A DNA stretch of 64,000 nt from NCBI GenBank assembly GCA_028278455.1, contig JANQEH010000153.1, positions 1 through 64,000 on the forward strand. The letters are read 5' to 3'. This DNA comes from a bacterium. GTDB lineage: Bacteria > SM23-31. Positions 1 to 64,000 of the stretch are shown here, piece after piece. Under the pieces are notes generated by a model. It was not told the origin of the DNA. It made no database searches and was given only the letters and a program-made list of their open reading frames with translations. Both the position numbers and the translations under genes were made by a program. Numbering within the stretch: position 1 is the stretch's first letter; each line of letters starts with the position of its first letter.

Positions 1-224
1 GGGAATTCCTTGTCCTTGTCCTGATTGCGAATGCGATCGCCTGGCCTGTCGGTTATTTTCTGATGAAGAACTGGATACAGGAATTTGTATATAAGGCCGA
101 TTTTAACATCAGTGTCTTCCTGATATCAGGAGCAACTGTAATGATCTTTGCCCTGACAACTGTCAGCTATCATGCCATTCGATCTGCATTCGCTAATCCG
201 GTTGATTCTCTGCGATATGAATAA
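1..224 (+). CDS. FtsX/MacB-type permease, C-terminal end (partial)
   Basis: Only the last 73 codons are in the window; the reading frame is open from the first base and stops with TAA at 222-224. The peptide has two hydrophobic stretches separated by a short loop (MKNWIQEFVYK) and ends NPVDSLRYE, the same tail seen on the seven complete permeases here. It is therefore the last two membrane helices of another PadR-linked FtsX permease, sitting directly upstream of the next module. The 5' part lies outside the window, so its start and any PadR partner cannot be seen. Confidence 0.9.
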   Translation, partial: EFLVLVLIANAIAWPVGYFLMKNWIQEFVYKADFNISVFLISGATVMIFALTTVSYHAIRSAFANPVDSLRYE

Positions 225-314
225 CTGTCAGGAGTTTTGACCAGGGATTCTATCCCGGAAATAATTAATTTTATAAGTTGAAACATGTTTAATGAAAGTT
301 ACGTATCTTTATTT

Positions 315-331
315 GTATTTAATTTAAATAC
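315..331. promoter_or_regulatory. Inverted repeat upstream of PadR gene, possible operator
   Basis: GTATTTAA and TTAAATAC form a perfect 8-bp inverted repeat around one central base, 19 bp before the PadR start at 351. A second short palindrome, AAACATGTTT, lies at 281-290. PadR proteins usually bind palindromes in their own promoters, so autoregulation is a reasonable inference. The rest of the 225-350 gap holds only a weak GGGAT/ATCCC hairpin (244-256) without a T-tract. Confidence 0.4.
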
Positions 332-350
332 TTTTGAAAGAGGTTACATT

Positions 351-686
351 ATGTCTGAACTAACAAAGAACGAAGAACTTATTCTTCTTCTCATCTGGAG
401 ACTGAAAAATGATGCCTATGGAGTACCTCTCAGACAGAAATTCAGCGAGATAACAGGAAAGATGCTGAATTACGGAGCCCTTTACAACATTCTGTACCAG
501 ATGGAGCGGAAAGGACTGGTAATATCTACTGAAAGTAAACCCGAGGCTAAAAAAGGCGGGAGGAGAAAGATCCTTTATTCTGTAACCAAGCAGGGTTTAA
601 TTTCACTTAAAAAGGCACAGGAGATCCAGAAAATGGCATGGCAGGGTATCTCGGATTATGCATTTGACGAGAACTCAAATGAATAG
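351..686 (+). CDS. PadR family transcriptional regulator
   Basis: A 111 aa winged-helix regulator of the small PadR class. The recognition helix region (YGVPLRQKF, then YGALYNILYQMERKGLV) and the wing (KKGGRRKILYSVTKQG) match the PadR pattern and the five other PadR proteins of this window. An ATG at 285 is in frame, but the start at 351 is chosen because GAAAGAGG lies upstream and because MSELTKNEEL aligns with the start of the paralogs. The gene overlaps the downstream permease by 8 nt, so the two are probably translationally coupled. The likely role is repression of its own operon, relieved by an unknown signal. Confidence 0.9.
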   Translation: MSELTKNEELILLLIWRLKNDAYGVPLRQKFSEITGKMLNYGALYNILYQMERKGLVISTESKPEAKKGGRRKILYSVTKQGLISLKKAQEIQKMAWQGISDYAFDENSNE

Positions 687-3261
687 CAGACTTCCCGGAT
701 TAACCGGCTGGATCCTGAAAAAACTCGATTTTTATAACAAGAAATATGCAGTATATGATGACCTGGAGGAAGAGTATTGCGGCTTCAGCGAAAAATATGG
801 AGTTTATAAAGCATTTATCTGGATCATTTTACATACTGTAATGATCTTAGGAGAATATATATTTCTGATTCTTTACAGAAGTGGAATTATGTTCAAAAAC
901 TATTTTAAGATATCTTATAGAAATATTGTGAGAAACAAGGGATTCTCATTTATCAATATTTTCGGATTGATAACCGGGATAACCTGTTTCATCGTGATTA
1001 TATTGTTCATCCAGTATGAATACAGCTTCGATAAATTCCACGAGAATTATGACAATATCTATCGTGTCACAAAAACCTATAGCGATTATTCATATCAGGG
1101 GAAAAACCATTATGCCAGTACTATGCCTCCCCTGGCTCCAGCACTTAAAGAAGAATTTCCAGAGGTTATTAACGCTGCCAGAATTATGGTATTTCCGGTT
1201 AATGCGCTTTTGCAGAAAAGAGAGTTCAGATCATTTGAGAACGGGATCTATGCTGATGATAATTTTCTTAAGGTGTTTTCCTATGGTGTTGCTCATGGAG
1301 ACCGGAACACAGCTTTGACTGAACCAAATTCCATAATGCTTTCTGTAGATTTGGCAAATAAGATCTTTAAGAACGCAGATCCGATAGGACAGGTAATCAG
1401 GTTTAGGGATGAAGCCGATCTTAAAGTAACAGGTGTATTTGAAAACCTGCCGGGAAATACTCATCTCCGTTTTGATTTCCTTATTTCTTTGAACTCCTAT
1501 CCTCCATTCATCCGTCAGGGTGATTCATGGTATTGGATGGATCACCATACATATATAATTTTGCACAGCGGTACTGATAGAGAAGAATTCAGTCGGAAAA
1601 TCGACGATCTTTTTGCAAGGAGGGTGGGAAACCGCAGCAACTACCACTTCGATCTTCAGCCGCTGAGCAATATTCATTTCGAGACTCATTATAACTATAA
1701 TATTGCCGTAACAATAGATAGAAGATACATATATATGTATACAGTTACGGCTTTTCTTATTCTGATGATCTCATGCATAAATTTCATGAACCTTTCAACA
1801 GCCCGTTCCCTGAAACGCACAAAAGAGATAGGGATTAGAAAGGTTGCAGGAGCTAACAGGAAACAGCTTTTCAGCCAGTATTTAAGCGAATCACTGATCC
1901 AGACTTTAATTGCAGCTTTTGTCGCCTTATTTCTCTCAAAACCAGTGATGTTTTTCTTTAACAGGATCATTGACAGACAGATAGAGGTCAATTATTTTGA
2001 CACGAGTCTGCTGTTTCTGGTTGTGTCGGTATTTCTTTGTACAGGAATAGTAGCGGGACTGTATCCTGCGGTTATTCTTTCATCGTTCAGTCCTCTCAAT
2101 GCAATAAAGGGGAAACCTGGAAAATGCAGTTTCTCAGTAAGGAACGGTATGGTAGTGGTACAATTCGGGATTTCTATTCTGCTTATAGTGTGTACACTAG
2201 TTGTACAGGATCAACTGAGATTTATCAGGGATAAGGATATAGGATATAACAGGGAACATGTGGTAGTGATTCCTGTAAGAGATGAAGGTATTGAAAGAGA
2301 TCATAAGTTAATTAAGGATGCTTTATTAACGAAATCCGGTGTTTTAAATGTCTCATGTTCAGGTACACTTCCTTTGATGCAATATGGAGGTTATACTACA
2401 ACATTATTGAATGACCTGGGCGAAGAAGTCAGATTTCGTATAGTGCCGGGGTATGGAGATTTTGATTTTATCGATCTGTTTGAATTAGAAGTCGTAAGGG
2501 GCAGGAAATTCTCAGAAGAGTATCAGAAAGATCATTTGGGATCAGTAATATTGAACGAAACTGCTTTGGAAACGCTTGGATGGAATGATCCGTTCAGTAA
2601 AGAATTTGATTTCAGTTTCAATGGAAGAAGAGGAAAAGCCAGGGTGGTTGGAATAATCAAAGATACACATTTCTGGTCAATGCATACACAGGTTGAACCA
2701 TATATATTGTTTATTGGCCGCGAAACAAACTACATATCTGTAAAGATCAGTCCTTTCAATATCAGTAAAACAATGAGTTTAATCGAAGAAACATATAAGA
2801 AACACAGCAAAGCTTTTCCCTTCGATTACTTTTTCCTGGATGACAAGTTCAACCAGTTATATAGAACAGAGGAAAAACTGGGAGCCATATTCTCATATTT
2901 CTCGTGCCTGGCAATTTTTATTGCCTGTCTGGGGCTCTTCGGTTTAATTGCCTTCACCGTAGAAAGCAAAACCAAAGAAATTGGTATAAGGAAGGTGCTC
3001 GGCAGTAATGAGTTCCATATCGTTTCACTGATCTCAAGCGAGTTTTTCAGATTGATACTGGTAGCAAATATTATTGCATGGCCGATAGCTTTTTTTATAA
3101 TGGATAAATGGCTTGAAAAGTTTGCATATAAGATAAATATAAGCCCGGGAATATTTATCCTCTCGACACTGACGGCACTTTTGATCGCATTTATTACAAT
3201 AAGTTTCCAGACTATAAAAGCAGCGGTAGCTAATCCTGTGGAATCATTAAAATATGAATAA
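679..3261 (+). CDS. FtsX/MacB-type ABC permease with N-terminal prefix domain
   Basis: An 860 aa inner-membrane permease. Residues 1-70 form a soluble prefix with one hydrophobic stretch (permease prefix domain 2 type). From residue 71 (MFKNYFKISYRN) follows a standard duplicated core: a membrane helix, a large extracytoplasmic MacB_PCD-like domain, a three-helix FtsX block with KEIGIRKVAGANRKQL, then the same order again ending with KEIGIRKVLGS and NPVESLKYE. The EIGIRK loops are where FtsX-type permeases contact their ATPase. ATG at 679 is preferred over 658 because it overlaps the PadR stop and matches the paralogs' N-terminus. No ATPase gene is adjacent. Substrate is unknown; MacB and LolCDE relatives export peptides or move lipoproteins. 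Confidence 0.9.
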   Translation: MNSRLPGLTGWILKKLDFYNKKYAVYDDLEEEYCGFSEKYGVYKAFIWIILHTVMILGEYIFLILYRSGIMFKNYFKISYRNIVRNKGFSFINIFGLITGITCFIVIILFIQYEYSFDKFHENYDNIYRVTKTYSDYSYQGKNHYASTMPPLAPALKEEFPEVINAARIMVFPVNALLQKREFRSFENGIYADDNFLKVFSYGVAHGDRNTALTEPNSIMLSVDLANKIFKNADPIGQVIRFRDEADLKVTGVFENLPGNTHLRFDFLISLNSYPPFIRQGDSWYWMDHHTYIILHSGTDREEFSRKIDDLFARRVGNRSNYHFDLQPLSNIHFETHYNYNIAVTIDRRYIYMYTVTAFLILMISCINFMNLSTARSLKRTKEIGIRKVAGANRKQLFSQYLSESLIQTLIAAFVALFLSKPVMFFFNRIIDRQIEVNYFDTSLLFLVVSVFLCTGIVAGLYPAVILSSFSPLNAIKGKPGKCSFSVRNGMVVVQFGISILLIVCTLVVQDQLRFIRDKDIGYNREHVVVIPVRDEGIERDHKLIKDALLTKSGVLNVSCSGTLPLMQYGGYTTTLLNDLGEEVRFRIVPGYGDFDFIDLFELEVVRGRKFSEEYQKDHLGSVILNETALETLGWNDPFSKEFDFSFNGRRGKARVVGIIKDTHFWSMHTQVEPYILFIGRETNYISVKISPFNISKTMSLIEETYKKHSKAFPFDYFFLDDKFNQLYRTEEKLGAIFSYFSCLAIFIACLGLFGLIAFTVESKTKEIGIRKVLGSNEFHIVSLISSEFFRLILVANIIAWPIAFFIMDKWLEKFAYKINISPGIFILSTLTALLIAFITISFQTIKAAVANPVESLKYE

Positions 3262-5827
3262 CAGACCGCCAAAGATCGCCGGCTGGCTGCTGAAAAGGCT
3301 ATATTTCTATAATCTCAAGTATGCATTATTTGAGGATTTAAGTGAAGAGTATATGAATCTTTATGAATCTAAAGGCAGACTTCATGCACGACTTTGGTTT
3401 TGGGCTCACACAACCGCGGCAATTTTTGAATCTATAAAACTTTCTATTTACAGGGGTATCATAATGTTCAAAAACTACTTAAAAGTTACATTAAGAAATA
3501 TATTGAAACACCACCTATATTCACTTATAAATATATCCGGGCTTGCTATCGGGATAACATGTGCAATATTGATCATGCTGTATGTGGATCATGAGACCGG
3601 TTATAACAAATTCCATGAAAATGCCGATAATCTTTACCGTGTTAATGAATATTTCAACGTTACGCATAGTGTGCTTAATATACCCAGGACAGTTACTTTA
3701 ACCGGCCCGACTCTAAAAGAAGAGTATCCGGAGATAATTGATTTTGCACGATACTATTATATGAGTAACACTCTTTTGTCTTTCGAGGGAATAGGTTATT
3801 ACGAATCATCCATTTTAGCCGCAGACAGGTCTTTTTTCGATATGTTTTCTTTTCCGCTGCTAAAGGGTGATGTTGATGAGGCATTTAAAGATCCGAATTC
3901 TATCCTGATAGATGAAGATACTGCCGAGAAATATTTTGGAAATGATGATCCGATAGGGAAGATCCTGAATGTGGAAACGAGAGGATCATTTACAGTAAGA
4001 GGAGTTCTACAAAATGTACCGGCTCAGTCCAATATCCAGTTCAAGATAGTAGTCCCATGGGAATATCTTAAGAATTTCAGCTGGTATCGGGAAAGATGGG
4101 ATGATCATTTATATTACACTTATATAATGCTCCTTGAAAATGTTGAGGAGGGTGCTTTCGAAGAAAAGATCAGAGATGTATTTCGTGAGAAGAGCGGTGG
4201 TGACAATGTTGACCTGCACCTTGAATCGTTAAAGGATATTCATCTTCATTCAGAGATCAGTACTGAAGGATCGAATAATATTGGTTACATATATTTTCTT
4301 ACCATACTCGGTGTCTTTATTCTACTAATAGCATGCATGAACTTCATGAACATGACAACGGCCCGATCTTCACAACGCGCCAAGGAAATCGGCATGAGAA
4401 AGGTGGTAGGCGGAGAAAAGAAGAACATAATAATTCAATTCCTGGCTGAATCTGTTTTCATTTCCTTTCTGTCGCTTCTGGTTGCTTTGATTCTATTGAA
4501 GCTGGTTCTGCCATATTTCAGCAACTTTACCGGCAAAGAGCTGTCACTGAGCCTGACCGGAGATCCATATATGTTTATCGGGATTATTGCTGTGTCGTTA
4601 ATTACAGGATTAATAGCCGGAAGTTACCCTGCTTTCTATCTTTCATCATTCAGGCCTGTAACCGTTCTGAAAGGAACACTTAAGTCAGGATACCGGGGAT
4701 CGTTGTTCAGGAGGATACTGGTAATATTTCAATTTACCGGTTCAGTAATTCTGATAGCCAGTACGATAACAGTGTATTCACAGATTGAATATATGCTTGC
4801 AAAAAACCTCGGCTGGAACAAGGAGCATCTTGTCTATATAAATTTCAGAGGTGACAGCCATGTATATTCCGATGTTCTAAAAAATGAACTGACCATGAAT
4901 CCCGCTATTAGATCCGTTGCTACATCATATTCTGATCCTGCCAGGTTCAGAGGTGGAACCTCGGGTATAGACTGGGCCGGTAAAGATCCGGAATTATCAG
5001 TAAATATCCGTTACAATTTCATCGATTTTGACTATTTTGATACCGTTGAATATGAGTTGACCAAAGGCAGGAAATTTTCGAGAGATATTTCTACTGACAG
5101 AGAATCTGCATTTATTGTGAATGAATCTCTTGCCAGGATAATGGGTGACGAAAATATAATTGGACTTGATATAGAGTTCTGGGGATTTATCCCGGGAAGA
5201 GTTATAGGAGTTGTTAAGGATTTCCATTTCAACTCAATGCATAATGAGATACAACCGATGCTATTTAAAATACTGAATACGGAAGCCACAACAAGATTTG
5301 CTATAGTAAAGGTAGAACCTGCTGGTCTTGGTTCAACGTTGGAGTATATTGCTGATACCTGGAAGAAAGTTGTTCCGGATTATCCACTGGTGGCTGGATT
5401 TGTCGATGAAGAAGTTGAGAGAATGTACCAGGATGACCGGAAGACTGGAAAAATGCTCCAGAGTTTTGCAGGGCTTGCAGTTTTTATCGGCTGCATGGGT
5501 TTGTTCGGATTAGTATCTTACGCTGCAGAAAAACGCAAAAAAGAGATTGGGATAAGAAAAACACTGGGAGCATCCATCTCTTTAGTAGTCCATATAATTA
5601 TGAAAGAATTTATCTTCCTGATATTTATAGCAAATGCAATAGCATGGCCTGCTGCATATATTATCATGAAAAACTGGCTAAACACCTTTGCTTATCGTAT
5701 CGAAATGGGACCGGCGATATTTCTGCTTTCAGGCCTGATCATTCTCGTGATAGCCTTGCTGACGGTGATCTATCAGTCGGTAAAGGCTGCAATTGCTAAT
5801 CCCGTGGATTCGCTGAAGTACGAATAA
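3254..5827 (+). CDS. FtsX/MacB-type ABC permease with N-terminal prefix domain (second in operon)
   Basis: An 857 aa paralog of the permease just upstream; the start overlaps that gene's stop by 8 nt (ATGAATAA), the same arrangement as at the PadR junction. The prefix domain (IAGWLLKRLYFYNLKYALFED) is followed by MFKNYLKVTLRN at residue 71 and two FtsX blocks with KEIGMRKVVGG and KEIGIRKTLGA. It ends NPVDSLKYE. One PadR thus controls two tandem permeases, unlike the other modules, which have one each. They may form a heterodimer, or be two independently used transporters. Confidence 0.9.
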   Translation: MNNRPPKIAGWLLKRLYFYNLKYALFEDLSEEYMNLYESKGRLHARLWFWAHTTAAIFESIKLSIYRGIIMFKNYLKVTLRNILKHHLYSLINISGLAIGITCAILIMLYVDHETGYNKFHENADNLYRVNEYFNVTHSVLNIPRTVTLTGPTLKEEYPEIIDFARYYYMSNTLLSFEGIGYYESSILAADRSFFDMFSFPLLKGDVDEAFKDPNSILIDEDTAEKYFGNDDPIGKILNVETRGSFTVRGVLQNVPAQSNIQFKIVVPWEYLKNFSWYRERWDDHLYYTYIMLLENVEEGAFEEKIRDVFREKSGGDNVDLHLESLKDIHLHSEISTEGSNNIGYIYFLTILGVFILLIACMNFMNMTTARSSQRAKEIGMRKVVGGEKKNIIIQFLAESVFISFLSLLVALILLKLVLPYFSNFTGKELSLSLTGDPYMFIGIIAVSLITGLIAGSYPAFYLSSFRPVTVLKGTLKSGYRGSLFRRILVIFQFTGSVILIASTITVYSQIEYMLAKNLGWNKEHLVYINFRGDSHVYSDVLKNELTMNPAIRSVATSYSDPARFRGGTSGIDWAGKDPELSVNIRYNFIDFDYFDTVEYELTKGRKFSRDISTDRESAFIVNESLARIMGDENIIGLDIEFWGFIPGRVIGVVKDFHFNSMHNEIQPMLFKILNTEATTRFAIVKVEPAGLGSTLEYIADTWKKVVPDYPLVAGFVDEEVERMYQDDRKTGKMLQSFAGLAVFIGCMGLFGLVSYAAEKRKKEIGIRKTLGASISLVVHIIMKEFIFLIFIANAIAWPAAYIIMKNWLNTFAYRIEMGPAIFLLSGLIILVIALLTVIYQSVKAAIANPVDSLKYE
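3452..3466 (+). promoter_or_regulatory. Internal Shine-Dalgarno and ATG inside permease gene
   Basis: AGGGG at 3452-3456 lies 7 nt before an in-frame ATG (3464) at the junction between prefix domain and FtsX core. It could start a core-only product. The equivalent site in the gene upstream (ATG at 889) has only GTGGA and is weak. Confidence 0.4.
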
Positions 5828-5967
5828 CAAAGAATCATACTGCAGTAATGTTCAAAACCGATTAGTTTTATAAGGCTATTCTAAAAACGTAGATGATTCC
5901 GTATAATTTCCTTCCCGGTTAACTATTCCATCGAATAATGGATCGGATTTTTCCAAAAATGAAAAAA

Positions 5968-6032
5968 ATCGAAAAACTATGGAACTTTTTTCGATATTTT
6001 TCTTAAAATATAAAACATATGTTTTATATTTT
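5968..6032. promoter_or_regulatory. Promoter/operator region with 28-bp perfect palindrome
   Basis: Positions 6005-6032 are a perfect 28-bp AT-rich palindrome centred on CATATG (between 6018 and 6019), 46 bp before the PadR start at 6079. A further half-like copy, ATATGTTTTAAA, follows at about 6041. Just upstream, ATCGAAAAA (5968-5976) and TTTTTCGAT (5987-5995) form another inverted repeat. The ACAT/ATGT core resembles known PadR sites, so this is probably the self-operator of the next gene. The rest of the 5828-6078 gap shows nothing else. Confidence 0.6.
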
Positions 6033-6078
6033 TTTTCCTTATATGTTTTAAATATTAAGTAAAATAAGGAATCAGCTG

Positions 6079-6405
6079 ATGAGATTGTTGACCAGAGCAG
6101 AGGAGATTGTCCTGCTTTCTGTCTGGAGGCTTCAGGATGATGCTTATAGTGTCCGTATCAGAGAGCAGATAGCAAAGCTTACCGAAAAGGAGTGGGCTTT
6201 CGGTGCGATATTCGTAACGCTTGAAAGGCTGGTGAAAGAAAAACTGGTGTCATCATATCTTTCAGAGCCGACTAGTGAGAGAGGGGGAAGAAGAAAGAGG
6301 ATCTACCAGGTCACCGATGATGGATTAAGAGCAATGGTAGAGATCAGGGAGTTTGAGAAAAACATGTGGGAAGGACTACCGGAGATCAATTTAAAGAAGA
6401 GTTAG
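6079..6405 (+). CDS. PadR family transcriptional regulator
   Basis: A 108 aa winged-helix protein starting MRLLTRAEEIVLL, with the PadR helix segment (FGAIFVTLERLVKEKLV) and wing (ERGGRRKRIYQVTDDG). It stops 1 nt before the permease start, so the pair is one transcript. The strong palindrome in its promoter suggests negative autoregulation of the module. Its N-terminus is close to that of the PadR at 55035, so these two are likely recent paralogs. Confidence 0.92.
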   Translation: MRLLTRAEEIVLLSVWRLQDDAYSVRIREQIAKLTEKEWAFGAIFVTLERLVKEKLVSSYLSEPTSERGGRRKRIYQVTDDGLRAMVEIREFEKNMWEGLPEINLKKS

Positions 6406-6406
6406 A

Positions 6407-9037
6407 ATGGCATCCAGAAAAGAAAAACCTCCACTTTTATCAGAATGGATATTGAAATTGTTATACCCTGACCAGGGAGAATTCACAACGATTGCTGACG
6501 TAGAGGAAGTCTATCTTCAGCAATTGAATGATTATGGCAGAAAAGCAGCCAGAAGATGGTACAGGACGCAGGCGCTAAGATCTTCTTTCTTATATTTCAA
6601 AAATCAGATAAGTAAAGGATATAACATGTATAAAAACTATTTTAAGATAGCTTTCAGAAATCTCAGAAGGCATAAGATCTATTCAATAATAAATATTTCC
6701 GGATTATCTATCGGAATGGCTTGCTGCCTTTTGATCCTTCTATACGTTAAGGATGAGCTTAGCTACGATAATTATCATGAGAAATCAGACAGAATTTACA
6801 GGCTTTTAGCAATAAGCGAATTCGCGGGTGTATCCCGGACTTTTGCAATGACTCCTCCGGCGCTAGGTCCTGCTTTCGCAAGAGAAATACCTGAAGTAGA
6901 TTCTTCTGTCAGGTTGTTCAGAACAACATTTGACGGGACCGTACCTGTCTCATACGAAGACAAGACATTCGAGGAGACCGCTATATTTTTTGCTGATTCT
7001 ACTTTCTTTGAAATTTTTTCGTTTGAATTCATTGCGGGTGATCCTGAAAGTGTTCTTGATGAACCATATTCGTTAGTTATTACTGAGAGAACTGCAAAAA
7101 AGTTTTTTGGCGATGAAAATCCTATCGGTAAAATGCTGCAGTTTTATGGCCAGCAAAATCTCCAGATCAATGGTGTGATAAAAGATGTTCCAAGAAACTC
7201 CCATATTGATTTCGATTATATTTTTTCGCTCAGTGCTAATAACCGGAGAGATGCGAGGTTCAATGATTGGATATTCTTTTACCCATATACCTATCTCCTG
7301 CTGAATGAAAATGCAGATCCAAATGTAGTTGCATCCAAAATACCGGGTGTTTTCGAGAGACATTCAGGTCAGGAGCTGCAAAAAAGGGGGATAAAGAGAG
7401 AGTATCCGCTTCAGCCGATAAGAGATATATACCTGACCTCTCATAACGAAGGAGAAATTAAAACGAATGGCAATATACTATATGTATATCTTTTCTCAGC
7501 GATTGCCGTATTTATTCTGCTGATAGCATGTGTGAATTTCATCAACCTATCCACTGCTCGTTCAGCGAACCGCGGTAAGGAGGTGGGATTGCGCAAGGTT
7601 GTCGGAGCAAACCGTACGCAGCTTATAACTCAATTCATTGGGGAATCCCTGTTAATGTCTACGATAGCAATGATATTTGGATTTGTTCTTATGCTGTTTG
7701 TTCTGCCTCTTTTCAATAACCTTGCCGGGAAAGAGATGTCAATATCACATCTTTCCGGAATAGATGTTATTCTGAGTTTCATCGGCTTGCTATTCTTCTC
7801 AGGTGTAATTGCGGGGAGTTTTCCGGCGTTTTTCCTTTCGTCATTCAGGCCTGTCGCCGTTCTGAAGGGAGTTTTGAGTTCAGGATCGCGTAATATTATC
7901 TTAAGAAAAGTACTGGTGGTAATTCAGTTTGCCATCTCTATTGTATTAATAATCAGTACATTTATTGTCTATGAACAGCTTAAATATATAAAGAATAAAT
8001 ACCTTGGATTTGACAAAGAACACCTGGTTGTAATGCAGGTTCAGGGAAATACTCTGGCAAGACGTGCTGAAGCGATCAGGAATGAACTGGGAATGAATCC
8101 TGGTATAATATCTGTATCCTTTTCGATAAACCTGCCGGGACAGTACGCAGGGGACACTTCATTTCATCCCGAAGGGAGTGAACCTGGCGACACCCACAGG
8201 GCAACATCATTCAGTGTAGACTATGATTTCATTGAGACGTTTAAAATGGACATCGTTTCAGGGCGAAATTTCTCAAAGGATTTTCCCGCTGATTCCGCAA
8301 CGGGGATTATCATAAACGAGATAATGGCAAGAAACATGGGATTTCAGGAAGATGCAGTGGGCAAGAGAATGTTTGAAGCACCATTGCCCGGGCAGACGGA
8401 AGAACAGGAGAGGAGGATCATAGGTGTTGTAAAAGATTTTCATTTCAGATCCTTGAAATTCCCTGTTGCACCTTCAGTTATGCGACTGAATACCGGATTC
8501 TACAGAAATATAGCTGTGCGTATACGGGGTGAAAATCCTAATGATGCTATAGAATTCCTTAGAGCGAAATGGGAGATTATCTCACCGGGACAGGAATTTA
8601 ATTATTACTTTATCGATGAACAGTTTGACGGTCAATATGAGGCCGAGGAAAAGCTGGGAATGCTGTACATCACTTTTGCATTTATTGCTATCTTCATCGC
8701 TTGTCTCGGTTTGTTCGGGCTTGCATCCTATGTAGCAGAACAAAGAACAAAGGAGATTGGAATCAGAAAGGTGATGGGGGCGAAGGTGAACAGTATTGTG
8801 ATGGGGCTTTCAAAGGATTTTACTAAATGGGTAATTGTAGCAAATCTGTTTGCATGGCCAAGTGCTTATTTTTTAATGGACAGGTGGATGACAAATTTCG
8901 CATATAGAACAGATATCGGGATATGGATTTTCGGAATATCATGCCTGATCTCGGTACTTGTTGCAGGATTGACAGTAATTTACCAGGCGATCAAAGCAGC
9001 TACATTAGATCCCGTCACTTCATTAAGATACGAATAG
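6407..9037 (+). CDS. FtsX/MacB-type ABC permease with N-terminal prefix domain
   Basis: An 876 aa paralog. The prefix (LSEWILKLLYPDQGEFTTIAD) runs to residue 73, then MYKNYFKIAFRN opens the core. The two coupling loops read KEVGLRKVVGANRTQL and KEIGIRKVMGA, and the tail is DPVTSLRYE, slightly different from the NPVDSLRYE of its relatives. The large extracytoplasmic domains follow each first helix (about residues 115-350 and 530-750). A rho-independent terminator at 9093-9119 closes the two-gene operon. Confidence 0.9.
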   Translation: MASRKEKPPLLSEWILKLLYPDQGEFTTIADVEEVYLQQLNDYGRKAARRWYRTQALRSSFLYFKNQISKGYNMYKNYFKIAFRNLRRHKIYSIINISGLSIGMACCLLILLYVKDELSYDNYHEKSDRIYRLLAISEFAGVSRTFAMTPPALGPAFAREIPEVDSSVRLFRTTFDGTVPVSYEDKTFEETAIFFADSTFFEIFSFEFIAGDPESVLDEPYSLVITERTAKKFFGDENPIGKMLQFYGQQNLQINGVIKDVPRNSHIDFDYIFSLSANNRRDARFNDWIFFYPYTYLLLNENADPNVVASKIPGVFERHSGQELQKRGIKREYPLQPIRDIYLTSHNEGEIKTNGNILYVYLFSAIAVFILLIACVNFINLSTARSANRGKEVGLRKVVGANRTQLITQFIGESLLMSTIAMIFGFVLMLFVLPLFNNLAGKEMSISHLSGIDVILSFIGLLFFSGVIAGSFPAFFLSSFRPVAVLKGVLSSGSRNIILRKVLVVIQFAISIVLIISTFIVYEQLKYIKNKYLGFDKEHLVVMQVQGNTLARRAEAIRNELGMNPGIISVSFSINLPGQYAGDTSFHPEGSEPGDTHRATSFSVDYDFIETFKMDIVSGRNFSKDFPADSATGIIINEIMARNMGFQEDAVGKRMFEAPLPGQTEEQERRIIGVVKDFHFRSLKFPVAPSVMRLNTGFYRNIAVRIRGENPNDAIEFLRAKWEIISPGQEFNYYFIDEQFDGQYEAEEKLGMLYITFAFIAIFIACLGLFGLASYVAEQRTKEIGIRKVMGAKVNSIVMGLSKDFTKWVIVANLFAWPSAYFLMDRWMTNFAYRTDIGIWIFGISCLISVLVAGLTVIYQAIKAATLDPVTSLRYE
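6614..6628 (+). promoter_or_regulatory. Internal Shine-Dalgarno and ATG inside permease gene
   Basis: AAAGGA (6614-6619) lies 6 nt before the in-frame ATG at 6626, which opens the FtsX core at residue 74. It is a normal-looking start signal in the middle of the gene. Confidence 0.45.
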
Positions 9038-9092
9038 AATTATATGCAGAAACTGAGATACTCAGTATTTTCCCAATCACACTGGCATTTCA

Positions 9093-9119
9093 GGGGCGTT
9101 ACAAACAACGCCCCTTTTT
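9093..9119 (+). terminator. Rho-independent terminator
   Basis: GGGGCGTT (9093-9100) and AACGCCCC (9107-9114) form a perfect 8-bp stem with a 6-nt loop, followed by five T. It ends the permease operon. The stop codon of the convergent glycosylase gene (9099-9101 on the minus strand) falls at the stem-loop boundary, so the two genes share this 3' end. Confidence 0.9.
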
Positions 9120-9752
9120 CTTATAATAGTAATAGCATTTTCTTTTCAACGGACAATTAATGCAATCAGGCTTCTTAGTACATAATGCCCTGGTTAAATC
9201 AATAATTCCGTAATTGAAATCTCTAAAAGCCTTTGCAGGAGTGATTGATTCTGCTAGGTCTATAAACCAATTTAGTCTTCTGGTTTCTCCATGTGTAATA
9301 AATCCAAAGAATCTACCGTATAATCTAACAACATTGCTATCGACTATAGTGTCCCTTTTTTGTAGATGTAATGAGCGATATGCTGAAGCAATGTATTCTC
9401 CGATCCCAGGCAAAGCTATTAAGTCCTTCTTGTTCACTGGGATTGGAATGTTTTTAAGAATATTGACTAATTTATTGAACTCTTTCTGACGCCAAACAAG
9501 ACCAAGTGATTCGAATAAATGAGGTAGTTTCTTCTCAATATATTCTTGTGGATTTCTAAAATTTCTAATGAAGTAATTATAAACTGGGACAACTTGATCG
9601 GCATTGGTTCTTTGGAGCATTATTTCTGCAGTTAATGCATGAAACATATTGTCAGTATTTCTCCAGGGGTAATCGGCGTGATTTTCCCTTCCCCAATACA
9701 ATATATTATTAGCAATGTATTTTCTTTGCTTTAATGATACAGAAAATTTCAT
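9099..9752 (-). CDS. HhH-GPD Fe-S DNA glycosylase, probable T:G mismatch glycosylase of an R-M system
   Basis: A 217 aa protein of the endonuclease III/MutY superfamily. The hairpin motif LPGIGEY is at residues 114-120 and the catalytic aspartate is D138 in IVDSNVVR. Position 120 is lysine in endonuclease III and serine in MutY; here it is tyrosine, as in the thymine-DNA glycosylase Mig of Methanothermobacter, with the same 18-residue spacing to the aspartate. Four cysteines near the end fit the 4Fe-4S loop, although the first spacing is five residues rather than the usual six. It starts directly after the nuclease stop codon (TAGATG). Its likely job is repairing T:G mismatches made when the methyltransferase's 5-methylcytosines deaminate, the role Vsr has next to Dcm. 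A MutY-like A:G activity is the alternative. Confidence 0.8.
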   Translation of the reverse strand: MKFSVSLKQRKYIANNILYWGRENHADYPWRNTDNMFHALTAEIMLQRTNADQVVPVYNYFIRNFRNPQEYIEKKLPHLFESLGLVWRQKEFNKLVNILKNIPIPVNKKDLIALPGIGEYIASAYRSLHLQKRDTIVDSNVVRLYGRFFGFITHGETRRLNWFIDLAESITPAKAFRDFNYGIIDLTRALCTKKPDCINCPLKRKCYYYYKKKGRCL

Positions 9753-10526
9753 CTAGATTACTTGTGTAGCCTTCCATCTCATCATTGCCGGATCTAATTG
9801 CAGTTTAAAAAAATCCTCAAATGAAATAACATTTTCAGCAATTAAGTAGTTCTCTTTTGTAGACAATAACCTCTCAGGTACTACTAAATAAATTCGTGAA
9901 TCCTGCATTTCTTTTAGAGCATTCACGGAAACTTTGTCATCAATAGTTGCTAGAAAAAAACCAAGTCCTCTAGTTCCTTCTGTAACAATCTGTCTCCATC
10001 TTTCTCTCAGTGTACGTTTAATGGTAAAAATTATACAGTCCATTGCATTTATATTATAATGTTCTTTGGAAGGTAGAATAAAATCAGGTTTACCGTTAAT
10101 TATTGGTTGATGAGTAAATGGATATTCCAATTTTTTAAAAAGAGTTTTTATGAGTGTTTCAAATACTCCTCCAGCTCTTGGTTTTCTCCCCTGTGTTATA
10201 CTTAAATAGAAACGATCTAAAACATGAAACCAATCTGGCATTTGTTCTAACAAGGGTTTATAGGATTTTTTTTCTATTTCTCCAAATACTGTTTTAAAGG
10301 CGATACCTCCAGCATTTTTTTCTTTCTTTATATACTCAGAATATACATCAGATTGAATTTTTTCAACAAGATGACTGAAGTTTTGTTTGATCCATTCAGT
10401 ATTTTGTGACTTTCCCCTGATACTTTTTTTAATTATTGAATTAGTGATATCTTGGCCAGAAGGAATATTGGAATAAAATATTTCTTTTAGACTCTCGTAA
10501 ATAGCTGTTTCTCTTTGTGACAGCAT
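9753..10526 (-). CDS. Type II restriction endonuclease, EcoRII C-terminal domain family
   Basis: A 257 aa PD-(D/E)xK nuclease. Residues fitting the active site are E123 (GGVFETLIK), D148 (NGKPDFILPS), K170 and R176 (FTIKRTLRERWRQ); the RERWRQ segment and spacing resemble the catalytic region of R.EcoRII. The separate N-terminal effector domain of EcoRII appears to be missing, as in smaller relatives. The gene lies 7 nt after the methyltransferase and abuts the glycosylase, so the three form an operon. A CCWGG-like (or CCNGG) target is inferred from the Dcm-like partner, not seen directly. Confidence 0.82.
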   Translation of the reverse strand: MLSQRETAIYESLKEIFYSNIPSGQDITNSIIKKSIRGKSQNTEWIKQNFSHLVEKIQSDVYSEYIKKEKNAGGIAFKTVFGEIEKKSYKPLLEQMPDWFHVLDRFYLSITQGRKPRAGGVFETLIKTLFKKLEYPFTHQPIINGKPDFILPSKEHYNINAMDCIIFTIKRTLRERWRQIVTEGTRGLGFFLATIDDKVSVNALKEMQDSRIYLVVPERLLSTKENYLIAENVISFEDFFKLQLDPAMMRWKATQVI

Positions 10527-10533
10527 CTTTCCC

Positions 10534-11571
10534 TCATATGATCTTTCTTGTCTGTAAGAAGTTGATAAGCATTGAAGCTATATCCGTAACTAAAGGAACG
10601 ATCACAGAATTCCCAAATTGACGGTAAGCTTGAGTATCCGAAACAGGTTGAATATTATTTGTCGGACTAAATACCTTCTGATATTCTTCTGGAAAACCCA
10701 TTAATCTAGAACACTCTAATGGAGTTAGCCTTCGTGGGCGTTCTTTTTCAGTTTGATCAATTAATACTTCTGCTCCGTCTTTATGATATCTTGCTGAAAT
10801 CGTTCGTGTGATTTTATTTTCAAAAGGTTTTGTTATCAATCCATAACCGAAACCATTTCCTGCCTCCTCATGGTGTTTCTTGTGTCTTAAAAGCGTATCC
10901 CATGTTCCCTTACAAAGAGTATATTTTGAATCAACTTCATTTTCCAGGATTTTGTCAAGTGTGATTCTGGATTTAGGTGGAGGAGGATATTGAAACTCAC
11001 CTTCCTCTATTTTTAAACTAGGATGAAATCCAATCATAAAGATCCGCTCTCTATGTTGTGGTACCCAACCCGCACCATCAATAATAGCAGGTTCAAAAGT
11101 ATATCCTAAATATTCTCTTAAAGTATCATGGATTACTTTGTATGTTCTACCTTTATCATGTCTTCTTAAATGTTTAACATTCTCTAACAAAAATGCCTTA
11201 GGCTGTTTCTTTTTAATAATTTCCTTTATATTAAAGAAGAGCGTACCCTGAGTTGGATCTTCAAATCCGTGAGCTTTACCCAGAGAACGTTTTTTTGATA
11301 CACCTGCCAATGAGAACGGTTGACAGGGAAATCCTCCAACAAGTATATCATGATCAGGTATGTCTTTTGGATCAATTTGTGTTATATCTCCAGGGGGATT
11401 TGTTTTTTTTATATGAGCAAAATCAGGTTTCTCTCCAAAAAATGCTTCATATGTTATTTGAGCGAATTTATCCCATTCACTGGAGAAAACACAATTCCCA
11501 CCAGCTTTTTCAAAAGCTATCCTAAAACCGCCAATTCCTGCAAATAAGTCTATAAATTTAAATGAACTCAA
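10534..11571 (-). CDS. dcm: C5-cytosine DNA methyltransferase, Dcm/M.EcoRII-like
   Basis: A 345 aa methyltransferase with all the key motifs: I (FIDLFAGIGGFR, residues 6-17), IV with the catalytic cysteine C83 (GGFPCQPFSLAG), VI (LLENVKHL), VIII (QHRERIFMIGF), the target-recognition region (GNGFGYG, ISARYHKDGAEVLI), IX (RRLTPLECSRLMGF) and X (YRQFGNSV). Motif IV and the recognition region closely resemble E. coli Dcm, so the internal cytosine of CCWGG is the likely target. It transfers a methyl group from S-adenosylmethionine and protects host DNA from the nuclease encoded 7 nt downstream. The cassette looks more AT-rich than the flanking permease genes, which fits horizontal acquisition. Confidence 0.92.
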   Translation of the reverse strand: MSSFKFIDLFAGIGGFRIAFEKAGGNCVFSSEWDKFAQITYEAFFGEKPDFAHIKKTNPPGDITQIDPKDIPDHDILVGGFPCQPFSLAGVSKKRSLGKAHGFEDPTQGTLFFNIKEIIKKKQPKAFLLENVKHLRRHDKGRTYKVIHDTLREYLGYTFEPAIIDGAGWVPQHRERIFMIGFHPSLKIEEGEFQYPPPPKSRITLDKILENEVDSKYTLCKGTWDTLLRHKKHHEEAGNGFGYGLITKPFENKITRTISARYHKDGAEVLIDQTEKERPRRLTPLECSRLMGFPEEYQKVFSPTNNIQPVSDTQAYRQFGNSVIVPLVTDIASMLINFLQTRKII

Positions 11572-11747
11572 TTTTGACTCCCTTCTTCTTTTAATATAAA
11601 TTATTATTATCCTAATTAAAACAGATTTTTAAGCTTAATCAAACGCAATATTGATAATAAAATATGAAAAACACACATATCTTGGAACATGTCCAGTAAA
11701 TATCCGTATTCATAAGCAGGTTTAATAATCGCCGAAAAGGATCAGGT
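11572..11747. promoter_or_regulatory. Divergent promoter region between R-M cassette and PadR gene
   Basis: These 176 AT-rich bases must hold the promoters of both the methyltransferase (minus) and the PadR gene (plus). TTAAGCTTAA at 11629-11638 is a 10-bp palindrome. No long palindrome like those in front of the other PadR genes was found, perhaps because the cassette replaced part of the original upstream sequence. Confidence 0.35.
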
Positions 11748-12071
11748 ATGAAGACTATAACAAGACAGGAGGAACAGCTACTGTTGATTATTCATAATCT
11801 GAAAGATAATGCCTACCTTGTGAATATCCGTGAAAAACTGAAGGATATAACCGGAAAATATCTGGATGTTGGAACAATCAATAAGCCGCTGAAAAGGCTG
11901 ACAAAGGAGGATTATCTTGAGGCTTCAATGGGTGATCCCACTCCTGTCAGGGGAGGCAGAGCGATTAGATATTATAGATTAACGGATAAAGGCTATACTG
12001 CATTATCAGATGTAAAGGCATTGCATGATAGATTCTGGAATGATGTGATCCTACCTATAAAAAATACATAA
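11748..12071 (+). CDS. PadR family transcriptional regulator
   Basis: A 107 aa winged-helix regulator (MKTITRQEEQLLLIIHNLKDNAYL). It is the most divergent PadR of the set: the usual YGxxYxxLxRL segment reads LDVGTINKPLKRLTKEDYL, and the wing is VRGGRAIRYYRLTDKG. Three bases separate it from the permease. The different recognition helix suggests a different DNA site or signal from its paralogs. Confidence 0.88.
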   Translation: MKTITRQEEQLLLIIHNLKDNAYLVNIREKLKDITGKYLDVGTINKPLKRLTKEDYLEASMGDPTPVRGGRAIRYYRLTDKGYTALSDVKALHDRFWNDVILPIKNT

Positions 12072-12074
12072 TAT

Positions 12075-14675
12075 ATGAACAGGAAAGATGAAAATATCCC
12101 GATAATCCTGAGCTGTCTGCTCGAGGTGTTCACGAAAAAGGAAGATAGACTGCATCTTAATGGAGACTTTGCGGAGATATATAATTATACCAGAACTGAG
12201 AACGGGGAGATAGCAGCTGTACTGTGGCTGATAAAACAGGTTTTTAAATCAGCCTTGATCTATCTATCAGATTCTATCTACGGAGGAATGATCATGTTCA
12301 AAAACTACATTAAGATCGCATTCAGGAATATTATGAGGTTTAAGGTATATTCGGCTATAAATATTGCCGGATTATCAATCGGTATAGCCTGCTTTCTAGC
12401 CATTTTCCTGTATGTCCGCTTTGAGTCAAGTTATGATAATTACCATGATGATGCCGACAGGATCTACCGTGTGGCGACCAGGATCGATGATCTCAGGATG
12501 CCCGGAAACCGGAATGAATTCGCGAATATTTCAGCTCCGGCAGCCCCGGCGATCAGGGAGAGTTTTCCACAGATAGAAAATGCAGCAAGGTTTTACAGGA
12601 GGTCACGCCTGATAACAAGCAACTCGGTCCTTTTCAGAGAGTCAAATTTTATTTATGCTGATCAGGAATTATTCGAGATATTCGATATTAAGGTGTTGAG
12701 AGGTAATAAAGATGATCTGATCTCACGGCCATATACAGTAGCAATTACCGAAAGCTTAGCCGACAAGTATTACGATAATGAAAATCCGATCGGAAAGACA
12801 ATAAAGGTCAACGATTGGAGTTATGAGATTTCCGGAATACTAAAAGATCCACCACGAAATACCCATTTTGAATATAATATGATTGCCTCAATGGACAGGG
12901 ATGTTAGTGCTGAATTCTTCTGGAGAAGCTGGACATTAACAGTTTTTTATACCTATATAAAGGTCAGACCTGATGCTGATATCAGTTCTCTTGAACTCGC
13001 TATAAACACGGAACTGAAAAGTAAACCGGAGCAGCTTAGAGAAAAATGGACATATTTCTTTCAGCCGTTAAAAGATATCCATCTAAGATCTGATCTATTA
13101 TATGAATATCAGAATCCCGGTAACCTGAAATACCTCTACATTTTCTCGGCGATAGGCGTTTTTGTCCTGTTTATTGCAGCTATAAATTTTATTAATCTAT
13201 CCACTGCTCGAAGTACCTCAAGGGCGAAGGAAGTCGGGATGAGGAAGGTAATAGGCGCGAGACGGAAACAGTTGATAAGACAGTTTCTTGGAGAATCCAT
13301 ACTTGTGTCATTCCTTGCGGTAAATACAGCTTTCTGTCTGGTATGGCTGTCACTCCCGTTATTAAGCAGTATTACAGGTATAGAGTATTCCGGAATGGAT
13401 ATACTCGATTATAAGGTGATCTCCGGACTCATAATACTTTCAGTTACAATCGGGATCGGTGCAGGTATATATCCCGCATTTCTTCTTTCCGGATTCAGAC
13501 CTGTAATGACATTAAAAGGAGTGTATAAAACTTCAGTAAGAGGGACTGAGCTTAGAAAATATCTGGTAGTATTTCAATTTGCTTTATCGGTTTTGCTTAT
13601 TATTTCTACATTGATAGTCTATTATCAACTAAACTTTATGAAAGATTATGAACTCGGTTTTTCAAAGGAGCAGAAACTTATTCTTCCAGCCCGGTTTAAC
13701 AATAATCAGGAATCTGTTAAAAGTGAATTTCTGAAGCATAAAAATATCATTGATGCAGCAGCATCTTCTACTGTTCCCGGAAGGGGAAATTCAACTTATG
13801 GGACTACATTATTGGGAGGACCATCAAGGGGAACCGTCTTTTATCAACTATGTATAGATTACGATTTTTTAATGAATTACGATATCAAGATAGCTGCGGG
13901 TGAATCATTCAAAAGAGATAAAACCGGAGATCCGTCTAAAATATGTTTAATTAATGAAACAGGTGTAAGTACGCTTGGATTCAGTAAGAATGAAGAAGTA
14001 CTGGGGCATTCAATTAATCTCGGCAGCTCAAATAACACTCTGAAGATCATTGGCGTAGTAAAAGATTTTCACTATCGCGGATTGCAGCAGAAGATCTCCC
14101 CACTTGCTATTGTAATGCCGGAATCCGAATACGGAGCATTGTGGAACATTACACTCACAATAAATATATCGGATCTTCCTGAAATCCTGGATTTTGTTGA
14201 GAGTAAATGGAATGAATTAAACCTTGGCCCTATATTCAGTTACAGTTTTCTTGATGATGAATTCGATCAGTTATATAGAACAGAGGAAAAGGTAGGCAAG
14301 ATATTCAGCACTTTTACTGCTCTTGGGATTTTTATTGCATTCCTTGGTTTATTTGGGCTTGCGCTGTTTACTGCAGAGCAGAAAACAAAGGAAATAGGCA
14401 TCCGAAAAACACTTGGAGCAACAATTATGTCGATAATTCAGCTGATGACCTGGGAATTTGTCAACTGGGTGAGCATTGGTATCCTTTTAGCATTTCCGGC
14501 GGCATATTTTGCGATGGACCTCTGGCTCAGGAGTTTCGCATACAGGATCGAAATAGGTTGGCTCCCTTTTGCTGCTTCGGCTGCTCTTGCAGTTCTGCTG
14601 TCTATCATAACCGTGTCATTTCATGCAGTGAAATCCGCGGTCGCCAATCCTGTCGATTCATTGAGATATGAGTGA
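12075..14675 (+). CDS. FtsX/MacB-type ABC permease with N-terminal prefix domain
   Basis: An 866 aa paralog. Residues 1-73 are the prefix domain; the core opens with MFKNYIKIAFRN at residue 74, and carries KEVGMRKVIGARRKQL and KEIGIRKTLGA coupling loops and the tail NPVDSLRYE. The full-length start (12075) has no visible Shine-Dalgarno sequence and is probably reached by coupling from the PadR gene, while the internal ATG has a perfect one. Transcription ends at the hairpin at 14756-14781. Confidence 0.9.
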   Translation: MNRKDENIPIILSCLLEVFTKKEDRLHLNGDFAEIYNYTRTENGEIAAVLWLIKQVFKSALIYLSDSIYGGMIMFKNYIKIAFRNIMRFKVYSAINIAGLSIGIACFLAIFLYVRFESSYDNYHDDADRIYRVATRIDDLRMPGNRNEFANISAPAAPAIRESFPQIENAARFYRRSRLITSNSVLFRESNFIYADQELFEIFDIKVLRGNKDDLISRPYTVAITESLADKYYDNENPIGKTIKVNDWSYEISGILKDPPRNTHFEYNMIASMDRDVSAEFFWRSWTLTVFYTYIKVRPDADISSLELAINTELKSKPEQLREKWTYFFQPLKDIHLRSDLLYEYQNPGNLKYLYIFSAIGVFVLFIAAINFINLSTARSTSRAKEVGMRKVIGARRKQLIRQFLGESILVSFLAVNTAFCLVWLSLPLLSSITGIEYSGMDILDYKVISGLIILSVTIGIGAGIYPAFLLSGFRPVMTLKGVYKTSVRGTELRKYLVVFQFALSVLLIISTLIVYYQLNFMKDYELGFSKEQKLILPARFNNNQESVKSEFLKHKNIIDAAASSTVPGRGNSTYGTTLLGGPSRGTVFYQLCIDYDFLMNYDIKIAAGESFKRDKTGDPSKICLINETGVSTLGFSKNEEVLGHSINLGSSNNTLKIIGVVKDFHYRGLQQKISPLAIVMPESEYGALWNITLTINISDLPEILDFVESKWNELNLGPIFSYSFLDDEFDQLYRTEEKVGKIFSTFTALGIFIAFLGLFGLALFTAEQKTKEIGIRKTLGATIMSIIQLMTWEFVNWVSIGILLAFPAAYFAMDLWLRSFAYRIEIGWLPFAASAALAVLLSIITVSFHAVKSAVANPVDSLRYE
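12282..12296 (+). promoter_or_regulatory. Internal Shine-Dalgarno and ATG inside permease gene
   Basis: GGAGG (12282-12286) lies 7 nt before the in-frame ATG at 12294. This is the best ribosome-binding site of the whole PadR-permease operon, stronger than the one before the annotated start. Confidence 0.5.
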
Positions 14676-14755
14676 TATCAGTATATTGGAAATAAGGTGC
14701 GCAAAATCACTAAAGGGCGATATTTATAACGCTCTTTTATATTCAAAATCAATTA

Positions 14756-14781
14756 AAAAGGGAGCCGTCAAGCTCCCTTTT
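14756..14781. terminator. Bidirectional rho-independent terminator
   Basis: AAAAGGGAGC (14756-14765) pairs with GCTCCCTTTT (14772-14781) around a 6-nt loop. With A-tract on one side and T-tract on the other it can stop transcription from both the permease (plus) and the long PD40 operon (minus), whose last gene ends at 14817. Confidence 0.88.
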
Positions 14782-14816
14782 CCATGTCTAACTATATGAG
14801 GTGTAGATTAAAACGA

Positions 14817-15209
14817 TCATACAGCTTTTTTTGTGATCTTTGCTACAAGGTTTGCCGTCGGATCAGGGCATCTGACAAATTCGGTGGTAATTCCTTCAGG
14901 ATCGATCTGCTTTTCATAAGGGGTGCCTTCATATCTCCATCTCAATGTAGCTCCGTTTTCCAGAGCTCTGATAAATCCGTCCATGCTGTCCCTCAACCAG
15001 GGGCATATCTTACCGTATTCATCAGGATATTTGTATTTTTCGCCTTTCTTATGGCACCACGTATCATCCCGGGCTTCATAAATTTCGATCTCCCACTCAT
15101 ATCTTCTTCTCTGCTGTTGTTCATCAATGTCCTTTGATATTGCTGCAGCAGGTAAAACCATGCCTGCCAGACCGCAGCCTGCGGCGCATACAAAATCTCT
15201 TCTTTTCAT
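14817..15209 (-). CDS. TIGR04076-like protein with twin-arginine-like signal
   Basis: A 130 aa protein. The N-terminus MKRRDFVCAAGCGLAGMVLPAA looks like a twin-arginine signal peptide, so the product is probably exported folded. The mature part has the pattern of the TIGR04076 family: a conserved CPW (GKICPWLRDSMDGFI) and a final VRCPDPTANLVAKIT. The family's function is not known; conserved cysteines suggest metal or redox chemistry, which would fit Tat export. It is the last gene of the minus-strand operon, 21 nt after the previous gene and just before a terminator. Confidence 0.7.
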   Translation of the reverse strand: MKRRDFVCAAGCGLAGMVLPAAAISKDIDEQQQRRRYEWEIEIYEARDDTWCHKKGEKYKYPDEYGKICPWLRDSMDGFIRALENGATLRWRYEGTPYEKQIDPEGITTEFVRCPDPTANLVAKITKKAV

Positions 15210-15230
15210 ATTACCTCCGTTTATTTTAAG

Positions 15231-15836
15231 TTATGTTAAATTGTATTCGAAATAGCAGTGATCGTCACCGTTCATAAGGCATTTTTCTCTTGTCAATTTC
15301 AGTTTCGGATCAAATGCCTCAGCCTGGGCAAAATCTCCATGACATATTGTTGCGTATCCTATTTCCGGTTCGCCGGTATCTATAAATGCTTTTGCCATGA
15401 TGCATTCATTTATTCTGACTATACAGTGGTCCCGTGTTTTCTTTTCGATATTCAATGTCAGGCAATTATTCCACATCTTGCTGACGGTAACAGGTTCCCA
15501 AAAGTGTTCGATAAATGTTATTACATCACGTTTATCGATATTTGCTGAACTCCTTGTTATACCCTCAGCCAGCATTTCAGAACGGTATCGCTTCAGCGTT
15601 TCAAGCAGCCTTTCCCTGCCAAGTTCTTCCTCAAATTTTTTCATGAATGGCAAATAGTAGGAGCTGAAAGTAAATTTAAAGATCCGGTCGTAACTCCATC
15701 CGGCATCATTCTGGAACTTATGAGTTTCCTGAAGAGAGTCTGAATTTTCTTTGAGCAAGGAATAGGCATTATTGCATCCGAGAAAAAGAACAGCTCCCCC
15801 GGATACAAATCCTGATAAAAAATTACGTCTATGCAT
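15231..15836 (-). CDS. L-2-amino-thiazoline-4-carboxylate hydrolase-like protein, exported
   Basis: A 201 aa protein whose C-terminal half (GYATICHGDFAQAEAF, then LTREKCLMNGDDHCYFEY) matches the ATC hydrolase family (PF14196). The enzymes named in this family open a thiazoline ring on the way to L-cysteine, but many members are uncharacterised and this activity is only inferred. The N-terminus MHRRNFLSGFVSGGAVLFLGC combines a twin-arginine pair with a possible lipobox cysteine. ATG at 15836 is chosen over 15842 because AAAGGA lies at a proper distance. It is 87 nt after the last PD40 gene, probably on the same transcript. Confidence 0.75.
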   Translation of the reverse strand: MHRRNFLSGFVSGGAVLFLGCNNAYSLLKENSDSLQETHKFQNDAGWSYDRIFKFTFSSYYLPFMKKFEEELGRERLLETLKRYRSEMLAEGITRSSANIDKRDVITFIEHFWEPVTVSKMWNNCLTLNIEKKTRDHCIVRINECIMAKAFIDTGEPEIGYATICHGDFAQAEAFDPKLKLTREKCLMNGDDHCYFEYNLT

Positions 15837-15923
15837 TACCATTATCCTTTCGAGTTCAAATTAAAGAGCAATACTATTTTTTGGAAAAACTTTCTTCAAA
15901 ATTCTCCTGAATCATTCCACTGT

Positions 15924-16826
15924 TTATTGTTTGAACTGATCGAGAAATTCAGCATTTACCCAGTATACATCTCCATTTGAAGAGTAGAAGAAATACTTTC
16001 CATCAGGAGATACTATCGGACAGAAATCGTAATGCTCCGTATTGATCTCATTACCGAGGTTTACAGGATCGGTCCATGATCCGTCATCCTCTCTGTAGCA
16101 GATATAAATATCACCGCTGCCGAAAGAGTCGGGTCTATCTCCTGACACAAAAATTAAATATGATTCGTCAGGAGAGATAAAGACGTCACCTTCATTATAT
16201 TCCGTACTGATCTTACCGCCAAGGTTCTGCGGTTCTGTAAAATTACCATCCACGTATTCGGATCTGTAAATATCCCGTTTACCGAATCCACCGTCCCTGT
16301 TAGAGTTAAAATAAACTGTCATATCAGAAGTAACGGACGGGTATATCTCGTTATCATCCGAATTCAGAGGAGGCCCTGGATCGTACGGTTCAGACCATCC
16401 ATCACCTGTTTTATTACATATCCAAATATCATGGGGGGGACCGAAACCTTCAACAGGTCTTTTCGAAACGAAAAATAGCATTGAGCCATCTGGAGATATA
16501 AATGGATCTGCTTCGCTGAAATTTCCAGAATGCACAAAAACTGCAGGTTCAGTCCATTTGTTATCTATTCTCTTCATCTGCATAATCTTATAGATATCAT
16601 CTCTAACAGAATAGAAAAATTCATTACCATCAGGGGAGAATACAGCATTGATCTCGTTCTTTTCCGTAGAAACAATTCCAGGTGCAAATATCTCCGGTGT
16701 CATACCGGGAGGATCCTGTCCCAGGTAAGGACCAGAAAGAGCAGGGAAGCTCCCGTTAGATAAACAATTGAGATTAAAAAGCAAGGTTGATAGAATGATA
16801 CCTGCAATTCGAAAAATAATTTTCAT
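15924..16826 (-). CDS. PD40 beta-propeller protein A
   Basis: A 300 aa secreted protein and the last propeller gene of the array. After a signal sequence (MKIIFRIAGIILSTLLFNLNC) comes the array's signature SGPYLGQDPPGMTPEIFAPG, then TolB/PD40-type blades (FSPDGNEFFY, ISPDGSMLFF, ISPDESYLIF, VSPDGKYFFY) and the closing strand GDVYWVNAEFL. ATG at 16826 has GGAAGA upstream; an in-frame ATG at 16841 overlapping the previous stop is also possible. PD40 propellers bind proteins or ligands and have no active site; no partner can be named. Confidence 0.85.
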   Translation of the reverse strand: MKIIFRIAGIILSTLLFNLNCLSNGSFPALSGPYLGQDPPGMTPEIFAPGIVSTEKNEINAVFSPDGNEFFYSVRDDIYKIMQMKRIDNKWTEPAVFVHSGNFSEADPFISPDGSMLFFVSKRPVEGFGPPHDIWICNKTGDGWSEPYDPGPPLNSDDNEIYPSVTSDMTVYFNSNRDGGFGKRDIYRSEYVDGNFTEPQNLGGKISTEYNEGDVFISPDESYLIFVSGDRPDSFGSGDIYICYREDDGSWTDPVNLGNEINTEHYDFCPIVSPDGKYFFYSSNGDVYWVNAEFLDQFKQ

Positions 16827-16837
16827 TGGTCTTCCAT

Positions 16838-17797
16838 TCATTTTCGTTTTTCATTTTTTATTTTATTAATAACCTTTGACTCCATCCAGTAAATATCCGA
16901 ATATTCTGTCGTTCCCCTCATGAATAAGATGTATTTTCCATCGGGAGTAATATTGGCCCTGTTTTCCGCATGGAGTGTATTAACCTCCCTGCCCATATTA
17001 ACAGGTTCTGTCCATGTACCGTCTGAATTTCTGAATGTAATATAAAGGTCAAAGCTCCCAAAACCGCCGGGCAAGTCAGCGCAGAAGATCAGGTAACTTT
17101 CATCCGGAGAGATAACCGGATCGAGTTCACGCTCTTCTGAATTTACTGGTCTACGAAGATTTTCTGAAATAATATATTCGCCGTTAACAAGTTCAGACCG
17201 GTATATATCTGATCTGCCGAATCCACCTTCTCTCCCGCTCATAAAATAAAGCGTTCCATCTGCTGTCATGGATGCATAGCTGTCTCCCGTACCTGAATTT
17301 ATAGGGGAGCCTAATCTTTGAGGTTTTCCCCAGCCATCATTTGCCAGTTCAACTTTCCAAATAGCTGACTTCAGAGAATTATCGGATATTTCTTCTGAGC
17401 ATTTTGAAGTAAAAAGAAAGGAACGAGAATCCGGGGCGGTAGTAAAATTGAACGGGTGCAGATCGTTGAAGGGGACAACTGTTGGTTCAGTCCAATTATC
17501 ATCCCTTAGTTCAGTAAATAGAGTAGGTGAGTTATAGAAATCACTTTCGCTAAAATCTTCACCTGTATATTCCTGGCGCTTAAAAATGAAAGCTTTACCA
17601 TTTTGAAGAAAACCCGAGCAGTATTCGAAATCGGAAGATGAAATTAAACCGGGTGCCAGCAGTTCAGGTTTAATTCCGGGTGGTTTCTGCCCGAAATACT
17701 GTCCGCGAAAGATATCAGATCCATCACCTGATCCGCATCCAGCAGAAAAAAATAATAACAGTATAATATTTAAGTAGTATCTTCTTATACAAATCAT
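16838..17797 (-). CDS. PD40 beta-propeller lipoprotein B
   Basis: A 319 aa lipoprotein: signal MICIRRYYLNIILLLFFSAGC with a good lipobox, then RGQYFGQKPPGIKPELLAPG. Blades include GGFGRSDIYRS and ISPDESYLIFCADLPGGFGSFDLY. The opening CSGFLQNGK places it with protein F in one subfamily. The frame could also begin at a GTG at 17809, but the ATG at 17797 is better spaced from GGA. It lies 25 nt after the DUF5916 gene, or 13 nt if the GTG is used. Confidence 0.87.
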   Translation of the reverse strand: MICIRRYYLNIILLLFFSAGCGSGDGSDIFRGQYFGQKPPGIKPELLAPGLISSSDFEYCSGFLQNGKAFIFKRQEYTGEDFSESDFYNSPTLFTELRDDNWTEPTVVPFNDLHPFNFTTAPDSRSFLFTSKCSEEISDNSLKSAIWKVELANDGWGKPQRLGSPINSGTGDSYASMTADGTLYFMSGREGGFGRSDIYRSELVNGEYIISENLRRPVNSEERELDPVISPDESYLIFCADLPGGFGSFDLYITFRNSDGTWTEPVNMGREVNTLHAENRANITPDGKYILFMRGTTEYSDIYWMESKVINKIKNEKRK

Positions 17798-17822
17798 TTC
17801 ATTTTCCACAGATTTCTATTCT

Positions 17823-20057
17823 CTACTTTACGAAGGTATATGTATATTTCAGCATGAGAGCCCTGTTACCGCTTCGCGGGAGCATAGGATAGAGCTTCTT
17901 CCTGTCGGTATTGAAAGATTCATTGTATACCAGCCAGAGGTCATTACCTTCACTTTGATTATACCTGAACCTTATATTCGGTGTGAGTTGATCACTGCTG
18001 CTGTTATACTGAATAAAGCCGTTCAATGATAATTTCCTGTTCAAAGCTCCCTCTATCCGGAGCTGCGCCAGGTGTATATTGAACTCTTGGTTACGGTCAG
18101 AAAACCTACCTGCTTGATAGCTGTAATTTGCCCTCAAGTTCAGATACTTTGAAATACTCCAATTAGGTTCAATCCTGAATGACTGCATAGTACCGTCAAA
18201 GAACTCACCAAGTGTTAATACTATCCAGGTATTAATAAGTTTTCCCGGAGGTGTACTGAATCCACCCTCAAAGCGATGGTAAGTATAACTTCCTTCAGGA
18301 ATAACCGTGTTTTCGGGGAAATTAAGCGGATCCCTGATGTCCTCATACCAGACTTCAGCATCCGCAAATATAAATGATCCGTTCTTCCAGCTGATATCGG
18401 TTCCCCATTCCCCCCAACCGGATTCAATACTCCCGTCACTGTTTCTTGTTGATACGCTCCCAAGTATCTGCATTGGGCTGTATTTTCTAATTGGAGATTC
18501 ATCACTGGCATAAGGATCCCACTGAACCTGCCATGCGTAATCTGTAAAATCCTTACGTGTAGTATATCCCATCTCCGGGATAAAATCCTTCCCGGCCCTG
18601 GCGATCGATAAATTGTAATTCAATCCCATCCTTGTTCTTCTTTCCCAGAGAGCGCTGAATGATGATGCCGCAATAAAATCAAATGAATGATCCCGTGATA
18701 TATCCCGGTCTGCAGTTTGTGCCCATCTTAGTGTGAGATATTCATTATTAACTATTCTGAATATCCCGTCAAGGCCATATGCCAGGTTGTAACTTCCGTC
18801 ATCTCCGATCCTGCTTGTTAGAATTCCACCGGCGTAAGAGTTCTCGTTTATAACCTGTTTCCGCAGCCTCAATACACTGAAGTTCTCCGAAGGCAGTCCC
18901 TGATCTTTCTCTGTCTGCATACTGAATGCTCCAATATCCCATGGCCCCGACCTTCCCACCATCCGTATCCCCCCGAGGATCCGTACTGCCTTTCCGTCTT
19001 GAAGCCCTATCGTACGGCTGTGGAAAAGCCTGTCCCTGTCATATAATCCTGATGTCTTGAAATAAAATATTCCTGATCTCTCCTGAAAGAATCTCCTTTT
19101 TTCTGGGAAGAACAGTGAAAATCTGGACAGGTTGATCTGCTCATCGTCAGCTTCAATCTGGGCGAAATCCGTATTTACCGTCGCATCTAAAGTCAGATTA
19201 TTGGTAATATTATACTTGACATCCAGTCCGATCTCCTGATCATTTATATCGTCTGTGGTATAGCCGGTCTCACTCTCATTAAGCAGAGAATTTCGGGAGG
19301 TGCCACCAAGGAGATAGGGTGTAAAGTAAACAGGATTTTGCGATTTAATATTTTCGAGTACAGCCTCCATTGCCTGTGATGGAGTCTGGTTTACATAATC
19401 AGGCGATATCTCCGGGTAGATCATTATTTCATTTTTCCTGTCAATGTACCTGAATGTGATCAATCCAAGAGTAACAATATCACTCTCTACATTGAAACCG
19501 AGGCTTGAAAAGGGGATTTTCATCTCTGAGAACCAGCCTTCATCGGTTACCACAGATCTTACATCCCAGAATGTATTCCAGTCAATATTCGATTGATAAC
19601 CATCATTCGAAATAGCTTTATCACCTCTTATACCTGCAGGATTTGTCCAGAAACAGAGAGCATTTTCTTTGTCATTGAATGTGTCTACTACCAGGCAGAA
19701 TGTGTCGTCATTATTAGTTCTGTCCCGGTATAATGAATGTGTATGGATCATGTTAGGCTCTGAATCATAGAATCTGCCTGATGCATAAAGATAGTTTTCG
19801 TCATATGCAATCCTGATCTCAGTTCTTTCCGAATGTTCACCCCGGAATGTTGGCAGATACATTGTCAGGGGCAAAGGCTTTATATCATTCCAGGCCGGCT
19901 CATCACTTAGTCCATCCAGTATTATTTCACTTTCGATCCTGTCCAATTTCAGAGTTCCCTGTGCGACTGCCAGCCGGCAGGGTATTACATTAATTAATAC
20001 AATAATAAATGCGCAAAATATACTGCGCATCAAGATGCGATTTTCAAGTTCAACCAT
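17823..20057 (-). CDS. DUF5916 outer-membrane barrel protein with CBM9-like N-terminal domain
   Basis: A 744 aa exported protein. A signal peptide (cleavage near LAVAQ) is followed by a carbohydrate-binding family 9-like domain (IILDGLSDEPAWNDI, YDENYLYASGRFYD, TNPAGIRGDKAISNDG), then FSQ/FFPEKRRFFQERSGIF and a long region of alternating amphipathic strands ending in aromatic YTYTFVK, as expected for an outer-membrane barrel. Start at 20057 is supported by AAGGAG 7 nt upstream. It interrupts the PD40 array between C and B. Relatives are common in Bacteroidota and related phyla; their function is unproven. Confidence 0.85.
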   Translation of the reverse strand: MVELENRILMRSIFCAFIIVLINVIPCRLAVAQGTLKLDRIESEIILDGLSDEPAWNDIKPLPLTMYLPTFRGEHSERTEIRIAYDENYLYASGRFYDSEPNMIHTHSLYRDRTNNDDTFCLVVDTFNDKENALCFWTNPAGIRGDKAISNDGYQSNIDWNTFWDVRSVVTDEGWFSEMKIPFSSLGFNVESDIVTLGLITFRYIDRKNEIMIYPEISPDYVNQTPSQAMEAVLENIKSQNPVYFTPYLLGGTSRNSLLNESETGYTTDDINDQEIGLDVKYNITNNLTLDATVNTDFAQIEADDEQINLSRFSLFFPEKRRFFQERSGIFYFKTSGLYDRDRLFHSRTIGLQDGKAVRILGGIRMVGRSGPWDIGAFSMQTEKDQGLPSENFSVLRLRKQVINENSYAGGILTSRIGDDGSYNLAYGLDGIFRIVNNEYLTLRWAQTADRDISRDHSFDFIAASSFSALWERRTRMGLNYNLSIARAGKDFIPEMGYTTRKDFTDYAWQVQWDPYASDESPIRKYSPMQILGSVSTRNSDGSIESGWGEWGTDISWKNGSFIFADAEVWYEDIRDPLNFPENTVIPEGSYTYHRFEGGFSTPPGKLINTWIVLTLGEFFDGTMQSFRIEPNWSISKYLNLRANYSYQAGRFSDRNQEFNIHLAQLRIEGALNRKLSLNGFIQYNSSSDQLTPNIRFRYNQSEGNDLWLVYNESFNTDRKKLYPMLPRSGNRALMLKYTYTFVK

Positions 20058-20108
20058 TGTACTGCTCCTTAATAATAAATGATACCTGATACAAACTGTA
20101 TTTTATTG

Positions 20109-21062
20109 CTATTTAATTCCTTTCGGTTTGAGAGTGTCGATTATCTTACTGTCTATCCAATACGTCTTACCGATGTCATCATTGGGATAATACTTGAGAT
20201 AGAAAAAATATTTTCCATCAGGGGTAAGCTGAGGACAGTTCTCGTTTGCGTCACTATTGATCACAGGCCCCATGTTTATCAGCTCTGTCCAAGTCCCATC
20301 TTTTTTCCTGAAACTTACGTATAGATCACTTTCCCCATTATTGTCCGGCCTGTTCCAGCAGGATACGACAAGAAAACTTTCATCAGGAGATACACACATG
20401 TCTCCTTCTGAATACTCTGTATTAACAGATCTTCCCAGGTTTACTGGTACGCTGTATTTACCGTTAATAAACCTGATACGATGCAGGTCACCCTTTCCAA
20501 CATTTCTTTCATTTGTCTGGTTAAAATAGATCGTTCCATTATATGCGATCCCCGGATATCCTGAAATAAGAAATCCCTCATCTGTTTCAACCGGCATAGC
20601 CTCACTCCAACCATCTTCAGTGCGGTATGCATACCATAGATAGGATCTCTCTTCCTTAACCGTATTCCCCGGGAGAGGTCTCCAGGAACGCCAGAATGCC
20701 CTGTAGCCGTCGGGGGATAGACTTATATCGTTGTCTGTATGATCACTATCGAATGGAAGTATCTCAGGTTCACCCCAGACATTATTAGTCCTTCTCATCC
20801 ACACTAATTCAAAATCTCCGTTCCAGTCTATATCGGCTACAAAATAATATTCACTGCCGCAGGGTGAAAATACCGAGCAGAATGAGCTTTTATATCTAGA
20901 CAATACTTCCGGGGCAAAGTTTTTTGCTGTCATCCCTGGAGGTGTTTGCCCCAGGTATGGGCCTCTGAGTACAGGGAACTCGGAGGTTGCTTTTTGAGCA
21001 AAAGAATCTCCACTCATAAACATCGCTGCAATGATCAGTGCTATTATAGATCTTTTATTCAT
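20109..21062 (-). CDS. PD40 beta-propeller protein C
   Basis: A 317 aa secreted protein with a cleavable signal (MSGDSFAQ) rather than a lipobox. Signature: RGPYLGQTPPGMTAKNFAPE. It has the subfamily marks shared with G and I: SWRPLPG in blade 2 and NNGESDLYVSFR in blade 4. Its start overlaps the stop of D by 4 nt (ATGA), so the two are translationally coupled. The last strand reads GKTYWIDSKIIDTLKP. Confidence 0.87.
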   Translation of the reverse strand: MNKRSIIALIIAAMFMSGDSFAQKATSEFPVLRGPYLGQTPPGMTAKNFAPEVLSRYKSSFCSVFSPCGSEYYFVADIDWNGDFELVWMRRTNNVWGEPEILPFDSDHTDNDISLSPDGYRAFWRSWRPLPGNTVKEERSYLWYAYRTEDGWSEAMPVETDEGFLISGYPGIAYNGTIYFNQTNERNVGKGDLHRIRFINGKYSVPVNLGRSVNTEYSEGDMCVSPDESFLVVSCWNRPDNNGESDLYVSFRKKDGTWTELINMGPVINSDANENCPQLTPDGKYFFYLKYYPNDDIGKTYWIDSKIIDTLKPKGIK

Positions 21063-22015
21063 TTTCCTTTCCGCCTTTCTATATGACTTTTAATCTCTTC
21101 GATGATCTTTGCATCTATCCAGAAGATATCAGCGTCTCCTCTTCGTCTGCTTGTGAAGAAAAGATACTTACCATCTAAAGTTACACTGGGACATATTTCA
21201 CCTGATGTAGAGTTCACCTTCGGTCCCATATTAACTGCTTTTGTCCATTTCCCGCTTTCAACTCTGAAGGAGATATATAAGTCCTGTCCGCCTATTGTGT
21301 CATCCCTGTCCTTCGAGCTGAAAATAATATAACTTTCATCCTGAGCGACATAGGAATCCCAGTCATGTTTTCCGCTGTTGACTGAAAGATCAAGTACCTC
21401 GGGTTTTTGATACTGATCATCGATAAATCTGGAAACATAAATATCACAGCCTCCATGCCCGTCAATTCTTTCAGAGAAGAAATAAAGATTACCGTTCGTT
21501 GACACCGAGGGATAATTCTCACTTTTATCTGTGTTGATGACGGATCCTATATTTTCGGGATCAGACCATTTAATTCCGGAAAGCCTGTTTATGTAGTAGA
21601 TATCAAGCCTGCTAAGCATATTACCCCCGGGTTTTGCTGGCCTGTTAGAGCCGAAGAATATTGTATTGCCGTCAGGTGAGATCGTAAAATCCCTGTCGGT
21701 ATATTTCCCGGAAAAGGGGAGAGGTGCAGGTCTCGTCCATATACCATTGGATTCATGTGTACAGAAGATGGACATTTTCCCGTTATGCAGCCTGTTGAAG
21801 TAGAACTCTTTACCATCCATAGTAAAAGCTGCGCACATCTCCGGTTCATCTATTATGGAAATGATACCGTCCATGAATATTTCAGCCATTTCAGACGGCG
21901 CTTTTTGTCCTAAATATGCCCCGCTCAGGACGGGAAAGCGCTCCTGCACAGTAAAGGAATATAAAAATAAGGCCACTGAAAATACTGTAACGGTATATAA
22001 TGACTTCTTTAACAT
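21059..22015 (-). CDS. PD40 beta-propeller protein D
   Basis: A 318 aa secreted protein (signal MLKKSLYTVTVFSVALFLYSF). Signature SGAYLGQKAPSEMAEIFMDG is changed from the PPGM form, making D one of the divergent members. Blades: FTMDGKEFYF, ISPDGNTIFF, VSTNGNLYFF, DDTIGGQDLYISFR, VTLDGKYLFF and finally ADIFWIDAKIIEEIK. It overlaps C by 4 nt and follows E after 11 nt. Confidence 0.86.
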   Translation of the reverse strand: MLKKSLYTVTVFSVALFLYSFTVQERFPVLSGAYLGQKAPSEMAEIFMDGIISIIDEPEMCAAFTMDGKEFYFNRLHNGKMSIFCTHESNGIWTRPAPLPFSGKYTDRDFTISPDGNTIFFGSNRPAKPGGNMLSRLDIYYINRLSGIKWSDPENIGSVINTDKSENYPSVSTNGNLYFFSERIDGHGGCDIYVSRFIDDQYQKPEVLDLSVNSGKHDWDSYVAQDESYIIFSSKDRDDTIGGQDLYISFRVESGKWTKAVNMGPKVNSTSGEICPSVTLDGKYLFFTSRRRGDADIFWIDAKIIEEIKSHIERRKGK

Positions 22016-22026
22016 TATTTCCCCTG

Positions 22027-22989
22027 TTATTTTATATCAGCCGGTTTGAATGTATCAATTATTCTCGCATCAACCCAGTAAATATCCTGATTCCCGTTTC
22101 CCGGGCTGTTCATTATCTTAATTTTCTCTTCAAGAGTGATCGGATTCTCAGAGTAATCCTTATGGATCGTTCTGCGACTCGAGAAGAAGAAGTATTTACC
22201 GTCTGATGTAACAAATGGATAAACGTCAGAGGCGATAGAATTTATTTTATCTCCCATATTTACTGCATTGGTCCATGAACCGTCTTCTCTTCTAAAACTG
22301 ATGAAAATATCCCAGCTTCCATAGCCGTCATCCCTCCTGCAGAACATCAGATTGCTTTCGTCAGGCGCAATAAACGGATCCTGCTCAGAGTATCTTTCGG
22401 TACTAACTGAATTGCCCAGTTTCTCCATCTCAGAATAGCTGCCGTTCACAAATCTGGATAACCACATGTCATTTTCATGTGCCAAATACAGATTACCGTT
22501 AGCCGCTATTGTAGGGTATCCCTGGATTTCCGGATCAAGGGATTTCAATTCCCCCCATCCCGTCTCAGTTTTTTCCGAAATACTTATTTTCCAGATTGTC
22601 TGGGGATCGTTTACCCCGTAAATGGGATCCGGTGAGCATACAAACATTCTCTGACCGTCGGGAGATATATCAAAACACTCGATTACTTTGCCGGAGAAAT
22701 GGGCAATAACCTGTTCGGTCCAGCGCCCATTAATCTCTTTCATGGTAGTGATCACCGGAAACGGAGCGCCCCAGATCTGCAGGAACAGTTCCTTGCCATC
22801 AGGTGAAAATACAATTTTAAACTCATCATGACAGGTTGAAATTATACCGGGGGCAAATATTTCCGGAGTCATTCCCGGCGGTTTCTGACCAAGATAGGGA
22901 CCGATCAGCTTGCTGTCTTCATCCTTGCTGCTGCATCTGATCAGCGATAATAGTAGCATTAAAAATACTATAAGATTTCGTATTCTCAT
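22027..22989 (-). CDS. PD40 beta-propeller lipoprotein E
   Basis: A 320 aa lipoprotein (MRIRNLIVFLMLLLSLIRC). The frame is open further upstream, but ATG at 22989 is preceded by AGGTGA and gives a proper signal. Signature GPYLGQKPPGMTPEIFAPG. It belongs with H and L: these three carry an insertion before the last strand (YSENPITLEEKIKI, then SPGNGNQDIYWV) that other members lack. Thirteen nt separate it from F. Confidence 0.87.
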   Translation of the reverse strand: MRIRNLIVFLMLLLSLIRCSSKDEDSKLIGPYLGQKPPGMTPEIFAPGIISTCHDEFKIVFSPDGKELFLQIWGAPFPVITTMKEINGRWTEQVIAHFSGKVIECFDISPDGQRMFVCSPDPIYGVNDPQTIWKISISEKTETGWGELKSLDPEIQGYPTIAANGNLYLAHENDMWLSRFVNGSYSEMEKLGNSVSTERYSEQDPFIAPDESNLMFCRRDDGYGSWDIFISFRREDGSWTNAVNMGDKINSIASDVYPFVTSDGKYFFFSSRRTIHKDYSENPITLEEKIKIMNSPGNGNQDIYWVDARIIDTFKPADIK

Positions 22990-23002
22990 TTTTTCACCTG
23001 AT

Positions 23003-23956
23003 TTATTTAATGCCATCCGGTTTAAGGCTCTCGATAATCCGTGCATCAATCCAGTAAATACTTCCGTCCTCACTCCTGTTACTCGTAAAAAACAGGTACT
23101 TCCCGTCTGGTGTTACATACGGCCTGAATTCATATTCACTCGAGTTAACATCAGGCCCCATATTTATCATCTCAGTCCATGATCCATCCTCTTTCATGAA
23201 GCTGATATAAAGATCGTATTTTCCGAGTCCTCCCGGTTTGTTCTGGCATACGATCAGGTAGCTTTCATCCGGGGCGATCCACGGATCCTGGTCGCTTCCC
23301 GATGTATTTATAACCGGGCCCAGATTTTCAGGGGGACCGTATTTACCGTCTTGGTTTCTTGATCGGTAAACATCCGACCTCCCGTAACCTCCGACACGAC
23401 TGCTCATATAATAAATAGTCCCGTTCAACGCTGTTGCGGGGTAGTTTTCATAGTACTTGTTAGTATTGATCGATCTTCCAAGCATTATCGGTTCGGTCCA
23501 GCCGTTTTCCTGCAGGCTGGTTACCCAGATATTTGCCTGTTCGAGAAGCCGGCTTGTCGTTTTATCGGGAGATTTTAATGTCGTGAAGTACAAGATCTGG
23601 CCACCGGGACCTACGGTGAAATTGTACGGCATATATTCGCTGAACGGGGCGATCTCAGGTTTTGTCCACCTGCCGTCTTTAAGGTATGTAACGTAAGTCG
23701 GCCTCAGCCTCCAGTCAGTCCCTCTTCTCATTGAAGTGAATAAATATACAGTCCCGTCATTTAAGAATCCCGAGCATCCATGACCTTCATTTTTATTGAA
23801 TAAACCGGGAGGATCGAATAATTCAGCCTTCATTCCCGGAGGATCCTGCCCGAGATAGGGTCCTGACAATACAGGGAAAGATCTTTCCTGTGAATAAACA
23901 TTTATAGAAGAAAGTAGGGTGCATACCGTCACTAATAAAAATATACGCTTTTTCAT
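23003..23956 (-). CDS. PD40 beta-propeller protein F
   Basis: A 317 aa secreted protein with signal MKKRIFLLVTVCTLLSSINVYSQ split before ERSFPVLSG; signature GPYLGQDPPGMKAELFDPPG. CSGFLNDGT in blade 1 and the GGLGKYDLYISF blade link it to B. Other blades: GGYGRSDVYRS, IAPDESYLIV, VTPDGKYLFFTS. The end is GSIYWIDARIIESLKPDGIK. It follows G after 11 nt in the same operon. Confidence 0.87.
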   Translation of the reverse strand: MKKRIFLLVTVCTLLSSINVYSQERSFPVLSGPYLGQDPPGMKAELFDPPGLFNKNEGHGCSGFLNDGTVYLFTSMRRGTDWRLRPTYVTYLKDGRWTKPEIAPFSEYMPYNFTVGPGGQILYFTTLKSPDKTTSRLLEQANIWVTSLQENGWTEPIMLGRSINTNKYYENYPATALNGTIYYMSSRVGGYGRSDVYRSRNQDGKYGPPENLGPVINTSGSDQDPWIAPDESYLIVCQNKPGGLGKYDLYISFMKEDGSWTEMINMGPDVNSSEYEFRPYVTPDGKYLFFTSNRSEDGSIYWIDARIIESLKPDGIK

Positions 23957-23967
23957 TAAATCATTCC

Positions 23968-24897
23968 TTATTTTATATGTTCAGGCCTGAATTTTTCTAT
24001 GATTTTTGCGTCGATCCAATATGTCTGGCCTATATCGCCGACACTTAAATAAAAAAGGTATTTACCGTCTGGTGAAAGTGTTGCACAATTTTCATTGTCT
24101 TCTGTATTTACCGGAGCCCCCATGTTTTCCAAAGGAGTCCAGTCACCGTTTTTCATACGAAAACTGATATATAGATCGCTTTCGCCTTTGTTTTCCGGGA
24201 GATCCCAGCATGACACAATAAGGTAGCTTTCATCAGGGGCAACAAACGTATCACCTATACTCTCCGGATAACCAGGCATTGTTATAACAAACTCAGGACT
24301 ACCGTATTCTCCATCAACCAGGCGCGATTTATATACACTATTGACCTTATCTCTGATATGAGCAAAATAAAGTGTACCATTGTTTGATATACCTATATCT
24401 CCGGTCCTCAGATAGGCGCCGCCGCATTTTAAAGGTTCTTTCTCACTCCAGGTACCGTCACTATTCCGATGGGTATACCAGATATACAGATGTTTTTCAT
24501 TCTTCGTGAAATCAGGCAGTTGTCTTCCGGATCTAAAGAACATTCTGAAGCCATCAGAAGTAATACGAACATCATTCTCGCTATGGATACCTGAAAAAGG
24601 CACCGTTTCAGGTTTTGTCCATGTATTATTAACTTTTCGAGTGAACATGATCTTATCAATTTTCTTTGCAGGTTCGAATCTTGAAAAATATATTTCATTG
24701 CCGCAGGGAGTAAAAGCTGTACTGAAAGTATGGATTCCCATTGAGAAAACATCAGGGGCAAACAGCTCAGGTGTCATTCCCGGGGGATCCTGCCCGAGGT
24801 AGGGGCCCGAGAGAACAGGGAAATTATTTGTATTGCCACATCCAATATAAATTATTGTGAACAGAATGCAGCAGAACATCAGTTTTTTGTTATTCAA
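23968..24897 (-). CDS. PD40 beta-propeller lipoprotein G
   Basis: A 309 aa lipoprotein (MNNKKLMFCCILFTIIYIGC, lipobox IYIGC). Signature SGPYLGQDPPGMTPELFAPD. Like C, I and J it has FTPCGNEIYF in blade 1 (SPCG-type instead of SPDG) and a GESDLYISFR blade. The last strand is GQTYWIDAKIIEKF. Spacing to both neighbours is 11 nt, the commonest gap in this array. Confidence 0.87.
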   Translation of the reverse strand: MNNKKLMFCCILFTIIYIGCGNTNNFPVLSGPYLGQDPPGMTPELFAPDVFSMGIHTFSTAFTPCGNEIYFSRFEPAKKIDKIMFTRKVNNTWTKPETVPFSGIHSENDVRITSDGFRMFFRSGRQLPDFTKNEKHLYIWYTHRNSDGTWSEKEPLKCGGAYLRTGDIGISNNGTLYFAHIRDKVNSVYKSRLVDGEYGSPEFVITMPGYPESIGDTFVAPDESYLIVSCWDLPENKGESDLYISFRMKNGDWTPLENMGAPVNTEDNENCATLSPDGKYLFYLSVGDIGQTYWIDAKIIEKFRPEHIK

Positions 24898-24908
24898 AAA
24901 TCTATCCC

Positions 24909-25892
24909 TTATTTCAACTCATCAGGTCTGAGGCCTTCAATTATCTTTGCGCTTACCCAGAAAACATCTTCGCTTCCGTGTCCCGGCTGGCCAAGAATCT
25001 CTAATTTTCGTGCAAGAGTCAGCGGTGGATTGGAGTACCGGGGGAGTGTCCGTTCCATACTGGAAAAGAACAGGTATTTACCATCGGGTGTTACCCACGG
25101 GCATCCTTCACCTGATTCCTTTGAATTCACTCCCTCGCCTAAGTTCTGAGGCTCAGTCCAAATGCCGTCATTCTTCCGGTAACTTACGTAAAGATCACCG
25201 TATCCATTACTGCCGGGCCTGAAAGACTGGAAGATGATATAACTTTCATCAGGCGCTATATAAGGATCGTTCTCCCAGTGCTCAGTATTTACAGGTGCAG
25301 GAAGTCTTTCTGCCTTGCTATAGCCCCCGTCTGTATAACGCGAATAATAAATATCCCCTTTATTGTTCTCAGCACGCTTAAAAAAGTATATGTTTCCATT
25401 ATTAGCTATTGTGGGACATGCTCCCCTTAGATCCGGGATTTTCTCCGGCTTTCCCCAACCGTTTCCGCTTCGACTGATCACCCAGATAGTCCAGTGATCG
25501 AGGGCAGGTCCGTTGCCGGATGGCGGAGCGCTCCAGCTTATCAGGATCTTATTACCATCAGGGGACAGGGAGCACTTACCGTCGTAATTACCGGAAAATC
25601 CGGCAACTTCAGGTGCTGTCCAGCCACCGTTCAATTCTTTCATGGTTAATGTCATTCCATGTGGGGGGCCCATCATTCTCCAGAATAGTTCTTTTCCGTC
25701 CGGAGTAAATGAAACACCGTGTTCCTCATATCCTGTAGATATCAGTCCCGGTGCAAAAATCTCCCTCTGCATACCAGGTGGATCCTGACCTAAATAAGGA
25801 CCATGTAATGCTGGTAGTTCTGATTCTTTGTCGCAGCCAGAAGTAATTAGAAACGACAGTATAATAATTTTGCAGAACATTGTTTTCTTCAT
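24909..25892 (-). CDS. PD40 beta-propeller lipoprotein H
   Basis: A 327 aa lipoprotein (MKKTMFCKIIILSFLITSGC). ATG at 25892, 10 nt after gene I, has AAAGGGA upstream and is preferred to an in-frame ATG at 25916. Signature HGPYLGQDPPGMQREIFAPG. It has the E/H/L insertion (YSNPPLTLARKLEI, QPGHGSEDVFWV). Other blades: FTPDGKELFW, LSPDGNKILI, IAPDESYIIF, VTPDGKYLFF. Confidence 0.87.
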   Translation of the reverse strand: MKKTMFCKIIILSFLITSGCDKESELPALHGPYLGQDPPGMQREIFAPGLISTGYEEHGVSFTPDGKELFWRMMGPPHGMTLTMKELNGGWTAPEVAGFSGNYDGKCSLSPDGNKILISWSAPPSGNGPALDHWTIWVISRSGNGWGKPEKIPDLRGACPTIANNGNIYFFKRAENNKGDIYYSRYTDGGYSKAERLPAPVNTEHWENDPYIAPDESYIIFQSFRPGSNGYGDLYVSYRKNDGIWTEPQNLGEGVNSKESGEGCPWVTPDGKYLFFSSMERTLPRYSNPPLTLARKLEILGQPGHGSEDVFWVSAKIIEGLRPDELK

Positions 25893-25902
25893 TGTTTTCC
25901 CT

Positions 25903-26862
25903 TTATTTTGAATCAACTGGCCTAAAAGTCTCTATAATCTTCGCATCTACCCAGTACGTATCGCATGAAGCAACATCATTTGATACGTGAACTCTCATAA
26001 AGAATATGTATTTCTCATCAGGACTGAGCATTGCATTGTTTTCGTTATAAATTGTATTTACAGGTTCCCCCATGTTCCTTAAAGCTGACCATGTTCCATC
26101 TTTTTCACGAAAACTGATATAGAGATCACTTTCTCCACTATTTTCCGGTCTGTCCCAGCCAGCTACAATAATAAAACTTTTATCCGCCGCCACACATACA
26201 TCACCCTCTATATACTCTGTATTTAAAACACTGCCCAAACTCACAGGAAATGAGTAGCTGCCGTTCACGAATTCAGACATATATGTATCAGCATTGCCCT
26301 TATCGTTTTCTCCCCTGTATCTGAAAAATAATGTTCCGTCACTGGAGATAGAAGGATGGCCTGCCGGCAGGTATTCACCGTCGTATATTACAGGTTCGGC
26401 TTCACTCCATCCGGTATTGTATCTGCGCACATTCCAGATGTAAGAAGTAAATTCAGGATCAATTTTTCCAGGTAACGGTCTCCAAGATTTGAAAAATATC
26501 CTGTATCCGTCATGACTAATACAAAGATTATTGCTTACATGGTCTGAATTGAATGATACAGGTTCGGGTTCAGTCCATACGTTTCCAACCATTCTCATTG
26601 ACATGATTTGATCTGTCTTTTTCTCCAGATCAGAAACCGTGTAATAGAATTCCCGACCGCAAGGAGAGAAAACACAGTCATAAGCCCATTCCGGTTGTTT
26701 TTTTGATAGAATTTTCTGGGCAAATATCTCCGGTGTCAATCCGGGCGGTTTCTGCCCGAAGTATGCTCCGTGATAACCGGTTGGCCTGCTATTCAGCTTA
26801 AAACCGCTCGAAATACTTAAAACAATTATTAGAGCGGCCATCTTTATTTTAGTGATTCTCAT
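25903..26862 (-). CDS. PD40 beta-propeller protein I
   Basis: A 319 aa secreted protein (signal MRITKIKMAALIIVLSISSG). Signature HGAYFGQKPPGLTPEIFAQK. FSPCGREFYY, SWRPLPGK and NSGESDLYISFR put it in the C/G/I/J subfamily. The ATG overlaps the stop of J by 4 nt. The closing strand CDTYWVDAKIIETFRP keeps the array pattern. Confidence 0.87.
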   Translation of the reverse strand: MRITKIKMAALIIVLSISSGFKLNSRPTGYHGAYFGQKPPGLTPEIFAQKILSKKQPEWAYDCVFSPCGREFYYTVSDLEKKTDQIMSMRMVGNVWTEPEPVSFNSDHVSNNLCISHDGYRIFFKSWRPLPGKIDPEFTSYIWNVRRYNTGWSEAEPVIYDGEYLPAGHPSISSDGTLFFRYRGENDKGNADTYMSEFVNGSYSFPVSLGSVLNTEYIEGDVCVAADKSFIIVAGWDRPENSGESDLYISFREKDGTWSALRNMGEPVNTIYNENNAMLSPDEKYIFFMRVHVSNDVASCDTYWVDAKIIETFRPVDSK

Positions 26863-27821
26863 TTTCTAAAAACTTCAAGTTTAAGTTCATCTATAATCTT
26901 CGCGTATACCCAGTAGAAATCAGCACTATCAGCTTCAGGATCAAACCGGGTGAAGAATAAATATTTGCCGTCGGGAGTAACCTGCGGGCAGTATTCCACA
27001 AGTTCAGTATTTATCGTTTCTCCCAGATTTATTTCTTCACTCCAGCTGTCGTCATTCAGTCTGAATGTTATGTACAGATCACCCCATCTGCTCCCTCTTG
27101 TATTGTCGGGGTGTCTCGAACAGGAGATGATCATATAGCTTTCATCAGGCGCAACATACAGATCGCCTTCAGTATTGATGGAATCAACGGCGGAGAATAC
27201 ATGTTGGGGTGCTCCGTATTTTCCATCAACAGGCTTAGACCGGTATATTCCGCCTTTATCTTTTCCCCTCACAGGAAAGTAAAGGTTCATATTTTCAGCC
27301 ATTGATGGGTATATTGAAATCACAGGTTTATCCCCGCACAACAGCGGTTGAGGTTTACCCCAACCATTTTCAGTTCTTTCAGCGAACCATAGGAAAGCTT
27401 CGTTGTCAGGTTTTTCCCAACCGGGGAGGTCTCTGAAAGATCTGAATATGATCGTTTTACCGTCAGGCGAAAGACACATATCGTTATCCCAGGTCTCGCT
27501 GTTTATTGATAAGAGTACAGGCTTAGTCCATTTATCATTGATTCTTCTCATTCTCTTGATTCCGCCAGAAAGGTCATCCGCCTTCTCAAAATGAACAAAA
27601 TAGAATTCATTGCCGTCAGGTGAGAAAACAGTACCGAATGCCCTCATGGATTCTGTGTTCAGTAATCCCGGAACGAAAATTTCCGGAATTATTCCCGGAG
27701 GTTTTTGACCGAGATATGATCCTCTCAGATTTAGGTATTCATCATTCTGGATATCGCATCCAATGAGAAGAATGATGGCTAGTAGGATATAATATGTATT
27801 GAGTTTGTTCTTGGGATCCAT
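26859..27821 (-). CDS. PD40 beta-propeller lipoprotein J
   Basis: A 320 aa lipoprotein (YYILLAIILLIGC). Signature RGSYLGQKPPGIIPEIFVPG. It resembles I in blades 1-3 (FRSFRDLPGWEKP corresponds to the SWRPLPG segment) but blade 4 has lost GESD (RGSRWGDLYITFR). Its ATG shares one base with the stop of K (TAATG), so the two are coupled. Closing strand: ADFYWVYAKIIDEL. Confidence 0.87.
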   Translation of the reverse strand: MDPKNKLNTYYILLAIILLIGCDIQNDEYLNLRGSYLGQKPPGIIPEIFVPGLLNTESMRAFGTVFSPDGNEFYFVHFEKADDLSGGIKRMRRINDKWTKPVLLSINSETWDNDMCLSPDGKTIIFRSFRDLPGWEKPDNEAFLWFAERTENGWGKPQPLLCGDKPVISIYPSMAENMNLYFPVRGKDKGGIYRSKPVDGKYGAPQHVFSAVDSINTEGDLYVAPDESYMIISCSRHPDNTRGSRWGDLYITFRLNDDSWSEEINLGETINTELVEYCPQVTPDGKYLFFTRFDPEADSADFYWVYAKIIDELKLEVFRK

Positions 27822-29647
27822 TATTTACCCTTTTCTGGTCTGAATTTCTCGATAACTCCTGCGTCTACCCAGAAGATATTTCGTTTTCCATTGCCGGGTG
27901 CTTTTTCCATACCTGCAGACTTATCGAACTTTTTGTTAGAAGTAAAAAATAGATATTTCCCATCCGGTGTTACATAGGGTATCCATTCCGAACCGGAGGA
28001 ATTGAATTCTTTCCCCATGTTGACCGGTTCAGTCCATTTGCCGCTCATTTGTTTGAATGAAATATACAAGTCTTCCTTCCCATAGCCTCCCGGTCTGTCG
28101 GAGCACAGGATCATATAACTTTCATCCGGGGCGACAAATGCATCGAGGTCAATATATTCTGTATTCAGGGGATACCCGACATTTTCAACAGAAGAATACC
28201 TGCCATTTAACAGCTTTGCCCTGTATGTATCGGCTTTACCGTGTCCTCCGCTCCGTCTGCTGAAAAAATAGAGAGTATGATCAGCCGTTAAACATGGGTA
28301 GCTGTCATGCATTCCGCTATTCACTTCAGGGCCAAGACGGACGGGCTTTTGCCATTTATTGTCCTTTTTTTCCATGAGGTATATATAACAGTTCCTAAGC
28401 TTTTTCCCTCCGGTCTCAAGCGGACGCTGCGATGAGAAAACAAGCTTGTCTCCATCCGGAGAAAGCAGGAAATCTCCGTCATATTCAGGATCCATATGCG
28501 GAAACCTCTCAGGCTTGCTCCATATCCCGTTTACCTGTTCCGTAATAAATATCCCGGTTCTATCACCGCCCCATCTGCTGAATATAAACGTGTTACCATC
28601 TTCAGAAAACCATGAACTTCTCTCCGTATCGTTTGTGGAAATGATTCCCGGGGCAAAAATTTCGGGTGTCAATCCCGGCGGTTCCTGTCCGAGATAAGGA
28701 CCTCTAATTTCTCCAGTGCTGCTGCTTTTTGGTCTGTATTTTTCAATGATCCCGATGTCAACCCATGAGATATGATCTTGAGATGAGTAAAGTAAGTACT
28801 TTCTGTCGGGAGACAGCATCGGACAGAATTCAATTGTTTTTGTATTGATCTCCTCGCCCATGTGTATTCTTTTAGCCCAGGAACCGTCATCATTTCTGAA
28901 GCTTATAAAGAAATCCCCGCTGCCGATACATTCGGGGCTTCCTGACACCGAAATTATGATCCAGCTTTCATCAGGTGCGATCAGGACATCACCTTCTTTG
29001 TAAATTGAATTGATATTGGGGCCGAGGTTGACCGGTTCCAGGTATTTACCATTCTTCCATTCAGCCATATAAATATCAGTTTCCTTACTTAAACACCCTT
29101 CGCGCTCAGACTGAAAATAAAGATTTCCGTTTGCAGCCGGGCATGGATAGTTCTGATGTCTACCGTCATTTATTCCGTACTTCAAATGAACCGGTTCACC
29201 CCAGCCATCACCCTGCCTCTCTATCATCCAGAGATTAGAACGGCCTGTAAGTCTTTTCCCGCCCGTTGTTACCGGCCTGTTTGAGCCGAAAAAACATTTT
29301 TCTCCATCGTATGAGATACTGATATCCACGTCACTGAACACACCGGAGAAAGGAGCTGTTTCAGGATTTATCCATACTCCATTAACCTGTTTAGTATATT
29401 TGATTGTGTGTTTTCGACCGGAACTCACGGCGTAGTAGAATTCCTTACCATCAGGAGTGAAAACAGAGTTGAGCTCACTTCCGTCAACTGAAATAAATCC
29501 GGGCGCAAAGATTTCAGGTTTCATTCCCGGCGGCTCCTGCCCCATGTACTTTCCTCGCGGATTCTCCTGAAGACAGCCTCTAACAGGGAAGAGTACAATT
29601 AGTATTGTAATAGAGGTGATAATAAGCAGATATTTAGACTTAATCAT
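27821..29647 (-). CDS. Double PD40 beta-propeller lipoprotein K
   Basis: A 608 aa lipoprotein holding two complete propeller units in one chain. Signal MIKSKYLLIITSITILIVLFP leads to a lipobox cysteine (VRGC). Unit 1 opens RGKYMGQEPPGMKPEIFAPG and closes HISWVDIGIIEKYRP; unit 2 opens RGPYLGQEPPGLTPEIFAPG near 28,705 and closes NIFWVDAGVIEKFRP, with a short linker between. ATG at 29647 has GAGG upstream. It is best explained as the fusion of two neighbouring array genes, in which the second lost its signal peptide and start. Reading through the junction shows no stop, so it is not an annotation artefact. Confidence 0.9.
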   Translation of the reverse strand: MIKSKYLLIITSITILIVLFPVRGCLQENPRGKYMGQEPPGMKPEIFAPGFISVDGSELNSVFTPDGKEFYYAVSSGRKHTIKYTKQVNGVWINPETAPFSGVFSDVDISISYDGEKCFFGSNRPVTTGGKRLTGRSNLWMIERQGDGWGEPVHLKYGINDGRHQNYPCPAANGNLYFQSEREGCLSKETDIYMAEWKNGKYLEPVNLGPNINSIYKEGDVLIAPDESWIIISVSGSPECIGSGDFFISFRNDDGSWAKRIHMGEEINTKTIEFCPMLSPDRKYLLYSSQDHISWVDIGIIEKYRPKSSSTGEIRGPYLGQEPPGLTPEIFAPGIISTNDTERSSWFSEDGNTFIFSRWGGDRTGIFITEQVNGIWSKPERFPHMDPEYDGDFLLSPDGDKLVFSSQRPLETGGKKLRNCYIYLMEKKDNKWQKPVRLGPEVNSGMHDSYPCLTADHTLYFFSRRSGGHGKADTYRAKLLNGRYSSVENVGYPLNTEYIDLDAFVAPDESYMILCSDRPGGYGKEDLYISFKQMSGKWTEPVNMGKEFNSSGSEWIPYVTPDGKYLFFTSNKKFDKSAGMEKAPGNGKRNIFWVDAGVIEKFRPEKGK

Positions 29648-29688
29648 TTTAATCCTCAATAAATTTCTTGTGTTGGGGTAAAACAATA

Positions 29689-30501
29689 TTACTTTCGAAA
29701 AACATATTTTAAGCCGTTGAAAAGGCTCAGATAGGGGACATGTCCGTCATTTTTAATCATTTCGAGCTCACATCGGAATCCGCTCATTCTTTTACCGGTT
29801 ATTCGGGCAAAGTACTCCGGTACAAACTCAGTAGTCCTCGAATAATCGTGTTCACCGTAGATCATAAAGAGCGCCCTGTTCTTAAATCTGTTAAGATCAT
29901 CAATTCCGTCTATTAATCTGTTCATATAGTCCGGACAATGACCTATCATGGGGCTTCCGGCTATTCCATAGTTAATTCTGTCAGGCCTTGTGAGAATAGC
30001 ATAAACTGTGAAAAGTCCGGCATTTGAACCTCCAAAGAGCACATTTGGAGATTCAGTTCTGTATTTGGAGTCAAAATATGGCATGAGTTCTTCGGTAATG
30101 AAACCGAGGAACTTATCTGAGCCTCCTGAATTCGGTCTGTCAATAACTTTTGCCGGGATCATGTCCCTGTTCCTGACAGTATTGCAGATACCGACTATTA
30201 TCATCCTTGGAATATCATTTAATTCATTCATATGATCAACTGTCCCGTAAATACGGGCATAAAACGGTTTCCATTCGGCATCAAGAACGTACAGAACAGG
30301 ATATTTTTCGTTAGAATTATTGTAATCATGAGGCAGGGTGATCTTTATTGTCCGCTCTTCTTCAAGAATTTCGGAATAGATCCGGTCATATTTTCCGATC
30401 ACTATCTTGCTGTTTTTTTCCTGTGCAATTGATCCCAAGGGAATCCACAGTACAAAAACCAGCATGATTCGGAGAAATAACTTATCATGTTTAATATACA
30501 T
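29689..30501 (-). CDS. Exported esterase-family alpha/beta hydrolase
   Basis: A 270 aa protein of the putative esterase family (PF00756; esterase D and enterochelin esterase relatives). Signal peptide to about residue 27 (PLGSIAQ). The family start (RIYSEILEEERTIKITLP, then YPVLYVLDAEW) is present, the nucleophile is S159 in FGGSNAGLF, and a C-terminal NDGHVPY supplies the histidine. The serine motif is GxSxA rather than the common GxSxG. ATG at 30501 has AAAGGGG. It sits inside the PD40 array between L and K, so it is co-expressed with propellers; its natural ester is unknown. Confidence 0.82.
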   Translation of the reverse strand: MYIKHDKLFLRIMLVFVLWIPLGSIAQEKNSKIVIGKYDRIYSEILEEERTIKITLPHDYNNSNEKYPVLYVLDAEWKPFYARIYGTVDHMNELNDIPRMIIVGICNTVRNRDMIPAKVIDRPNSGGSDKFLGFITEELMPYFDSKYRTESPNVLFGGSNAGLFTVYAILTRPDRINYGIAGSPMIGHCPDYMNRLIDGIDDLNRFKNRALFMIYGEHDYSRTTEFVPEYFARITGKRMSGFRCELEMIKNDGHVPYLSLFNGLKYVFRK

Positions 30502-30533
30502 TTTTACCCCTTTACTCACATACCAATTATAAA

Positions 30534-31529
30534 TTACCGTAATTCTTCAACAATCTTAGTACTTACCCAGTAGATATCCTCCATACCATTTCCAGGGCTG
30601 GTCTTTATCTTTACAAGGTCATTATATTTCAGACGTGTATTAGAATAATTTTTAAAATGCAGTCTTCCACTGGAATAGAAAAAATATTTACCATCCGGGG
30701 AAAGTACCGGACAGTGTTCATTCCTGTTTGAGTTGATCTTCTCTCCCATGTTTTTCAGTTCAGACCACCCACCAGTATCATCTCTGAATGATATATAAAG
30801 GTCTCCTGAACCGTGTGAATCCGGACGTCCGTATACGGTCACAATAATGAAGCTTTCGTCTGGGGCGATACAAAGGTCTCCTTCAAAATTTTCTGAATTG
30901 ACCGGGGCTCCGAGATTGACCGGATTTGAGAAATCAGATCCTTCCGGAATACAGTAATAAATATCGGAAGCTCCAAGACCTCCTTGCCGGGATGAACTGA
31001 AGTACATATTTCCGTTATCAGCAAAAATAGGATAGAATTCATTTCCGGTCGAATTGATGTGATTTCCGAGTCGTACCGGATCTGACCATCCATTCCCTGA
31101 TTTTCTGACATACCAGATATCTGCATTATTTTCAGGTTCTCCCTGTCCTGATACAGGCCTGAATGAGCAGAAATACAGCCTGTCCTCATCAGGGGATAAT
31201 ATCATGTCTCCATCCCAGTATTTACCTGAGAAATTTATTATTGCCGGTTCCGACCAGGTATTGTTCACCATTTTTGTATACATAATCGCGGTAAACGGTA
31301 TCCCGGAGATACAGTAATAGAATTCATCACCGGCTTTTGAAAACACTGAACTAAATTCGGAAAAACCTGTTGAGATGAATTTAGGCGCGAATATTCTCGG
31401 CTCCGTTAAGGGTTTAGCCAACCCGAAATAATCACCTGTCATTTCAGGATTTCCTGCTCTTTCCACACATGAATAATTTAAGAAAAGTATCAGAAATAAT
31501 AGAAATACAGTGATTATGTACTTGTTCAT
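30534..31529 (-). CDS. PD40 beta-propeller lipoprotein L
   Basis: A 331 aa lipoprotein (MNKYIITVFLLFLILFLNYSC). The signature is degenerate: TGDYFGLAKPLTEPRIFAPK has lost the Q and the PPGM. The rest is typical: LSPDEDRLYF, GGLGASDIYY, IAPDESFIIV, LSPDGKYFFY. It has the E/H/L insertion (YSNTRLKYNDLVKI, SPGNGMEDIYWV). ATG at 31529 is chosen over the longer frame because it gives a clean lipoprotein signal 10 nt after gene M. Confidence 0.86.
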   Translation of the reverse strand: MNKYIITVFLLFLILFLNYSCVERAGNPEMTGDYFGLAKPLTEPRIFAPKFISTGFSEFSSVFSKAGDEFYYCISGIPFTAIMYTKMVNNTWSEPAIINFSGKYWDGDMILSPDEDRLYFCSFRPVSGQGEPENNADIWYVRKSGNGWSDPVRLGNHINSTGNEFYPIFADNGNMYFSSSRQGGLGASDIYYCIPEGSDFSNPVNLGAPVNSENFEGDLCIAPDESFIIVTVYGRPDSHGSGDLYISFRDDTGGWSELKNMGEKINSNRNEHCPVLSPDGKYFFYSSGRLHFKNYSNTRLKYNDLVKIKTSPGNGMEDIYWVSTKIVEELR

Positions 31530-31539
31530 TTTATACTCA

Positions 31540-32493
31540 CTATCTGATATAGTCAGGTTTGAACTCTTGGATAATTTCTGCGCTAACCCAGTATATTTCT
31601 CTGGTGCCGGTCTTGTCACTTGTGAAGAAGAAATATTTTCCGTCTAATGTAACATTGGGCCTGTTATCCCATCCGGCTGAGTTTATCTTATTACCCATAT
31701 GTACCGGTTCTGTCCAGGAGCCTTCAGCTGAACGAAAAGATATAAACAGATCATCATTTCCTAGACCTCCGGGCTTGGTTGAGCAAAAGATAAGATAACT
31801 TTCATCTGGAGCAATGTAAGGATCCCATTCGTCATGAAGAGTGTTTATTATTTCACCTATATTTGCGGCATCAATGTGCTTGCCGTTTACATTTCTCGAT
31901 ATGAAAATATCCGATTTGCCAATTACTCCCGGCCTTCTGCTGAAAAAGTACAGTGTTCCGTCATTTGCGGCAGAAGGATAGGATTCATGGTATTGAGTAT
32001 TTACATGGCCTCCTAACATTTCAGGTTCACTCCATTTGTCTCCAGCAAGTTCACTCTTCCATAAACTGGCTTCCGATGAAGGTTTGGTTTTACCTGTAGC
32101 TGGGCGTCTGGAAGCAAAATAAATAGTCCTGCCATCCGGTGAAATAGTGAAATCACTCTCGAGAAATTTGCTATCCCATTGAACCGTAACAGGCTGAGAC
32201 CACCTGCCGCTATTTGTTCTCGTAATAAATATTTCTTTTGCGTAATTACCGGACTTTCTGAAAATGAACATATCGGCATTTTTGGAGAATACTGAGCTAC
32301 CGGAAGAATTTCCATCGGATATGATTCCCGGAGCAAATAACTCCGGTTCCATTCCAGGAGGATCCTGTCCCAGATAGGGGCCGGACAGTTTTGTGAAATC
32401 GAAAGCAGGATCTTGTATACCGTTGAAGTTCAGAAAAGGTATGACAAGTACAACAATTATAATACAAAAACTGCGATTTTCAGGTAATCTCAT
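31540..32493 (-). CDS. PD40 beta-propeller protein M
   Basis: A 317 aa secreted protein starting MRLPENRSFCIIIVV, with GGAG 5 nt before the ATG. Signature SGPYLGQDPPGMEPELFAPG. It is close to N along its whole length (GSSVFSKNADMFIFR, ASRRPATGKTK, STKPGGLGNDDLFISF, TREIYWVSAEII), so M and N are the clearest recent duplicate pair. In both, blade 1 has lost the SPDG turn. Confidence 0.87.
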   Translation of the reverse strand: MRLPENRSFCIIIVVLVIPFLNFNGIQDPAFDFTKLSGPYLGQDPPGMEPELFAPGIISDGNSSGSSVFSKNADMFIFRKSGNYAKEIFITRTNSGRWSQPVTVQWDSKFLESDFTISPDGRTIYFASRRPATGKTKPSSEASLWKSELAGDKWSEPEMLGGHVNTQYHESYPSAANDGTLYFFSRRPGVIGKSDIFISRNVNGKHIDAANIGEIINTLHDEWDPYIAPDESYLIFCSTKPGGLGNDDLFISFRSAEGSWTEPVHMGNKINSAGWDNRPNVTLDGKYFFFTSDKTGTREIYWVSAEIIQEFKPDYIR

Positions 32494-32515
32494 TATTGCT
32501 CCGAAATTTAAATCT

Positions 32516-33469
32516 TTATCTGATTTCATCGGGTTTGAATGTATTGATGATTTTTGCGTCAACCCAGTATATTTCCCTGTTGCCGGTTCTGTCACTTGTG
32601 AAGAACAGATACTTACCATCCGGGGTGACATAAGGCCTGTTCTGTGATTTTTTTGAATTCAGCTTATCACCCATATGTACAGCTTCTGACCATGTATCAT
32701 CTTTTAATTTGAAAGATATATACATGTCATCTCTGCCAAGACTTTCCGGTTTTGTAGAGCTGAATATTATATAACTCTCATCGGCAGCGATAAACGGGTC
32801 CCATTCTTCATACTCGGTATTAATTGCTTTGCCCATATTGATAGCGTCTATATATTTTCCGTTTTTTAATGTTGATAAGTAAATATCCGCTTTCCCCAGA
32901 CCTCCGGGGCGGCGGCTGAAGAAACACATTGTACCGCCTCCGGTAAAAGTAGCATATGATGCATGGTACCGGAGATTGATCTTGTCAACTATAATTTCAG
33001 GCTCACTCCACCCGGTTTTAGTAATCTCGGTTTTCCAGATGTTAGCCTCTTCAAATTCATCAGTTTCTCCTGCAAGTGGGCGTCTGGATGTGAAATACAG
33101 GGTCTTACCGTCAGGAGCAATTGCAAAATCACCTTCCCGGTGTTTACTGTCCCATGATACCTGGACAGGTTGAGTCCATCTTCCGTTTACCATATGAGTG
33201 ACGAATATTTCTCTGGCCGAATCACCGATCAGCCTGAAAATAAAAATATCACCCTTTTTCGAAAATCCTGAGCTGCCGTTAAATCCATCTGTTGAAATTA
33301 TTTCAGGAGCGAAAACTTCCGGAATCATTCCCGGAGGTTTCTGCCCCAGGTAAGGTCCTGTCAGTTTCGAAAAATCGGCAGAAAACTCCTGTTTCTCAGA
33401 GAAATTGAATGAAAAGGCCGATAGAAACAGGATTGAAGAAAATACAATACGATTTTTTGATAGTCTCAT
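32516..33469 (-). CDS. PD40 beta-propeller protein N (first of array)
   Basis: A 317 aa secreted protein (MRLSKNRIVFSSILFLSAF). Signature TGPYLGQKPPGMIPEVFAPE; blade 1 GSSGFSKKGDIFIFR; later IAPDGKTLYF, GGLGKADIYLS, VTPDGKYLFF, NREIYWVDAKIINTFKP. Two adjacent ATG-type starts exist (33472 and 33469); the second fits GGGTAC spacing and the MRL start of M. It is the first propeller gene in transcription order, so the array promoter should lie in 33,470-33,607 or further upstream at the kinase. Confidence 0.86.
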   Translation of the reverse strand: MRLSKNRIVFSSILFLSAFSFNFSEKQEFSADFSKLTGPYLGQKPPGMIPEVFAPEIISTDGFNGSSGFSKKGDIFIFRLIGDSAREIFVTHMVNGRWTQPVQVSWDSKHREGDFAIAPDGKTLYFTSRRPLAGETDEFEEANIWKTEITKTGWSEPEIIVDKINLRYHASYATFTGGGTMCFFSRRPGGLGKADIYLSTLKNGKYIDAINMGKAINTEYEEWDPFIAADESYIIFSSTKPESLGRDDMYISFKLKDDTWSEAVHMGDKLNSKKSQNRPYVTPDGKYLFFTSDRTGNREIYWVDAKIINTFKPDEIR

Positions 33470-33607
33470 CATGTACCCGTTTTTCTTTGGAGTTAAAATA
33501 TGCATATTTATAATATATATACATTAATTAGTGATGAGAGGGGATATACAATTGCAGATTGGGAAAAACAGGAAGCGAAATTGTCCTGACTTTTGAAATT
33601 TACATTA
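33470..33607 (-). promoter_or_regulatory. Probable promoter region of the PD40 operon
   Basis: A 138-bp AT-rich gap between the LytTR regulator gene and the first propeller gene, all on the minus strand. It contains runs such as ATATATATTATAAAT that could serve as a -10 region, but no convincing promoter or LytTR direct repeat was identified. Read-through from the regulator genes is equally possible. Confidence 0.3.
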
Positions 33608-34372
33608 TTAGTCAGACCTGGAACCGAAAAGATCGAAAATTCTATCTTTATAGCTTCGGCTAAGTTTCAGTTCCTTCCCATTATCGAGAATTACAAGGTG
33701 ATTATTCTTATCCCAGGGTTGGATTTCCCGGATAAAATCGATATTGATGATACAGGATCTATGTATCCTTACAAACTTATCGGGATTTATCTTCTTTTCA
33801 AAATTTCCAAGAGTATCTTTTACCAGATAGTTGTCGTTTCCGGAGAAGATCTTTATATAATTTGAGGCCGCCTCAATCCATTTGATATCATCGTCATTAA
33901 GAAAAAATATCCGTCCCCCGGTCCGGATCATTATTTTACTCAGATATTTTGTCTCCTTTTTAATATTAGATAATAGGCTTGTTATCTGGTTCTCGATAGT
34001 TTTTTTTGATAGAAGATGTTCCTTGGCGCGGTTAATCGCAGACAGGAAACGTTTTCTGTCGAACGGTTTCAGAAGGTAATCCAAAGCGTTTATCTCGAAA
34101 GCTTTTATGGCGTATTGGTCATATGCGGTTACGAAGATGATATAAGGCAGGTTATCCAGACCGATCGTCTCGATCATTTCGAAGCCGTCCATCTCCGGCA
34201 TCTGAATATCGAGAAATACAAGGTCCGGTTTTTTTTTAATGATTTGTTTTATCGCATCGATACCGTTGCTTGCTTCACCTGTCACTATGAAACTGGCATC
34301 TCCGGCAAGATAATTCTTTATTAATTCTCTTGCGGCTAATTCATCGTCAACTATTAGTGATTGGATAGACAT
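33608..34372 (-). CDS. LytTR-family response regulator
   Basis: A 254 aa regulator. Residues 1-120 are a receiver domain: acidic pair D9/D10, phospho-acceptor D55 in FLDIQMPEMDGFE, conserved VTAYDQYAIKAFEINALDYLLKPF. Residues about 150-250 are a LytTR DNA-binding domain (DDIKWIEAASNYIKIF, FVRIHRSCIINIDFI, LKLSRSYKDRIFDLF). It lies 18 nt after the kinase gene and just before the PD40 array, so it is the obvious candidate regulator of that array, although this is inference from position. Confidence 0.92.
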   Translation of the reverse strand: MSIQSLIVDDELAARELIKNYLAGDASFIVTGEASNGIDAIKQIIKKKPDLVFLDIQMPEMDGFEMIETIGLDNLPYIIFVTAYDQYAIKAFEINALDYLLKPFDRKRFLSAINRAKEHLLSKKTIENQITSLLSNIKKETKYLSKIMIRTGGRIFFLNDDDIKWIEAASNYIKIFSGNDNYLVKDTLGNFEKKINPDKFVRIHRSCIINIDFIREIQPWDKNNHLVILDNGKELKLSRSYKDRIFDLFGSRSD

Positions 34373-34390
34373 TATAGCAGACCGTAAAGA

Positions 34391-35512
34391 TTATTTCGTT
34401 TCTACGAATTTTTTGTAGGGGATTTCGATCTGTACAAGAAGTCCACCTAGAGATGAATCCTTCAGGTCAAACTTATGGTTATTCGAGTAGATCTGTCTTA
34501 GTCTTTCCATAGAATTGGAAAGCCCGATCCCGTTGGATCCATTAGTTTTAACTTCCGGATCGATCCCGTCACCGTTGTCGTGCACTTCCATTACAAGAGA
34601 ACCGTTGTTCATTCGTGAAGAGATCTTTATAACACCTTTTCGGTCATGAGGAGAAATACCGTGAGCAAATGCATTTTCGGTTATAGGCTGCAGTATCAGG
34701 GTTGGGACCGCTGCATCGAGAGTTTCCGGTTGAAGATCGATCTCTACATTAAGCCTGTCTTTAAACCTGGTTTTTTGTATCTCTATATATTTCTGGATAA
34801 ATTCTACCTCGTCCTTAAGAGTTATCTCCTGCTTATCAGTCATCTCGAGTGAGATCCTCAGGAGATCACTGAGCAGTGTTATCGTAGATGCGGCAGCTTC
34901 GACATCCTTCAGCATCAGCCAGTTGATAGTATGCAGGGTGTTGAAGAGGAAATGGGGCTGGAGCTGCATTTTGAGCGCCTGAAGCTGGGATTTTGCCAGC
35001 TGTGTTTCAAGCCGTGAATTTGTTAGTGCCAGTTCGGCAGCTTCTTTTTCTCTTTCCCTGAATTTTCGGTAATTCTCAAGCGTTGATGTGAATCCTATTA
35101 TACCCCAGTAAATAAGTATATTGTACCTGGAATAAGTTCTGAACAGGCCGTCAAGTGTAGAATAATAGTACACGTTCATATTCGTTAAAGCAACTGAAAT
35201 GTAGTAGTCAATATATAAGTGCATTGATGACATCACATAGCAAAGAACTAAATGAATCGGCAGATTCCTCTTCCATTGTTCCCTGTTCAAAGGTATTTTG
35301 AAATACAGCCAGTAAATTATCAGTCCTATCGGAATCCATGCCATGGCTTTAGTGAACATGTGGAGGTGGACACCCCAGAATTCGGGTATAAATATCACTC
35401 CGTCAAATGTATAGAGTTTCAAGGCTGTTGCAAATGTCGACGCAAAAAAAGCGACAAATACCAGTCCAAGAATTTTGAACCATCTTTTTCGAAATATTTT
35501 ATATTCAGGCAT
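34391..35512 (-). CDS. LytS-type sensor histidine kinase
   Basis: A 373 aa kinase of the His_kinase (PF06580)/LytS class. The first 145 residues hold about four membrane helices and no recognisable sensor domain; a coiled-coil (FREREKEAAELALTNSRLE) leads to the phospho-acceptor H187 in LQPHFLFNTLHTINWL. The ATP-binding region has QPITENAFAHGI (N box), DNGDGI and NGIGLSNSMERL (G boxes). It should phosphorylate the response regulator encoded 18 nt downstream. The signal is unknown. Confidence 0.92.
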   Translation of the reverse strand: MPEYKIFRKRWFKILGLVFVAFFASTFATALKLYTFDGVIFIPEFWGVHLHMFTKAMAWIPIGLIIYWLYFKIPLNREQWKRNLPIHLVLCYVMSSMHLYIDYYISVALTNMNVYYYSTLDGLFRTYSRYNILIYWGIIGFTSTLENYRKFREREKEAAELALTNSRLETQLAKSQLQALKMQLQPHFLFNTLHTINWLMLKDVEAAASTITLLSDLLRISLEMTDKQEITLKDEVEFIQKYIEIQKTRFKDRLNVEIDLQPETLDAAVPTLILQPITENAFAHGISPHDRKGVIKISSRMNNGSLVMEVHDNGDGIDPEVKTNGSNGIGLSNSMERLRQIYSNNHKFDLKDSSLGGLLVQIEIPYKKFVETK

Positions 35513-35739
35513 ATCCTGCTCAGATTTTCATATATATATAATATAATATAAAATCGAAATTGTTGTATATAAAAATTATACTGGTTTTAAAGTACTTAAA
35601 TATATTGGGATTAAAAGTTAAGAATACCAGGGATTTAATAAGAAAATAATTCAGGATAATAGTAACTAATATACAGTGCTTACGTAAAAATAATACCTGG
35701 TCAGAGCTTATTCGAGTTTTCAAATAATCTGGAGGATAT

Positions 35740-36357
35740 ATGAAGAAGTTGTTGTTTTTACTTGTATTGTGCTCAATAGTTGGTGAAGCTAAGGGACAAA
35801 GTTCGGATAATATTTCGTTTAAAGGCTTCAGTGGTAAAAAAGCACTTTGTTTTAGTTTTACAGACTTTGAGCTTGAGAAATTTGATGGAGGAATAGGATG
35901 GAGGAAATGGACAAAAGATGATGTGGTCTGGTTTTTTAGTGTCAATCTGGACTTAAGTAAGGAAAAAACAGACAATAAGACATCAAATGATGAAGCAGAC
36001 AGGTATATTGGAACTTTAGGAATTTCAACGGGAATCGAAATGCACCGTTTTTCTTCAGACCGACTTTCTCCTTACTATGGCTTCGGATTAGGGATATTGG
36101 GTTCTATCAATGACTTGTCACATGAAGGAGGTTCAAATGAAAATAAGGTTTTTTCGATAAATGGTGATATGCTAATTGGGGCAGAATATCTGCTAACCGA
36201 AGATATTTCCATATCCGCACAGTATAATATTGGATTGGAATACAGGAAAACTACTAACCTCTCAAAATCTACATATGTAACACTGACTGATAATGAAGTT
36301 TCGACATTAAATTTTGGGATAAATAAAGTTATGCTTGTTCTTTCATTCTATTTTTAG
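35740..36357 (+). CDS. Probable small outer-membrane beta-barrel protein
   Basis: A 205 aa exported protein not matched to a named family. Signal peptide MKKLLFLLVLCSIVGEAKG, then alternating polar and hydrophobic strands (IGTLGISTGIEMHRF, SPYYGFGLGILGSI, ISISAQYNIGLEYRK) and a C-terminal phenylalanine (LVLSFYF), the usual end of an outer-membrane barrel. GGAGG lies 5 nt before the ATG. It is divergent from the kinase gene, 227 nt away, and has no partner downstream. Confidence 0.6.
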   Translation: MKKLLFLLVLCSIVGEAKGQSSDNISFKGFSGKKALCFSFTDFELEKFDGGIGWRKWTKDDVVWFFSVNLDLSKEKTDNKTSNDEADRYIGTLGISTGIEMHRFSSDRLSPYYGFGLGILGSINDLSHEGGSNENKVFSINGDMLIGAEYLLTEDISISAQYNIGLEYRKTTNLSKSTYVTLTDNEVSTLNFGINKVMLVLSFYF

Positions 36358-36582
36358 TAGAAGATTATAACTTCAATAGTCGATTTCATCAGATTCTGCC
36401 GAAATGAAGGTTCCTATTGACTAATCTCGACAATTATTATCTCCAAAATACTTGACTAATATATTACAAGTGTGTATAATACAAATTGCTCAACTTAGTC
36501 TTTGTTTCTGCATTGTTTAAAGCTGCTATAGAAGATCCGGAAAAATTCAATTAATTGATCACTAACATCAAGGGGAAAACCA
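36358..36582. other. Intergenic region
   Basis: A 225-bp gap between the barrel-like gene and the peptidase gene. It is AT-rich and presumably holds the peptidase promoter. No strong hairpin, palindrome or small gene was seen. Confidence 0.4.
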
Positions 36583-38694
36583 ATGGTAAAATCATTGTTA
36601 TTATTATCAATTTTGTGCCTTATGTTCGCAGCATGTGGTAACCAGGGAGGTAGCATTGGCAATCCGTTCCTGTCGGAATTTACTACAGAATTCGGAGTTC
36701 CGCCTTTCAATGATATACGGACTGAGCACTATCTGCCTGCATTTGAGGAAGGCATGAGGCAGCAGAAAGAAGAGATCGATGCCATCGTCAATAATGGTGA
36801 TGTCCCGACCTTCGAAAATACTGTCGAAGCGCTCGAATACAGTGGCGCACTTCTGGCTAAAGTAAGCAATATCTTCTACAGCCTTAATGGTGTGATGACG
36901 AATGAAGCGATGCAGGGAGTTGCCGAGACTATTGCTCCAATGCTGTCAATGCACGGTGATGACATCTCTCTGAATGCTGACCTCTTTAAAAGGGTTAAGA
37001 CAGTATATGAGCAGAAAGATGGCCTGGGACTTAATGCTGAGCAAAGTAAGCTTCTCGAGGATACTTATAAGGATTTTGTTAGAGGCGGGGCGAACCTTAA
37101 TCCGGAAGATAAAGCTAAATTCAGGAAGATAAATGAAGAGCTTTCGCTTCTTACAGTTAAGTTCGGCGACAATGTGCAGAAAGAGGATAACAATTTCAAG
37201 CTCGTTATTGATAGCCGGGAAGATCTCGCAGGCCTGCCCGAGGCGGTTATAACCGGCGCAGCAGAAACAGCAGAGGAACTCGGTGAATCCGGCAAATGGG
37301 TATTCACACTTCATAAACCGAGCCTGATACCTTTCATTACTTATTCTGATAAACGGGAACTGCGTGAAAAGATCTATAAAGCATACTTCAATCGCGGTAA
37401 TAATAATGACGAATTTGATAACAAGGAAATATCCGCAAAGATATCCGCATTGAGATTTGAAAGAGCACAGCTTTTAGGGTACGAAACTCATGCACATTTC
37501 GTTCTAGAGGAGAATATGGCCAAAGCCCCTGAGAATGTATACGGCCTGCTAGATCAGTTATGGGAACCAGCATTGGCAATGTCTAAAAGGGAGGCCCGGG
37601 AATTCCAGGCTATGATCGACAGGGAAGGTGGAAATTTCAAGCTTGAGTCCTGGGACTGGTGGTACTATGCTGACAAGGTAAAGAAAGAGAAATATGCCCT
37701 CGATGACAGCCAGTTGAAACCTTATTTCAAGCTTGAAAATGTGATTCAGGGCGCATTTGATGTGGCAACTAAACTCTGGGGTATTACATTCAGGGAAAGA
37801 TTCGACCTGCCGAAATATCACGAGGATGTTAAGGTGTTTGAAGTCAGGGATGAAGATGGTTCACATCTGGCGATTTTATATACCGATTATTTCCCGCGTA
37901 CTACCAAAAGAGGCGGAGCTTGGATGAACAGCTACCGGGACCAGTACATTTCGAGTGACGGAGAAATGATATATCCTATTATTACTAATAACGGGAATTT
38001 CTCCAAGCCGACCGGTGATGAACCTTCTTTGATAACTTTCGGTGAAGTCTCAACATTATTCCATGAATTCGGGCACGCCCTTCACGGCTTGCTGTCCAAA
38101 TGTACATATCCGTCGCTGTCCGGTACTGCTGTACCGAGGGATTTTGTGGAACTGCCATCACAGATAATGGAAAACTGGGCGAGTGATCCGACGGTGATGA
38201 AAACGTATGCAAAACATTATCAGACCGGTGAGCCTATCCCGGATGAACTCATAGAAAAGATTAAGAAGGCTGGGCATTTCAACCAGGGATTCATCACAGT
38301 TGAGTACCTTGCCGCATCTTATCTTGACATGGACTGGCACACTCTTAAGAGAGCCGATGAAATGGATGCTCTGGATTTCGAGAATAATTCCATGAACAAG
38401 ATAGGGCTTATACCCGAGATCATTACACGTTACAGGACACCTTATTTCAGGCATATTTTCGCAGGAGGCTATTCATCAGGTTATTACAGTTATATCTGGG
38501 CTGAAGTTCTCGATTCTGATGCATTTGAGGCATTCACGGAAAACGGTATATTTGACCGGGCTACCGCATTGTCTTTCAGGAAGAATATCCTGGAAAAAGG
38601 CGGCACTGAAGATCCAATGGCATTGTACCTGAAATTCAGGGGAGCAGAACCGAAGATCGATCCCTTGCTGAAGAAAAGAGGATTGAAGAATTAG
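36583..38694 (+). CDS. dcp: M3 family peptidyl-dipeptidase (Dcp-type) lipoprotein
   Basis: A 703 aa zinc metallopeptidase. The HExxH motif is H494-E-F-G-H498 in FHEFGHALHGLL, with the downstream glutamate in the segment FVELPSQIMENW, as in the M3 family. The long helical N-terminal region (FNDIRTEHYLPAFEEGMRQQ) is typical of Dcp, which removes dipeptides from the C-terminus of oligopeptides. Length fits the family. Unlike cytoplasmic E. coli Dcp it carries a lipoprotein signal (LLLLSILCLMFAAC, cysteine 18), so it probably degrades peptides in the periplasm or at the surface. A terminator follows. Confidence 0.93.
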   Translation: MVKSLLLLSILCLMFAACGNQGGSIGNPFLSEFTTEFGVPPFNDIRTEHYLPAFEEGMRQQKEEIDAIVNNGDVPTFENTVEALEYSGALLAKVSNIFYSLNGVMTNEAMQGVAETIAPMLSMHGDDISLNADLFKRVKTVYEQKDGLGLNAEQSKLLEDTYKDFVRGGANLNPEDKAKFRKINEELSLLTVKFGDNVQKEDNNFKLVIDSREDLAGLPEAVITGAAETAEELGESGKWVFTLHKPSLIPFITYSDKRELREKIYKAYFNRGNNNDEFDNKEISAKISALRFERAQLLGYETHAHFVLEENMAKAPENVYGLLDQLWEPALAMSKREAREFQAMIDREGGNFKLESWDWWYYADKVKKEKYALDDSQLKPYFKLENVIQGAFDVATKLWGITFRERFDLPKYHEDVKVFEVRDEDGSHLAILYTDYFPRTTKRGGAWMNSYRDQYISSDGEMIYPIITNNGNFSKPTGDEPSLITFGEVSTLFHEFGHALHGLLSKCTYPSLSGTAVPRDFVELPSQIMENWASDPTVMKTYAKHYQTGEPIPDELIEKIKKAGHFNQGFITVEYLAASYLDMDWHTLKRADEMDALDFENNSMNKIGLIPEIITRYRTPYFRHIFAGGYSSGYYSYIWAEVLDSDAFEAFTENGIFDRATALSFRKNILEKGGTEDPMALYLKFRGAEPKIDPLLKKRGLKN

Positions 38695-38715
38695 ATAGTG
38701 CCATACTATTATCCT

Positions 38716-38763
38716 GACCGGTACAGGTTATCTGTTAAAGATGCCGGTACCGGTCTTTTTTTT
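38716..38763 (+). terminator. Rho-independent terminator
   Basis: GACCGGTAC (38716-38724) and GTACCGGTC (38747-38755) form a perfect 9-bp stem with a 22-nt loop, followed by a run of eight T. It ends the peptidase gene. Confidence 0.85.
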
Positions 38764-38904
38764 GATTTTATTGAATAAAAATAAGTCTCATCTGTATAAG
38801 GGGAATTGCGGGAAGTATGTTATTCAGAAGACGGTTTATGCTTGAATCTAATATTATTATTTTGTATTTTATATTCAGGTACTTTAGAAATAACTCAATC
38901 TTTT

Positions 38905-38923
38905 AGGAGGTGAGGTAGACATC
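38905..38923 (+). promoter_or_regulatory. Strong Shine-Dalgarno before a non-canonical start codon
   Basis: AGGAGGTGA (38905-38913) is the best ribosome-binding site in the neighbourhood, but no ATG, GTG or TTG follows in the frame of the small CxxC protein. The in-frame codon at the right distance is ATC at 38921. Confidence 0.5.
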
Positions 38924-39313
38924 AACGCATTCAGGAAAAAAATACCTCTGTTTGCTCCGGTTTTTCTAATATACTTCGCAGTATTCGGGATCCTGCTGGA
39001 TCATCCGGTAAGTCACAATGTGGATTCGGATGTTCATTCAAGTCTCCAGGGTAAATGCATTCATGTTTTTGCTGAGTTGGATCAGGATATCGATTCCGGA
39101 AGAGATTATATCTCAACTGGTAATTCCGAAGTTATAAAGATAGGATACTGCCTTGTATGCCAGTTCATTAGAAATTTTGGGACAATTGATCAATTTGGTC
39201 TTACTTTTAATTCATTTCTTCAAACCTCATTATTGAATGACACTGACAACAGTCAGCCTCTATTTTCTACAATAGTCGCTTCCTGGAGCGGCCGCGCACC
39301 CCCGATGTGCTAA
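38921..39313 (+). CDS. Small membrane-anchored CxxC protein upstream of TonB receptor
   Basis: An approximately 130 aa protein. If read from ATC at 38921 it has a basic start and one hydrophobic helix (IPLFAPVFLIYFAVFGILL), then a soluble part with a CxxC pair (GYCLVCQFIRNF) and a histidine-containing stretch (DHPVSHNVDSDVHSS). Starting instead at the GTG at 39020 removes the helix. The layout resembles the small DUF2946-type proteins found beside metal-related TonB receptors, but the similarity is too weak to name it. The upstream stop (38891) and the strong Shine-Dalgarno support translation from about 38921; an ATG-to-ATC change may instead have broken the gene. Confidence 0.5.
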   Translation: MNAFRKKIPLFAPVFLIYFAVFGILLDHPVSHNVDSDVHSSLQGKCIHVFAELDQDIDSGRDYISTGNSEVIKIGYCLVCQFIRNFGTIDQFGLTFNSFLQTSLLNDTDNSQPLFSTIVASWSGRAPPMC

Positions 39314-39488
39314 ATTAAAATCTTTCTTTTAATTTCCAATTTCAACTAACAGCAAAATTTGAAACAACAGGTTCATTCTGTCTGTATGTGCTTTAAGCTT
39401 GCTTGTTAATATTTTCACAAGCCATCAGCTGACAAGGCAGATAGACTGAGTATTAAATATCAATTTATCAATCACAAGGAGCAACGCG
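39314..39488. other. Intergenic region before TonB receptor
   Basis: 175 bp with no gene. It probably carries the receptor promoter. The ATG at 39489 is preceded by AAGGAGCAACGCG. No riboswitch-like structure (such as a cobalamin box) was recognised. Confidence 0.4.
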
Positions 39489-41951
39489 ATGTTATCAAAA
39501 AACAAACGTTTCGCAAATAATGCCCGCTTTCTGGCATTAGTAGCAGTTTCAGTTTTCATTTTTATTGGCCATTTTCAAAGTGATGATGCTTATTCACAAA
39601 CTGGAAACAGATGCGAGATAGTAGGAAAGGTGAGAAGTCTTGACACCCATGAAGCTTTGATTGGAGTAAATGTATACCTCAAGAATACAACTTATGGAGC
39701 ACCAACTGATAAAGAGGGGAATTTTGAGATCAAAGGAATCCCTGCGGGCACATATACCTTGATCGCCACATATACAAGTTATAAGAATTATTCTCAGGAG
39801 ATTGAATTGACACCAGGTCAGATCCTTCACAGAGATATTGAGCTTGAGTACTCTATCCACATGTTCGACGAGATAGTTGTAACCGGAACGCGTCAGGCAC
39901 GCGAGATAAAAGAGGTTCCCATCAGAACAGAGGTAATTACTCCTGCAGAATTCAAGAAAAAAGAAGCAAAGACTGTTTTTCAGGCTCTCGATGCACTTCC
40001 CGGAATCAGGGTTGAAGAGCAGTGTTCAAACTGTAACTTCTCTATGCTCAGGATGGAAGGCCTCGAAGGCGGTTACAGCCAGGTACTTATAGATGGAATG
40101 CCGTCCTTCTCCGGACTGGCAGGAGTGTACGGTCTGCAGCAGCTCCAGACTTCCGGGCTCGAGCAGATCGAGGTAGTCAAGGGTGCCGGTTCCGCGCTCT
40201 ACGGCAGCGATGCACTTGGTGGTGTTGTTAACATAATTACAAAAAAACCGGGTGTACTGCCTGAATACAGCTTTGGATCATCTGTCGGATCTCATGGAAC
40301 CCAGAATTACTATATGAGCGGATCCCAAAGGCTTCACAGATTCGGTATCCTCTTTTCTGCCCAGAGAGATTTCGAAGGCGCTATTGATCAGACCGGAGGA
40401 GAACTTGCATCTTTTAAAGATATAGGAAAAGATAACTATACTGACCGGGTCGATTCAGATAAAATGGGCGCAAATGCTACTGTGTTTATTTATGATCCTT
40501 TTGGCGTGAACAGTACATTCAAGGTGATCGGTAGAGTTAATGATGAATTCAGAAAAGGCGGGAACCTCGACACTTGGGATGATCCTTTCGATCCCGATTC
40601 CGAGCATATTAAGACTACCCGTTATGAAGCGGGTTTCGGTCTGGACAAAATATTCGATAATGAAAGAGAGATTGCCTTTGAATATCAATATGTTGACCAT
40701 TACAGAAATGCTACAAACGGCGCAGCGTGGGATAAAGCAATAGAAGGCGGTATGCTCGATGATGACCTTGAATTGACCGCACTTGGCCAGAATTACCTTG
40801 ATACTCACGGATTCGAGGGATTCCGTTCAGAATGGTATCCCAAACCGTTCATCGTCCAGGAATATCTCCATATCGCTGACTCACGTTATTCACAGCCGAT
40901 AGGTTCTTCAGAGAGCCATTTTCTTGCCGGTATACAATATAAAAGGAGTGATTTGGAGCAGAATATTAACGGGTCTAAAAACGATAAAAACGCTAATGAC
41001 CTGGGGATTTATGCGCAGGCAGACATACATTTCAGGGAGAATCTGGAGCTGGTCACGGGATTGCGGTTCGATTATCATAAATCCGAAGACAGCTTTACCA
41101 GTGCAGAATATGATACGAAAGTCCTTAATCCGAGGCTGGCCCTCAGGTGGAATCCTAACGAAAATCTGACTTTCCGTGCCAGTGCAGGAATGGGATACCG
41201 TGTTCCTTATTTATTCGCAGAAGATATGCATTTGTGTGCCTCGGCACCCAGGATTTTCAAGGGAGCTGACCTTGATCCTGAAAGAGCGACGAGTTTCTCG
41301 ACAGGTTTGGATTACTACAAGTCTAATTACAGGATTGGATTGAGTATCTTTCACACGAATATTGAAGATAAGATCGAATTCATTACTCCCGATGACGGCG
41401 ATGTTCCCTCAGGATTCGACTACAGATGGGTAAACCTCGGTAAAGCCTATACACAGGGTTTTGATCTGACCTATGCAGGAATGACATATAATACCAAACT
41501 GCAATATGATTTTAATGTTACCTATGTTAATGCAAAACTTGATGAACCGAGGTATACTGCAGACAACTACCCGACAGTAGCAACAAATGACGGTTATAAG
41601 AACAGCGATTATATCCCCAGGAGCCCGAAATGGAGCGGGAATGCTTCTTTTACAGTCAATTTCCCGCAAGATGTCCAGCTCTATTTCCATACAAAGTATA
41701 CCGGCAGCATGTTTATCGATCATGTACCGGGTGATGATGGTGACCTGCTCGTGATAGAAGAAACAGATGATTACTTCATTTTTGACTCTAAACTCTCAAA
41801 GAAGATCAACAAGAGATTCGATTTCTTCATCGGCGGGAAGAACCTGTTCGATTATACACAGAAAAGAAGAGATAATTCAGATGCCGCTTATATCTATGCT
41901 CCTCTTTACGGCAGGATATTATACAGCGGTTTCGAGATAAACCTGAATTAG
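39489..41951 (+). CDS. TonB-dependent outer-membrane receptor
   Basis: An 820 aa receptor. A signal peptide ends near DDAYSQ; residues about 38-120 are a CarboxypepD-regulatory-like domain (IVGKVRSLDTHEALIGVNVYL); then a TonB box-like segment (MFDEIVVTGTR), the plug (VFQALDALPGIRVE, QVLIDGMPSFSGLAGVYG, VVKGAGSALYGSDALGGVVNI) and a 22-strand-type barrel ending FEINLN. The plug carries a CSNCNF motif (two cysteines) just before RMEGLEGG, typical of a receptor subgroup whose ligand is unsettled; metal chelates or cobalamin-like ligands are plausible. It lies downstream of the small CxxC protein. Confidence 0.92.
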   Translation: MLSKNKRFANNARFLALVAVSVFIFIGHFQSDDAYSQTGNRCEIVGKVRSLDTHEALIGVNVYLKNTTYGAPTDKEGNFEIKGIPAGTYTLIATYTSYKNYSQEIELTPGQILHRDIELEYSIHMFDEIVVTGTRQAREIKEVPIRTEVITPAEFKKKEAKTVFQALDALPGIRVEEQCSNCNFSMLRMEGLEGGYSQVLIDGMPSFSGLAGVYGLQQLQTSGLEQIEVVKGAGSALYGSDALGGVVNIITKKPGVLPEYSFGSSVGSHGTQNYYMSGSQRLHRFGILFSAQRDFEGAIDQTGGELASFKDIGKDNYTDRVDSDKMGANATVFIYDPFGVNSTFKVIGRVNDEFRKGGNLDTWDDPFDPDSEHIKTTRYEAGFGLDKIFDNEREIAFEYQYVDHYRNATNGAAWDKAIEGGMLDDDLELTALGQNYLDTHGFEGFRSEWYPKPFIVQEYLHIADSRYSQPIGSSESHFLAGIQYKRSDLEQNINGSKNDKNANDLGIYAQADIHFRENLELVTGLRFDYHKSEDSFTSAEYDTKVLNPRLALRWNPNENLTFRASAGMGYRVPYLFAEDMHLCASAPRIFKGADLDPERATSFSTGLDYYKSNYRIGLSIFHTNIEDKIEFITPDDGDVPSGFDYRWVNLGKAYTQGFDLTYAGMTYNTKLQYDFNVTYVNAKLDEPRYTADNYPTVATNDGYKNSDYIPRSPKWSGNASFTVNFPQDVQLYFHTKYTGSMFIDHVPGDDGDLLVIEETDDYFIFDSKLSKKINKRFDFFIGGKNLFDYTQKRRDNSDAAYIYAPLYGRILYSGFEINLN

Positions 41952-41986
41952 AATGTTCCTCTAAGATCCTCTCTTAATTCACAATT

Positions 41987-42012
41987 GGGGCGGCCTTGTT
42001 GCCGTCCCTTTT
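41987..42012 (+). terminator. Rho-independent terminator
   Basis: GGGGCGGC (41987-41994) pairs with GCCGTCCC (42001-42008), with one G-T wobble, around a 6-nt loop and is followed by TTTT. It lies 35 nt after the TonB receptor stop. Confidence 0.82.
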
Positions 42013-42169
42013 GTATTTTGACCGTTTTTAATTGTTTTTTTTGCCTTTATTATCTATTTTCTTGATAACTCATTCCGGTTAGATATATCAGTTCTTGTTC
42101 TTTATAAATTCTCTCGTACACGGGCAGTTATTAGAATTATTAATGACTGAGTATATATTGGAGTTATCA

Positions 42170-43885
42170 ATGAAATACTTATATAATTTTACGTTCCTGA
42201 TTATATTACTACTTTTGAATAGTTCCTGTGGGACAACAGAGGAACCTGCGGATCTTGTACTCAGGAACGGTAAAATCCTGACTTTGAACGAAGAAATGTC
42301 CCAGTCTGAAGCTGTGGCTGTGACAGGGAAAAGAATTGAGTTTGTGGGCAGCAATGAAGATGTTGGAGATTATATCGCAGAAAATACGGAGGTTGTCGAC
42401 CTCAAAGGAATGTTAGCTGTTCCGGGCCTGATAGACTGCCATGGTCATTACATGAGTCTGGGTGAATCCCTTACAGGAATTGACCTGAAATATGCGAAAA
42501 CCTGGGATGAAATTGTTGCAATGGTTTCAGATGAAGTCAAAAAGAAAAAACCGGGTGAATGGATTACAGGAAGAGGATGGCATCAGGATAAATGGGAAAG
42601 TCCTCCTGTGCCGGATATCGAAGGACTGCCGGTTCATACTGCATTGAGCAGTGTTAGTCCGAATAATCCTGTTATGCTGATTCACACCAGCGGTCACGGA
42701 GTTTTTGTAAATAGGAAAGCGATGGATCTTATCGGTATAAATAAAGAAACACCGGATCCTGAAGGGGGCGAGTATGTCCGGGGATGGAGAGGAAATCCAA
42801 CAGGGATGCTGAGAGAAACCGCCCAGGATCCTGCAAGAGAAGCTTATGCAGATTATTTTAACAGCAGACCGGCTGAGGAAGTAGAAGCTGAGCTCCGACG
42901 CCATGTAGCGGTTGCGGCAGAAAATGCGTATAAGAACGGGATCACAACGTTTCACGACATGGGCGAAACATTTGAAATCATAGACCTTTTAAAGGAAATG
43001 GCAGATGAGGGAAATCTGCCGGTCAGGCTATATATTGCAATACAGGAACCGGCAGAAAGACTCGCCGGGAAGCTTTCAGAATACAGAATGGTCGGATACG
43101 GGAATGGATTTCTGACTGTAAGGATGATCGGTGAAAAAGTACTTGACGGAGCTCTTGGAACTCATGGCGGCTGGCTGTTGGAACCATATACGGATATGCC
43201 GAGGACATCGGGATTTAATGTGACACCTGTCGAAGATATCAGGCGGTCTGCAGAACTTGCGATCAATCACGGTTTCCAGATGGCAATTCAGGGGATAGGC
43301 GACAGGGCAACAAGAGAGCTGCTGAACATATATGAAAAAGAATTCACAGAAAATCCGGATAAAACAGATCTCAGGTGGAGAATCGAGCATTGCCAGGTAA
43401 TTCATCCCGATGATCTACCGCGTTTTAAGCAGCTTGGAGTGATATTTTCTGTAAGAGGAATCTTCGCGACCTCGGATGCTCCATGGGTGGTTGAAAGACT
43501 TGGCCTTGAAAGAACAAGGGAAAGGGGTTATCTGTACCAGACTATGTTTGAGTCTGAAGCGGTGGTAATAAACGGAACGGATCCGCCTGTAGAAAGTATC
43601 GATCCTATCGATAATTTCTATCGGTCTGTCACCAGAAAAATGACTGATGGAAATGTGTTTTTCCCGGATCAGAGGTTGACAAGAGAGCAGGCTCTCAGAT
43701 CTTATACTGTAAATGCAGCTTTTGCCGGTTTCGAAGAGAATGATAAGGGAACGATAGAGCCGGGAAAACTTGCCGATTTTACAGTATTTACAAAAGATAT
43801 CATGACAATTCCAAAGGAAGAGATATTGACTGCTAAAGTAGCTCTAACTATCATAGATGGTAAAGTGGTATACCGGAGTAAATAG
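42170..43885 (+). CDS. YtcJ-like amidohydrolase lipoprotein
   Basis: A 571 aa metal-dependent hydrolase of the amidohydrolase 3 (YtcJ) family. The metal-binding HxH is H91/H93 in LIDCHGHYMS; further family segments are RGWHQDKW, HTSGHGVFVNRKA, DGALGTHGGWL, RIEHCQVIHPDD and NGTDPPVES. The end (IEPGKLADFTVF, IIDGKVVYRS) is the usual beta-sandwich closure. Cysteine 20 in LLLLNSSC makes it a lipoprotein. ATG at 42170, with GGAG 7 nt upstream, is preferred over an in-frame ATG at 42095 that would bury the signal. Substrate unknown. Confidence 0.88.
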   Translation: MKYLYNFTFLIILLLLNSSCGTTEEPADLVLRNGKILTLNEEMSQSEAVAVTGKRIEFVGSNEDVGDYIAENTEVVDLKGMLAVPGLIDCHGHYMSLGESLTGIDLKYAKTWDEIVAMVSDEVKKKKPGEWITGRGWHQDKWESPPVPDIEGLPVHTALSSVSPNNPVMLIHTSGHGVFVNRKAMDLIGINKETPDPEGGEYVRGWRGNPTGMLRETAQDPAREAYADYFNSRPAEEVEAELRRHVAVAAENAYKNGITTFHDMGETFEIIDLLKEMADEGNLPVRLYIAIQEPAERLAGKLSEYRMVGYGNGFLTVRMIGEKVLDGALGTHGGWLLEPYTDMPRTSGFNVTPVEDIRRSAELAINHGFQMAIQGIGDRATRELLNIYEKEFTENPDKTDLRWRIEHCQVIHPDDLPRFKQLGVIFSVRGIFATSDAPWVVERLGLERTRERGYLYQTMFESEAVVINGTDPPVESIDPIDNFYRSVTRKMTDGNVFFPDQRLTREQALRSYTVNAAFAGFEENDKGTIEPGKLADFTVFTKDIMTIPKEEILTAKVALTIIDGKVVYRSK

Positions 43886-43975
43886 AAAGTGTTAAGGTGA
43901 AAACTTGTTATGACCGGGCTCTAAAATAAAATTAGATTAAATTCTAATATTTAAGAATACTAACACCCCCCCTTA

Positions 43976-44186
43976 ATTCCCCTTCCAGGGGAGAGTTTTG
44001 AGGAATTTCTCTTTCAAGGGAGAGTTTAGCTGGAACCTTCAATCAATGGGGATTAAAAATAGATCTCTATAAGGGAAAATTTTAAGTGAGTCTCCATATT
44101 AAGAGGTGAGTTTTGAAGGAATCTTCCTCTCCATGGGAAAGTAAGGACTGAATCCCTCTTCGCAGGAGGAATTATAAGTGGATGCA
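43976..44186. repeat. Degenerate array of about seven 27-34 bp repeats
   Basis: The gap between the amidohydrolase and a hypothetical gene holds imperfect copies of a unit roughly like CTTTCAAGGGGAGAGTTTTG followed by AGGAATC. Clear copies begin near 43983, 44010, 44041, 44069, 44097, 44131 and 44159. Several units form small hairpins (CCCCT/AGGGG; TCTC/GAGA; CCTC/GAGG). Units differ too much for a CRISPR and there are no unique spacers. Similar hairpin-like intergenic repeats occur in other genomes; their function is unknown. Confidence 0.6.
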
Positions 44187-44209
44187 ATCTGTTACCTGTT
44201 GAGGTTTTT

Positions 44210-44695
44210 ATGAGAGCAAAAACACTTGTTTTTTTTAGCGTTATAATCATCTGTTCGGCCTGCTCGGATCGGGCCGAAATTGATATCGATCAGCGGTCGT
44301 ATAACCTCGGCGTGATCGGAGGTTTCTCTGAAGTTGTTGGACTTGGGATAAAGAACCTTGCATTGAGTTCTCCGTTGATACCTGTCGATATGGATGGTCT
44401 TATTGATGAAGCTGAAAAGATCGCTGAAAGAAACGGTGTGAAACTGTACCGGGAAACGGATTTTCTGGTGACAGACCTGTTTCCTGAAGACGTTTGCGAA
44501 GGTAAACATGTGCTTCTGATATATACGGGCAATACACTGAAGAACTATAAAGCATTGAAAAAAAGGAAAAAGCAATTATCTGATAGCAGAAGTTATACCG
44601 GTAAAAACAGGAGAGCAATCGCAGTTGAATTTGGAAAACTCCTTAGTTATCCGGACAATAAAATTGAAGAGCTTCTCGAAAAGAACGCCAGATAA
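44210..44695 (+). CDS. Hypothetical lipoprotein
   Basis: A 161 aa protein with a lipoprotein signal (LVFFSVIIICSAC). No family was recognised. The mature part reads LGVIGGFSEVVGLGIKNLALSSPL, then DMDGLIDEAEKIAERNGV, RETDFLVTDLFP and VLLIYTGNTLKNYKALKKRKK, suggesting a small alpha/beta domain. GAGG lies 5 nt before the ATG. It is followed after 26 nt by a radical SAM gene, so the two may be co-transcribed. The degenerate repeat array ends just upstream of its start. Confidence 0.65.
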   Translation: MRAKTLVFFSVIIICSACSDRAEIDIDQRSYNLGVIGGFSEVVGLGIKNLALSSPLIPVDMDGLIDEAEKIAERNGVKLYRETDFLVTDLFPEDVCEGKHVLLIYTGNTLKNYKALKKRKKQLSDSRSYTGKNRRAIAVEFGKLLSYPDNKIEELLEKNAR

Positions 44696-44721
44696 AGGCA
44701 ATTATTGAACGAGGAATGAAT

Positions 44722-45627
44722 ATGAAACTAACAGGTCTACATCTTCTACTGACTTTCAAATGCACTAATGAATGTGACCACTGCTTTATCTGGGGAAGCC
44801 CAGGGCAGAGCGGTACAATGACTATAAATAAGATAGACGATATCCTTAATCAGGCAAAAGATACCGGTAGTATCAATTCAATTTATTTTGAAGGCGGAGA
44901 ACCGTTTATTTATTATGCAGTGTTACTGCGAAGTATTATAAAGGCAGTAGAATTAGGATTTACTGCAGGGCTGGTCACAAATGGATACTGGGCTACCGGA
45001 AAAGAAGATGCAATGGAATGGCTGAGACCGTTGAAAGGCAGGATCAGCGACCTTACTATAAGCAGTGATATCTATCATTGGGATAAATCGCTCGAAGAAT
45101 TTGCACAAAATACACGGCTGGCGGCAGATGAACTTGGAATCCCGATCGGGTATATAAAAATTGCTCAACCCGAGAATACAGACTCGGGAAAGGTGGTTGG
45201 TAAGCTGCCTGCGGGAGAGAGTATGGTTATGTACAGGGGAAGAGCCTCAGAAAACCTGATCCAGTATGCAGAATTCAAACCGTTCGAAGTATTTACCAAT
45301 TGTCCCCATGAAGATTTCATAAATCCCGATAGGCTACATGTCGATCCTTTTGGAAACCTGCATATCTGTCAGGGGATTTCTATCGGTAATATGTTCGACG
45401 AACCTCTGGAGGATATTTGTGCCGGATATATTCCCGAAAATCATCAGGTCATAGGACCGCTTGTAAAAGGTGGGCCCCTTGAACTGGCAAAGAAATACAA
45501 TATAACACCTGAAAAGAAGTACGCTGATGCTTGCCATTTCTGTTTTGAAGTCCGAAAAAAGCTCCTGAATAAATTCCCGGATATTCTTACACCTCTCCAG
45601 GCTTACCAGGTTGTTGGGGAGTCCTGA
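44722..45627 (+). CDS. Radical SAM protein with C-terminal cysteine cluster
   Basis: A 301 aa radical SAM enzyme. The CxxxCxxC motif binding the 4Fe-4S cluster is C14/C18/C21 (FKCTNECDHCF); the GGEP motif follows (YFEGGEPFIYY). Extra cysteines in FTNCPHEDF, LHICQGI and ACHFCFEVRKK suggest an auxiliary SPASM/twitch-like cluster, as in peptide- and protein-modifying enzymes. ATG at 44722 is chosen over 44716 because GAGG is then 7 nt away. No small peptide substrate gene was recognised nearby; the upstream lipoprotein is the only close neighbour. Substrate unknown. Confidence 0.85.
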   Translation: MKLTGLHLLLTFKCTNECDHCFIWGSPGQSGTMTINKIDDILNQAKDTGSINSIYFEGGEPFIYYAVLLRSIIKAVELGFTAGLVTNGYWATGKEDAMEWLRPLKGRISDLTISSDIYHWDKSLEEFAQNTRLAADELGIPIGYIKIAQPENTDSGKVVGKLPAGESMVMYRGRASENLIQYAEFKPFEVFTNCPHEDFINPDRLHVDPFGNLHICQGISIGNMFDEPLEDICAGYIPENHQVIGPLVKGGPLELAKKYNITPEKKYADACHFCFEVRKKLLNKFPDILTPLQAYQVVGES

Positions 45628-45933
45628 TCATAGTTGTTCAAAAATATAGAAGTTGCGATATAACTCAATTAGGAAAGTGTATACAGTTATTCAATATTGA
45701 GATTTCATCTCCGCCGGTAGCGAAATTGAAATGACATGAATGGACTGGAGCCGATCTTGAATATCTGACAGGATGCTGAGGTGTCCTGAAAGAAAGGATA
45801 TCTGATTCTGAATTCTTTATCTGTGATATTGTGAGTTATATCTAAAACTTATTGAAAAACTGAAACATAATATCGATAATATCGTTTATTATATAAAAAA
45901 TCGACTTTATCGATAATAATACAGGTGATCAAA
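45628..45933 (+). promoter_or_regulatory. Promoter region of PadR gene with TATCGATAATA repeats
   Basis: In this 306-bp gap the 11-mer TATCGATAATA occurs twice, at 45871-45881 and 45908-45918, just before the PadR start at 45934. Each contains the palindrome TATCGATA. Two spaced identical palindromes ahead of a regulator gene suggest an operator. The first 240 bases show nothing clear. Confidence 0.5.
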
Positions 45934-46260
45934 ATGGGTGTGTTGACATTCAAAGAAGAAATGATCCTCGCAGCTATCTGGAAACTTGGCGGAAGCGCTC
46001 ATGGTGTTCCTATCAGGGATAAAGTGATCGAGATATCGCGGAAGAACATAGTATATGGCACTCTTTACAATTCTCTGGAATACTTGATCCGCAAAGGGTA
46101 TGTAGAATCAATAAAAGGGGAGCCGACGCCTGAGAGAGGCGGCAAAAGCAAAACTATCTACACCATTACAGTATCGGGTAAAAAGGCCTTAATGGAAACC
46201 AAAGAGATGCATGAGACTATTTGGCAGGATATGCCCGACTTGAAACCAGGATTGAAATAA
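45934..46260 (+). CDS. PadR family transcriptional regulator
   Basis: A 108 aa winged-helix regulator (MGVLTFKEEMILAAIWKLGGSAHGVPI). Helix segment YGTLYNSLEYLIRKGYV and wing ERGGKSKTIYTITVSG fit the family. A GTG at 45925 is in frame, but the ATG at 45934 has AGGTG 6 nt upstream. It stops one base before the permease start and forms a two-gene operon with it. Confidence 0.91.
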   Translation: MGVLTFKEEMILAAIWKLGGSAHGVPIRDKVIEISRKNIVYGTLYNSLEYLIRKGYVESIKGEPTPERGGKSKTIYTITVSGKKALMETKEMHETIWQDMPDLKPGLK

Positions 46261-46261
46261 T

Positions 46262-48892
46262 ATGAAGAAGCGTTTTAAACCTCCCTTCCTCGCACGGTGG
46301 CTTCTTCAAAAAATGTCATATTATGACAAAAAACATTCGATTAGTGGGGATTTTGAAGAATCTTACAAGGCAATAGCATCAGAAAAAGGCAGATTCAGTG
46401 CAGGCTTTTGGTTCTGGAGCCATACATTTCAGACATTGACAGAATATTTCAGATTTTCAATTTCTAAAGGAGTAATAATGTTTGCAAACTACCTGAAAAT
46501 AACACTCAGGAATATTAAGAAAAACAAGAGTTTTACAATTATAAACATTTTTGGGCTCTCTTCCGGAATAATATCGTGCCTTTTGATATCTCTTTTTGTA
46601 ATGTATGAACTGTCTTATGACAGATTCCCTGAAAAAGCCGACAGTATTTATAGAGTGGTGCTGGAGCGGAAATATCCCGACCGGACTCGTCATTGGGGGT
46701 GGACAGCAACGGGACTGGCAGATGACGTCGAGCGTGATCTGCCTGAAGTTGTTCAGGCAACCAGGATCCTGAATGAAATGGGTGAGACACAAATTAGCTA
46801 TGATGAGTTCAAATACATTGAGGACAAGGTCCTTTATGGTGAAGAAAACTTTTTCGATTTCTTCCCGGTACCGTTTTTAGCAGGAGATCCGGGAACCGCA
46901 CTACGGGATAAATTTTCGATTGTGTTAACTGAAAAGGCTGCCGGGAAGTATTTCGGGGATGAAGATCCTCTGGGAAAAACCATGCTGGTGAGAAACCGGT
47001 GGGCAGACAATATTCCGCATGTCATAACAGGTGTAATGAAAGAGATACCGAAACAATCGCATTTTCATTGTGATTTTCTGCTTTCTTATAATTCAACAAG
47101 AGTGAGTGAAAATCCACAATGGGGTTACTGGCAGGTTTTTAATTATTTATTGCTTCAGGATGGGTGCGATCCGGAAATTGTCGAAGCCAAGTTCAATGAT
47201 GTTATTGTAAACAGATATATTGCTCCTTTAATAGTGGAGGACGGCACAACAACCTTTGCAGATTATCTCGCAGCCGGCAACGCTTACAATTTCTATCTCC
47301 AACCATTAAAGGATATACACCTCAAATCAATGATAGAGCATGAACTCGAGGCCAATGGAAATATCACATATGTATATATTTTTTCAATTATAGCTGTATT
47401 TATCCTGGTAATAGCCAGCATCAATTTCATGAATCTCTCGACTGCCAGGTCAGTGAACAGGGCAAGAGAAATTGGAGTTAGGAAGGCACTGGGATCATTC
47501 AGAAAACAACTGATTACACAATTCATTTTTGAATCGGTATTCATGTGCGCAGTCTCGTTGATAATTGCTCTTATTGCCGCAGAACTGCTGCTTCCGGTCT
47601 TTAGCGAATTTACGGGCACCGTACTTGAGCTGAAATATTTCTCTAATATTTATATAATACCGGGTATTATTGCTTTTACTATAGTTCTTGGACTTGTCTC
47701 GGGAAGTTATCCTGCATTTTTTCTTTCGTCGTTTGATCCTGTCTCAGTTCTCAAAGATAATTCCAGACAGGGATCGGGAAGCCGGATAGTGAGAAACTGT
47801 CTTGTAGTCTTTCAATTCGCGTCTTCTATTTCACTAATAGCCGGAACAATGATTATCGGCAATCAAATCGATTTCATGCTCAAAAAGGATCCAGGATTCA
47901 ATGAGGAACAGGTACTGATACTCAGCAATGGTGATAGTATTGGGGATCGGATCCCGGTTTTCAAAGAGGAATTGTTGAAAAACTCATCGGTAATAAATAT
48001 CGGAGGAAGCGGTCAGTATCCCACCCAGGCAACTCATACAGCTCATTTTATCTTAATGGAAACTGGAAATTCGGCTTCTATGTATAATACGAGTATCGGA
48101 TTTGATTTCGTAGAAACTATTGGGTTTGATGTGATCCAGGGTAGGAGTTTCGATACAAGATATGCTACAGATTCATCAGCTGTTCTGCTTAATGAGACTG
48201 CTGTCAGGGTGCTTGGGATAAGTGATCCTATCGGGAAAAAATTTCAAGGTTTCCGCTATCCGATTACGATCATTGGTGTTTTGAAAGATTTCAATTTCAG
48301 ATCACTGCACAGGGATATCGGCCCGTTAGTCATTTTTAATACCCGGGATAGAAGGGCTTCATACTTTGCCATAAGAGTTAGATCTGAAGATATCCGGGAT
48401 ACTATCTCATATATCAGGAATGTCTGGGACGACCTGACAGGCAGAGCTCCATTCAATTACACTTTCATGGACCAGGATATGGAGAACTGGTATAGCTCCG
48501 AAACCAAAACTGGACAGATAACCTCGGTGTTTTCAATGCTTGCCATTGCAATCGGATGCTTAGGACTTCTCGGTCTGGCGGCATTCATATCCGAGCAGAG
48601 AACGAAGGAGATAGGAATCAGGAAATCGATAGGGGCTTCAATGTGGAGTATAATGTATCTGCTTTCCCGGGATTTCATAAAACTGGTTGTTATGGCAGTG
48701 ATGCTTGCTTTCCCAGTAACATATTTCATAATGAATAACTGGCTTAATAATTTTGCCTACCGGACCGGAATCTCTATTACCACATTTTTGGGGGCAGGTC
48801 TTTTGACTCTCATTATAGCGATGTTGACTGTCGGATACCAGGTTGTTAAGGCTGCAAATAGTGATCCGGTAAAGTCGTTGAGATATGAATAA
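46262..48892 (+). CDS. FtsX/MacB-type ABC permease with N-terminal prefix domain
   Basis: An 876 aa paralog of the permeases at 679-14,675. The prefix (LARWLLQKMSYYDKKHSISGDFEESY) resembles that at 679 more than the others. The core begins MFANYLKITLRN at residue 73; coupling loops read REIGVRKALGSFRKQL and KEIGIRKSIGA; the tail is DPVKSLRYE. Downstream, AGTAATAA and TTATTACT (48923-48943) form a weak hairpin without a T-tract. No ATPase gene is adjacent. Confidence 0.9.
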   Translation: MKKRFKPPFLARWLLQKMSYYDKKHSISGDFEESYKAIASEKGRFSAGFWFWSHTFQTLTEYFRFSISKGVIMFANYLKITLRNIKKNKSFTIINIFGLSSGIISCLLISLFVMYELSYDRFPEKADSIYRVVLERKYPDRTRHWGWTATGLADDVERDLPEVVQATRILNEMGETQISYDEFKYIEDKVLYGEENFFDFFPVPFLAGDPGTALRDKFSIVLTEKAAGKYFGDEDPLGKTMLVRNRWADNIPHVITGVMKEIPKQSHFHCDFLLSYNSTRVSENPQWGYWQVFNYLLLQDGCDPEIVEAKFNDVIVNRYIAPLIVEDGTTTFADYLAAGNAYNFYLQPLKDIHLKSMIEHELEANGNITYVYIFSIIAVFILVIASINFMNLSTARSVNRAREIGVRKALGSFRKQLITQFIFESVFMCAVSLIIALIAAELLLPVFSEFTGTVLELKYFSNIYIIPGIIAFTIVLGLVSGSYPAFFLSSFDPVSVLKDNSRQGSGSRIVRNCLVVFQFASSISLIAGTMIIGNQIDFMLKKDPGFNEEQVLILSNGDSIGDRIPVFKEELLKNSSVINIGGSGQYPTQATHTAHFILMETGNSASMYNTSIGFDFVETIGFDVIQGRSFDTRYATDSSAVLLNETAVRVLGISDPIGKKFQGFRYPITIIGVLKDFNFRSLHRDIGPLVIFNTRDRRASYFAIRVRSEDIRDTISYIRNVWDDLTGRAPFNYTFMDQDMENWYSSETKTGQITSVFSMLAIAIGCLGLLGLAAFISEQRTKEIGIRKSIGASMWSIMYLLSRDFIKLVVMAVMLAFPVTYFIMNNWLNNFAYRTGISITTFLGAGLLTLIIAMLTVGYQVVKAANSDPVKSLRYE
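46466..46480 (+). promoter_or_regulatory. Internal Shine-Dalgarno and ATG inside permease gene
   Basis: AAAGGAG (46466-46472) lies 5 nt before the in-frame ATG at 46478, an excellent start signal, whereas the annotated start at 46262 has none at normal spacing. Confidence 0.5.
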
Positions 48893-49032
48893 CCATTGAA
48901 ATATGAAAGCGGGAAGTTTTAAAGTAATAATTGATTTATTACTCTCTTCTACCAATTTTAGCTTTATTTTTTCGGAATTAGACGGTATATTTTAGAACTG
49001 TATATTTAATCCTGAAAAATGATGAGATGTAA

Positions 49033-50295
49033 ATGCCCGAGAAATTCCTTCCTTTTACCTATGATAAACTTCAAGAAATTGTAAAACAATTCCAGACACC
49101 TTTCCATATATACTCTGAAAAGGGGCTGCTGGAAACTGCTGAATCTCTGAAAAATGCCTTCTCATGGAATAGCGGCTTCAAGGAATTCTTTCCGGTCAAG
49201 GCGACGCCCAATCCGTTTATCCTGAAGTTATTGAACCGAATCGGCTTCGGAGCAGACTGCAGCTCTATGTCAGAGCTTATTCTTGCAGAAAGAACTGGTA
49301 TCACCGGCGAGGAGATCATGTTCACCAGTAATGACACGACATCCACGGAGTATATAAAAGCAAAAGAATTAGGAGCTGTGATCAATCTCGATGATATTTC
49401 CCATATACCATTCCTTGAAGAACATGCGGGTATACCTGACCTGATATGCCTCAGATATAATCCCGGTTCGATATCACATGATGATAAGATTATAGGCAAT
49501 CCAAAAGAATCGAAATTCGGATTCAGGGAGGACCAGCTTTTTGAGGGTTACGCGAAATGCCGGGAACTGGGAGTGAAAAGATTCGGCATCCATGCAATGG
49601 TTGCCTCGAATGAACTGGATCAGGAATTCATAATAAATACGGCAAGGATCCTGTTTGAGGTTGTCGTAGAAATATCCGGGAAAACAGGGATCCGGTTCGA
49701 GTTTATCAACCTGGGTGGGGGGATAGGGATTCCGTACAAACCTGAAGATATTTCTGTCAATATTCAGGAGATAGGAGATGGAATAAAAGAGCAATATGAG
49801 AATATCATTATTGAGAACGGCCATCCGCCGTTAAAGATATTCATGGAAAGCGGAAGGTTCATAACAGGTCCTAACGGCTGTATTGTTTCAAAAGTGCTCC
49901 ACATTAAGAGAACATACAAAAATTATGCAGGACTTGACTCATCGATGGCAGATCTGATGCGGCCGGGGCTGTATGGTGCATATCATCATATTACTGTACC
50001 CGGAAAAGAGAATATCAATTCAAAAATCAAGTATGACGTAACAGGCTCCTTGTGTGAAAACAGTGATAAGTTCGCTATAGACAGATATCTTCCTGAACTT
50101 GAAAAGAATGATTTATTAATTATACATGATACTGGTGCTCATGGTCATTCCATGGGATATAATTATAATGGGAAATTAAGATCATCTGAGCTCTTACTGA
50201 GAACTAATGGAGAAGTAATGATGATACGTCGTCCGGAAACTGTAGAAGACTATTTCGCTACCTTGAATTTTGATGAACTTGACAAATTTGGTTAA
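49033..50295 (+). CDS. lysA: Diaminopimelate decarboxylase-like fold-type III PLP enzyme
   Basis: A 420 aa alanine-racemase-fold PLP enzyme. The cofactor lysine is K56 in FFPVKATPN; phosphate-binding glycines are in FINLGGGIGIPY; ESGRFITGPNG and the C-terminal GSLCENSDKFA (catalytic cysteine region) complete the decarboxylase pattern. The closing IHDTGAHGHSMGYNYNG is also typical. LysA makes L-lysine from meso-diaminopimelate. HIHAMV-type segments fit LysA, but related carboxyspermidine or ornithine decarboxylases cannot be excluded without alignment. It is convergent with the photolyase, only 5 bp apart. Confidence 0.8.
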   Translation: MPEKFLPFTYDKLQEIVKQFQTPFHIYSEKGLLETAESLKNAFSWNSGFKEFFPVKATPNPFILKLLNRIGFGADCSSMSELILAERTGITGEEIMFTSNDTTSTEYIKAKELGAVINLDDISHIPFLEEHAGIPDLICLRYNPGSISHDDKIIGNPKESKFGFREDQLFEGYAKCRELGVKRFGIHAMVASNELDQEFIINTARILFEVVVEISGKTGIRFEFINLGGGIGIPYKPEDISVNIQEIGDGIKEQYENIIIENGHPPLKIFMESGRFITGPNGCIVSKVLHIKRTYKNYAGLDSSMADLMRPGLYGAYHHITVPGKENINSKIKYDVTGSLCENSDKFAIDRYLPELEKNDLLIIHDTGAHGHSMGYNYNGKLRSSELLLRTNGEVMMIRRPETVEDYFATLNFDELDKFG

Positions 50296-50300
50296 TTAGA

Positions 50301-51659
50301 TCAGGTTAATTCATTAATTCTTCGTACATAATGATCAGCATCGAATTTTCTTTTTAATCCATTTGCATTCATGTATCTGATCTTCCCGAATACCGGTCTC
50401 TCTGCCCACGGCCGGTCGTGCTTACCGAAACACCAAGCTACTCCGGCAAAACTATTAGGATCTCTTCCGTCAATTTCGTATTTATTGTTCAATATAAGAG
50501 CGGTCCTGAATGCCTCTTCGGGAGTACTGCTCCATTCAAGGATCTTTTTTCCCCAGTACATCCTCATGTATCCGTGCATTTTTCCAGTGATCATCATCTC
50601 TTTCTGAGCTGCATTCCAATATGGATCATGTGTTTCACCATTTTCAAACTGTTCGAATTTGTATAGATACTCTCTGGGATCGCTTTTGTGCACATTCAGT
50701 GACTTTTTTGCCCAATCTGGTAGACTTTCAAAAGTATCATATTCCTTATTATAAAAGGTGAAATTAATGCTTAGTTCACGCCGCACGATCAATTCATCGA
50801 TAAAAGATGCTTTGCTTTCATTATCTGCCTGAACTCCTGCGATCCTGATCGCGATATATAGTGGAGATATCTGTCCGAAATGGAGGTAGGGACTGAGGTT
50901 TGAAAGGGTATTACTGTTTGGATCGTTCCGGTAATCATTGTATTTATTAATCTTACTACCAAGAAACAGGTCAAGGTGTTTTTCAGCTTGATTTTCTCCC
51001 CCACTGTAATATTCAGATGGTTTGATACCTGAGGATATATTCAGATTTTCCGATATTGATCGAATATTTAAAATATCTATTGAATCCAAATCCACCTCCA
51101 GGGAATTATTCACAGGGATATTTTTTTTTACCGGAACAAGATATTCTTCTACGTGTCTGTGCATCTTTGGTCGGAAAGTACCTGCCGAGTATTCTTCCTT
51201 AGGGCTTGCTGTTTGTACAGGAACTATTACATCCGATTCAACCTGTATCAAAGGACAATGAATCAATTCAGAAGCTTTCTTCCTCCAATGTTTTTGAATC
51301 CTTAAATACCCTCTGTCTGTTACTACGATTGAGGCATTCTTCGAAATTGATATAATTCCTTCTGCTGGATCAGTGATCCTGACAATGAGTTTAATCCCTC
51401 TGTGACTGAGTTTTGACTTAACATCCTGAAGTCCTTCAATCATAAAGGTATAATGTCTTAGATTTGCTTCAGGAAACTTATCAGTCAATCCGAAAAAGAC
51501 TATCAGGGGCTTCTCCTGCTCATTTGCCGTAAGGACAGCATATTCTAATGCATGGTTATAATGTGTCCTTTGTGAAGCCTGCATCCAATAAACCACATAT
51601 ACTCCGGCATTGTTTACCGGGTAATCATTAAGGAATTTTATTCGTTCGTCCTGTATCAT
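50301..51659 (-). CDS. phr: Class II deoxyribodipyrimidine photolyase
   Basis: A 452 aa light-driven DNA repair enzyme that splits cyclobutane pyrimidine dimers using reduced FAD. Class II hallmarks are present: VVYWMQASQRTHYNHAL near the start, EYSAGTFRPKMH, RNDPNSNTLSNLSPYLHFGQIS, FYNKEYDTFESLPDWAKKSL, THDPYWNAAQKEM, GKMHGYMRMYWGKKILEW and YEIDGRDPNSFAGVAWCFGKHDRPW. ATG at 51659 aligns with known class II starts; an in-frame ATG at 51749 would add 30 unrelated residues. It suggests a habitat reached by light. The gene is alone on its strand. Confidence 0.94.
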   Translation of the reverse strand: MIQDERIKFLNDYPVNNAGVYVVYWMQASQRTHYNHALEYAVLTANEQEKPLIVFFGLTDKFPEANLRHYTFMIEGLQDVKSKLSHRGIKLIVRITDPAEGIISISKNASIVVTDRGYLRIQKHWRKKASELIHCPLIQVESDVIVPVQTASPKEEYSAGTFRPKMHRHVEEYLVPVKKNIPVNNSLEVDLDSIDILNIRSISENLNISSGIKPSEYYSGGENQAEKHLDLFLGSKINKYNDYRNDPNSNTLSNLSPYLHFGQISPLYIAIRIAGVQADNESKASFIDELIVRRELSINFTFYNKEYDTFESLPDWAKKSLNVHKSDPREYLYKFEQFENGETHDPYWNAAQKEMMITGKMHGYMRMYWGKKILEWSSTPEEAFRTALILNNKYEIDGRDPNSFAGVAWCFGKHDRPWAERPVFGKIRYMNANGLKRKFDADHYVRRINELT

Positions 51660-51925
51660 TAGAGTCAATTCTATTTCTTGATGTCTTTCAAGAATAAAAT
51701 AGTTAAGTAATAGCTTTTTTAAAAGACAAAGTAATAATAATACCGACATAAATGGAAAAATGTCGTATGTTTATATTTTCGATTTGAATTGGAATATTAT
51801 ATATACTGTATTATATTTTAGTACCGCAATTGCATCGCTAAATAACACTTCTTTATCATTAGTTAGTTGAGTTATTCCTGTATGAAATAATAAAAGAATA
51901 GTCCGAATAAAAACCGGGAGGACAT
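51660..51925. promoter_or_regulatory. Divergent promoter region
   Basis: 266 AT-rich bases between the photolyase (minus) and the BNR-repeat gene (plus, with GGGAGG before its ATG). No palindrome or other specific site stands out. Confidence 0.3.
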
Positions 51926-54868
51926 ATGTTCAGTTCAAGTAGGTTTATCAGACAGTCTTTAATAATACTGTTCACTATTCTGATCTGCGGTTCAGTATTC
52001 GCACAGGCCCGGCAGGCAGAACTCTTTAAGGATTTGAAATGGCGCAGTATCGGTCCGGCTAACATGAGCGGAAGGGTAACAGATATACAGGCTCTCGATG
52101 ATGACTACAGGCATGTTTTGGTAGCCTCGGCATCAGGCGGTGTCTGGAAATCAGTGAACGCCGGAACTACCTGGGAACCGATATTCGACACTTATGGTGC
52201 CGGTTCCATAGGCGCTATTGCATTATTTCAGAAAGATCCAGACATTATCTGGATTGGTACAGGTGAAGCTAATGTTCGAAACAGTGTCGGATGGGGAGAC
52301 GGTGTTTACCGCTCGACAGACGGGGGTAAGACGTTTATCAATGTTGGATTGAAAGATTCTCATCATATAGCCAAGATCACTATTCACCCGGATGATCCAG
52401 ACATCGCATATGTTGCTTCTCAGGGACATCTATGGGGATATTCTGGTGAGAGAGGTTTATATAAAACAACTAACGGGGGCAGGACTTGGACAAAGCTTGG
52501 AGGCGGTCTGCCTGATGACGGTAAAACAGGCTGTACTGACATTAAAATGCATCCGACCAAACCAGAAATATTGTATACTGCATTCTGGCAAAGGCTTAGA
52601 AGACCATACAGGTTTGACAGCGGTGGCCCGAACGGAGGGATTTTTAAATCCACTGATGGTGGGAGAACCTGGACTAAACTGACAGAAGGTATTCCTTCCG
52701 GTGATATCGGCAGGATCGGAATATCTATATACCGTAGTGATCCAGAAACAGTAATGGCGATAATTGAACATGGCTTCCAACCTACGAGGAACGACCATGA
52801 TTTTTATGACTTGAATAAACCCGGAACCGGTATTTATCGTTCGGAAAACGGCGGATGGTCATGGAAATTTGTGAACAGGTACAACAATCGTCCATTCTAT
52901 TACAGCCAGATTTTTATTAATCCGCTCGATGACAGCAGGGTATATGCTATGGGTGGAAGCGCACAGGTATCGGAGGATGGCGGAAATACATTTAAGACCG
53001 GTATGCCGGGTATTGCCGGTGATTTTCATGTTATGTGGCTCGATCCCCATCATACTGACAGGTATTATGTTGGTAATGACAAGGGTGTATCGATCACGCA
53101 TGACCATGGTAAAAAATACAACTTCTTCAATAATTATGCGATCGGTCAGATTTATAATATATCAGCTGATATGCGCGATCCATATTACGTTTACTGCGGC
53201 CTCCAGGATAACGGGATTTGGGGAGCACCGAGTAACAGCCGTGATTTTAACGGAATATTAAACGATCACTGGTTCAAATTTCACAGTGGGGACGGATTCT
53301 TCAGCGCGTCAGATCCAACCGACTGGACAACTTTTTATTCGGAGAGTCAGGGTGGCGCTATAAGAAGAAATCATGCTTTATTCAGACAGAATTCAGTCAG
53401 GATACAACCTGATAGCAGTAACACTATCAACTGGTTTGATAAGGTACCGAAACAAACAGATCCTGACAGGCCTGTAGTTAGAATGAATTGGAATACACCG
53501 TTCTTCATTTCGCACTATAATCCGCATACACTGTATTACGGAGCAAATTTCCTGTTTAAAAGTGTTGACAGGGGAGATCACTGGAAGATCATCAGCCCTG
53601 ATCTTTCCACCCAGAATCCTGTAAAGACCAACAGGGAGAGTGGAGGTCTCACCAGAGATGTAACAAGAGCTGAGACGCATTGTACAATTGTAGCTTTGTC
53701 GGAATCAAGTGTGAAACCGGGTGTGATCTGGGCAGGAACGGATGACGGTAACATACATGTAACAACAGATGACGGAGATACATGGACAGAAGTTGGCAAA
53801 TATATTCGGGGTATACCCCGTGAACTGTATATAAGCCGTGTGGAGGCTTCACATTTTGATGAGAATATCTGCTACGTAACGATTGACGGTCATAGAAGTG
53901 ATGTCTTTGAACCGTTTGTGTTCAAAACAACTGACATGGGACTGACATGGCAGAGTATCAAGGGAAACCTTCCTGACCATGAAGTCTGCTATGTAATCCG
54001 GGAAGACCATAAAAATAAAAACCTTTTATTCCTTGGTACTGAGTTTACAGCTTATGCTTCGATCGACGGAGGAACAACCTGGAACAGGATTATGAACGGT
54101 ATGCCCACAGTCGCAGTTCACGATCTCCTGATCCATCCGAGGGATAATGATCTTATTGCCGGTACACACGGAAGAAGCATGTATATTCTGGATGATATAA
54201 CACCGTTGCAGCAGGTTACAGATGATATACTTAATAAAGAATTTCATTTGTTCAACAATCCTGTATCAACGATATGGCAGGGTATCAGCCGGGGAGCAAC
54301 AAGAGGACATCAGTTGTTTATCGGCCAGAATCCTCTGTCGATGACGCAGATACCGCCATCAAATTCACCAACACCGATCAGAAATTCGGCAACCGTGAAC
54401 TTTTATATAAAAAATTCCGGTAATGAGAAGATCGATATAGAGATTACAGACCTGAATGGAGATAATATCAGTAAAGGAAGTCTAGATGCCGAAACAGGCA
54501 TCAACAGGTACAGGTGGAATATGCGATTCGACCCAACTGAAGAGGAAATCACAAGGTTCAGAGAAAGGATGGATGTCATCTTTGGCCGGCTGAGGAGAGT
54601 ATTAAAGATAGAAGACCTTAAGAATAAGCTTGATGATCTATATGATGAATTCCAGAAAGCAGGGACCGTCGATGAATTCAATAGGATCCGTTCAACAATG
54701 TCGCGTGAATTCCGCGGAATAATGACTGACAGGAGGTTTTTCGGAAGCGGACTCTCCGGCAGAACAGCAGAACCCGGCGTGTATAATGTGAAAATGACCT
54801 TTAGGGGTGTTCCTTATACCCGGACTTTCGTTATAAGAGAGGATCCTCTGATAAAAGAACTTAAATAA
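51926..54868 (+). CDS. Secreted BNR/sortilin-like beta-propeller protein
   Basis: A 980 aa exported protein (signal ICGSVFAQ). Residues about 30-770 carry many BNR/Asp-box repeats (SVNAGTTW, STDGGKTF, TTNGGRTW, STDGGRTW, SEDGGNTF, TTDDGDTW, TTDMGLTW, SIDGGTTW) forming one or two large propellers of the VPS10/sortilin or plant photosystem-assembly type. The last 200 residues contain a beta domain (NFYIKNSGNEKIDIEITDLNG) and a helical stretch. The Asp-box is structural, so no sialidase activity is implied; the catalytic residues of sialidases were not seen. Such proteins occur widely in soil and marine bacteria; function unknown. A terminator follows. Confidence 0.85.
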   Translation: MFSSSRFIRQSLIILFTILICGSVFAQARQAELFKDLKWRSIGPANMSGRVTDIQALDDDYRHVLVASASGGVWKSVNAGTTWEPIFDTYGAGSIGAIALFQKDPDIIWIGTGEANVRNSVGWGDGVYRSTDGGKTFINVGLKDSHHIAKITIHPDDPDIAYVASQGHLWGYSGERGLYKTTNGGRTWTKLGGGLPDDGKTGCTDIKMHPTKPEILYTAFWQRLRRPYRFDSGGPNGGIFKSTDGGRTWTKLTEGIPSGDIGRIGISIYRSDPETVMAIIEHGFQPTRNDHDFYDLNKPGTGIYRSENGGWSWKFVNRYNNRPFYYSQIFINPLDDSRVYAMGGSAQVSEDGGNTFKTGMPGIAGDFHVMWLDPHHTDRYYVGNDKGVSITHDHGKKYNFFNNYAIGQIYNISADMRDPYYVYCGLQDNGIWGAPSNSRDFNGILNDHWFKFHSGDGFFSASDPTDWTTFYSESQGGAIRRNHALFRQNSVRIQPDSSNTINWFDKVPKQTDPDRPVVRMNWNTPFFISHYNPHTLYYGANFLFKSVDRGDHWKIISPDLSTQNPVKTNRESGGLTRDVTRAETHCTIVALSESSVKPGVIWAGTDDGNIHVTTDDGDTWTEVGKYIRGIPRELYISRVEASHFDENICYVTIDGHRSDVFEPFVFKTTDMGLTWQSIKGNLPDHEVCYVIREDHKNKNLLFLGTEFTAYASIDGGTTWNRIMNGMPTVAVHDLLIHPRDNDLIAGTHGRSMYILDDITPLQQVTDDILNKEFHLFNNPVSTIWQGISRGATRGHQLFIGQNPLSMTQIPPSNSPTPIRNSATVNFYIKNSGNEKIDIEITDLNGDNISKGSLDAETGINRYRWNMRFDPTEEEITRFRERMDVIFGRLRRVLKIEDLKNKLDDLYDEFQKAGTVDEFNRIRSTMSREFRGIMTDRRFFGSGLSGRTAEPGVYNVKMTFRGVPYTRTFVIREDPLIKELK

Positions 54869-54890
54869 TTGAAAAGCAATTTGCGTAATC

Positions 54891-54920
54891 AAAGCCGGAT
54901 AAAGTCTATCCGGCTTTTTT
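54891..54920 (+). terminator. Rho-independent terminator
   Basis: AAAGCCGGATA (54891-54901) and TATCCGGCTTT (54907-54917) form a perfect 11-bp stem with a 5-nt loop followed by T residues. It ends the BNR-repeat gene and insulates the PadR promoter downstream. Confidence 0.92.
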
Positions 54921-54955
54921 ATTTTCCTCAGAGTGCAGCATAACTCAATTTTGAA

Positions 54956-55009
54956 ACAAATATATTTGTCTGACGTATGTCAGATATATGATTTGTTACA
55001 AATTTGTAA
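54956..55009. promoter_or_regulatory. Cluster of three palindromes, probable PadR operator
   Basis: Three inverted repeats lie within 54 bp just before the PadR start at 55035: ACAAATATATTTGT (54956-54969, perfect), CTGAC-GTAT-GTCAG (54970-54983) and TTACAAATTTGTAA (54996-55009, perfect). The half-site ACAAAT/ATTTGT occurs at least four more times around them. This spacing and repetition fit cooperative binding by a dimeric regulator. Confidence 0.6.
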
Positions 55010-55034
55010 GACAAATAAGAAAGGGGGCATTGAA

Positions 55035-55370
55035 GTGAGATTGTTATCAAGGGCTGAAGAAATGGTGTTACTTGCGGTATGGAGGTTGCAGGACAACGCC
55101 TACGGAGTAACGATAGCGCGAATGCTGACAGAGACAACCGGCACAGCATGGAGGCTGGGAACAATATACGTACCGCTTGAAAGGCTTGAAAAAAAAGGAT
55201 TTCTTACTTCATCATTAGGTAATTCTACAAATAAGAGGGGAGGAAGAAGCAAAAGGCTGTATCGTCTTTCGAAATCCGGTTTGAATGCCTTGATAAAGAC
55301 AAGGAATACGGCAGAATCAGTCTGGCAGGATGTAACGGTTATGGACCTTGAGGAAGGATATGGATCATAG
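55035..55370 (+). CDS. PadR family transcriptional regulator
   Basis: A 111 aa winged-helix regulator, MRLLSRAEEMVLLAVWRLQDNAYGVTI, with LGTIYVPLERLEKKGFL and KRGGRSKRLYRLSKSG. The start is a GTG at 55035, supported by AAGGGGG seven bases upstream and by the identical MRLL(S/T)RAEE opening of the PadR at 6079; a longer frame exists (from 54933) but would run over the palindromes. Its stop overlaps the permease start by 11 nt. Confidence 0.9.
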   Translation: MRLLSRAEEMVLLAVWRLQDNAYGVTIARMLTETTGTAWRLGTIYVPLERLEKKGFLTSSLGNSTNKRGGRSKRLYRLSKSGLNALIKTRNTAESVWQDVTVMDLEEGYGS

Positions 55371-57966
55371 AGACAAATTCAGCGAGCCCTCCCTGCTGAC
55401 AAGATTGTTCATTAAACGGCTTTTCAGAGATGATGGTGGTATGAGGTTGGGAGATTTTACTGAGATATTCAATGATTACATCGAAACTGAAGGATGGTTC
55501 CTCGGCAGGCTCCTGTTCTATAATTATATTCTTCTATCCATTCCTCATTTTATCAGATCATCAATTTTACGGAGCTATGCAATGTTTAGAAACTATGTCA
55601 AAATCACACTCAGAAATTTTAGTAGACAGAAAGCGTATTCGCTGATCAATATTTCAGGGCTTGCAATAGGTATTACGTGTTTTATATTTATCATGATTTA
55701 TGTAAAATTTGAAGATAGTTATGATGGTTTTCATGAAAGAAGTGACAGAATATTCAGGATCAATCAGCACTGGGAGGCCTGGAATTTCAGAGGATCAAGT
55801 GATTTTGCTTCAACTAATGGAGCTATGTACAATGTTCTTACAGATGAATTCCATGAAATCGAAATGGCATTAAGGCTCCAGGGAGTTTCATCTGCTCTGA
55901 GATATGAAGAAAATTCTGTGGTTGTGAATGGAATATATGCGGATAAAGAGTTTTTCAACATATTTACTTTTCCGTTGGTCAAGGGTGATCCTAATAACAC
56001 ATTAAAAGATTCTCATACGATGGTTCTGACAAAGGATCTTGCTGTAAGACTATTTGGAGATGAAGATCCCATTGGTAAAGTTGTGCATGGTCTCAGGGGA
56101 TTGGCTATTACGGTCACCGGAGTATGTGAAAATGTACCTGAAAATTCTCATCTATACTTCGATTTTGTACTTTCATTCAGGACAATGTACTCATTGAGAA
56201 GTGATCTAGATACAAGCTGGGGAATTCTGAATTATTATAATTATATATTATTAAAGGAAGGGATTCGGTATAAGGAGTTTGAGAGCAAACTTGTACGCCT
56301 TGTCGAGAAATACCATGGGCCTGAAAGGACTGTAAGGCGTTATTTCCTCCAACCGGTAACCGATATCCATCTTGATTCCGGAATAAACTCGTGGTACGGT
56401 AATGTCAGTGACCGGAAGTATATTTATTTATTCACCACAGTTGCATTTTTGATCCTTATAATTGCAGGTGTTAATTATATAAATCTTGCGACATCCCGGG
56501 CTTCGCTAAGGGGAAGGGAGGTAGGGATCAGGAAAACCGTTGGTGCTCTCCGAAACGAGCTAATGAAACAGTTTCTGGGTGAATCTGTATTCCTGACCTT
56601 TACAGCATTTATCCTTTCATTGACTGCCGTATATACAATTTATCCTTACTTCAGAGACTTTGTAGGTATAAATATTCCGTTAGATGTACTCACTAACCCT
56701 CTTTCTTTAGCAGGCCTTACAGGTTTGATATTCTTGCTGGGCATAATATCCGGCTCATATCCATCGCTTTTACTTTCGTCATTACGACCGGTAAACGTCC
56801 TTAAAGCCGGCTCTAAAAACATATCTCCCGGAAAACGTCTAAATTTGAGAAATGTCCTTGTGGTTTTTCAATTCTTTGTATCAGTAATACTGATCGTAGC
56901 TACGATCGTTATATACAAACAGTTATCATATATAGAGAATAAGGATCTTGGTTATGACAGGAATAATATAATCACGGTCAGCATCTGGGACAGCAACAGC
57001 AGGGATAAGTACGATGTAATTAAAGAAGAACTAATCAATCACAGAAATATTTACAGTGCGTCTTTTTCCGACAGAGCCCCTCTCAGGGCATCAGAGAATA
57101 GTACAATTAGAGTAATTGATGAAAATGGTAAGACAATGAGGCTCCCTCAAACCAGTCATTTCTATGTTGATAATGATTATGTTGAAAGTTACGGTATGGA
57201 AATCATAACCGGCAGGAACTTTTCAAAAGAGTTTTCTACTGATATAGATAAAAGTGTAATAGTAAATGAAACTGTTGTAAATAGTCTCGGCCTTGAGAAT
57301 CCTGTAGGAATGAGGATATCAACTTCAAACAGTTCCGATGCAATTATAATCGGAGTTGTTAAGGATTTTCATTTTTCAACGTTCGATTTTAAAATAACTC
57401 CTGCTGTTTTTGTACCGGTTGAGAGATGGGGCAGGATTTTATCAGTTAAGATTGCCGGTAACGATATTCCTGGAACAGTCGAATATATAGAATCAACAGT
57501 TAAAACTCATATCAGTGATTTTGTTTTTAATTATCAATTCCTCGATGATCAGTTTTTAAATCTGTATTCTTCGCAGAAAAGAATGGGGAGCTTGTTTACC
57601 TTATTTTCGGTCATTGCATTATCAATTGCCTCGATAGGTCTATTGGGCCTGATCTCATTTATTGCATCACAAAAAACCAGGGAGATTGGGATCCGGAAAG
57701 TCCTCGGTGCTTCAACATCAAGAATAACGGGACTAGTTGTAAAGGAATTCATTATCCTCGTTTTTGTTTCCAGCTTTTTAGCTCTACCGGTTTCATATTT
57801 TATAATGAATAACTGGCTGAATGAATTCGTTTATAAAACAGACATTACAATCTGGAATATGATGCTTTCTGCATTGATTGTCTTTATAATTGCCGCGCTG
57901 TCAGTAATCTACCAGGTACTAAAAGCTGCAAAGGCAAATCCGGTTGATTCATTGAATTTTGAATAG
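55360..57966 (+). CDS. FtsX/MacB-type ABC permease with N-terminal prefix domain
   Basis: An 868 aa paralog. ATG at 55360 (after GAGGAAGGAT) is preferred to a TTG at 55348. The prefix (LTRLFIKRLFRDDGGMRLGDFTEIF) ends before MFRNYVKITLRN at residue 75. Coupling loops: REVGIRKTVGALRNEL and REIGIRKVLGA, where arginine replaces the usual lysine. Tail NPVDSLNFE differs from the YE ending of the other members. Downstream lies a hairpin (58001-58028). Confidence 0.9.
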   Translation: MDHRDKFSEPSLLTRLFIKRLFRDDGGMRLGDFTEIFNDYIETEGWFLGRLLFYNYILLSIPHFIRSSILRSYAMFRNYVKITLRNFSRQKAYSLINISGLAIGITCFIFIMIYVKFEDSYDGFHERSDRIFRINQHWEAWNFRGSSDFASTNGAMYNVLTDEFHEIEMALRLQGVSSALRYEENSVVVNGIYADKEFFNIFTFPLVKGDPNNTLKDSHTMVLTKDLAVRLFGDEDPIGKVVHGLRGLAITVTGVCENVPENSHLYFDFVLSFRTMYSLRSDLDTSWGILNYYNYILLKEGIRYKEFESKLVRLVEKYHGPERTVRRYFLQPVTDIHLDSGINSWYGNVSDRKYIYLFTTVAFLILIIAGVNYINLATSRASLRGREVGIRKTVGALRNELMKQFLGESVFLTFTAFILSLTAVYTIYPYFRDFVGINIPLDVLTNPLSLAGLTGLIFLLGIISGSYPSLLLSSLRPVNVLKAGSKNISPGKRLNLRNVLVVFQFFVSVILIVATIVIYKQLSYIENKDLGYDRNNIITVSIWDSNSRDKYDVIKEELINHRNIYSASFSDRAPLRASENSTIRVIDENGKTMRLPQTSHFYVDNDYVESYGMEIITGRNFSKEFSTDIDKSVIVNETVVNSLGLENPVGMRISTSNSSDAIIIGVVKDFHFSTFDFKITPAVFVPVERWGRILSVKIAGNDIPGTVEYIESTVKTHISDFVFNYQFLDDQFLNLYSSQKRMGSLFTLFSVIALSIASIGLLGLISFIASQKTREIGIRKVLGASTSRITGLVVKEFIILVFVSSFLALPVSYFIMNNWLNEFVYKTDITIWNMMLSALIVFIIAALSVIYQVLKAAKANPVDSLNFE
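55571..55584 (+). promoter_or_regulatory. Internal Shine-Dalgarno and ATG inside permease gene
   Basis: GGAG (55571-55574) lies 7 nt before the in-frame ATG at 55582. Here it spans an Arg-Ser codon pair (CGG AGC) where paralogs have glycine, so the bases are kept although the residues differ. Confidence 0.45.
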
Positions 57967-58000
57967 ATCAGCCTAGATTAGTTTCAATATCTTTGAACGT

Positions 58001-58028
58001 CAGGCGGTTGTATAAAAACAACTGCCTG
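58001..58028 (+). terminator. Possible terminator hairpin without T-tract
   Basis: CAGGCGGTTGT (58001-58011) pairs with ACAACTGCCTG (58018-58028), one G-T wobble, around a 6-nt loop, 34 nt after the permease stop. No run of T follows, so termination is uncertain. Confidence 0.45.
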
Positions 58029-58119
58029 CTTCATGTAATCACCTCTTTAAGCTTTAAATAAACTTAGATGGTTTTTGACCGTATATTACCTTATTCGAAA
58101 TAATAAAAACAGGGATGTT

Positions 58120-59469
58120 ATGAAAAAGAACCTTGTATTATTTTATCTGCTCATTTCTTCTGCAGCTATAATATTAGGATCAGCTTATGCGTGTGCACAG
58201 GACTATTATCCCGGAAGAGAGTGGGAAAATATAGGCGATCCTGCTTCTATTGGGTATTCTGCAGAAAAACTTGAGGCGGTTCAGCAATATTCAAGTACAA
58301 TTTCAACAGCGGCCTTGGTAGTTCTTGTGAATGGTAAAATATTAACGGAATTTGGTGAAGTTAACAGGAAATTTCTGACCCATTCTGTCAGAAAGAGTTT
58401 TCTGAGTGCATTGTATGCAAAATATGTAAATGATGGTACTATAGATCTGGACAAAACACTGGGGGATCTTGGTATCGACGATGAGCCTCCCTTGAGTGAT
58501 CTGGAGAAAAGAGCAACCATCAGAGATTGTATGAAAGCAAGATCGGGTGTTTACCATACTGCTGAGGCTGAATCACACGGAATGCACGAATTAAAACCGG
58601 AACGAAATTCACTGAATCCAGGAACATTTTGGCTTTATAATAACTGGGATTTCAATGTGCTGGGCACTATCTTCGAGAATCTTACCGGAAAAAATATTTT
58701 TCTTGCGTTGAAAGAAGATATCGCCGGTCCGATAGGAATGGAGCATTATTCACTTGAAGACGACAGGAGCTATAAAACCAATCGTTCTATACATGAGGCT
58801 TACATGTTTGTGATCTCTGCCAGGGACATGGCAAGATTCGGACTGCTTTTTCTTCGTAAGGGGATTTGGGACGATATACAGGTGATTCCTCCTGAATGGA
58901 TAAAAGAGACAACAGCTTATAGCTCTGATGCTACTGTATACCGAAGAGATGGTTACGGATATATGTGGTGGGCGGCCAAGGATAACAACCGGTTCCCGCA
59001 TTTCCCTATTGTGAGCCTTCCGGAAGGAACGTATTCTGCCCGAGGGGCATACGGCCAGTATATCCTTGTAATACCTGATTTTGATATGGTCATAGTCCAC
59101 AGGGTGAACTCATTCGAAAGGGGCAATTACGTTTATCCCGCTCAGTTCGGAATGCTTGTTAGAAAGATCATCGAAGCTGGACCTCACGCTGATAAACCGC
59201 TTCCAGTACCAAGTAAGTCAGAACGAGAGATGCTGGAAGGATTATATACCCTGGATCAAGAAAGTAATATTTCTATTACATACGAAAACGGCAGTTTGTA
59301 TTTTGAACTTACAGGCAGACCAAAGGAAGAAATAACATTTGTCAGCGATAATCTGTTCTTTACTATGCGGTCGGGTTTAAAGGTCAGGGTAAGCAGAGAT
59401 GAAAACGATCGCATAAACAGTTTGATTATTTATCAGCCTGACGGACTTCATAAAGCCCGAAAAAACTGA
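58120..59469 (+). CDS. Exported serine hydrolase, beta-lactamase family
   Basis: A 449 aa class C beta-lactamase-like hydrolase (PF00144). A signal peptide ends near SAYACAQ. The catalytic S89-V-R-K92 tetrad is in LTHSVRKSFLSAL; the YxN motif is in WLYNNWDFNVLG; the third motif region is VIVHRVNS. After residue 380 an extra beta domain (LEGLYTLDQESNISITYENGSLYFELTG) resembles the C-terminal barrel of esterase EstB-type or DUF3471-containing relatives. ATG at 58120 has AGGG upstream and a clean signal, unlike an in-frame start at 58075. Likely a peptidase or esterase; substrate unknown. Confidence 0.87.
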   Translation: MKKNLVLFYLLISSAAIILGSAYACAQDYYPGREWENIGDPASIGYSAEKLEAVQQYSSTISTAALVVLVNGKILTEFGEVNRKFLTHSVRKSFLSALYAKYVNDGTIDLDKTLGDLGIDDEPPLSDLEKRATIRDCMKARSGVYHTAEAESHGMHELKPERNSLNPGTFWLYNNWDFNVLGTIFENLTGKNIFLALKEDIAGPIGMEHYSLEDDRSYKTNRSIHEAYMFVISARDMARFGLLFLRKGIWDDIQVIPPEWIKETTAYSSDATVYRRDGYGYMWWAAKDNNRFPHFPIVSLPEGTYSARGAYGQYILVIPDFDMVIVHRVNSFERGNYVYPAQFGMLVRKIIEAGPHADKPLPVPSKSEREMLEGLYTLDQESNISITYENGSLYFELTGRPKEEITFVSDNLFFTMRSGLKVRVSRDENDRINSLIIYQPDGLHKARKN

Positions 59470-59635
59470 ACCTCCCGCTTTGAAATATCCAGAATTGCTA
59501 TAGAATGTCAAAATGTCGATATTTTAGACTATACCCTCCTATATATTATTCTGACCGGAATAAATATATTTGTAACTTGGATTCTCACGATAACAAGATC
59601 TCAGAAGAAAGTACAAGGTTGAAAAAGCCCTCATC

Positions 59636-59731
59636 AGTTTAATTATTATTCGTTTTGTGAAAAACGTTTGAAACTTAGTTATTCACAAAGCGTATACTTA
59701 TGTAATTCACAAAACGAATAATAATTAAACT
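59636..59731. promoter_or_regulatory. Large inverted repeat with 26-bp perfect arms before PadR gene
   Basis: Left arm 59636-59661 and right arm 59706-59731 are exact reverse complements over 26 bp, separated by 44 bp. A third copy of the arm's core, TTCACAAAGCG (59682-59692; arm core TTCACAAAACG), lies in between. The right arm ends 30 bp before the PadR ATG. This is best read as a multi-site operator for the PadR protein; a cruciform or a small mobile element are alternatives. The upstream part of the 59470-59761 gap shows nothing else. Confidence 0.6.
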
Positions 59732-59761
59732 CAGTTGTCTTATTCAAACTCCGGGATATAA

Positions 59762-60082
59762 ATGGAACTCCTATCAAGAAAAGAAGAACTCATTCTCCTG
59801 GCCATATGGAAGCTAAGGGAGAATGCCTATGGTATTACAATCAGGGATGAACTCGAGGATTCAATAGGTGTGAATTGGTTGTTCGGATCGATCTATACTC
59901 CGTTGAATCAGCTATTTAATAAGGGGCTTATCTCGCGTCAGGAGGGGGAGACAACTTCTGAAAGAGGCGGGCGTCCCAAAGTATTTTTCAGACTTACACC
60001 TAAGGGCAAAGAAGCTCTCGCCAGAATTAAAGAACTTAATTCTGCATTATGGACTGAAGTACCTCCAATAACCTTAAAATAG
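59762..60082 (+). CDS. PadR family transcriptional regulator
   Basis: A 106 aa winged-helix regulator (MELLSRKEELILLAIWKLRENAYGITI) with FGSIYTPLNQLFNKGLI and wing ERGGRPKVFFRLTPKG. One base separates its stop from the permease start. The very long inverted repeat in its promoter is the strongest candidate self-operator of the six modules. Confidence 0.92.
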   Translation: MELLSRKEELILLAIWKLRENAYGITIRDELEDSIGVNWLFGSIYTPLNQLFNKGLISRQEGETTSERGGRPKVFFRLTPKGKEALARIKELNSALWTEVPPITLK

Positions 60083-60083
60083 T

Positions 60084-62702
60084 ATGAATAAAATGGGATC
60101 GACAAAGACTAAACCTCCAAAGATAGCTGAAAATCTGCTTGATTTTTTACTGCTGACGTCTGAAGAGTTCGGCGCTCTCGGGGATTATGAGGAGCAGTAT
60201 AATAGGATCGCAGAGAATAGGGGAGAAGCTTCTGCAGTCATATGGTACTGGATCCAGGTTGTATTGTCTTTCCCGGTTTTCCTGTATAACTCGATTTATG
60301 GGAGCATGATAATGATTAAAAACTACCTGAAAGTTGCCCTGAGAAATATGAAAAGGCAGAAGTCATTTTCAATCATTAATATAATTGGACTTGCAGCAGG
60401 TATGGCGGGTTTTATTTTTTTTGCTATGTCAGGTGCAACGAAACTCAACTCGGATAACTTCCACAAAAATGCTGACAGAATGTACGGAGTTGTCCAGGTA
60501 CTGCCATCTGAAACGGAAGTTGAAGAACACAATGCATTTACTCCTGTACCACTTTTACCTGCCATTCTCGATGAATACCCGGAAGCGGAAGCAGGTATGA
60601 GGATCATGCCTGCAGGCAGGGTTACACTTTCAAGAAAAGAGAACAGTTTCTATGAAAGTGGAGTCTTGTTTGTCGATCAGAATTTCTTTGACTTTTTCAA
60701 TTTCAAGCTTATTAACGGCAATCCCGGTTCAGTGTTTTCACAACCGCATTCTATTGTTCTGAATGAAAAAATGGTTATCAAATATTTTGGTGATGAAGAT
60801 CCGCTCGGGAAAGTTATTACAATTGGAAATGACCTGAATCTAACAGTAACCGGAGTAGCAGAAGATTTTCCGAGAACTACCTCAATACGCTATGAATTCC
60901 TGGTGCCAATAGAAGCGGCGCGTTCAATAACCGGTGGAATGCAAAATTGGGATCAAAGGAAGGTTTTTTCAATGGTTATGCTCTCAGAAAACACAGAAAG
61001 AAAGGATTTCGAATCTAAACTTGGTTCTCTAAGAGCAAGATATAATAATGAAGTTCAGGATATGCCTAATAAACTGTACCTTTTCCCGTTCCTTGATTTC
61101 AGGCTCCATGGTGGAGAGATCGAATCGATAATAAATCCATCTCCCGCGGGAATCGTGTATGTAACGATTATTATGGGAAGTCTTCTTCTGGTCATAGTAA
61201 GTATCAATTTCATAAATCTCTCTATCGCCCGATATATGTACCGGACAAAAGAGATTGGATTAAGAAAGGTCGTCGGCGCACGAAGAGGACAGCTTTTCAG
61301 GCAGTTCATAGGAGAATCGCTATTAATGTCCCTGATAGCAATACCTTTCTCGATATTGATTTATGAAACGATTCAGCCGTTGATAACCTCATTACTCGGT
61401 GGTATATCCAATATCGGAATGATCTCGAACCAGTCAAATTCTATAATAAACTATCCCTTCATGCTGAAATACCTGCTGGGTGCAGCTTTAATAGTCGGAT
61501 TTTTTTCAGGGTACTACCCGGCGCTGGTATTATCAAAATTTCAGCCGGTAGATGTGATCGGAGGTAAGACCTCTACTGCAAGGAACAAAGGAAGGGGAAG
61601 AAAGTTGATGATTATTCTGCAGTTTTCATTCTCGATATTATTTATACTGATTGCAGGTGTAATGCGAAACCAGGCTGGTGAGATTTTCAGATCGGATTTC
61701 GGATATAACAGGGAAAATGTTGCCTTCGTGCGGATAGCATCAGAGATAAGGACAGATTATAATGCTATCAACAGTGAACTCTCAAAGAATCCGGGTATCT
61801 TACATTCATCAGCATGTGGTGAGGTGCCGTTTATATGGGCACCAAAAGTTGAGGCGATCCCGGAGAATAATGAAGACAATGCGATTTCGCTAAATGCATA
61901 TTCTGTGGACTATGATTTTATAGAGGTGATGGAAATCGAGATTCTGGAGGGCAGGAGTTTTGTCAGAGAGAGGGGAGATGAAAACAGCTTCATAATTAAT
62001 AAATCGGCGGCAGAAAAGCTGAAATGGACGAATCCTCTGGGAAAGCAGCTTGAGTTTCATGGAAAAGTCGGTACAATTATCGGAGTTGCTGATGATTTCA
62101 TATTCACTGATATCGTATTCGAGATACCGAACTCGGTATTATACCTTGGCAGTGACAATCTGAACTGCCTGGTAATGAAATTTTCAGCCGGAACTGATTT
62201 TAGTAAGCTTAAAGACAGTATGAAAAAGTCATGGACAGATATGGTCCCGAATGTTCCTTTCGAGGCCTTCACAATGGAAGAGTATTTCAGGGGATTTTTC
62301 GGTGTGGCCGATTCGGTTGTCGGACTCATTAACGTAATCGGTTTTACGGCAATGCTGTTCTCTGTTCTGGGGCTTCTCGGTGTATCTTCTTATCTTGTCG
62401 AAAAACGTACAAAGGAAGTAGGGATCAGGAAAGTACTCGGCGCTACTAATTTCAGTTCTATATGGGTGCTTATCAGAGAATTCGTCATCCTTGTGGTCAT
62501 TTCTTATAGTATTGCTTCAATTCTGATCTTCATCGGTTGGAAAAAGGTGCTTGAATTAGGATTGCTGTTTATTACGGATATCGATCCGGCAGTTTATCTT
62601 ATCGCTGCGATAGTCTCAATTGCATCAGCTGTTATTGCGGTTACTTCCCAGACAATAAAAGCAGTGAGAACCAATCCGGTCGATTCACTCCGGTACGAAT
62701 AA
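60084..62702 (+). CDS. FtsX/MacB-type ABC permease with N-terminal prefix domain
   Basis: An 872 aa paralog, somewhat divergent. Prefix IAENLLDFLLLTSEEFGALGDYEEQY; core from MIKNYLKVALRN at residue 77. The first membrane segment region is AAGMAGFIFFAMSG instead of the usual IGITCxxxIxLYV. Coupling loops: KEIGLRKVVGARRGQL and KEVGIRKVLGA. Tail NPVDSLRYE. The downstream gene begins 36 nt later on the same strand and may be co-transcribed. Confidence 0.9.
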   Translation: MNKMGSTKTKPPKIAENLLDFLLLTSEEFGALGDYEEQYNRIAENRGEASAVIWYWIQVVLSFPVFLYNSIYGSMIMIKNYLKVALRNMKRQKSFSIINIIGLAAGMAGFIFFAMSGATKLNSDNFHKNADRMYGVVQVLPSETEVEEHNAFTPVPLLPAILDEYPEAEAGMRIMPAGRVTLSRKENSFYESGVLFVDQNFFDFFNFKLINGNPGSVFSQPHSIVLNEKMVIKYFGDEDPLGKVITIGNDLNLTVTGVAEDFPRTTSIRYEFLVPIEAARSITGGMQNWDQRKVFSMVMLSENTERKDFESKLGSLRARYNNEVQDMPNKLYLFPFLDFRLHGGEIESIINPSPAGIVYVTIIMGSLLLVIVSINFINLSIARYMYRTKEIGLRKVVGARRGQLFRQFIGESLLMSLIAIPFSILIYETIQPLITSLLGGISNIGMISNQSNSIINYPFMLKYLLGAALIVGFFSGYYPALVLSKFQPVDVIGGKTSTARNKGRGRKLMIILQFSFSILFILIAGVMRNQAGEIFRSDFGYNRENVAFVRIASEIRTDYNAINSELSKNPGILHSSACGEVPFIWAPKVEAIPENNEDNAISLNAYSVDYDFIEVMEIEILEGRSFVRERGDENSFIINKSAAEKLKWTNPLGKQLEFHGKVGTIIGVADDFIFTDIVFEIPNSVLYLGSDNLNCLVMKFSAGTDFSKLKDSMKKSWTDMVPNVPFEAFTMEEYFRGFFGVADSVVGLINVIGFTAMLFSVLGLLGVSSYLVEKRTKEVGIRKVLGATNFSSIWVLIREFVILVVISYSIASILIFIGWKKVLELGLLFITDIDPAVYLIAAIVSIASAVIAVTSQTIKAVRTNPVDSLRYE
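60300..60314 (+). promoter_or_regulatory. Internal Shine-Dalgarno and ATG inside permease gene
   Basis: GGGAG (60300-60304) lies 7 nt before the in-frame ATG at 60312, while the annotated start at 60084 has no visible Shine-Dalgarno. Confidence 0.45.
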
Positions 62703-62738
62703 AAACTAAAACTGGAGCAATTAAGTATTAACATACAG

Positions 62739-64000
62739 ATGTTCTACAGGTATCATTTTGTCAAAATTACAATATTGACATTCACGTTTATACTCAGTTC
62801 CAGTCTGGTTCGGGGACAGAATACAACTGCGGATTTAGTCTGGGATGTTCAGGTTAATGGAGGTATATTATATCATAATATCAATTCCTTATCTTTTTCG
62901 GGAAAAGTAAAAGTCTTCAGTTATTTGGGGCATAATTTTCTCAATATTACAACCATTCCATATCTGGAAGAGTATTTCTTCGAAGGATTTTGGATTAAAC
63001 CGGATTCAATAAGAATTTCCGTAAAAGCACATCGTAGTTACAAAGCAGAATTGTTTAGTAATGATACATCGGTATTCAAGTCAAAGTATTATGACGTAGA
63101 AACAGGTAGAGGCCTTTTAGGTAAATTTCCGCTTCCCGATCCAATGCGGTATACCTATGATGAAAGCCTTGTAGAGTCAAAGGTTAGTGAAAGGTTGAGG
63201 GCTCACGGAATTGAAAACACATGGCCTGTTTTTCCTTTTGCTGCAGGAGCAGATTCTCTATATAATTATAAGAAAACCGGTGAGATCACGGTTAACGGAA
63301 GAAAGGTTATTGAGCTGAGTGTATCCCCGAAATACAGTGATATACCAGGGGTAATCGGCATTTTCAGGATCGATGATGCAGAGAAGCATATAGTCAATTC
63401 CCGTTACAGGTTCAATGAGTCGGCGAAGATCAAGGATGCAGACCTGGCCGATTTGAGAAAACAGAATAAATTCATGGGCAGCCTTATCTCGATAGATGAA
63501 GATTTTATTGTTGAATCAAATAAAGGATTGTTCCACTCCGTTTATTGGCTTCCTATCGAAAGCAGGGAAGATATCTTCATGACATTCTGGGGGATCAAGG
63601 GAAGGATCTGCAGGCACATCGAATATCAATCGTACGAGATCAATCCTGATCTGACCTTACTATTAAATATTAAGAATATTGATTTTCAGATCGACAGCAG
63701 CTTTGAGGCGAGTGTTTTTGAGGACAGTGGAGAATTAATCGAATTGAGTAATGATGAGGAAACAGAAATTGTATTTGACTCGGAGAATTATTTTAAATCA
63801 GCGGACATGAATGTTGAATTATTCGATTCTGATAACATATCGCAAAATGCAAACGAACTTATTTTCGACAGGTATTCAAATATGACTGCATTGAAAATAA
63901 GTAAAAGGCTGACTGAATATGCCGGATACAACCGTGTTGAAGGTTTTCGGTTGAATCTTAGTGCGAGTGTTCACAATCCGATAATAGACAATTCTATATT
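62739..64000 (+). CDS. Secreted protein resembling DUF5686, partial at 3' end
   Basis: An open frame from ATG at 62739 to the window edge (420 codons, no stop). Signal peptide ILTFTFILSSSLVRGQ. The segment FPFAAGADSLYNYKKTG-EITVNGRKVIELSV, followed by GVIGIFRIDDAEKHIVNSRYRFNE and HSVYWLPIESREDIFMTFWGIKG, resembles the middle of DUF5686 proteins, which end in an outer-membrane barrel that would lie beyond the window. The typical N-terminal CarboxypepD-like domain is not evident. It starts 36 nt after the permease, so it may belong to that operon. Confidence 0.6.
   Translation, partial: MFYRYHFVKITILTFTFILSSSLVRGQNTTADLVWDVQVNGGILYHNINSLSFSGKVKVFSYLGHNFLNITTIPYLEEYFFEGFWIKPDSIRISVKAHRSYKAELFSNDTSVFKSKYYDVETGRGLLGKFPLPDPMRYTYDESLVESKVSERLRAHGIENTWPVFPFAAGADSLYNYKKTGEITVNGRKVIELSVSPKYSDIPGVIGIFRIDDAEKHIVNSRYRFNESAKIKDADLADLRKQNKFMGSLISIDEDFIVESNKGLFHSVYWLPIESREDIFMTFWGIKGRICRHIEYQSYEINPDLTLLLNIKNIDFQIDSSFEASVFEDSGELIELSNDEETEIVFDSENYFKSADMNVELFDSDNISQNANELIFDRYSNMTALKISKRLTEYAGYNRVEGFRLNLSASVHNPIIDNSI

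Follow-up and report, generated by a model that had tools for sequence, protein, structure and literature searches.

What purpose could be served by 15 long-separated exported propellers that an uncultured bacterium encodes in a single run of genes? The run occupies positions 15924-33472 on the minus strand of the analysed 64,000-nucleotide stretch (the window), where ORF calls and translations gave 14 genes of a single PD40 propeller family with 15 units between them; the core of the original prediction, 14 paralogous genes with 15 units in one direction, was thereby borne out. The family is large and widespread, and has neither an assigned function nor a close solved structure. With somewhat less than even confidence, we favour the reading that one transcription unit delivers a panel of five-bladed PD40 propellers for export, which would act as non-catalytic subunits held at the outer membrane, each with different ligands or partners, and be switched by a kinase-LytTR pair.

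All 15 units match Pfam PD40 (PF07676; members checked one by one reached 84-93 bits, the cut-off being 20.9), every reading frame in the array is intact, and most single-unit proteins measure 305-335 aa once several over-long starts are corrected. Successive genes lie -4 to +22 nt apart, with a single exception of 51 nt. All being on the minus strand, the run opens with unit 1 (32516..33472), a recent duplicate (56% identity) of unit 2 (31540..32493; start corrected, the listed ORF reaching 32631), followed by unit 3 (30534..31529), whose blade-5 B-C loop is long, and by an exported esterase that is no propeller (29689..30519; PF00756, E=1.1e-18). Units 4 (28715..29686) and 5 (27821..28714) form the N- and C-terminal halves of one double-propeller protein (27821-29686). 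Then come units 6 (26859..27821), 7 (25903..26862), 8 (24909..25892), 9 (23968..24897), 10 (23003..23956), 11 (22027..22989; start corrected), 12 (21059..22015) and 13 (20109..21062), a DUF5916 protein (17823..20057; PF19313 and PF06452) predicted to combine a CBM9-like domain at the N terminus with an outer-membrane beta-barrel, a further PD40 family unit, number 14 (16838..17809), and unit 15 (15924..16841). The expected tight co-directional packing is therefore present, but not a run of propellers only, as the DUF5916/CBM9 and PF00756 esterase genes lie inside it. Similarly, a signal peptide or lipobox had been claimed for each member. Five of the 14 leaders satisfy a simple lipobox rule and the others resemble ordinary signal peptides, in keeping with exported proteins, but unit 5, the C-terminal half of the double protein, has no leader.

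An AF2 model of unit 15 (pLDDT 91) predicts five repeated strand sets, and its Foldseek matches are propellers, with TolB as the best; the model shows a five-bladed propeller to which no solved structure is closely related. The units share the (S/A)PD(G/E) turn and the DIY and W-P strands of the PD40 repeat, together with an N-terminal cap, GxYxGQxPPG. Their opening motif had been read as a conserved element outside the blades. This holds only for its first half, GPYLGQxPPG: the second half, ExFAPGxIST, is in register with the repeat segment NLGxxINTxxxE and thus corresponds to the strand that closes blade 5; strand C of that blade is the "shared last strand" of these proteins. Nor is the motif specific to the array, being conserved across the whole family (Y39 92%, P45 98%, F52 99%). 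Invariant residues are chiefly the repeat-structural Trp, Asp and Gly.

Directly upstream of the propellers, on the same strand, a LytS-type histidine kinase (34391..35512; His_kinase plus HATPase_c, PF06580 E=2.7e-27) probably heads the transcription unit. It ends 18 nt ahead of a LytTR response regulator (33608..34372; receiver and LytTR DNA-binding domain, PF00072 and PF04397), which in turn lies 135 nt ahead of the first propeller. At the other end, 81 nt beyond the last propeller gene, a protein with a TAT-like leader and an ATC_hydrolase domain (15231..15842, minus strand; PF14196) is followed by a 130-aa protein of unassigned function, also with a TAT-like leader (14817..15209, minus strand), whose homologue in Aminicenantes bin34 (61% identical) adjoins a three-propeller cluster. 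The transcription unit probably ends at the hairpin at 14755..14782 on the minus strand, the best terminator candidate, with a 12 bp stem and a T-rich tail. Kinase, LytTR regulator, 14 propeller genes, outer-membrane barrel, esterase and the two small exported proteins would then be co-transcribed. A promoter scan gave a count no higher than in shuffles; likewise, no convincing direct repeats of a LytTR operator were found in the 135-nt leader, and the region upstream of the kinase scored no better than shuffles. Positions 14000 to 36000 had zero Rfam matches. A recent genomic island was considered and rejected, array GC3 (0.41) being close to that of the other window genes (0.40) and the window containing no tRNA.

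Besides, regulator and barrel genes also keep company with propellers elsewhere. The DUF5916 model is of modest confidence (AF2, pLDDT 70) and retrieved outer-membrane barrels in Foldseek, its N-terminal domain aligning with 4jpq at TMt 0.72. Five of the 13 DUF5916 genes in the host genome lie within 5 kb of propeller loci (p=9e-5), as do three of its nine LytTR genes (p=0.004). In closed external genomes, two of 12 LytTR genes were near a propeller against 0.18 expected (p=0.014). The sole LytTR gene of Aminicenantes bin34 sits directly upstream of its four-propeller cluster, and the only one of a Zixibacteria genome also adjoins propellers. Most of the other genomes examined lacked a linkage to LytTR; Bacteroidota carry 40-60 LytTR genes per genome, and there, as roughly estimated, the linkage does not exceed background. 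The LytTR and DUF5916 neighbourhood of the propellers is thus recurrent, not universal. PadR/permease modules, too, were considered as specific neighbours and, again by a rough estimate, rejected as too common (121 PadR matches).

How did so many propellers come together? Neighbouring units share 31-56% identity, and their mean (37.6%) is close to that of non-neighbours (36.8%), so the greater similarity of adjacent copies expected from tandem duplication was not seen. In the tree, array units are interspersed with external genes and form well-supported sister pairs with genes from Aminicenantes, Krumholzibacteriia and other lineages, and for 12 of the 15 units the nearest gene comes from another lineage and not from the array; on both grounds, we rejected a lineage-specific tandem burst. 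Genes of Aminicenantes bin34 are the sisters of units 3 (100/97), 6 (100/99), 10 (100/100; 60% identity) and 11 (100/99; 61%), whereas unit 8 pairs with a unit of Aminicenantes CSMAG_1370 (G051; 100/100), unit 12 with Aminicenantes genes (100/100; 57%), unit 15 with a Krumholzibacteriia gene (99/98) and unit 5 with a group from Maribacter, Marinimicrobia and Aminicenantes (100/90). Units 7, 9 and 13 form an array-specific trio. Subfamilies are conserved between lineages at 44-61% identity, and the orthologues of units 11 and 12 adjoin each other in bin34 as well. Since some cross-lineage sister pairs (57-61% identity) exceed the RpoB identity of 46.5%, horizontal exchange is implied, and single subfamilies appear, from these sequence comparisons, to have moved between phyla. 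The strong divergence between neighbours that was originally noted is therefore not local diversification: the units belong to old subfamilies whose orthologues occur in other phyla. With about 46 units of the family on 19 contigs of the host genome, the array belongs to an expansion that spans the genome. Small clusters of the family are widespread, the extremes seen being 15 units per operon and 46 per genome; the survey of 386 genomes scored five candidates each and shows presence, not copy number, while the phylum search around G087 covered one genome. As to whether clustering is absent in close relatives, the answer is a partial yes: the two genomes of the same family had no member, though both are incomplete and much smaller, and small clusters are common elsewhere.

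These subfamilies differ on one side of the fold. All A-B loops are constant in length and C-D loops are constant within one residue, whereas B-C loops range from 1 to 34 residues, which limits length variation to the top face and leaves the bottom-face loops constant. This one-sidedness, along with the high copy number (46 units in the genome), would suit a diversifying recognition repertoire, i.e. surface propellers selected to differ, for instance in recognising phages, predators or glycans. We nevertheless regard such a repertoire as improbable. Orthologues in other phyla mostly retain their B-C loop lengths (total length differing by a mean of 3.6 residues in orthologue pairs versus 16.9 among array paralogues). 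The ratio of variable-face to scaffold identity (0.76 in orthologues, 0.52 in paralogues) is confounded by overall divergence, and for this reason we compared pairs at matched scaffold identity. In the well-filled bins, array pairs showed no excess divergence of the variable face over other pairs (20.4 versus 20.0, 22.3 versus 22.3 and 24.8 versus 25.3% identity); four array pairs at 50-56% scaffold identity had a lower value (24.2 versus 30.2%), within one sd. The single recent duplicate pair was even more conserved on this face (52.8 versus 38.8%), with a dN/dS of ~0.16 at saturated dS. Of the originally proposed recognition or binding repertoire, there thus survives a scaffold whose one-sided length variation fits different binding faces, but not the excess divergence of those faces. 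The array resembles a collection of fixed binding tools more than a recognition repertoire that changes fast.

Alternatively, each propeller might be a secreted hydrolase or lyase acting on a substrate of its own, akin to five-bladed glycosidases, and share a degradative operon with the esterase and the CBM9-like domain. Blade number and operon content would agree with this, as would weak, sub-threshold GH43 matches in two members and an acidic residue that opens strand A in all five blades. However, the best GH43 match reached 16.9 bits against a gathering score of 32.2, the acidic positions vary (54-84% of sequences, none invariant), and no invariant catalytic set was seen in the family sequences, that is, no shared His, Ser or acid outside repeat-structural positions; domain fusions, moreover, are mostly with interaction repeats (ankyrin repeats in 22 of 33 proteins, TPR in three of 33). 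We consider the enzyme reading unlikely. The absence of an invariant catalytic set is compatible with different enzymes in different subfamilies. Distinctly doubtful are envelope-assembly or secretion adaptors that would resemble PorE or TolB in their propeller part, sit in the periplasm and bind outer-membrane or peptidoglycan-linked proteins. For 15 of 15 units, the nearest curated models are indeed those of the OmpA-PD40 lipoproteins of the CHU_0125 and PorE type (T9SS, envelope integrity), the closest curated full-length relatives of the propeller part, and then TolB, which is likewise an exported PD40 propeller and tops the Foldseek list. Yet the array stays far below the NCBIfam cut-offs for the former (114.4 versus 620 and 90.7 versus 600 bits, about one fifth), and their C-terminal OmpA domain, present in one distant relative of the array, is matched in none of its members. 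Against TolB, the array reaches 17.9 versus 343 bits, with TMq 0.50 and rmsd 4.6 at best; TolB has six blades and an N-terminal domain, whereas the array propellers have five blades and lack that domain. Envelope factors of the PorE/TolB type usually occur in few copies, and 15 versions in one operon are unlike them. Finally, neutral inflation of a gene family in a large genome, devoid of operon-level function, could draw on the genome's tolerance of large families (many of the PadR matches are paired with duplicated permeases), but it is already disfavoured by the conservation of subfamilies across phyla, and the intact frames and the recurrence of regulator and barrel neighbours elsewhere also speak against it; we deem it very improbable.

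Returning to the panel of non-catalytic propellers, the kinase-LytTR pair would switch the whole set on, and each propeller, an old subfamily with its own putatively conserved binding face, would be held at the outer membrane as a binding or assembly subunit, work beside the CBM9-barrel DUF5916 protein and capture or position a different ligand or partner. Outer-membrane location, binding function, barrel contact and control by the regulator are what we infer from the observations described above. A bolder version, which we consider rather improbable as it stands, is a capture system that LytTR would switch and that horizontal exchange would have spread over Aminicenantes, Zixibacteria, Gemmatimonadota and the host's phylum; in it, many interchangeable five-bladed propellers of fixed specificity would dock on CBM9-barrel DUF5916 proteins of the outer membrane, following a Sus- or BtuBG-like logic with unrelated parts. 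BtuG is a seven-bladed lipoprotein propeller that partners the TonB-dependent transporter BtuB and holds its ligand on a negatively charged face (PMC10404256). In both cases, a propeller is encoded beside an outer-membrane barrel, but the array propellers are five-bladed and the co-encoded barrel is DUF5916 and not a Pfam match to a TonB receptor; BtuG/BtuB serves as a works-like model only. The adjacent kinase and receiver-LytTR genes (PF06580, PF00072, PF04397) are in line with LytS/LytR two-component systems, among which we found no characterised one with propeller targets. Nor did we find a curated full-length model or close solved structure for the array propellers, which share the repeat of PD40 proteins (PF07676) and are set apart as a five-bladed exported subfamily by their GxYxGQxPPG cap, or, in the literature searched, a paper on DUF5916 or on such propeller arrays. 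The units are reusable subfamilies common to several phyla, and therefore one cultured bearer could reveal what all of them do. The host itself is represented only by a metagenome-assembled genome; Aquimarina, Aureisphaera galaxeae, Larkinella terrae and Ohtaekwangia koreensis are cultured bearers. Candidate partners for these poorly understood families are the LytTR and DUF5916 genes that recur beside the propellers. Homologues of the esterase, too, adjoin propellers at L141, L152 and L177.

The array is genuine and extreme in size. ORF calls and translations place 14 propeller genes, comprising 15 units, on the minus strand from 15924 to 33472; they all run in one direction, as first noted, and a profile search returned a PD40 match in 15/15 units, whose full-length alignment retains 18 invariant columns. 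Several listed ORFs are over-long at their start, with leader sequences placing the starts at 22989, 25892, 31529, 32493, and 33469-33472. The intergenic spacing along the run is -4, 13, 51, -4, 11, 13, 11, 11, 10, -4, -1, 2, 14, 10, and 22 nt, and two non-propeller genes lie inside it, one for a DUF5916/CBM9 protein and one for an esterase (Pfam PF00756). Immediately 5', on the same strand, lie a histidine kinase gene and a LytTR response regulator gene, with 135 nt between this pair and the first propeller. Two genes downstream encode proteins with twin-arginine-like leaders, one containing an ATC_hydrolase domain and the other 130 aa long, and the longest terminator-like hairpin in the scanned region (14782-14755) is on the array's strand. 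Going only by spacing, the stretch from the kinase to this hairpin is likely one transcription unit.

The predicted model of unit 15 (15924-16841; mean pLDDT 91, pTM 0.84) contains strand sets beginning at residues 62, 110, 166, 216, and 271, and hence five blades. Foldseek found no close solved structure for it, the top match being TolB, yet at a TM-score of 0.50 or less, and a profile search against PDB sequences turned up nothing beyond marginal matches. The nearest curated full-length models, CHU_0125 OmpA and PorE, scored far below cut-offs. The shared opening motif had been proposed to lie outside the blades, which is true of its first half, GPYLGQxPPG, but probably not of its second, ExFAPGxIST. 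The consensus of the linking segment in the remaining blades is W..P..NLGxxIN(S/T)xxxE, where the acid follows the conserved Asn at a distance of exactly five residues (160-165, 212-217, 267-272). Likewise, Ser58 of the opening precedes Glu63 by five residues, and the 'shared last strand', DIYWVDA, is strand C of blade 5, with which that blade terminates. By this sequence register and the predicted strands, the second half of the opening would supply blade 5 with the fourth strand that it lacks, and ring closure would best account for the conservation of the two protein ends. GPYLGQxPPG, the first half, is kept across phyla (Tyr39 92%, Pro45 98%), which marks it as a hallmark of the family, not a contact specific to the array.

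About 46 propeller units reside on 19 contigs of the host genome (5.28 Mb, 76% complete): 15 in the array, eight on contig C112, four on C276, and the others in ones or twos. No propeller unit was found in the two genomes of the host's taxonomic family, though these are 63-79% complete and half the host's size. Among 25 genomes searched, the propeller family was present in many phyla at 1 to about 15 matches per genome, in clusters that reach about five units. One 5.2-Mb record titled Thermoplasmata archaeon (CP070751.1) has 13 family matches, one an ankyrin fusion, alongside a weak match for bacterial-type RpoB, reflecting either cross-domain spread or a naming/binning problem.

In a 103-row IQ-TREE phylogeny, whose bootstrap was not fully settled, the array units at 21062, 22030, 23006, 26862, and 30537 had strongly supported sisters in the Aminicenantes genome bin34, as did 24912 in the Aminicenantes MAG CSMAG_1370, 15927 in Krumholzibacteriia, and the second half of 27821 in Maribacter, Marinimicrobia, and Aminicenantes. 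Apparent array-internal duplications were confined to the pair 31543/32519 and the trio 20112/23971/25906, and 12/15 units had their nearest relative outside the array (mean identity 52% outside vs 44% inside). Since an RpoB search in the host's own assembly gave no match, two genomes of its family (G001, G002) were used instead. In the RpoB tree, this family clusters with Calditrichaceae, Marinimicrobia, and Bacteroidota and stands well apart from Aminicenantes; the G002 and bin34 proteins are 46.5% identical, whereas several propeller orthologues between those same lineages share 57-61% identity. That exported propellers are more conserved than RpoB points to horizontal exchange of propeller subfamilies once the lineages had diverged. 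The GC3 of the array equals that of other window genes, so this exchange was probably not recent. Orthologues of units 11 and 12 (21059-22989) are also adjacent in bin34, in swapped order.

Across 46 units, the A-B loop is constant in length in all five blades and the measured C-D loops are constant within one residue, whereas B-C loops span 1 to 34 residues. In the propeller fold, B-C and D-A loops lie on one common face. B-C lengths are mostly kept between orthologues, with exceptions including unit 5 (blade 5 loop of 21 vs 8 residues), and at matched scaffold identity the variable face was no more divergent in array pairs than in other pairs (well-filled bins). Kept lengths without excess divergence make the array look like a panel of fixed, mutually different faces. 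A 32-residue blade-5 B-C loop ending in SPGNG/QPGHG ahead of the last strand occurs at 22027-22989, 24909-25892, and 30534-31529 and in cross-phylum orthologues, defining a subset of subfamilies.

Within the host genome, 5/13 DUF5916 genes (p=9e-5; not fully independent, as two flank one cluster) and 3/9 LytTR genes (p=0.004) lie ≤5 kb from a propeller locus, compared with a footprint of 3.9%. In bin34, the sole LytTR gene is directly 5' of a four-propeller cluster, in the order and strand of the window, and in a Zixibacteria genome and another Aminicenantes MAG the sole LytTR gene likewise lies about 2 kb or less from a propeller; most other genomes examined did not display this link. A homologue of the downstream 130-aa protein, 61% identical, lies close to a three-propeller cluster in bin34, and esterase homologues were found again at three other loci (L141, L152, L177). 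A DUF5916 model built from a nine-sequence alignment (pLDDT 70) has many long antiparallel strands; Foldseek matched it mostly to barrels of the outer membrane (LptD, TonB-dependent receptors), with low TM-scores, and one domain matched the putative carbohydrate-binding protein 4jpq (TMt 0.72). BtuG-BtuB is a precedent for a lipoprotein propeller capping a barrel in the outer membrane and handing its ligand on (PMC10404256); it offers an analogy for how propeller and DUF5916 barrel might work rather than evidence of membership.

Among 33 fused family proteins scanned, 22 carried ankyrin repeats, three TPR, two metallo-beta-lactamase, and one, a distant relative, OmpA. Interaction repeats as the usual fusion partner favour a binding or scaffold role. 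Taken together, the findings fit best with an operon-sized set of old propeller subfamilies that lineages have shared horizontally and that would probably serve as binding subunits associated with the outer membrane and controlled by LytTR. Exported ankyrin-propeller fusions of the host genome lie at L119 5875-7473 and 14243-15505, L122 8435-10156, and L127 9211-11070, and the C112 cluster both starts and ends with one. At L040 12710-14671 (= L139 9265-11226), a propeller follows an N-terminal domain of some 350 aa in one protein; this domain had no match in Pfam or NCBIfam and, read by eye, appears erythromycin-esterase-like.

Elsewhere in the window, 285-14675 and 45925-62702 hold many, as does the whole genome, ADOP-like pairs of a PadR regulator and a ~870-aa permease (best NCBIfam TIGR03434, 313 vs 622 bits), and the host genome has 121 PadR matches. 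At 9753-11571 (minus strand), an EcoRII-C type endonuclease gene adjoins one for a C5 cytosine methylase; the two probably form a restriction-modification pair.
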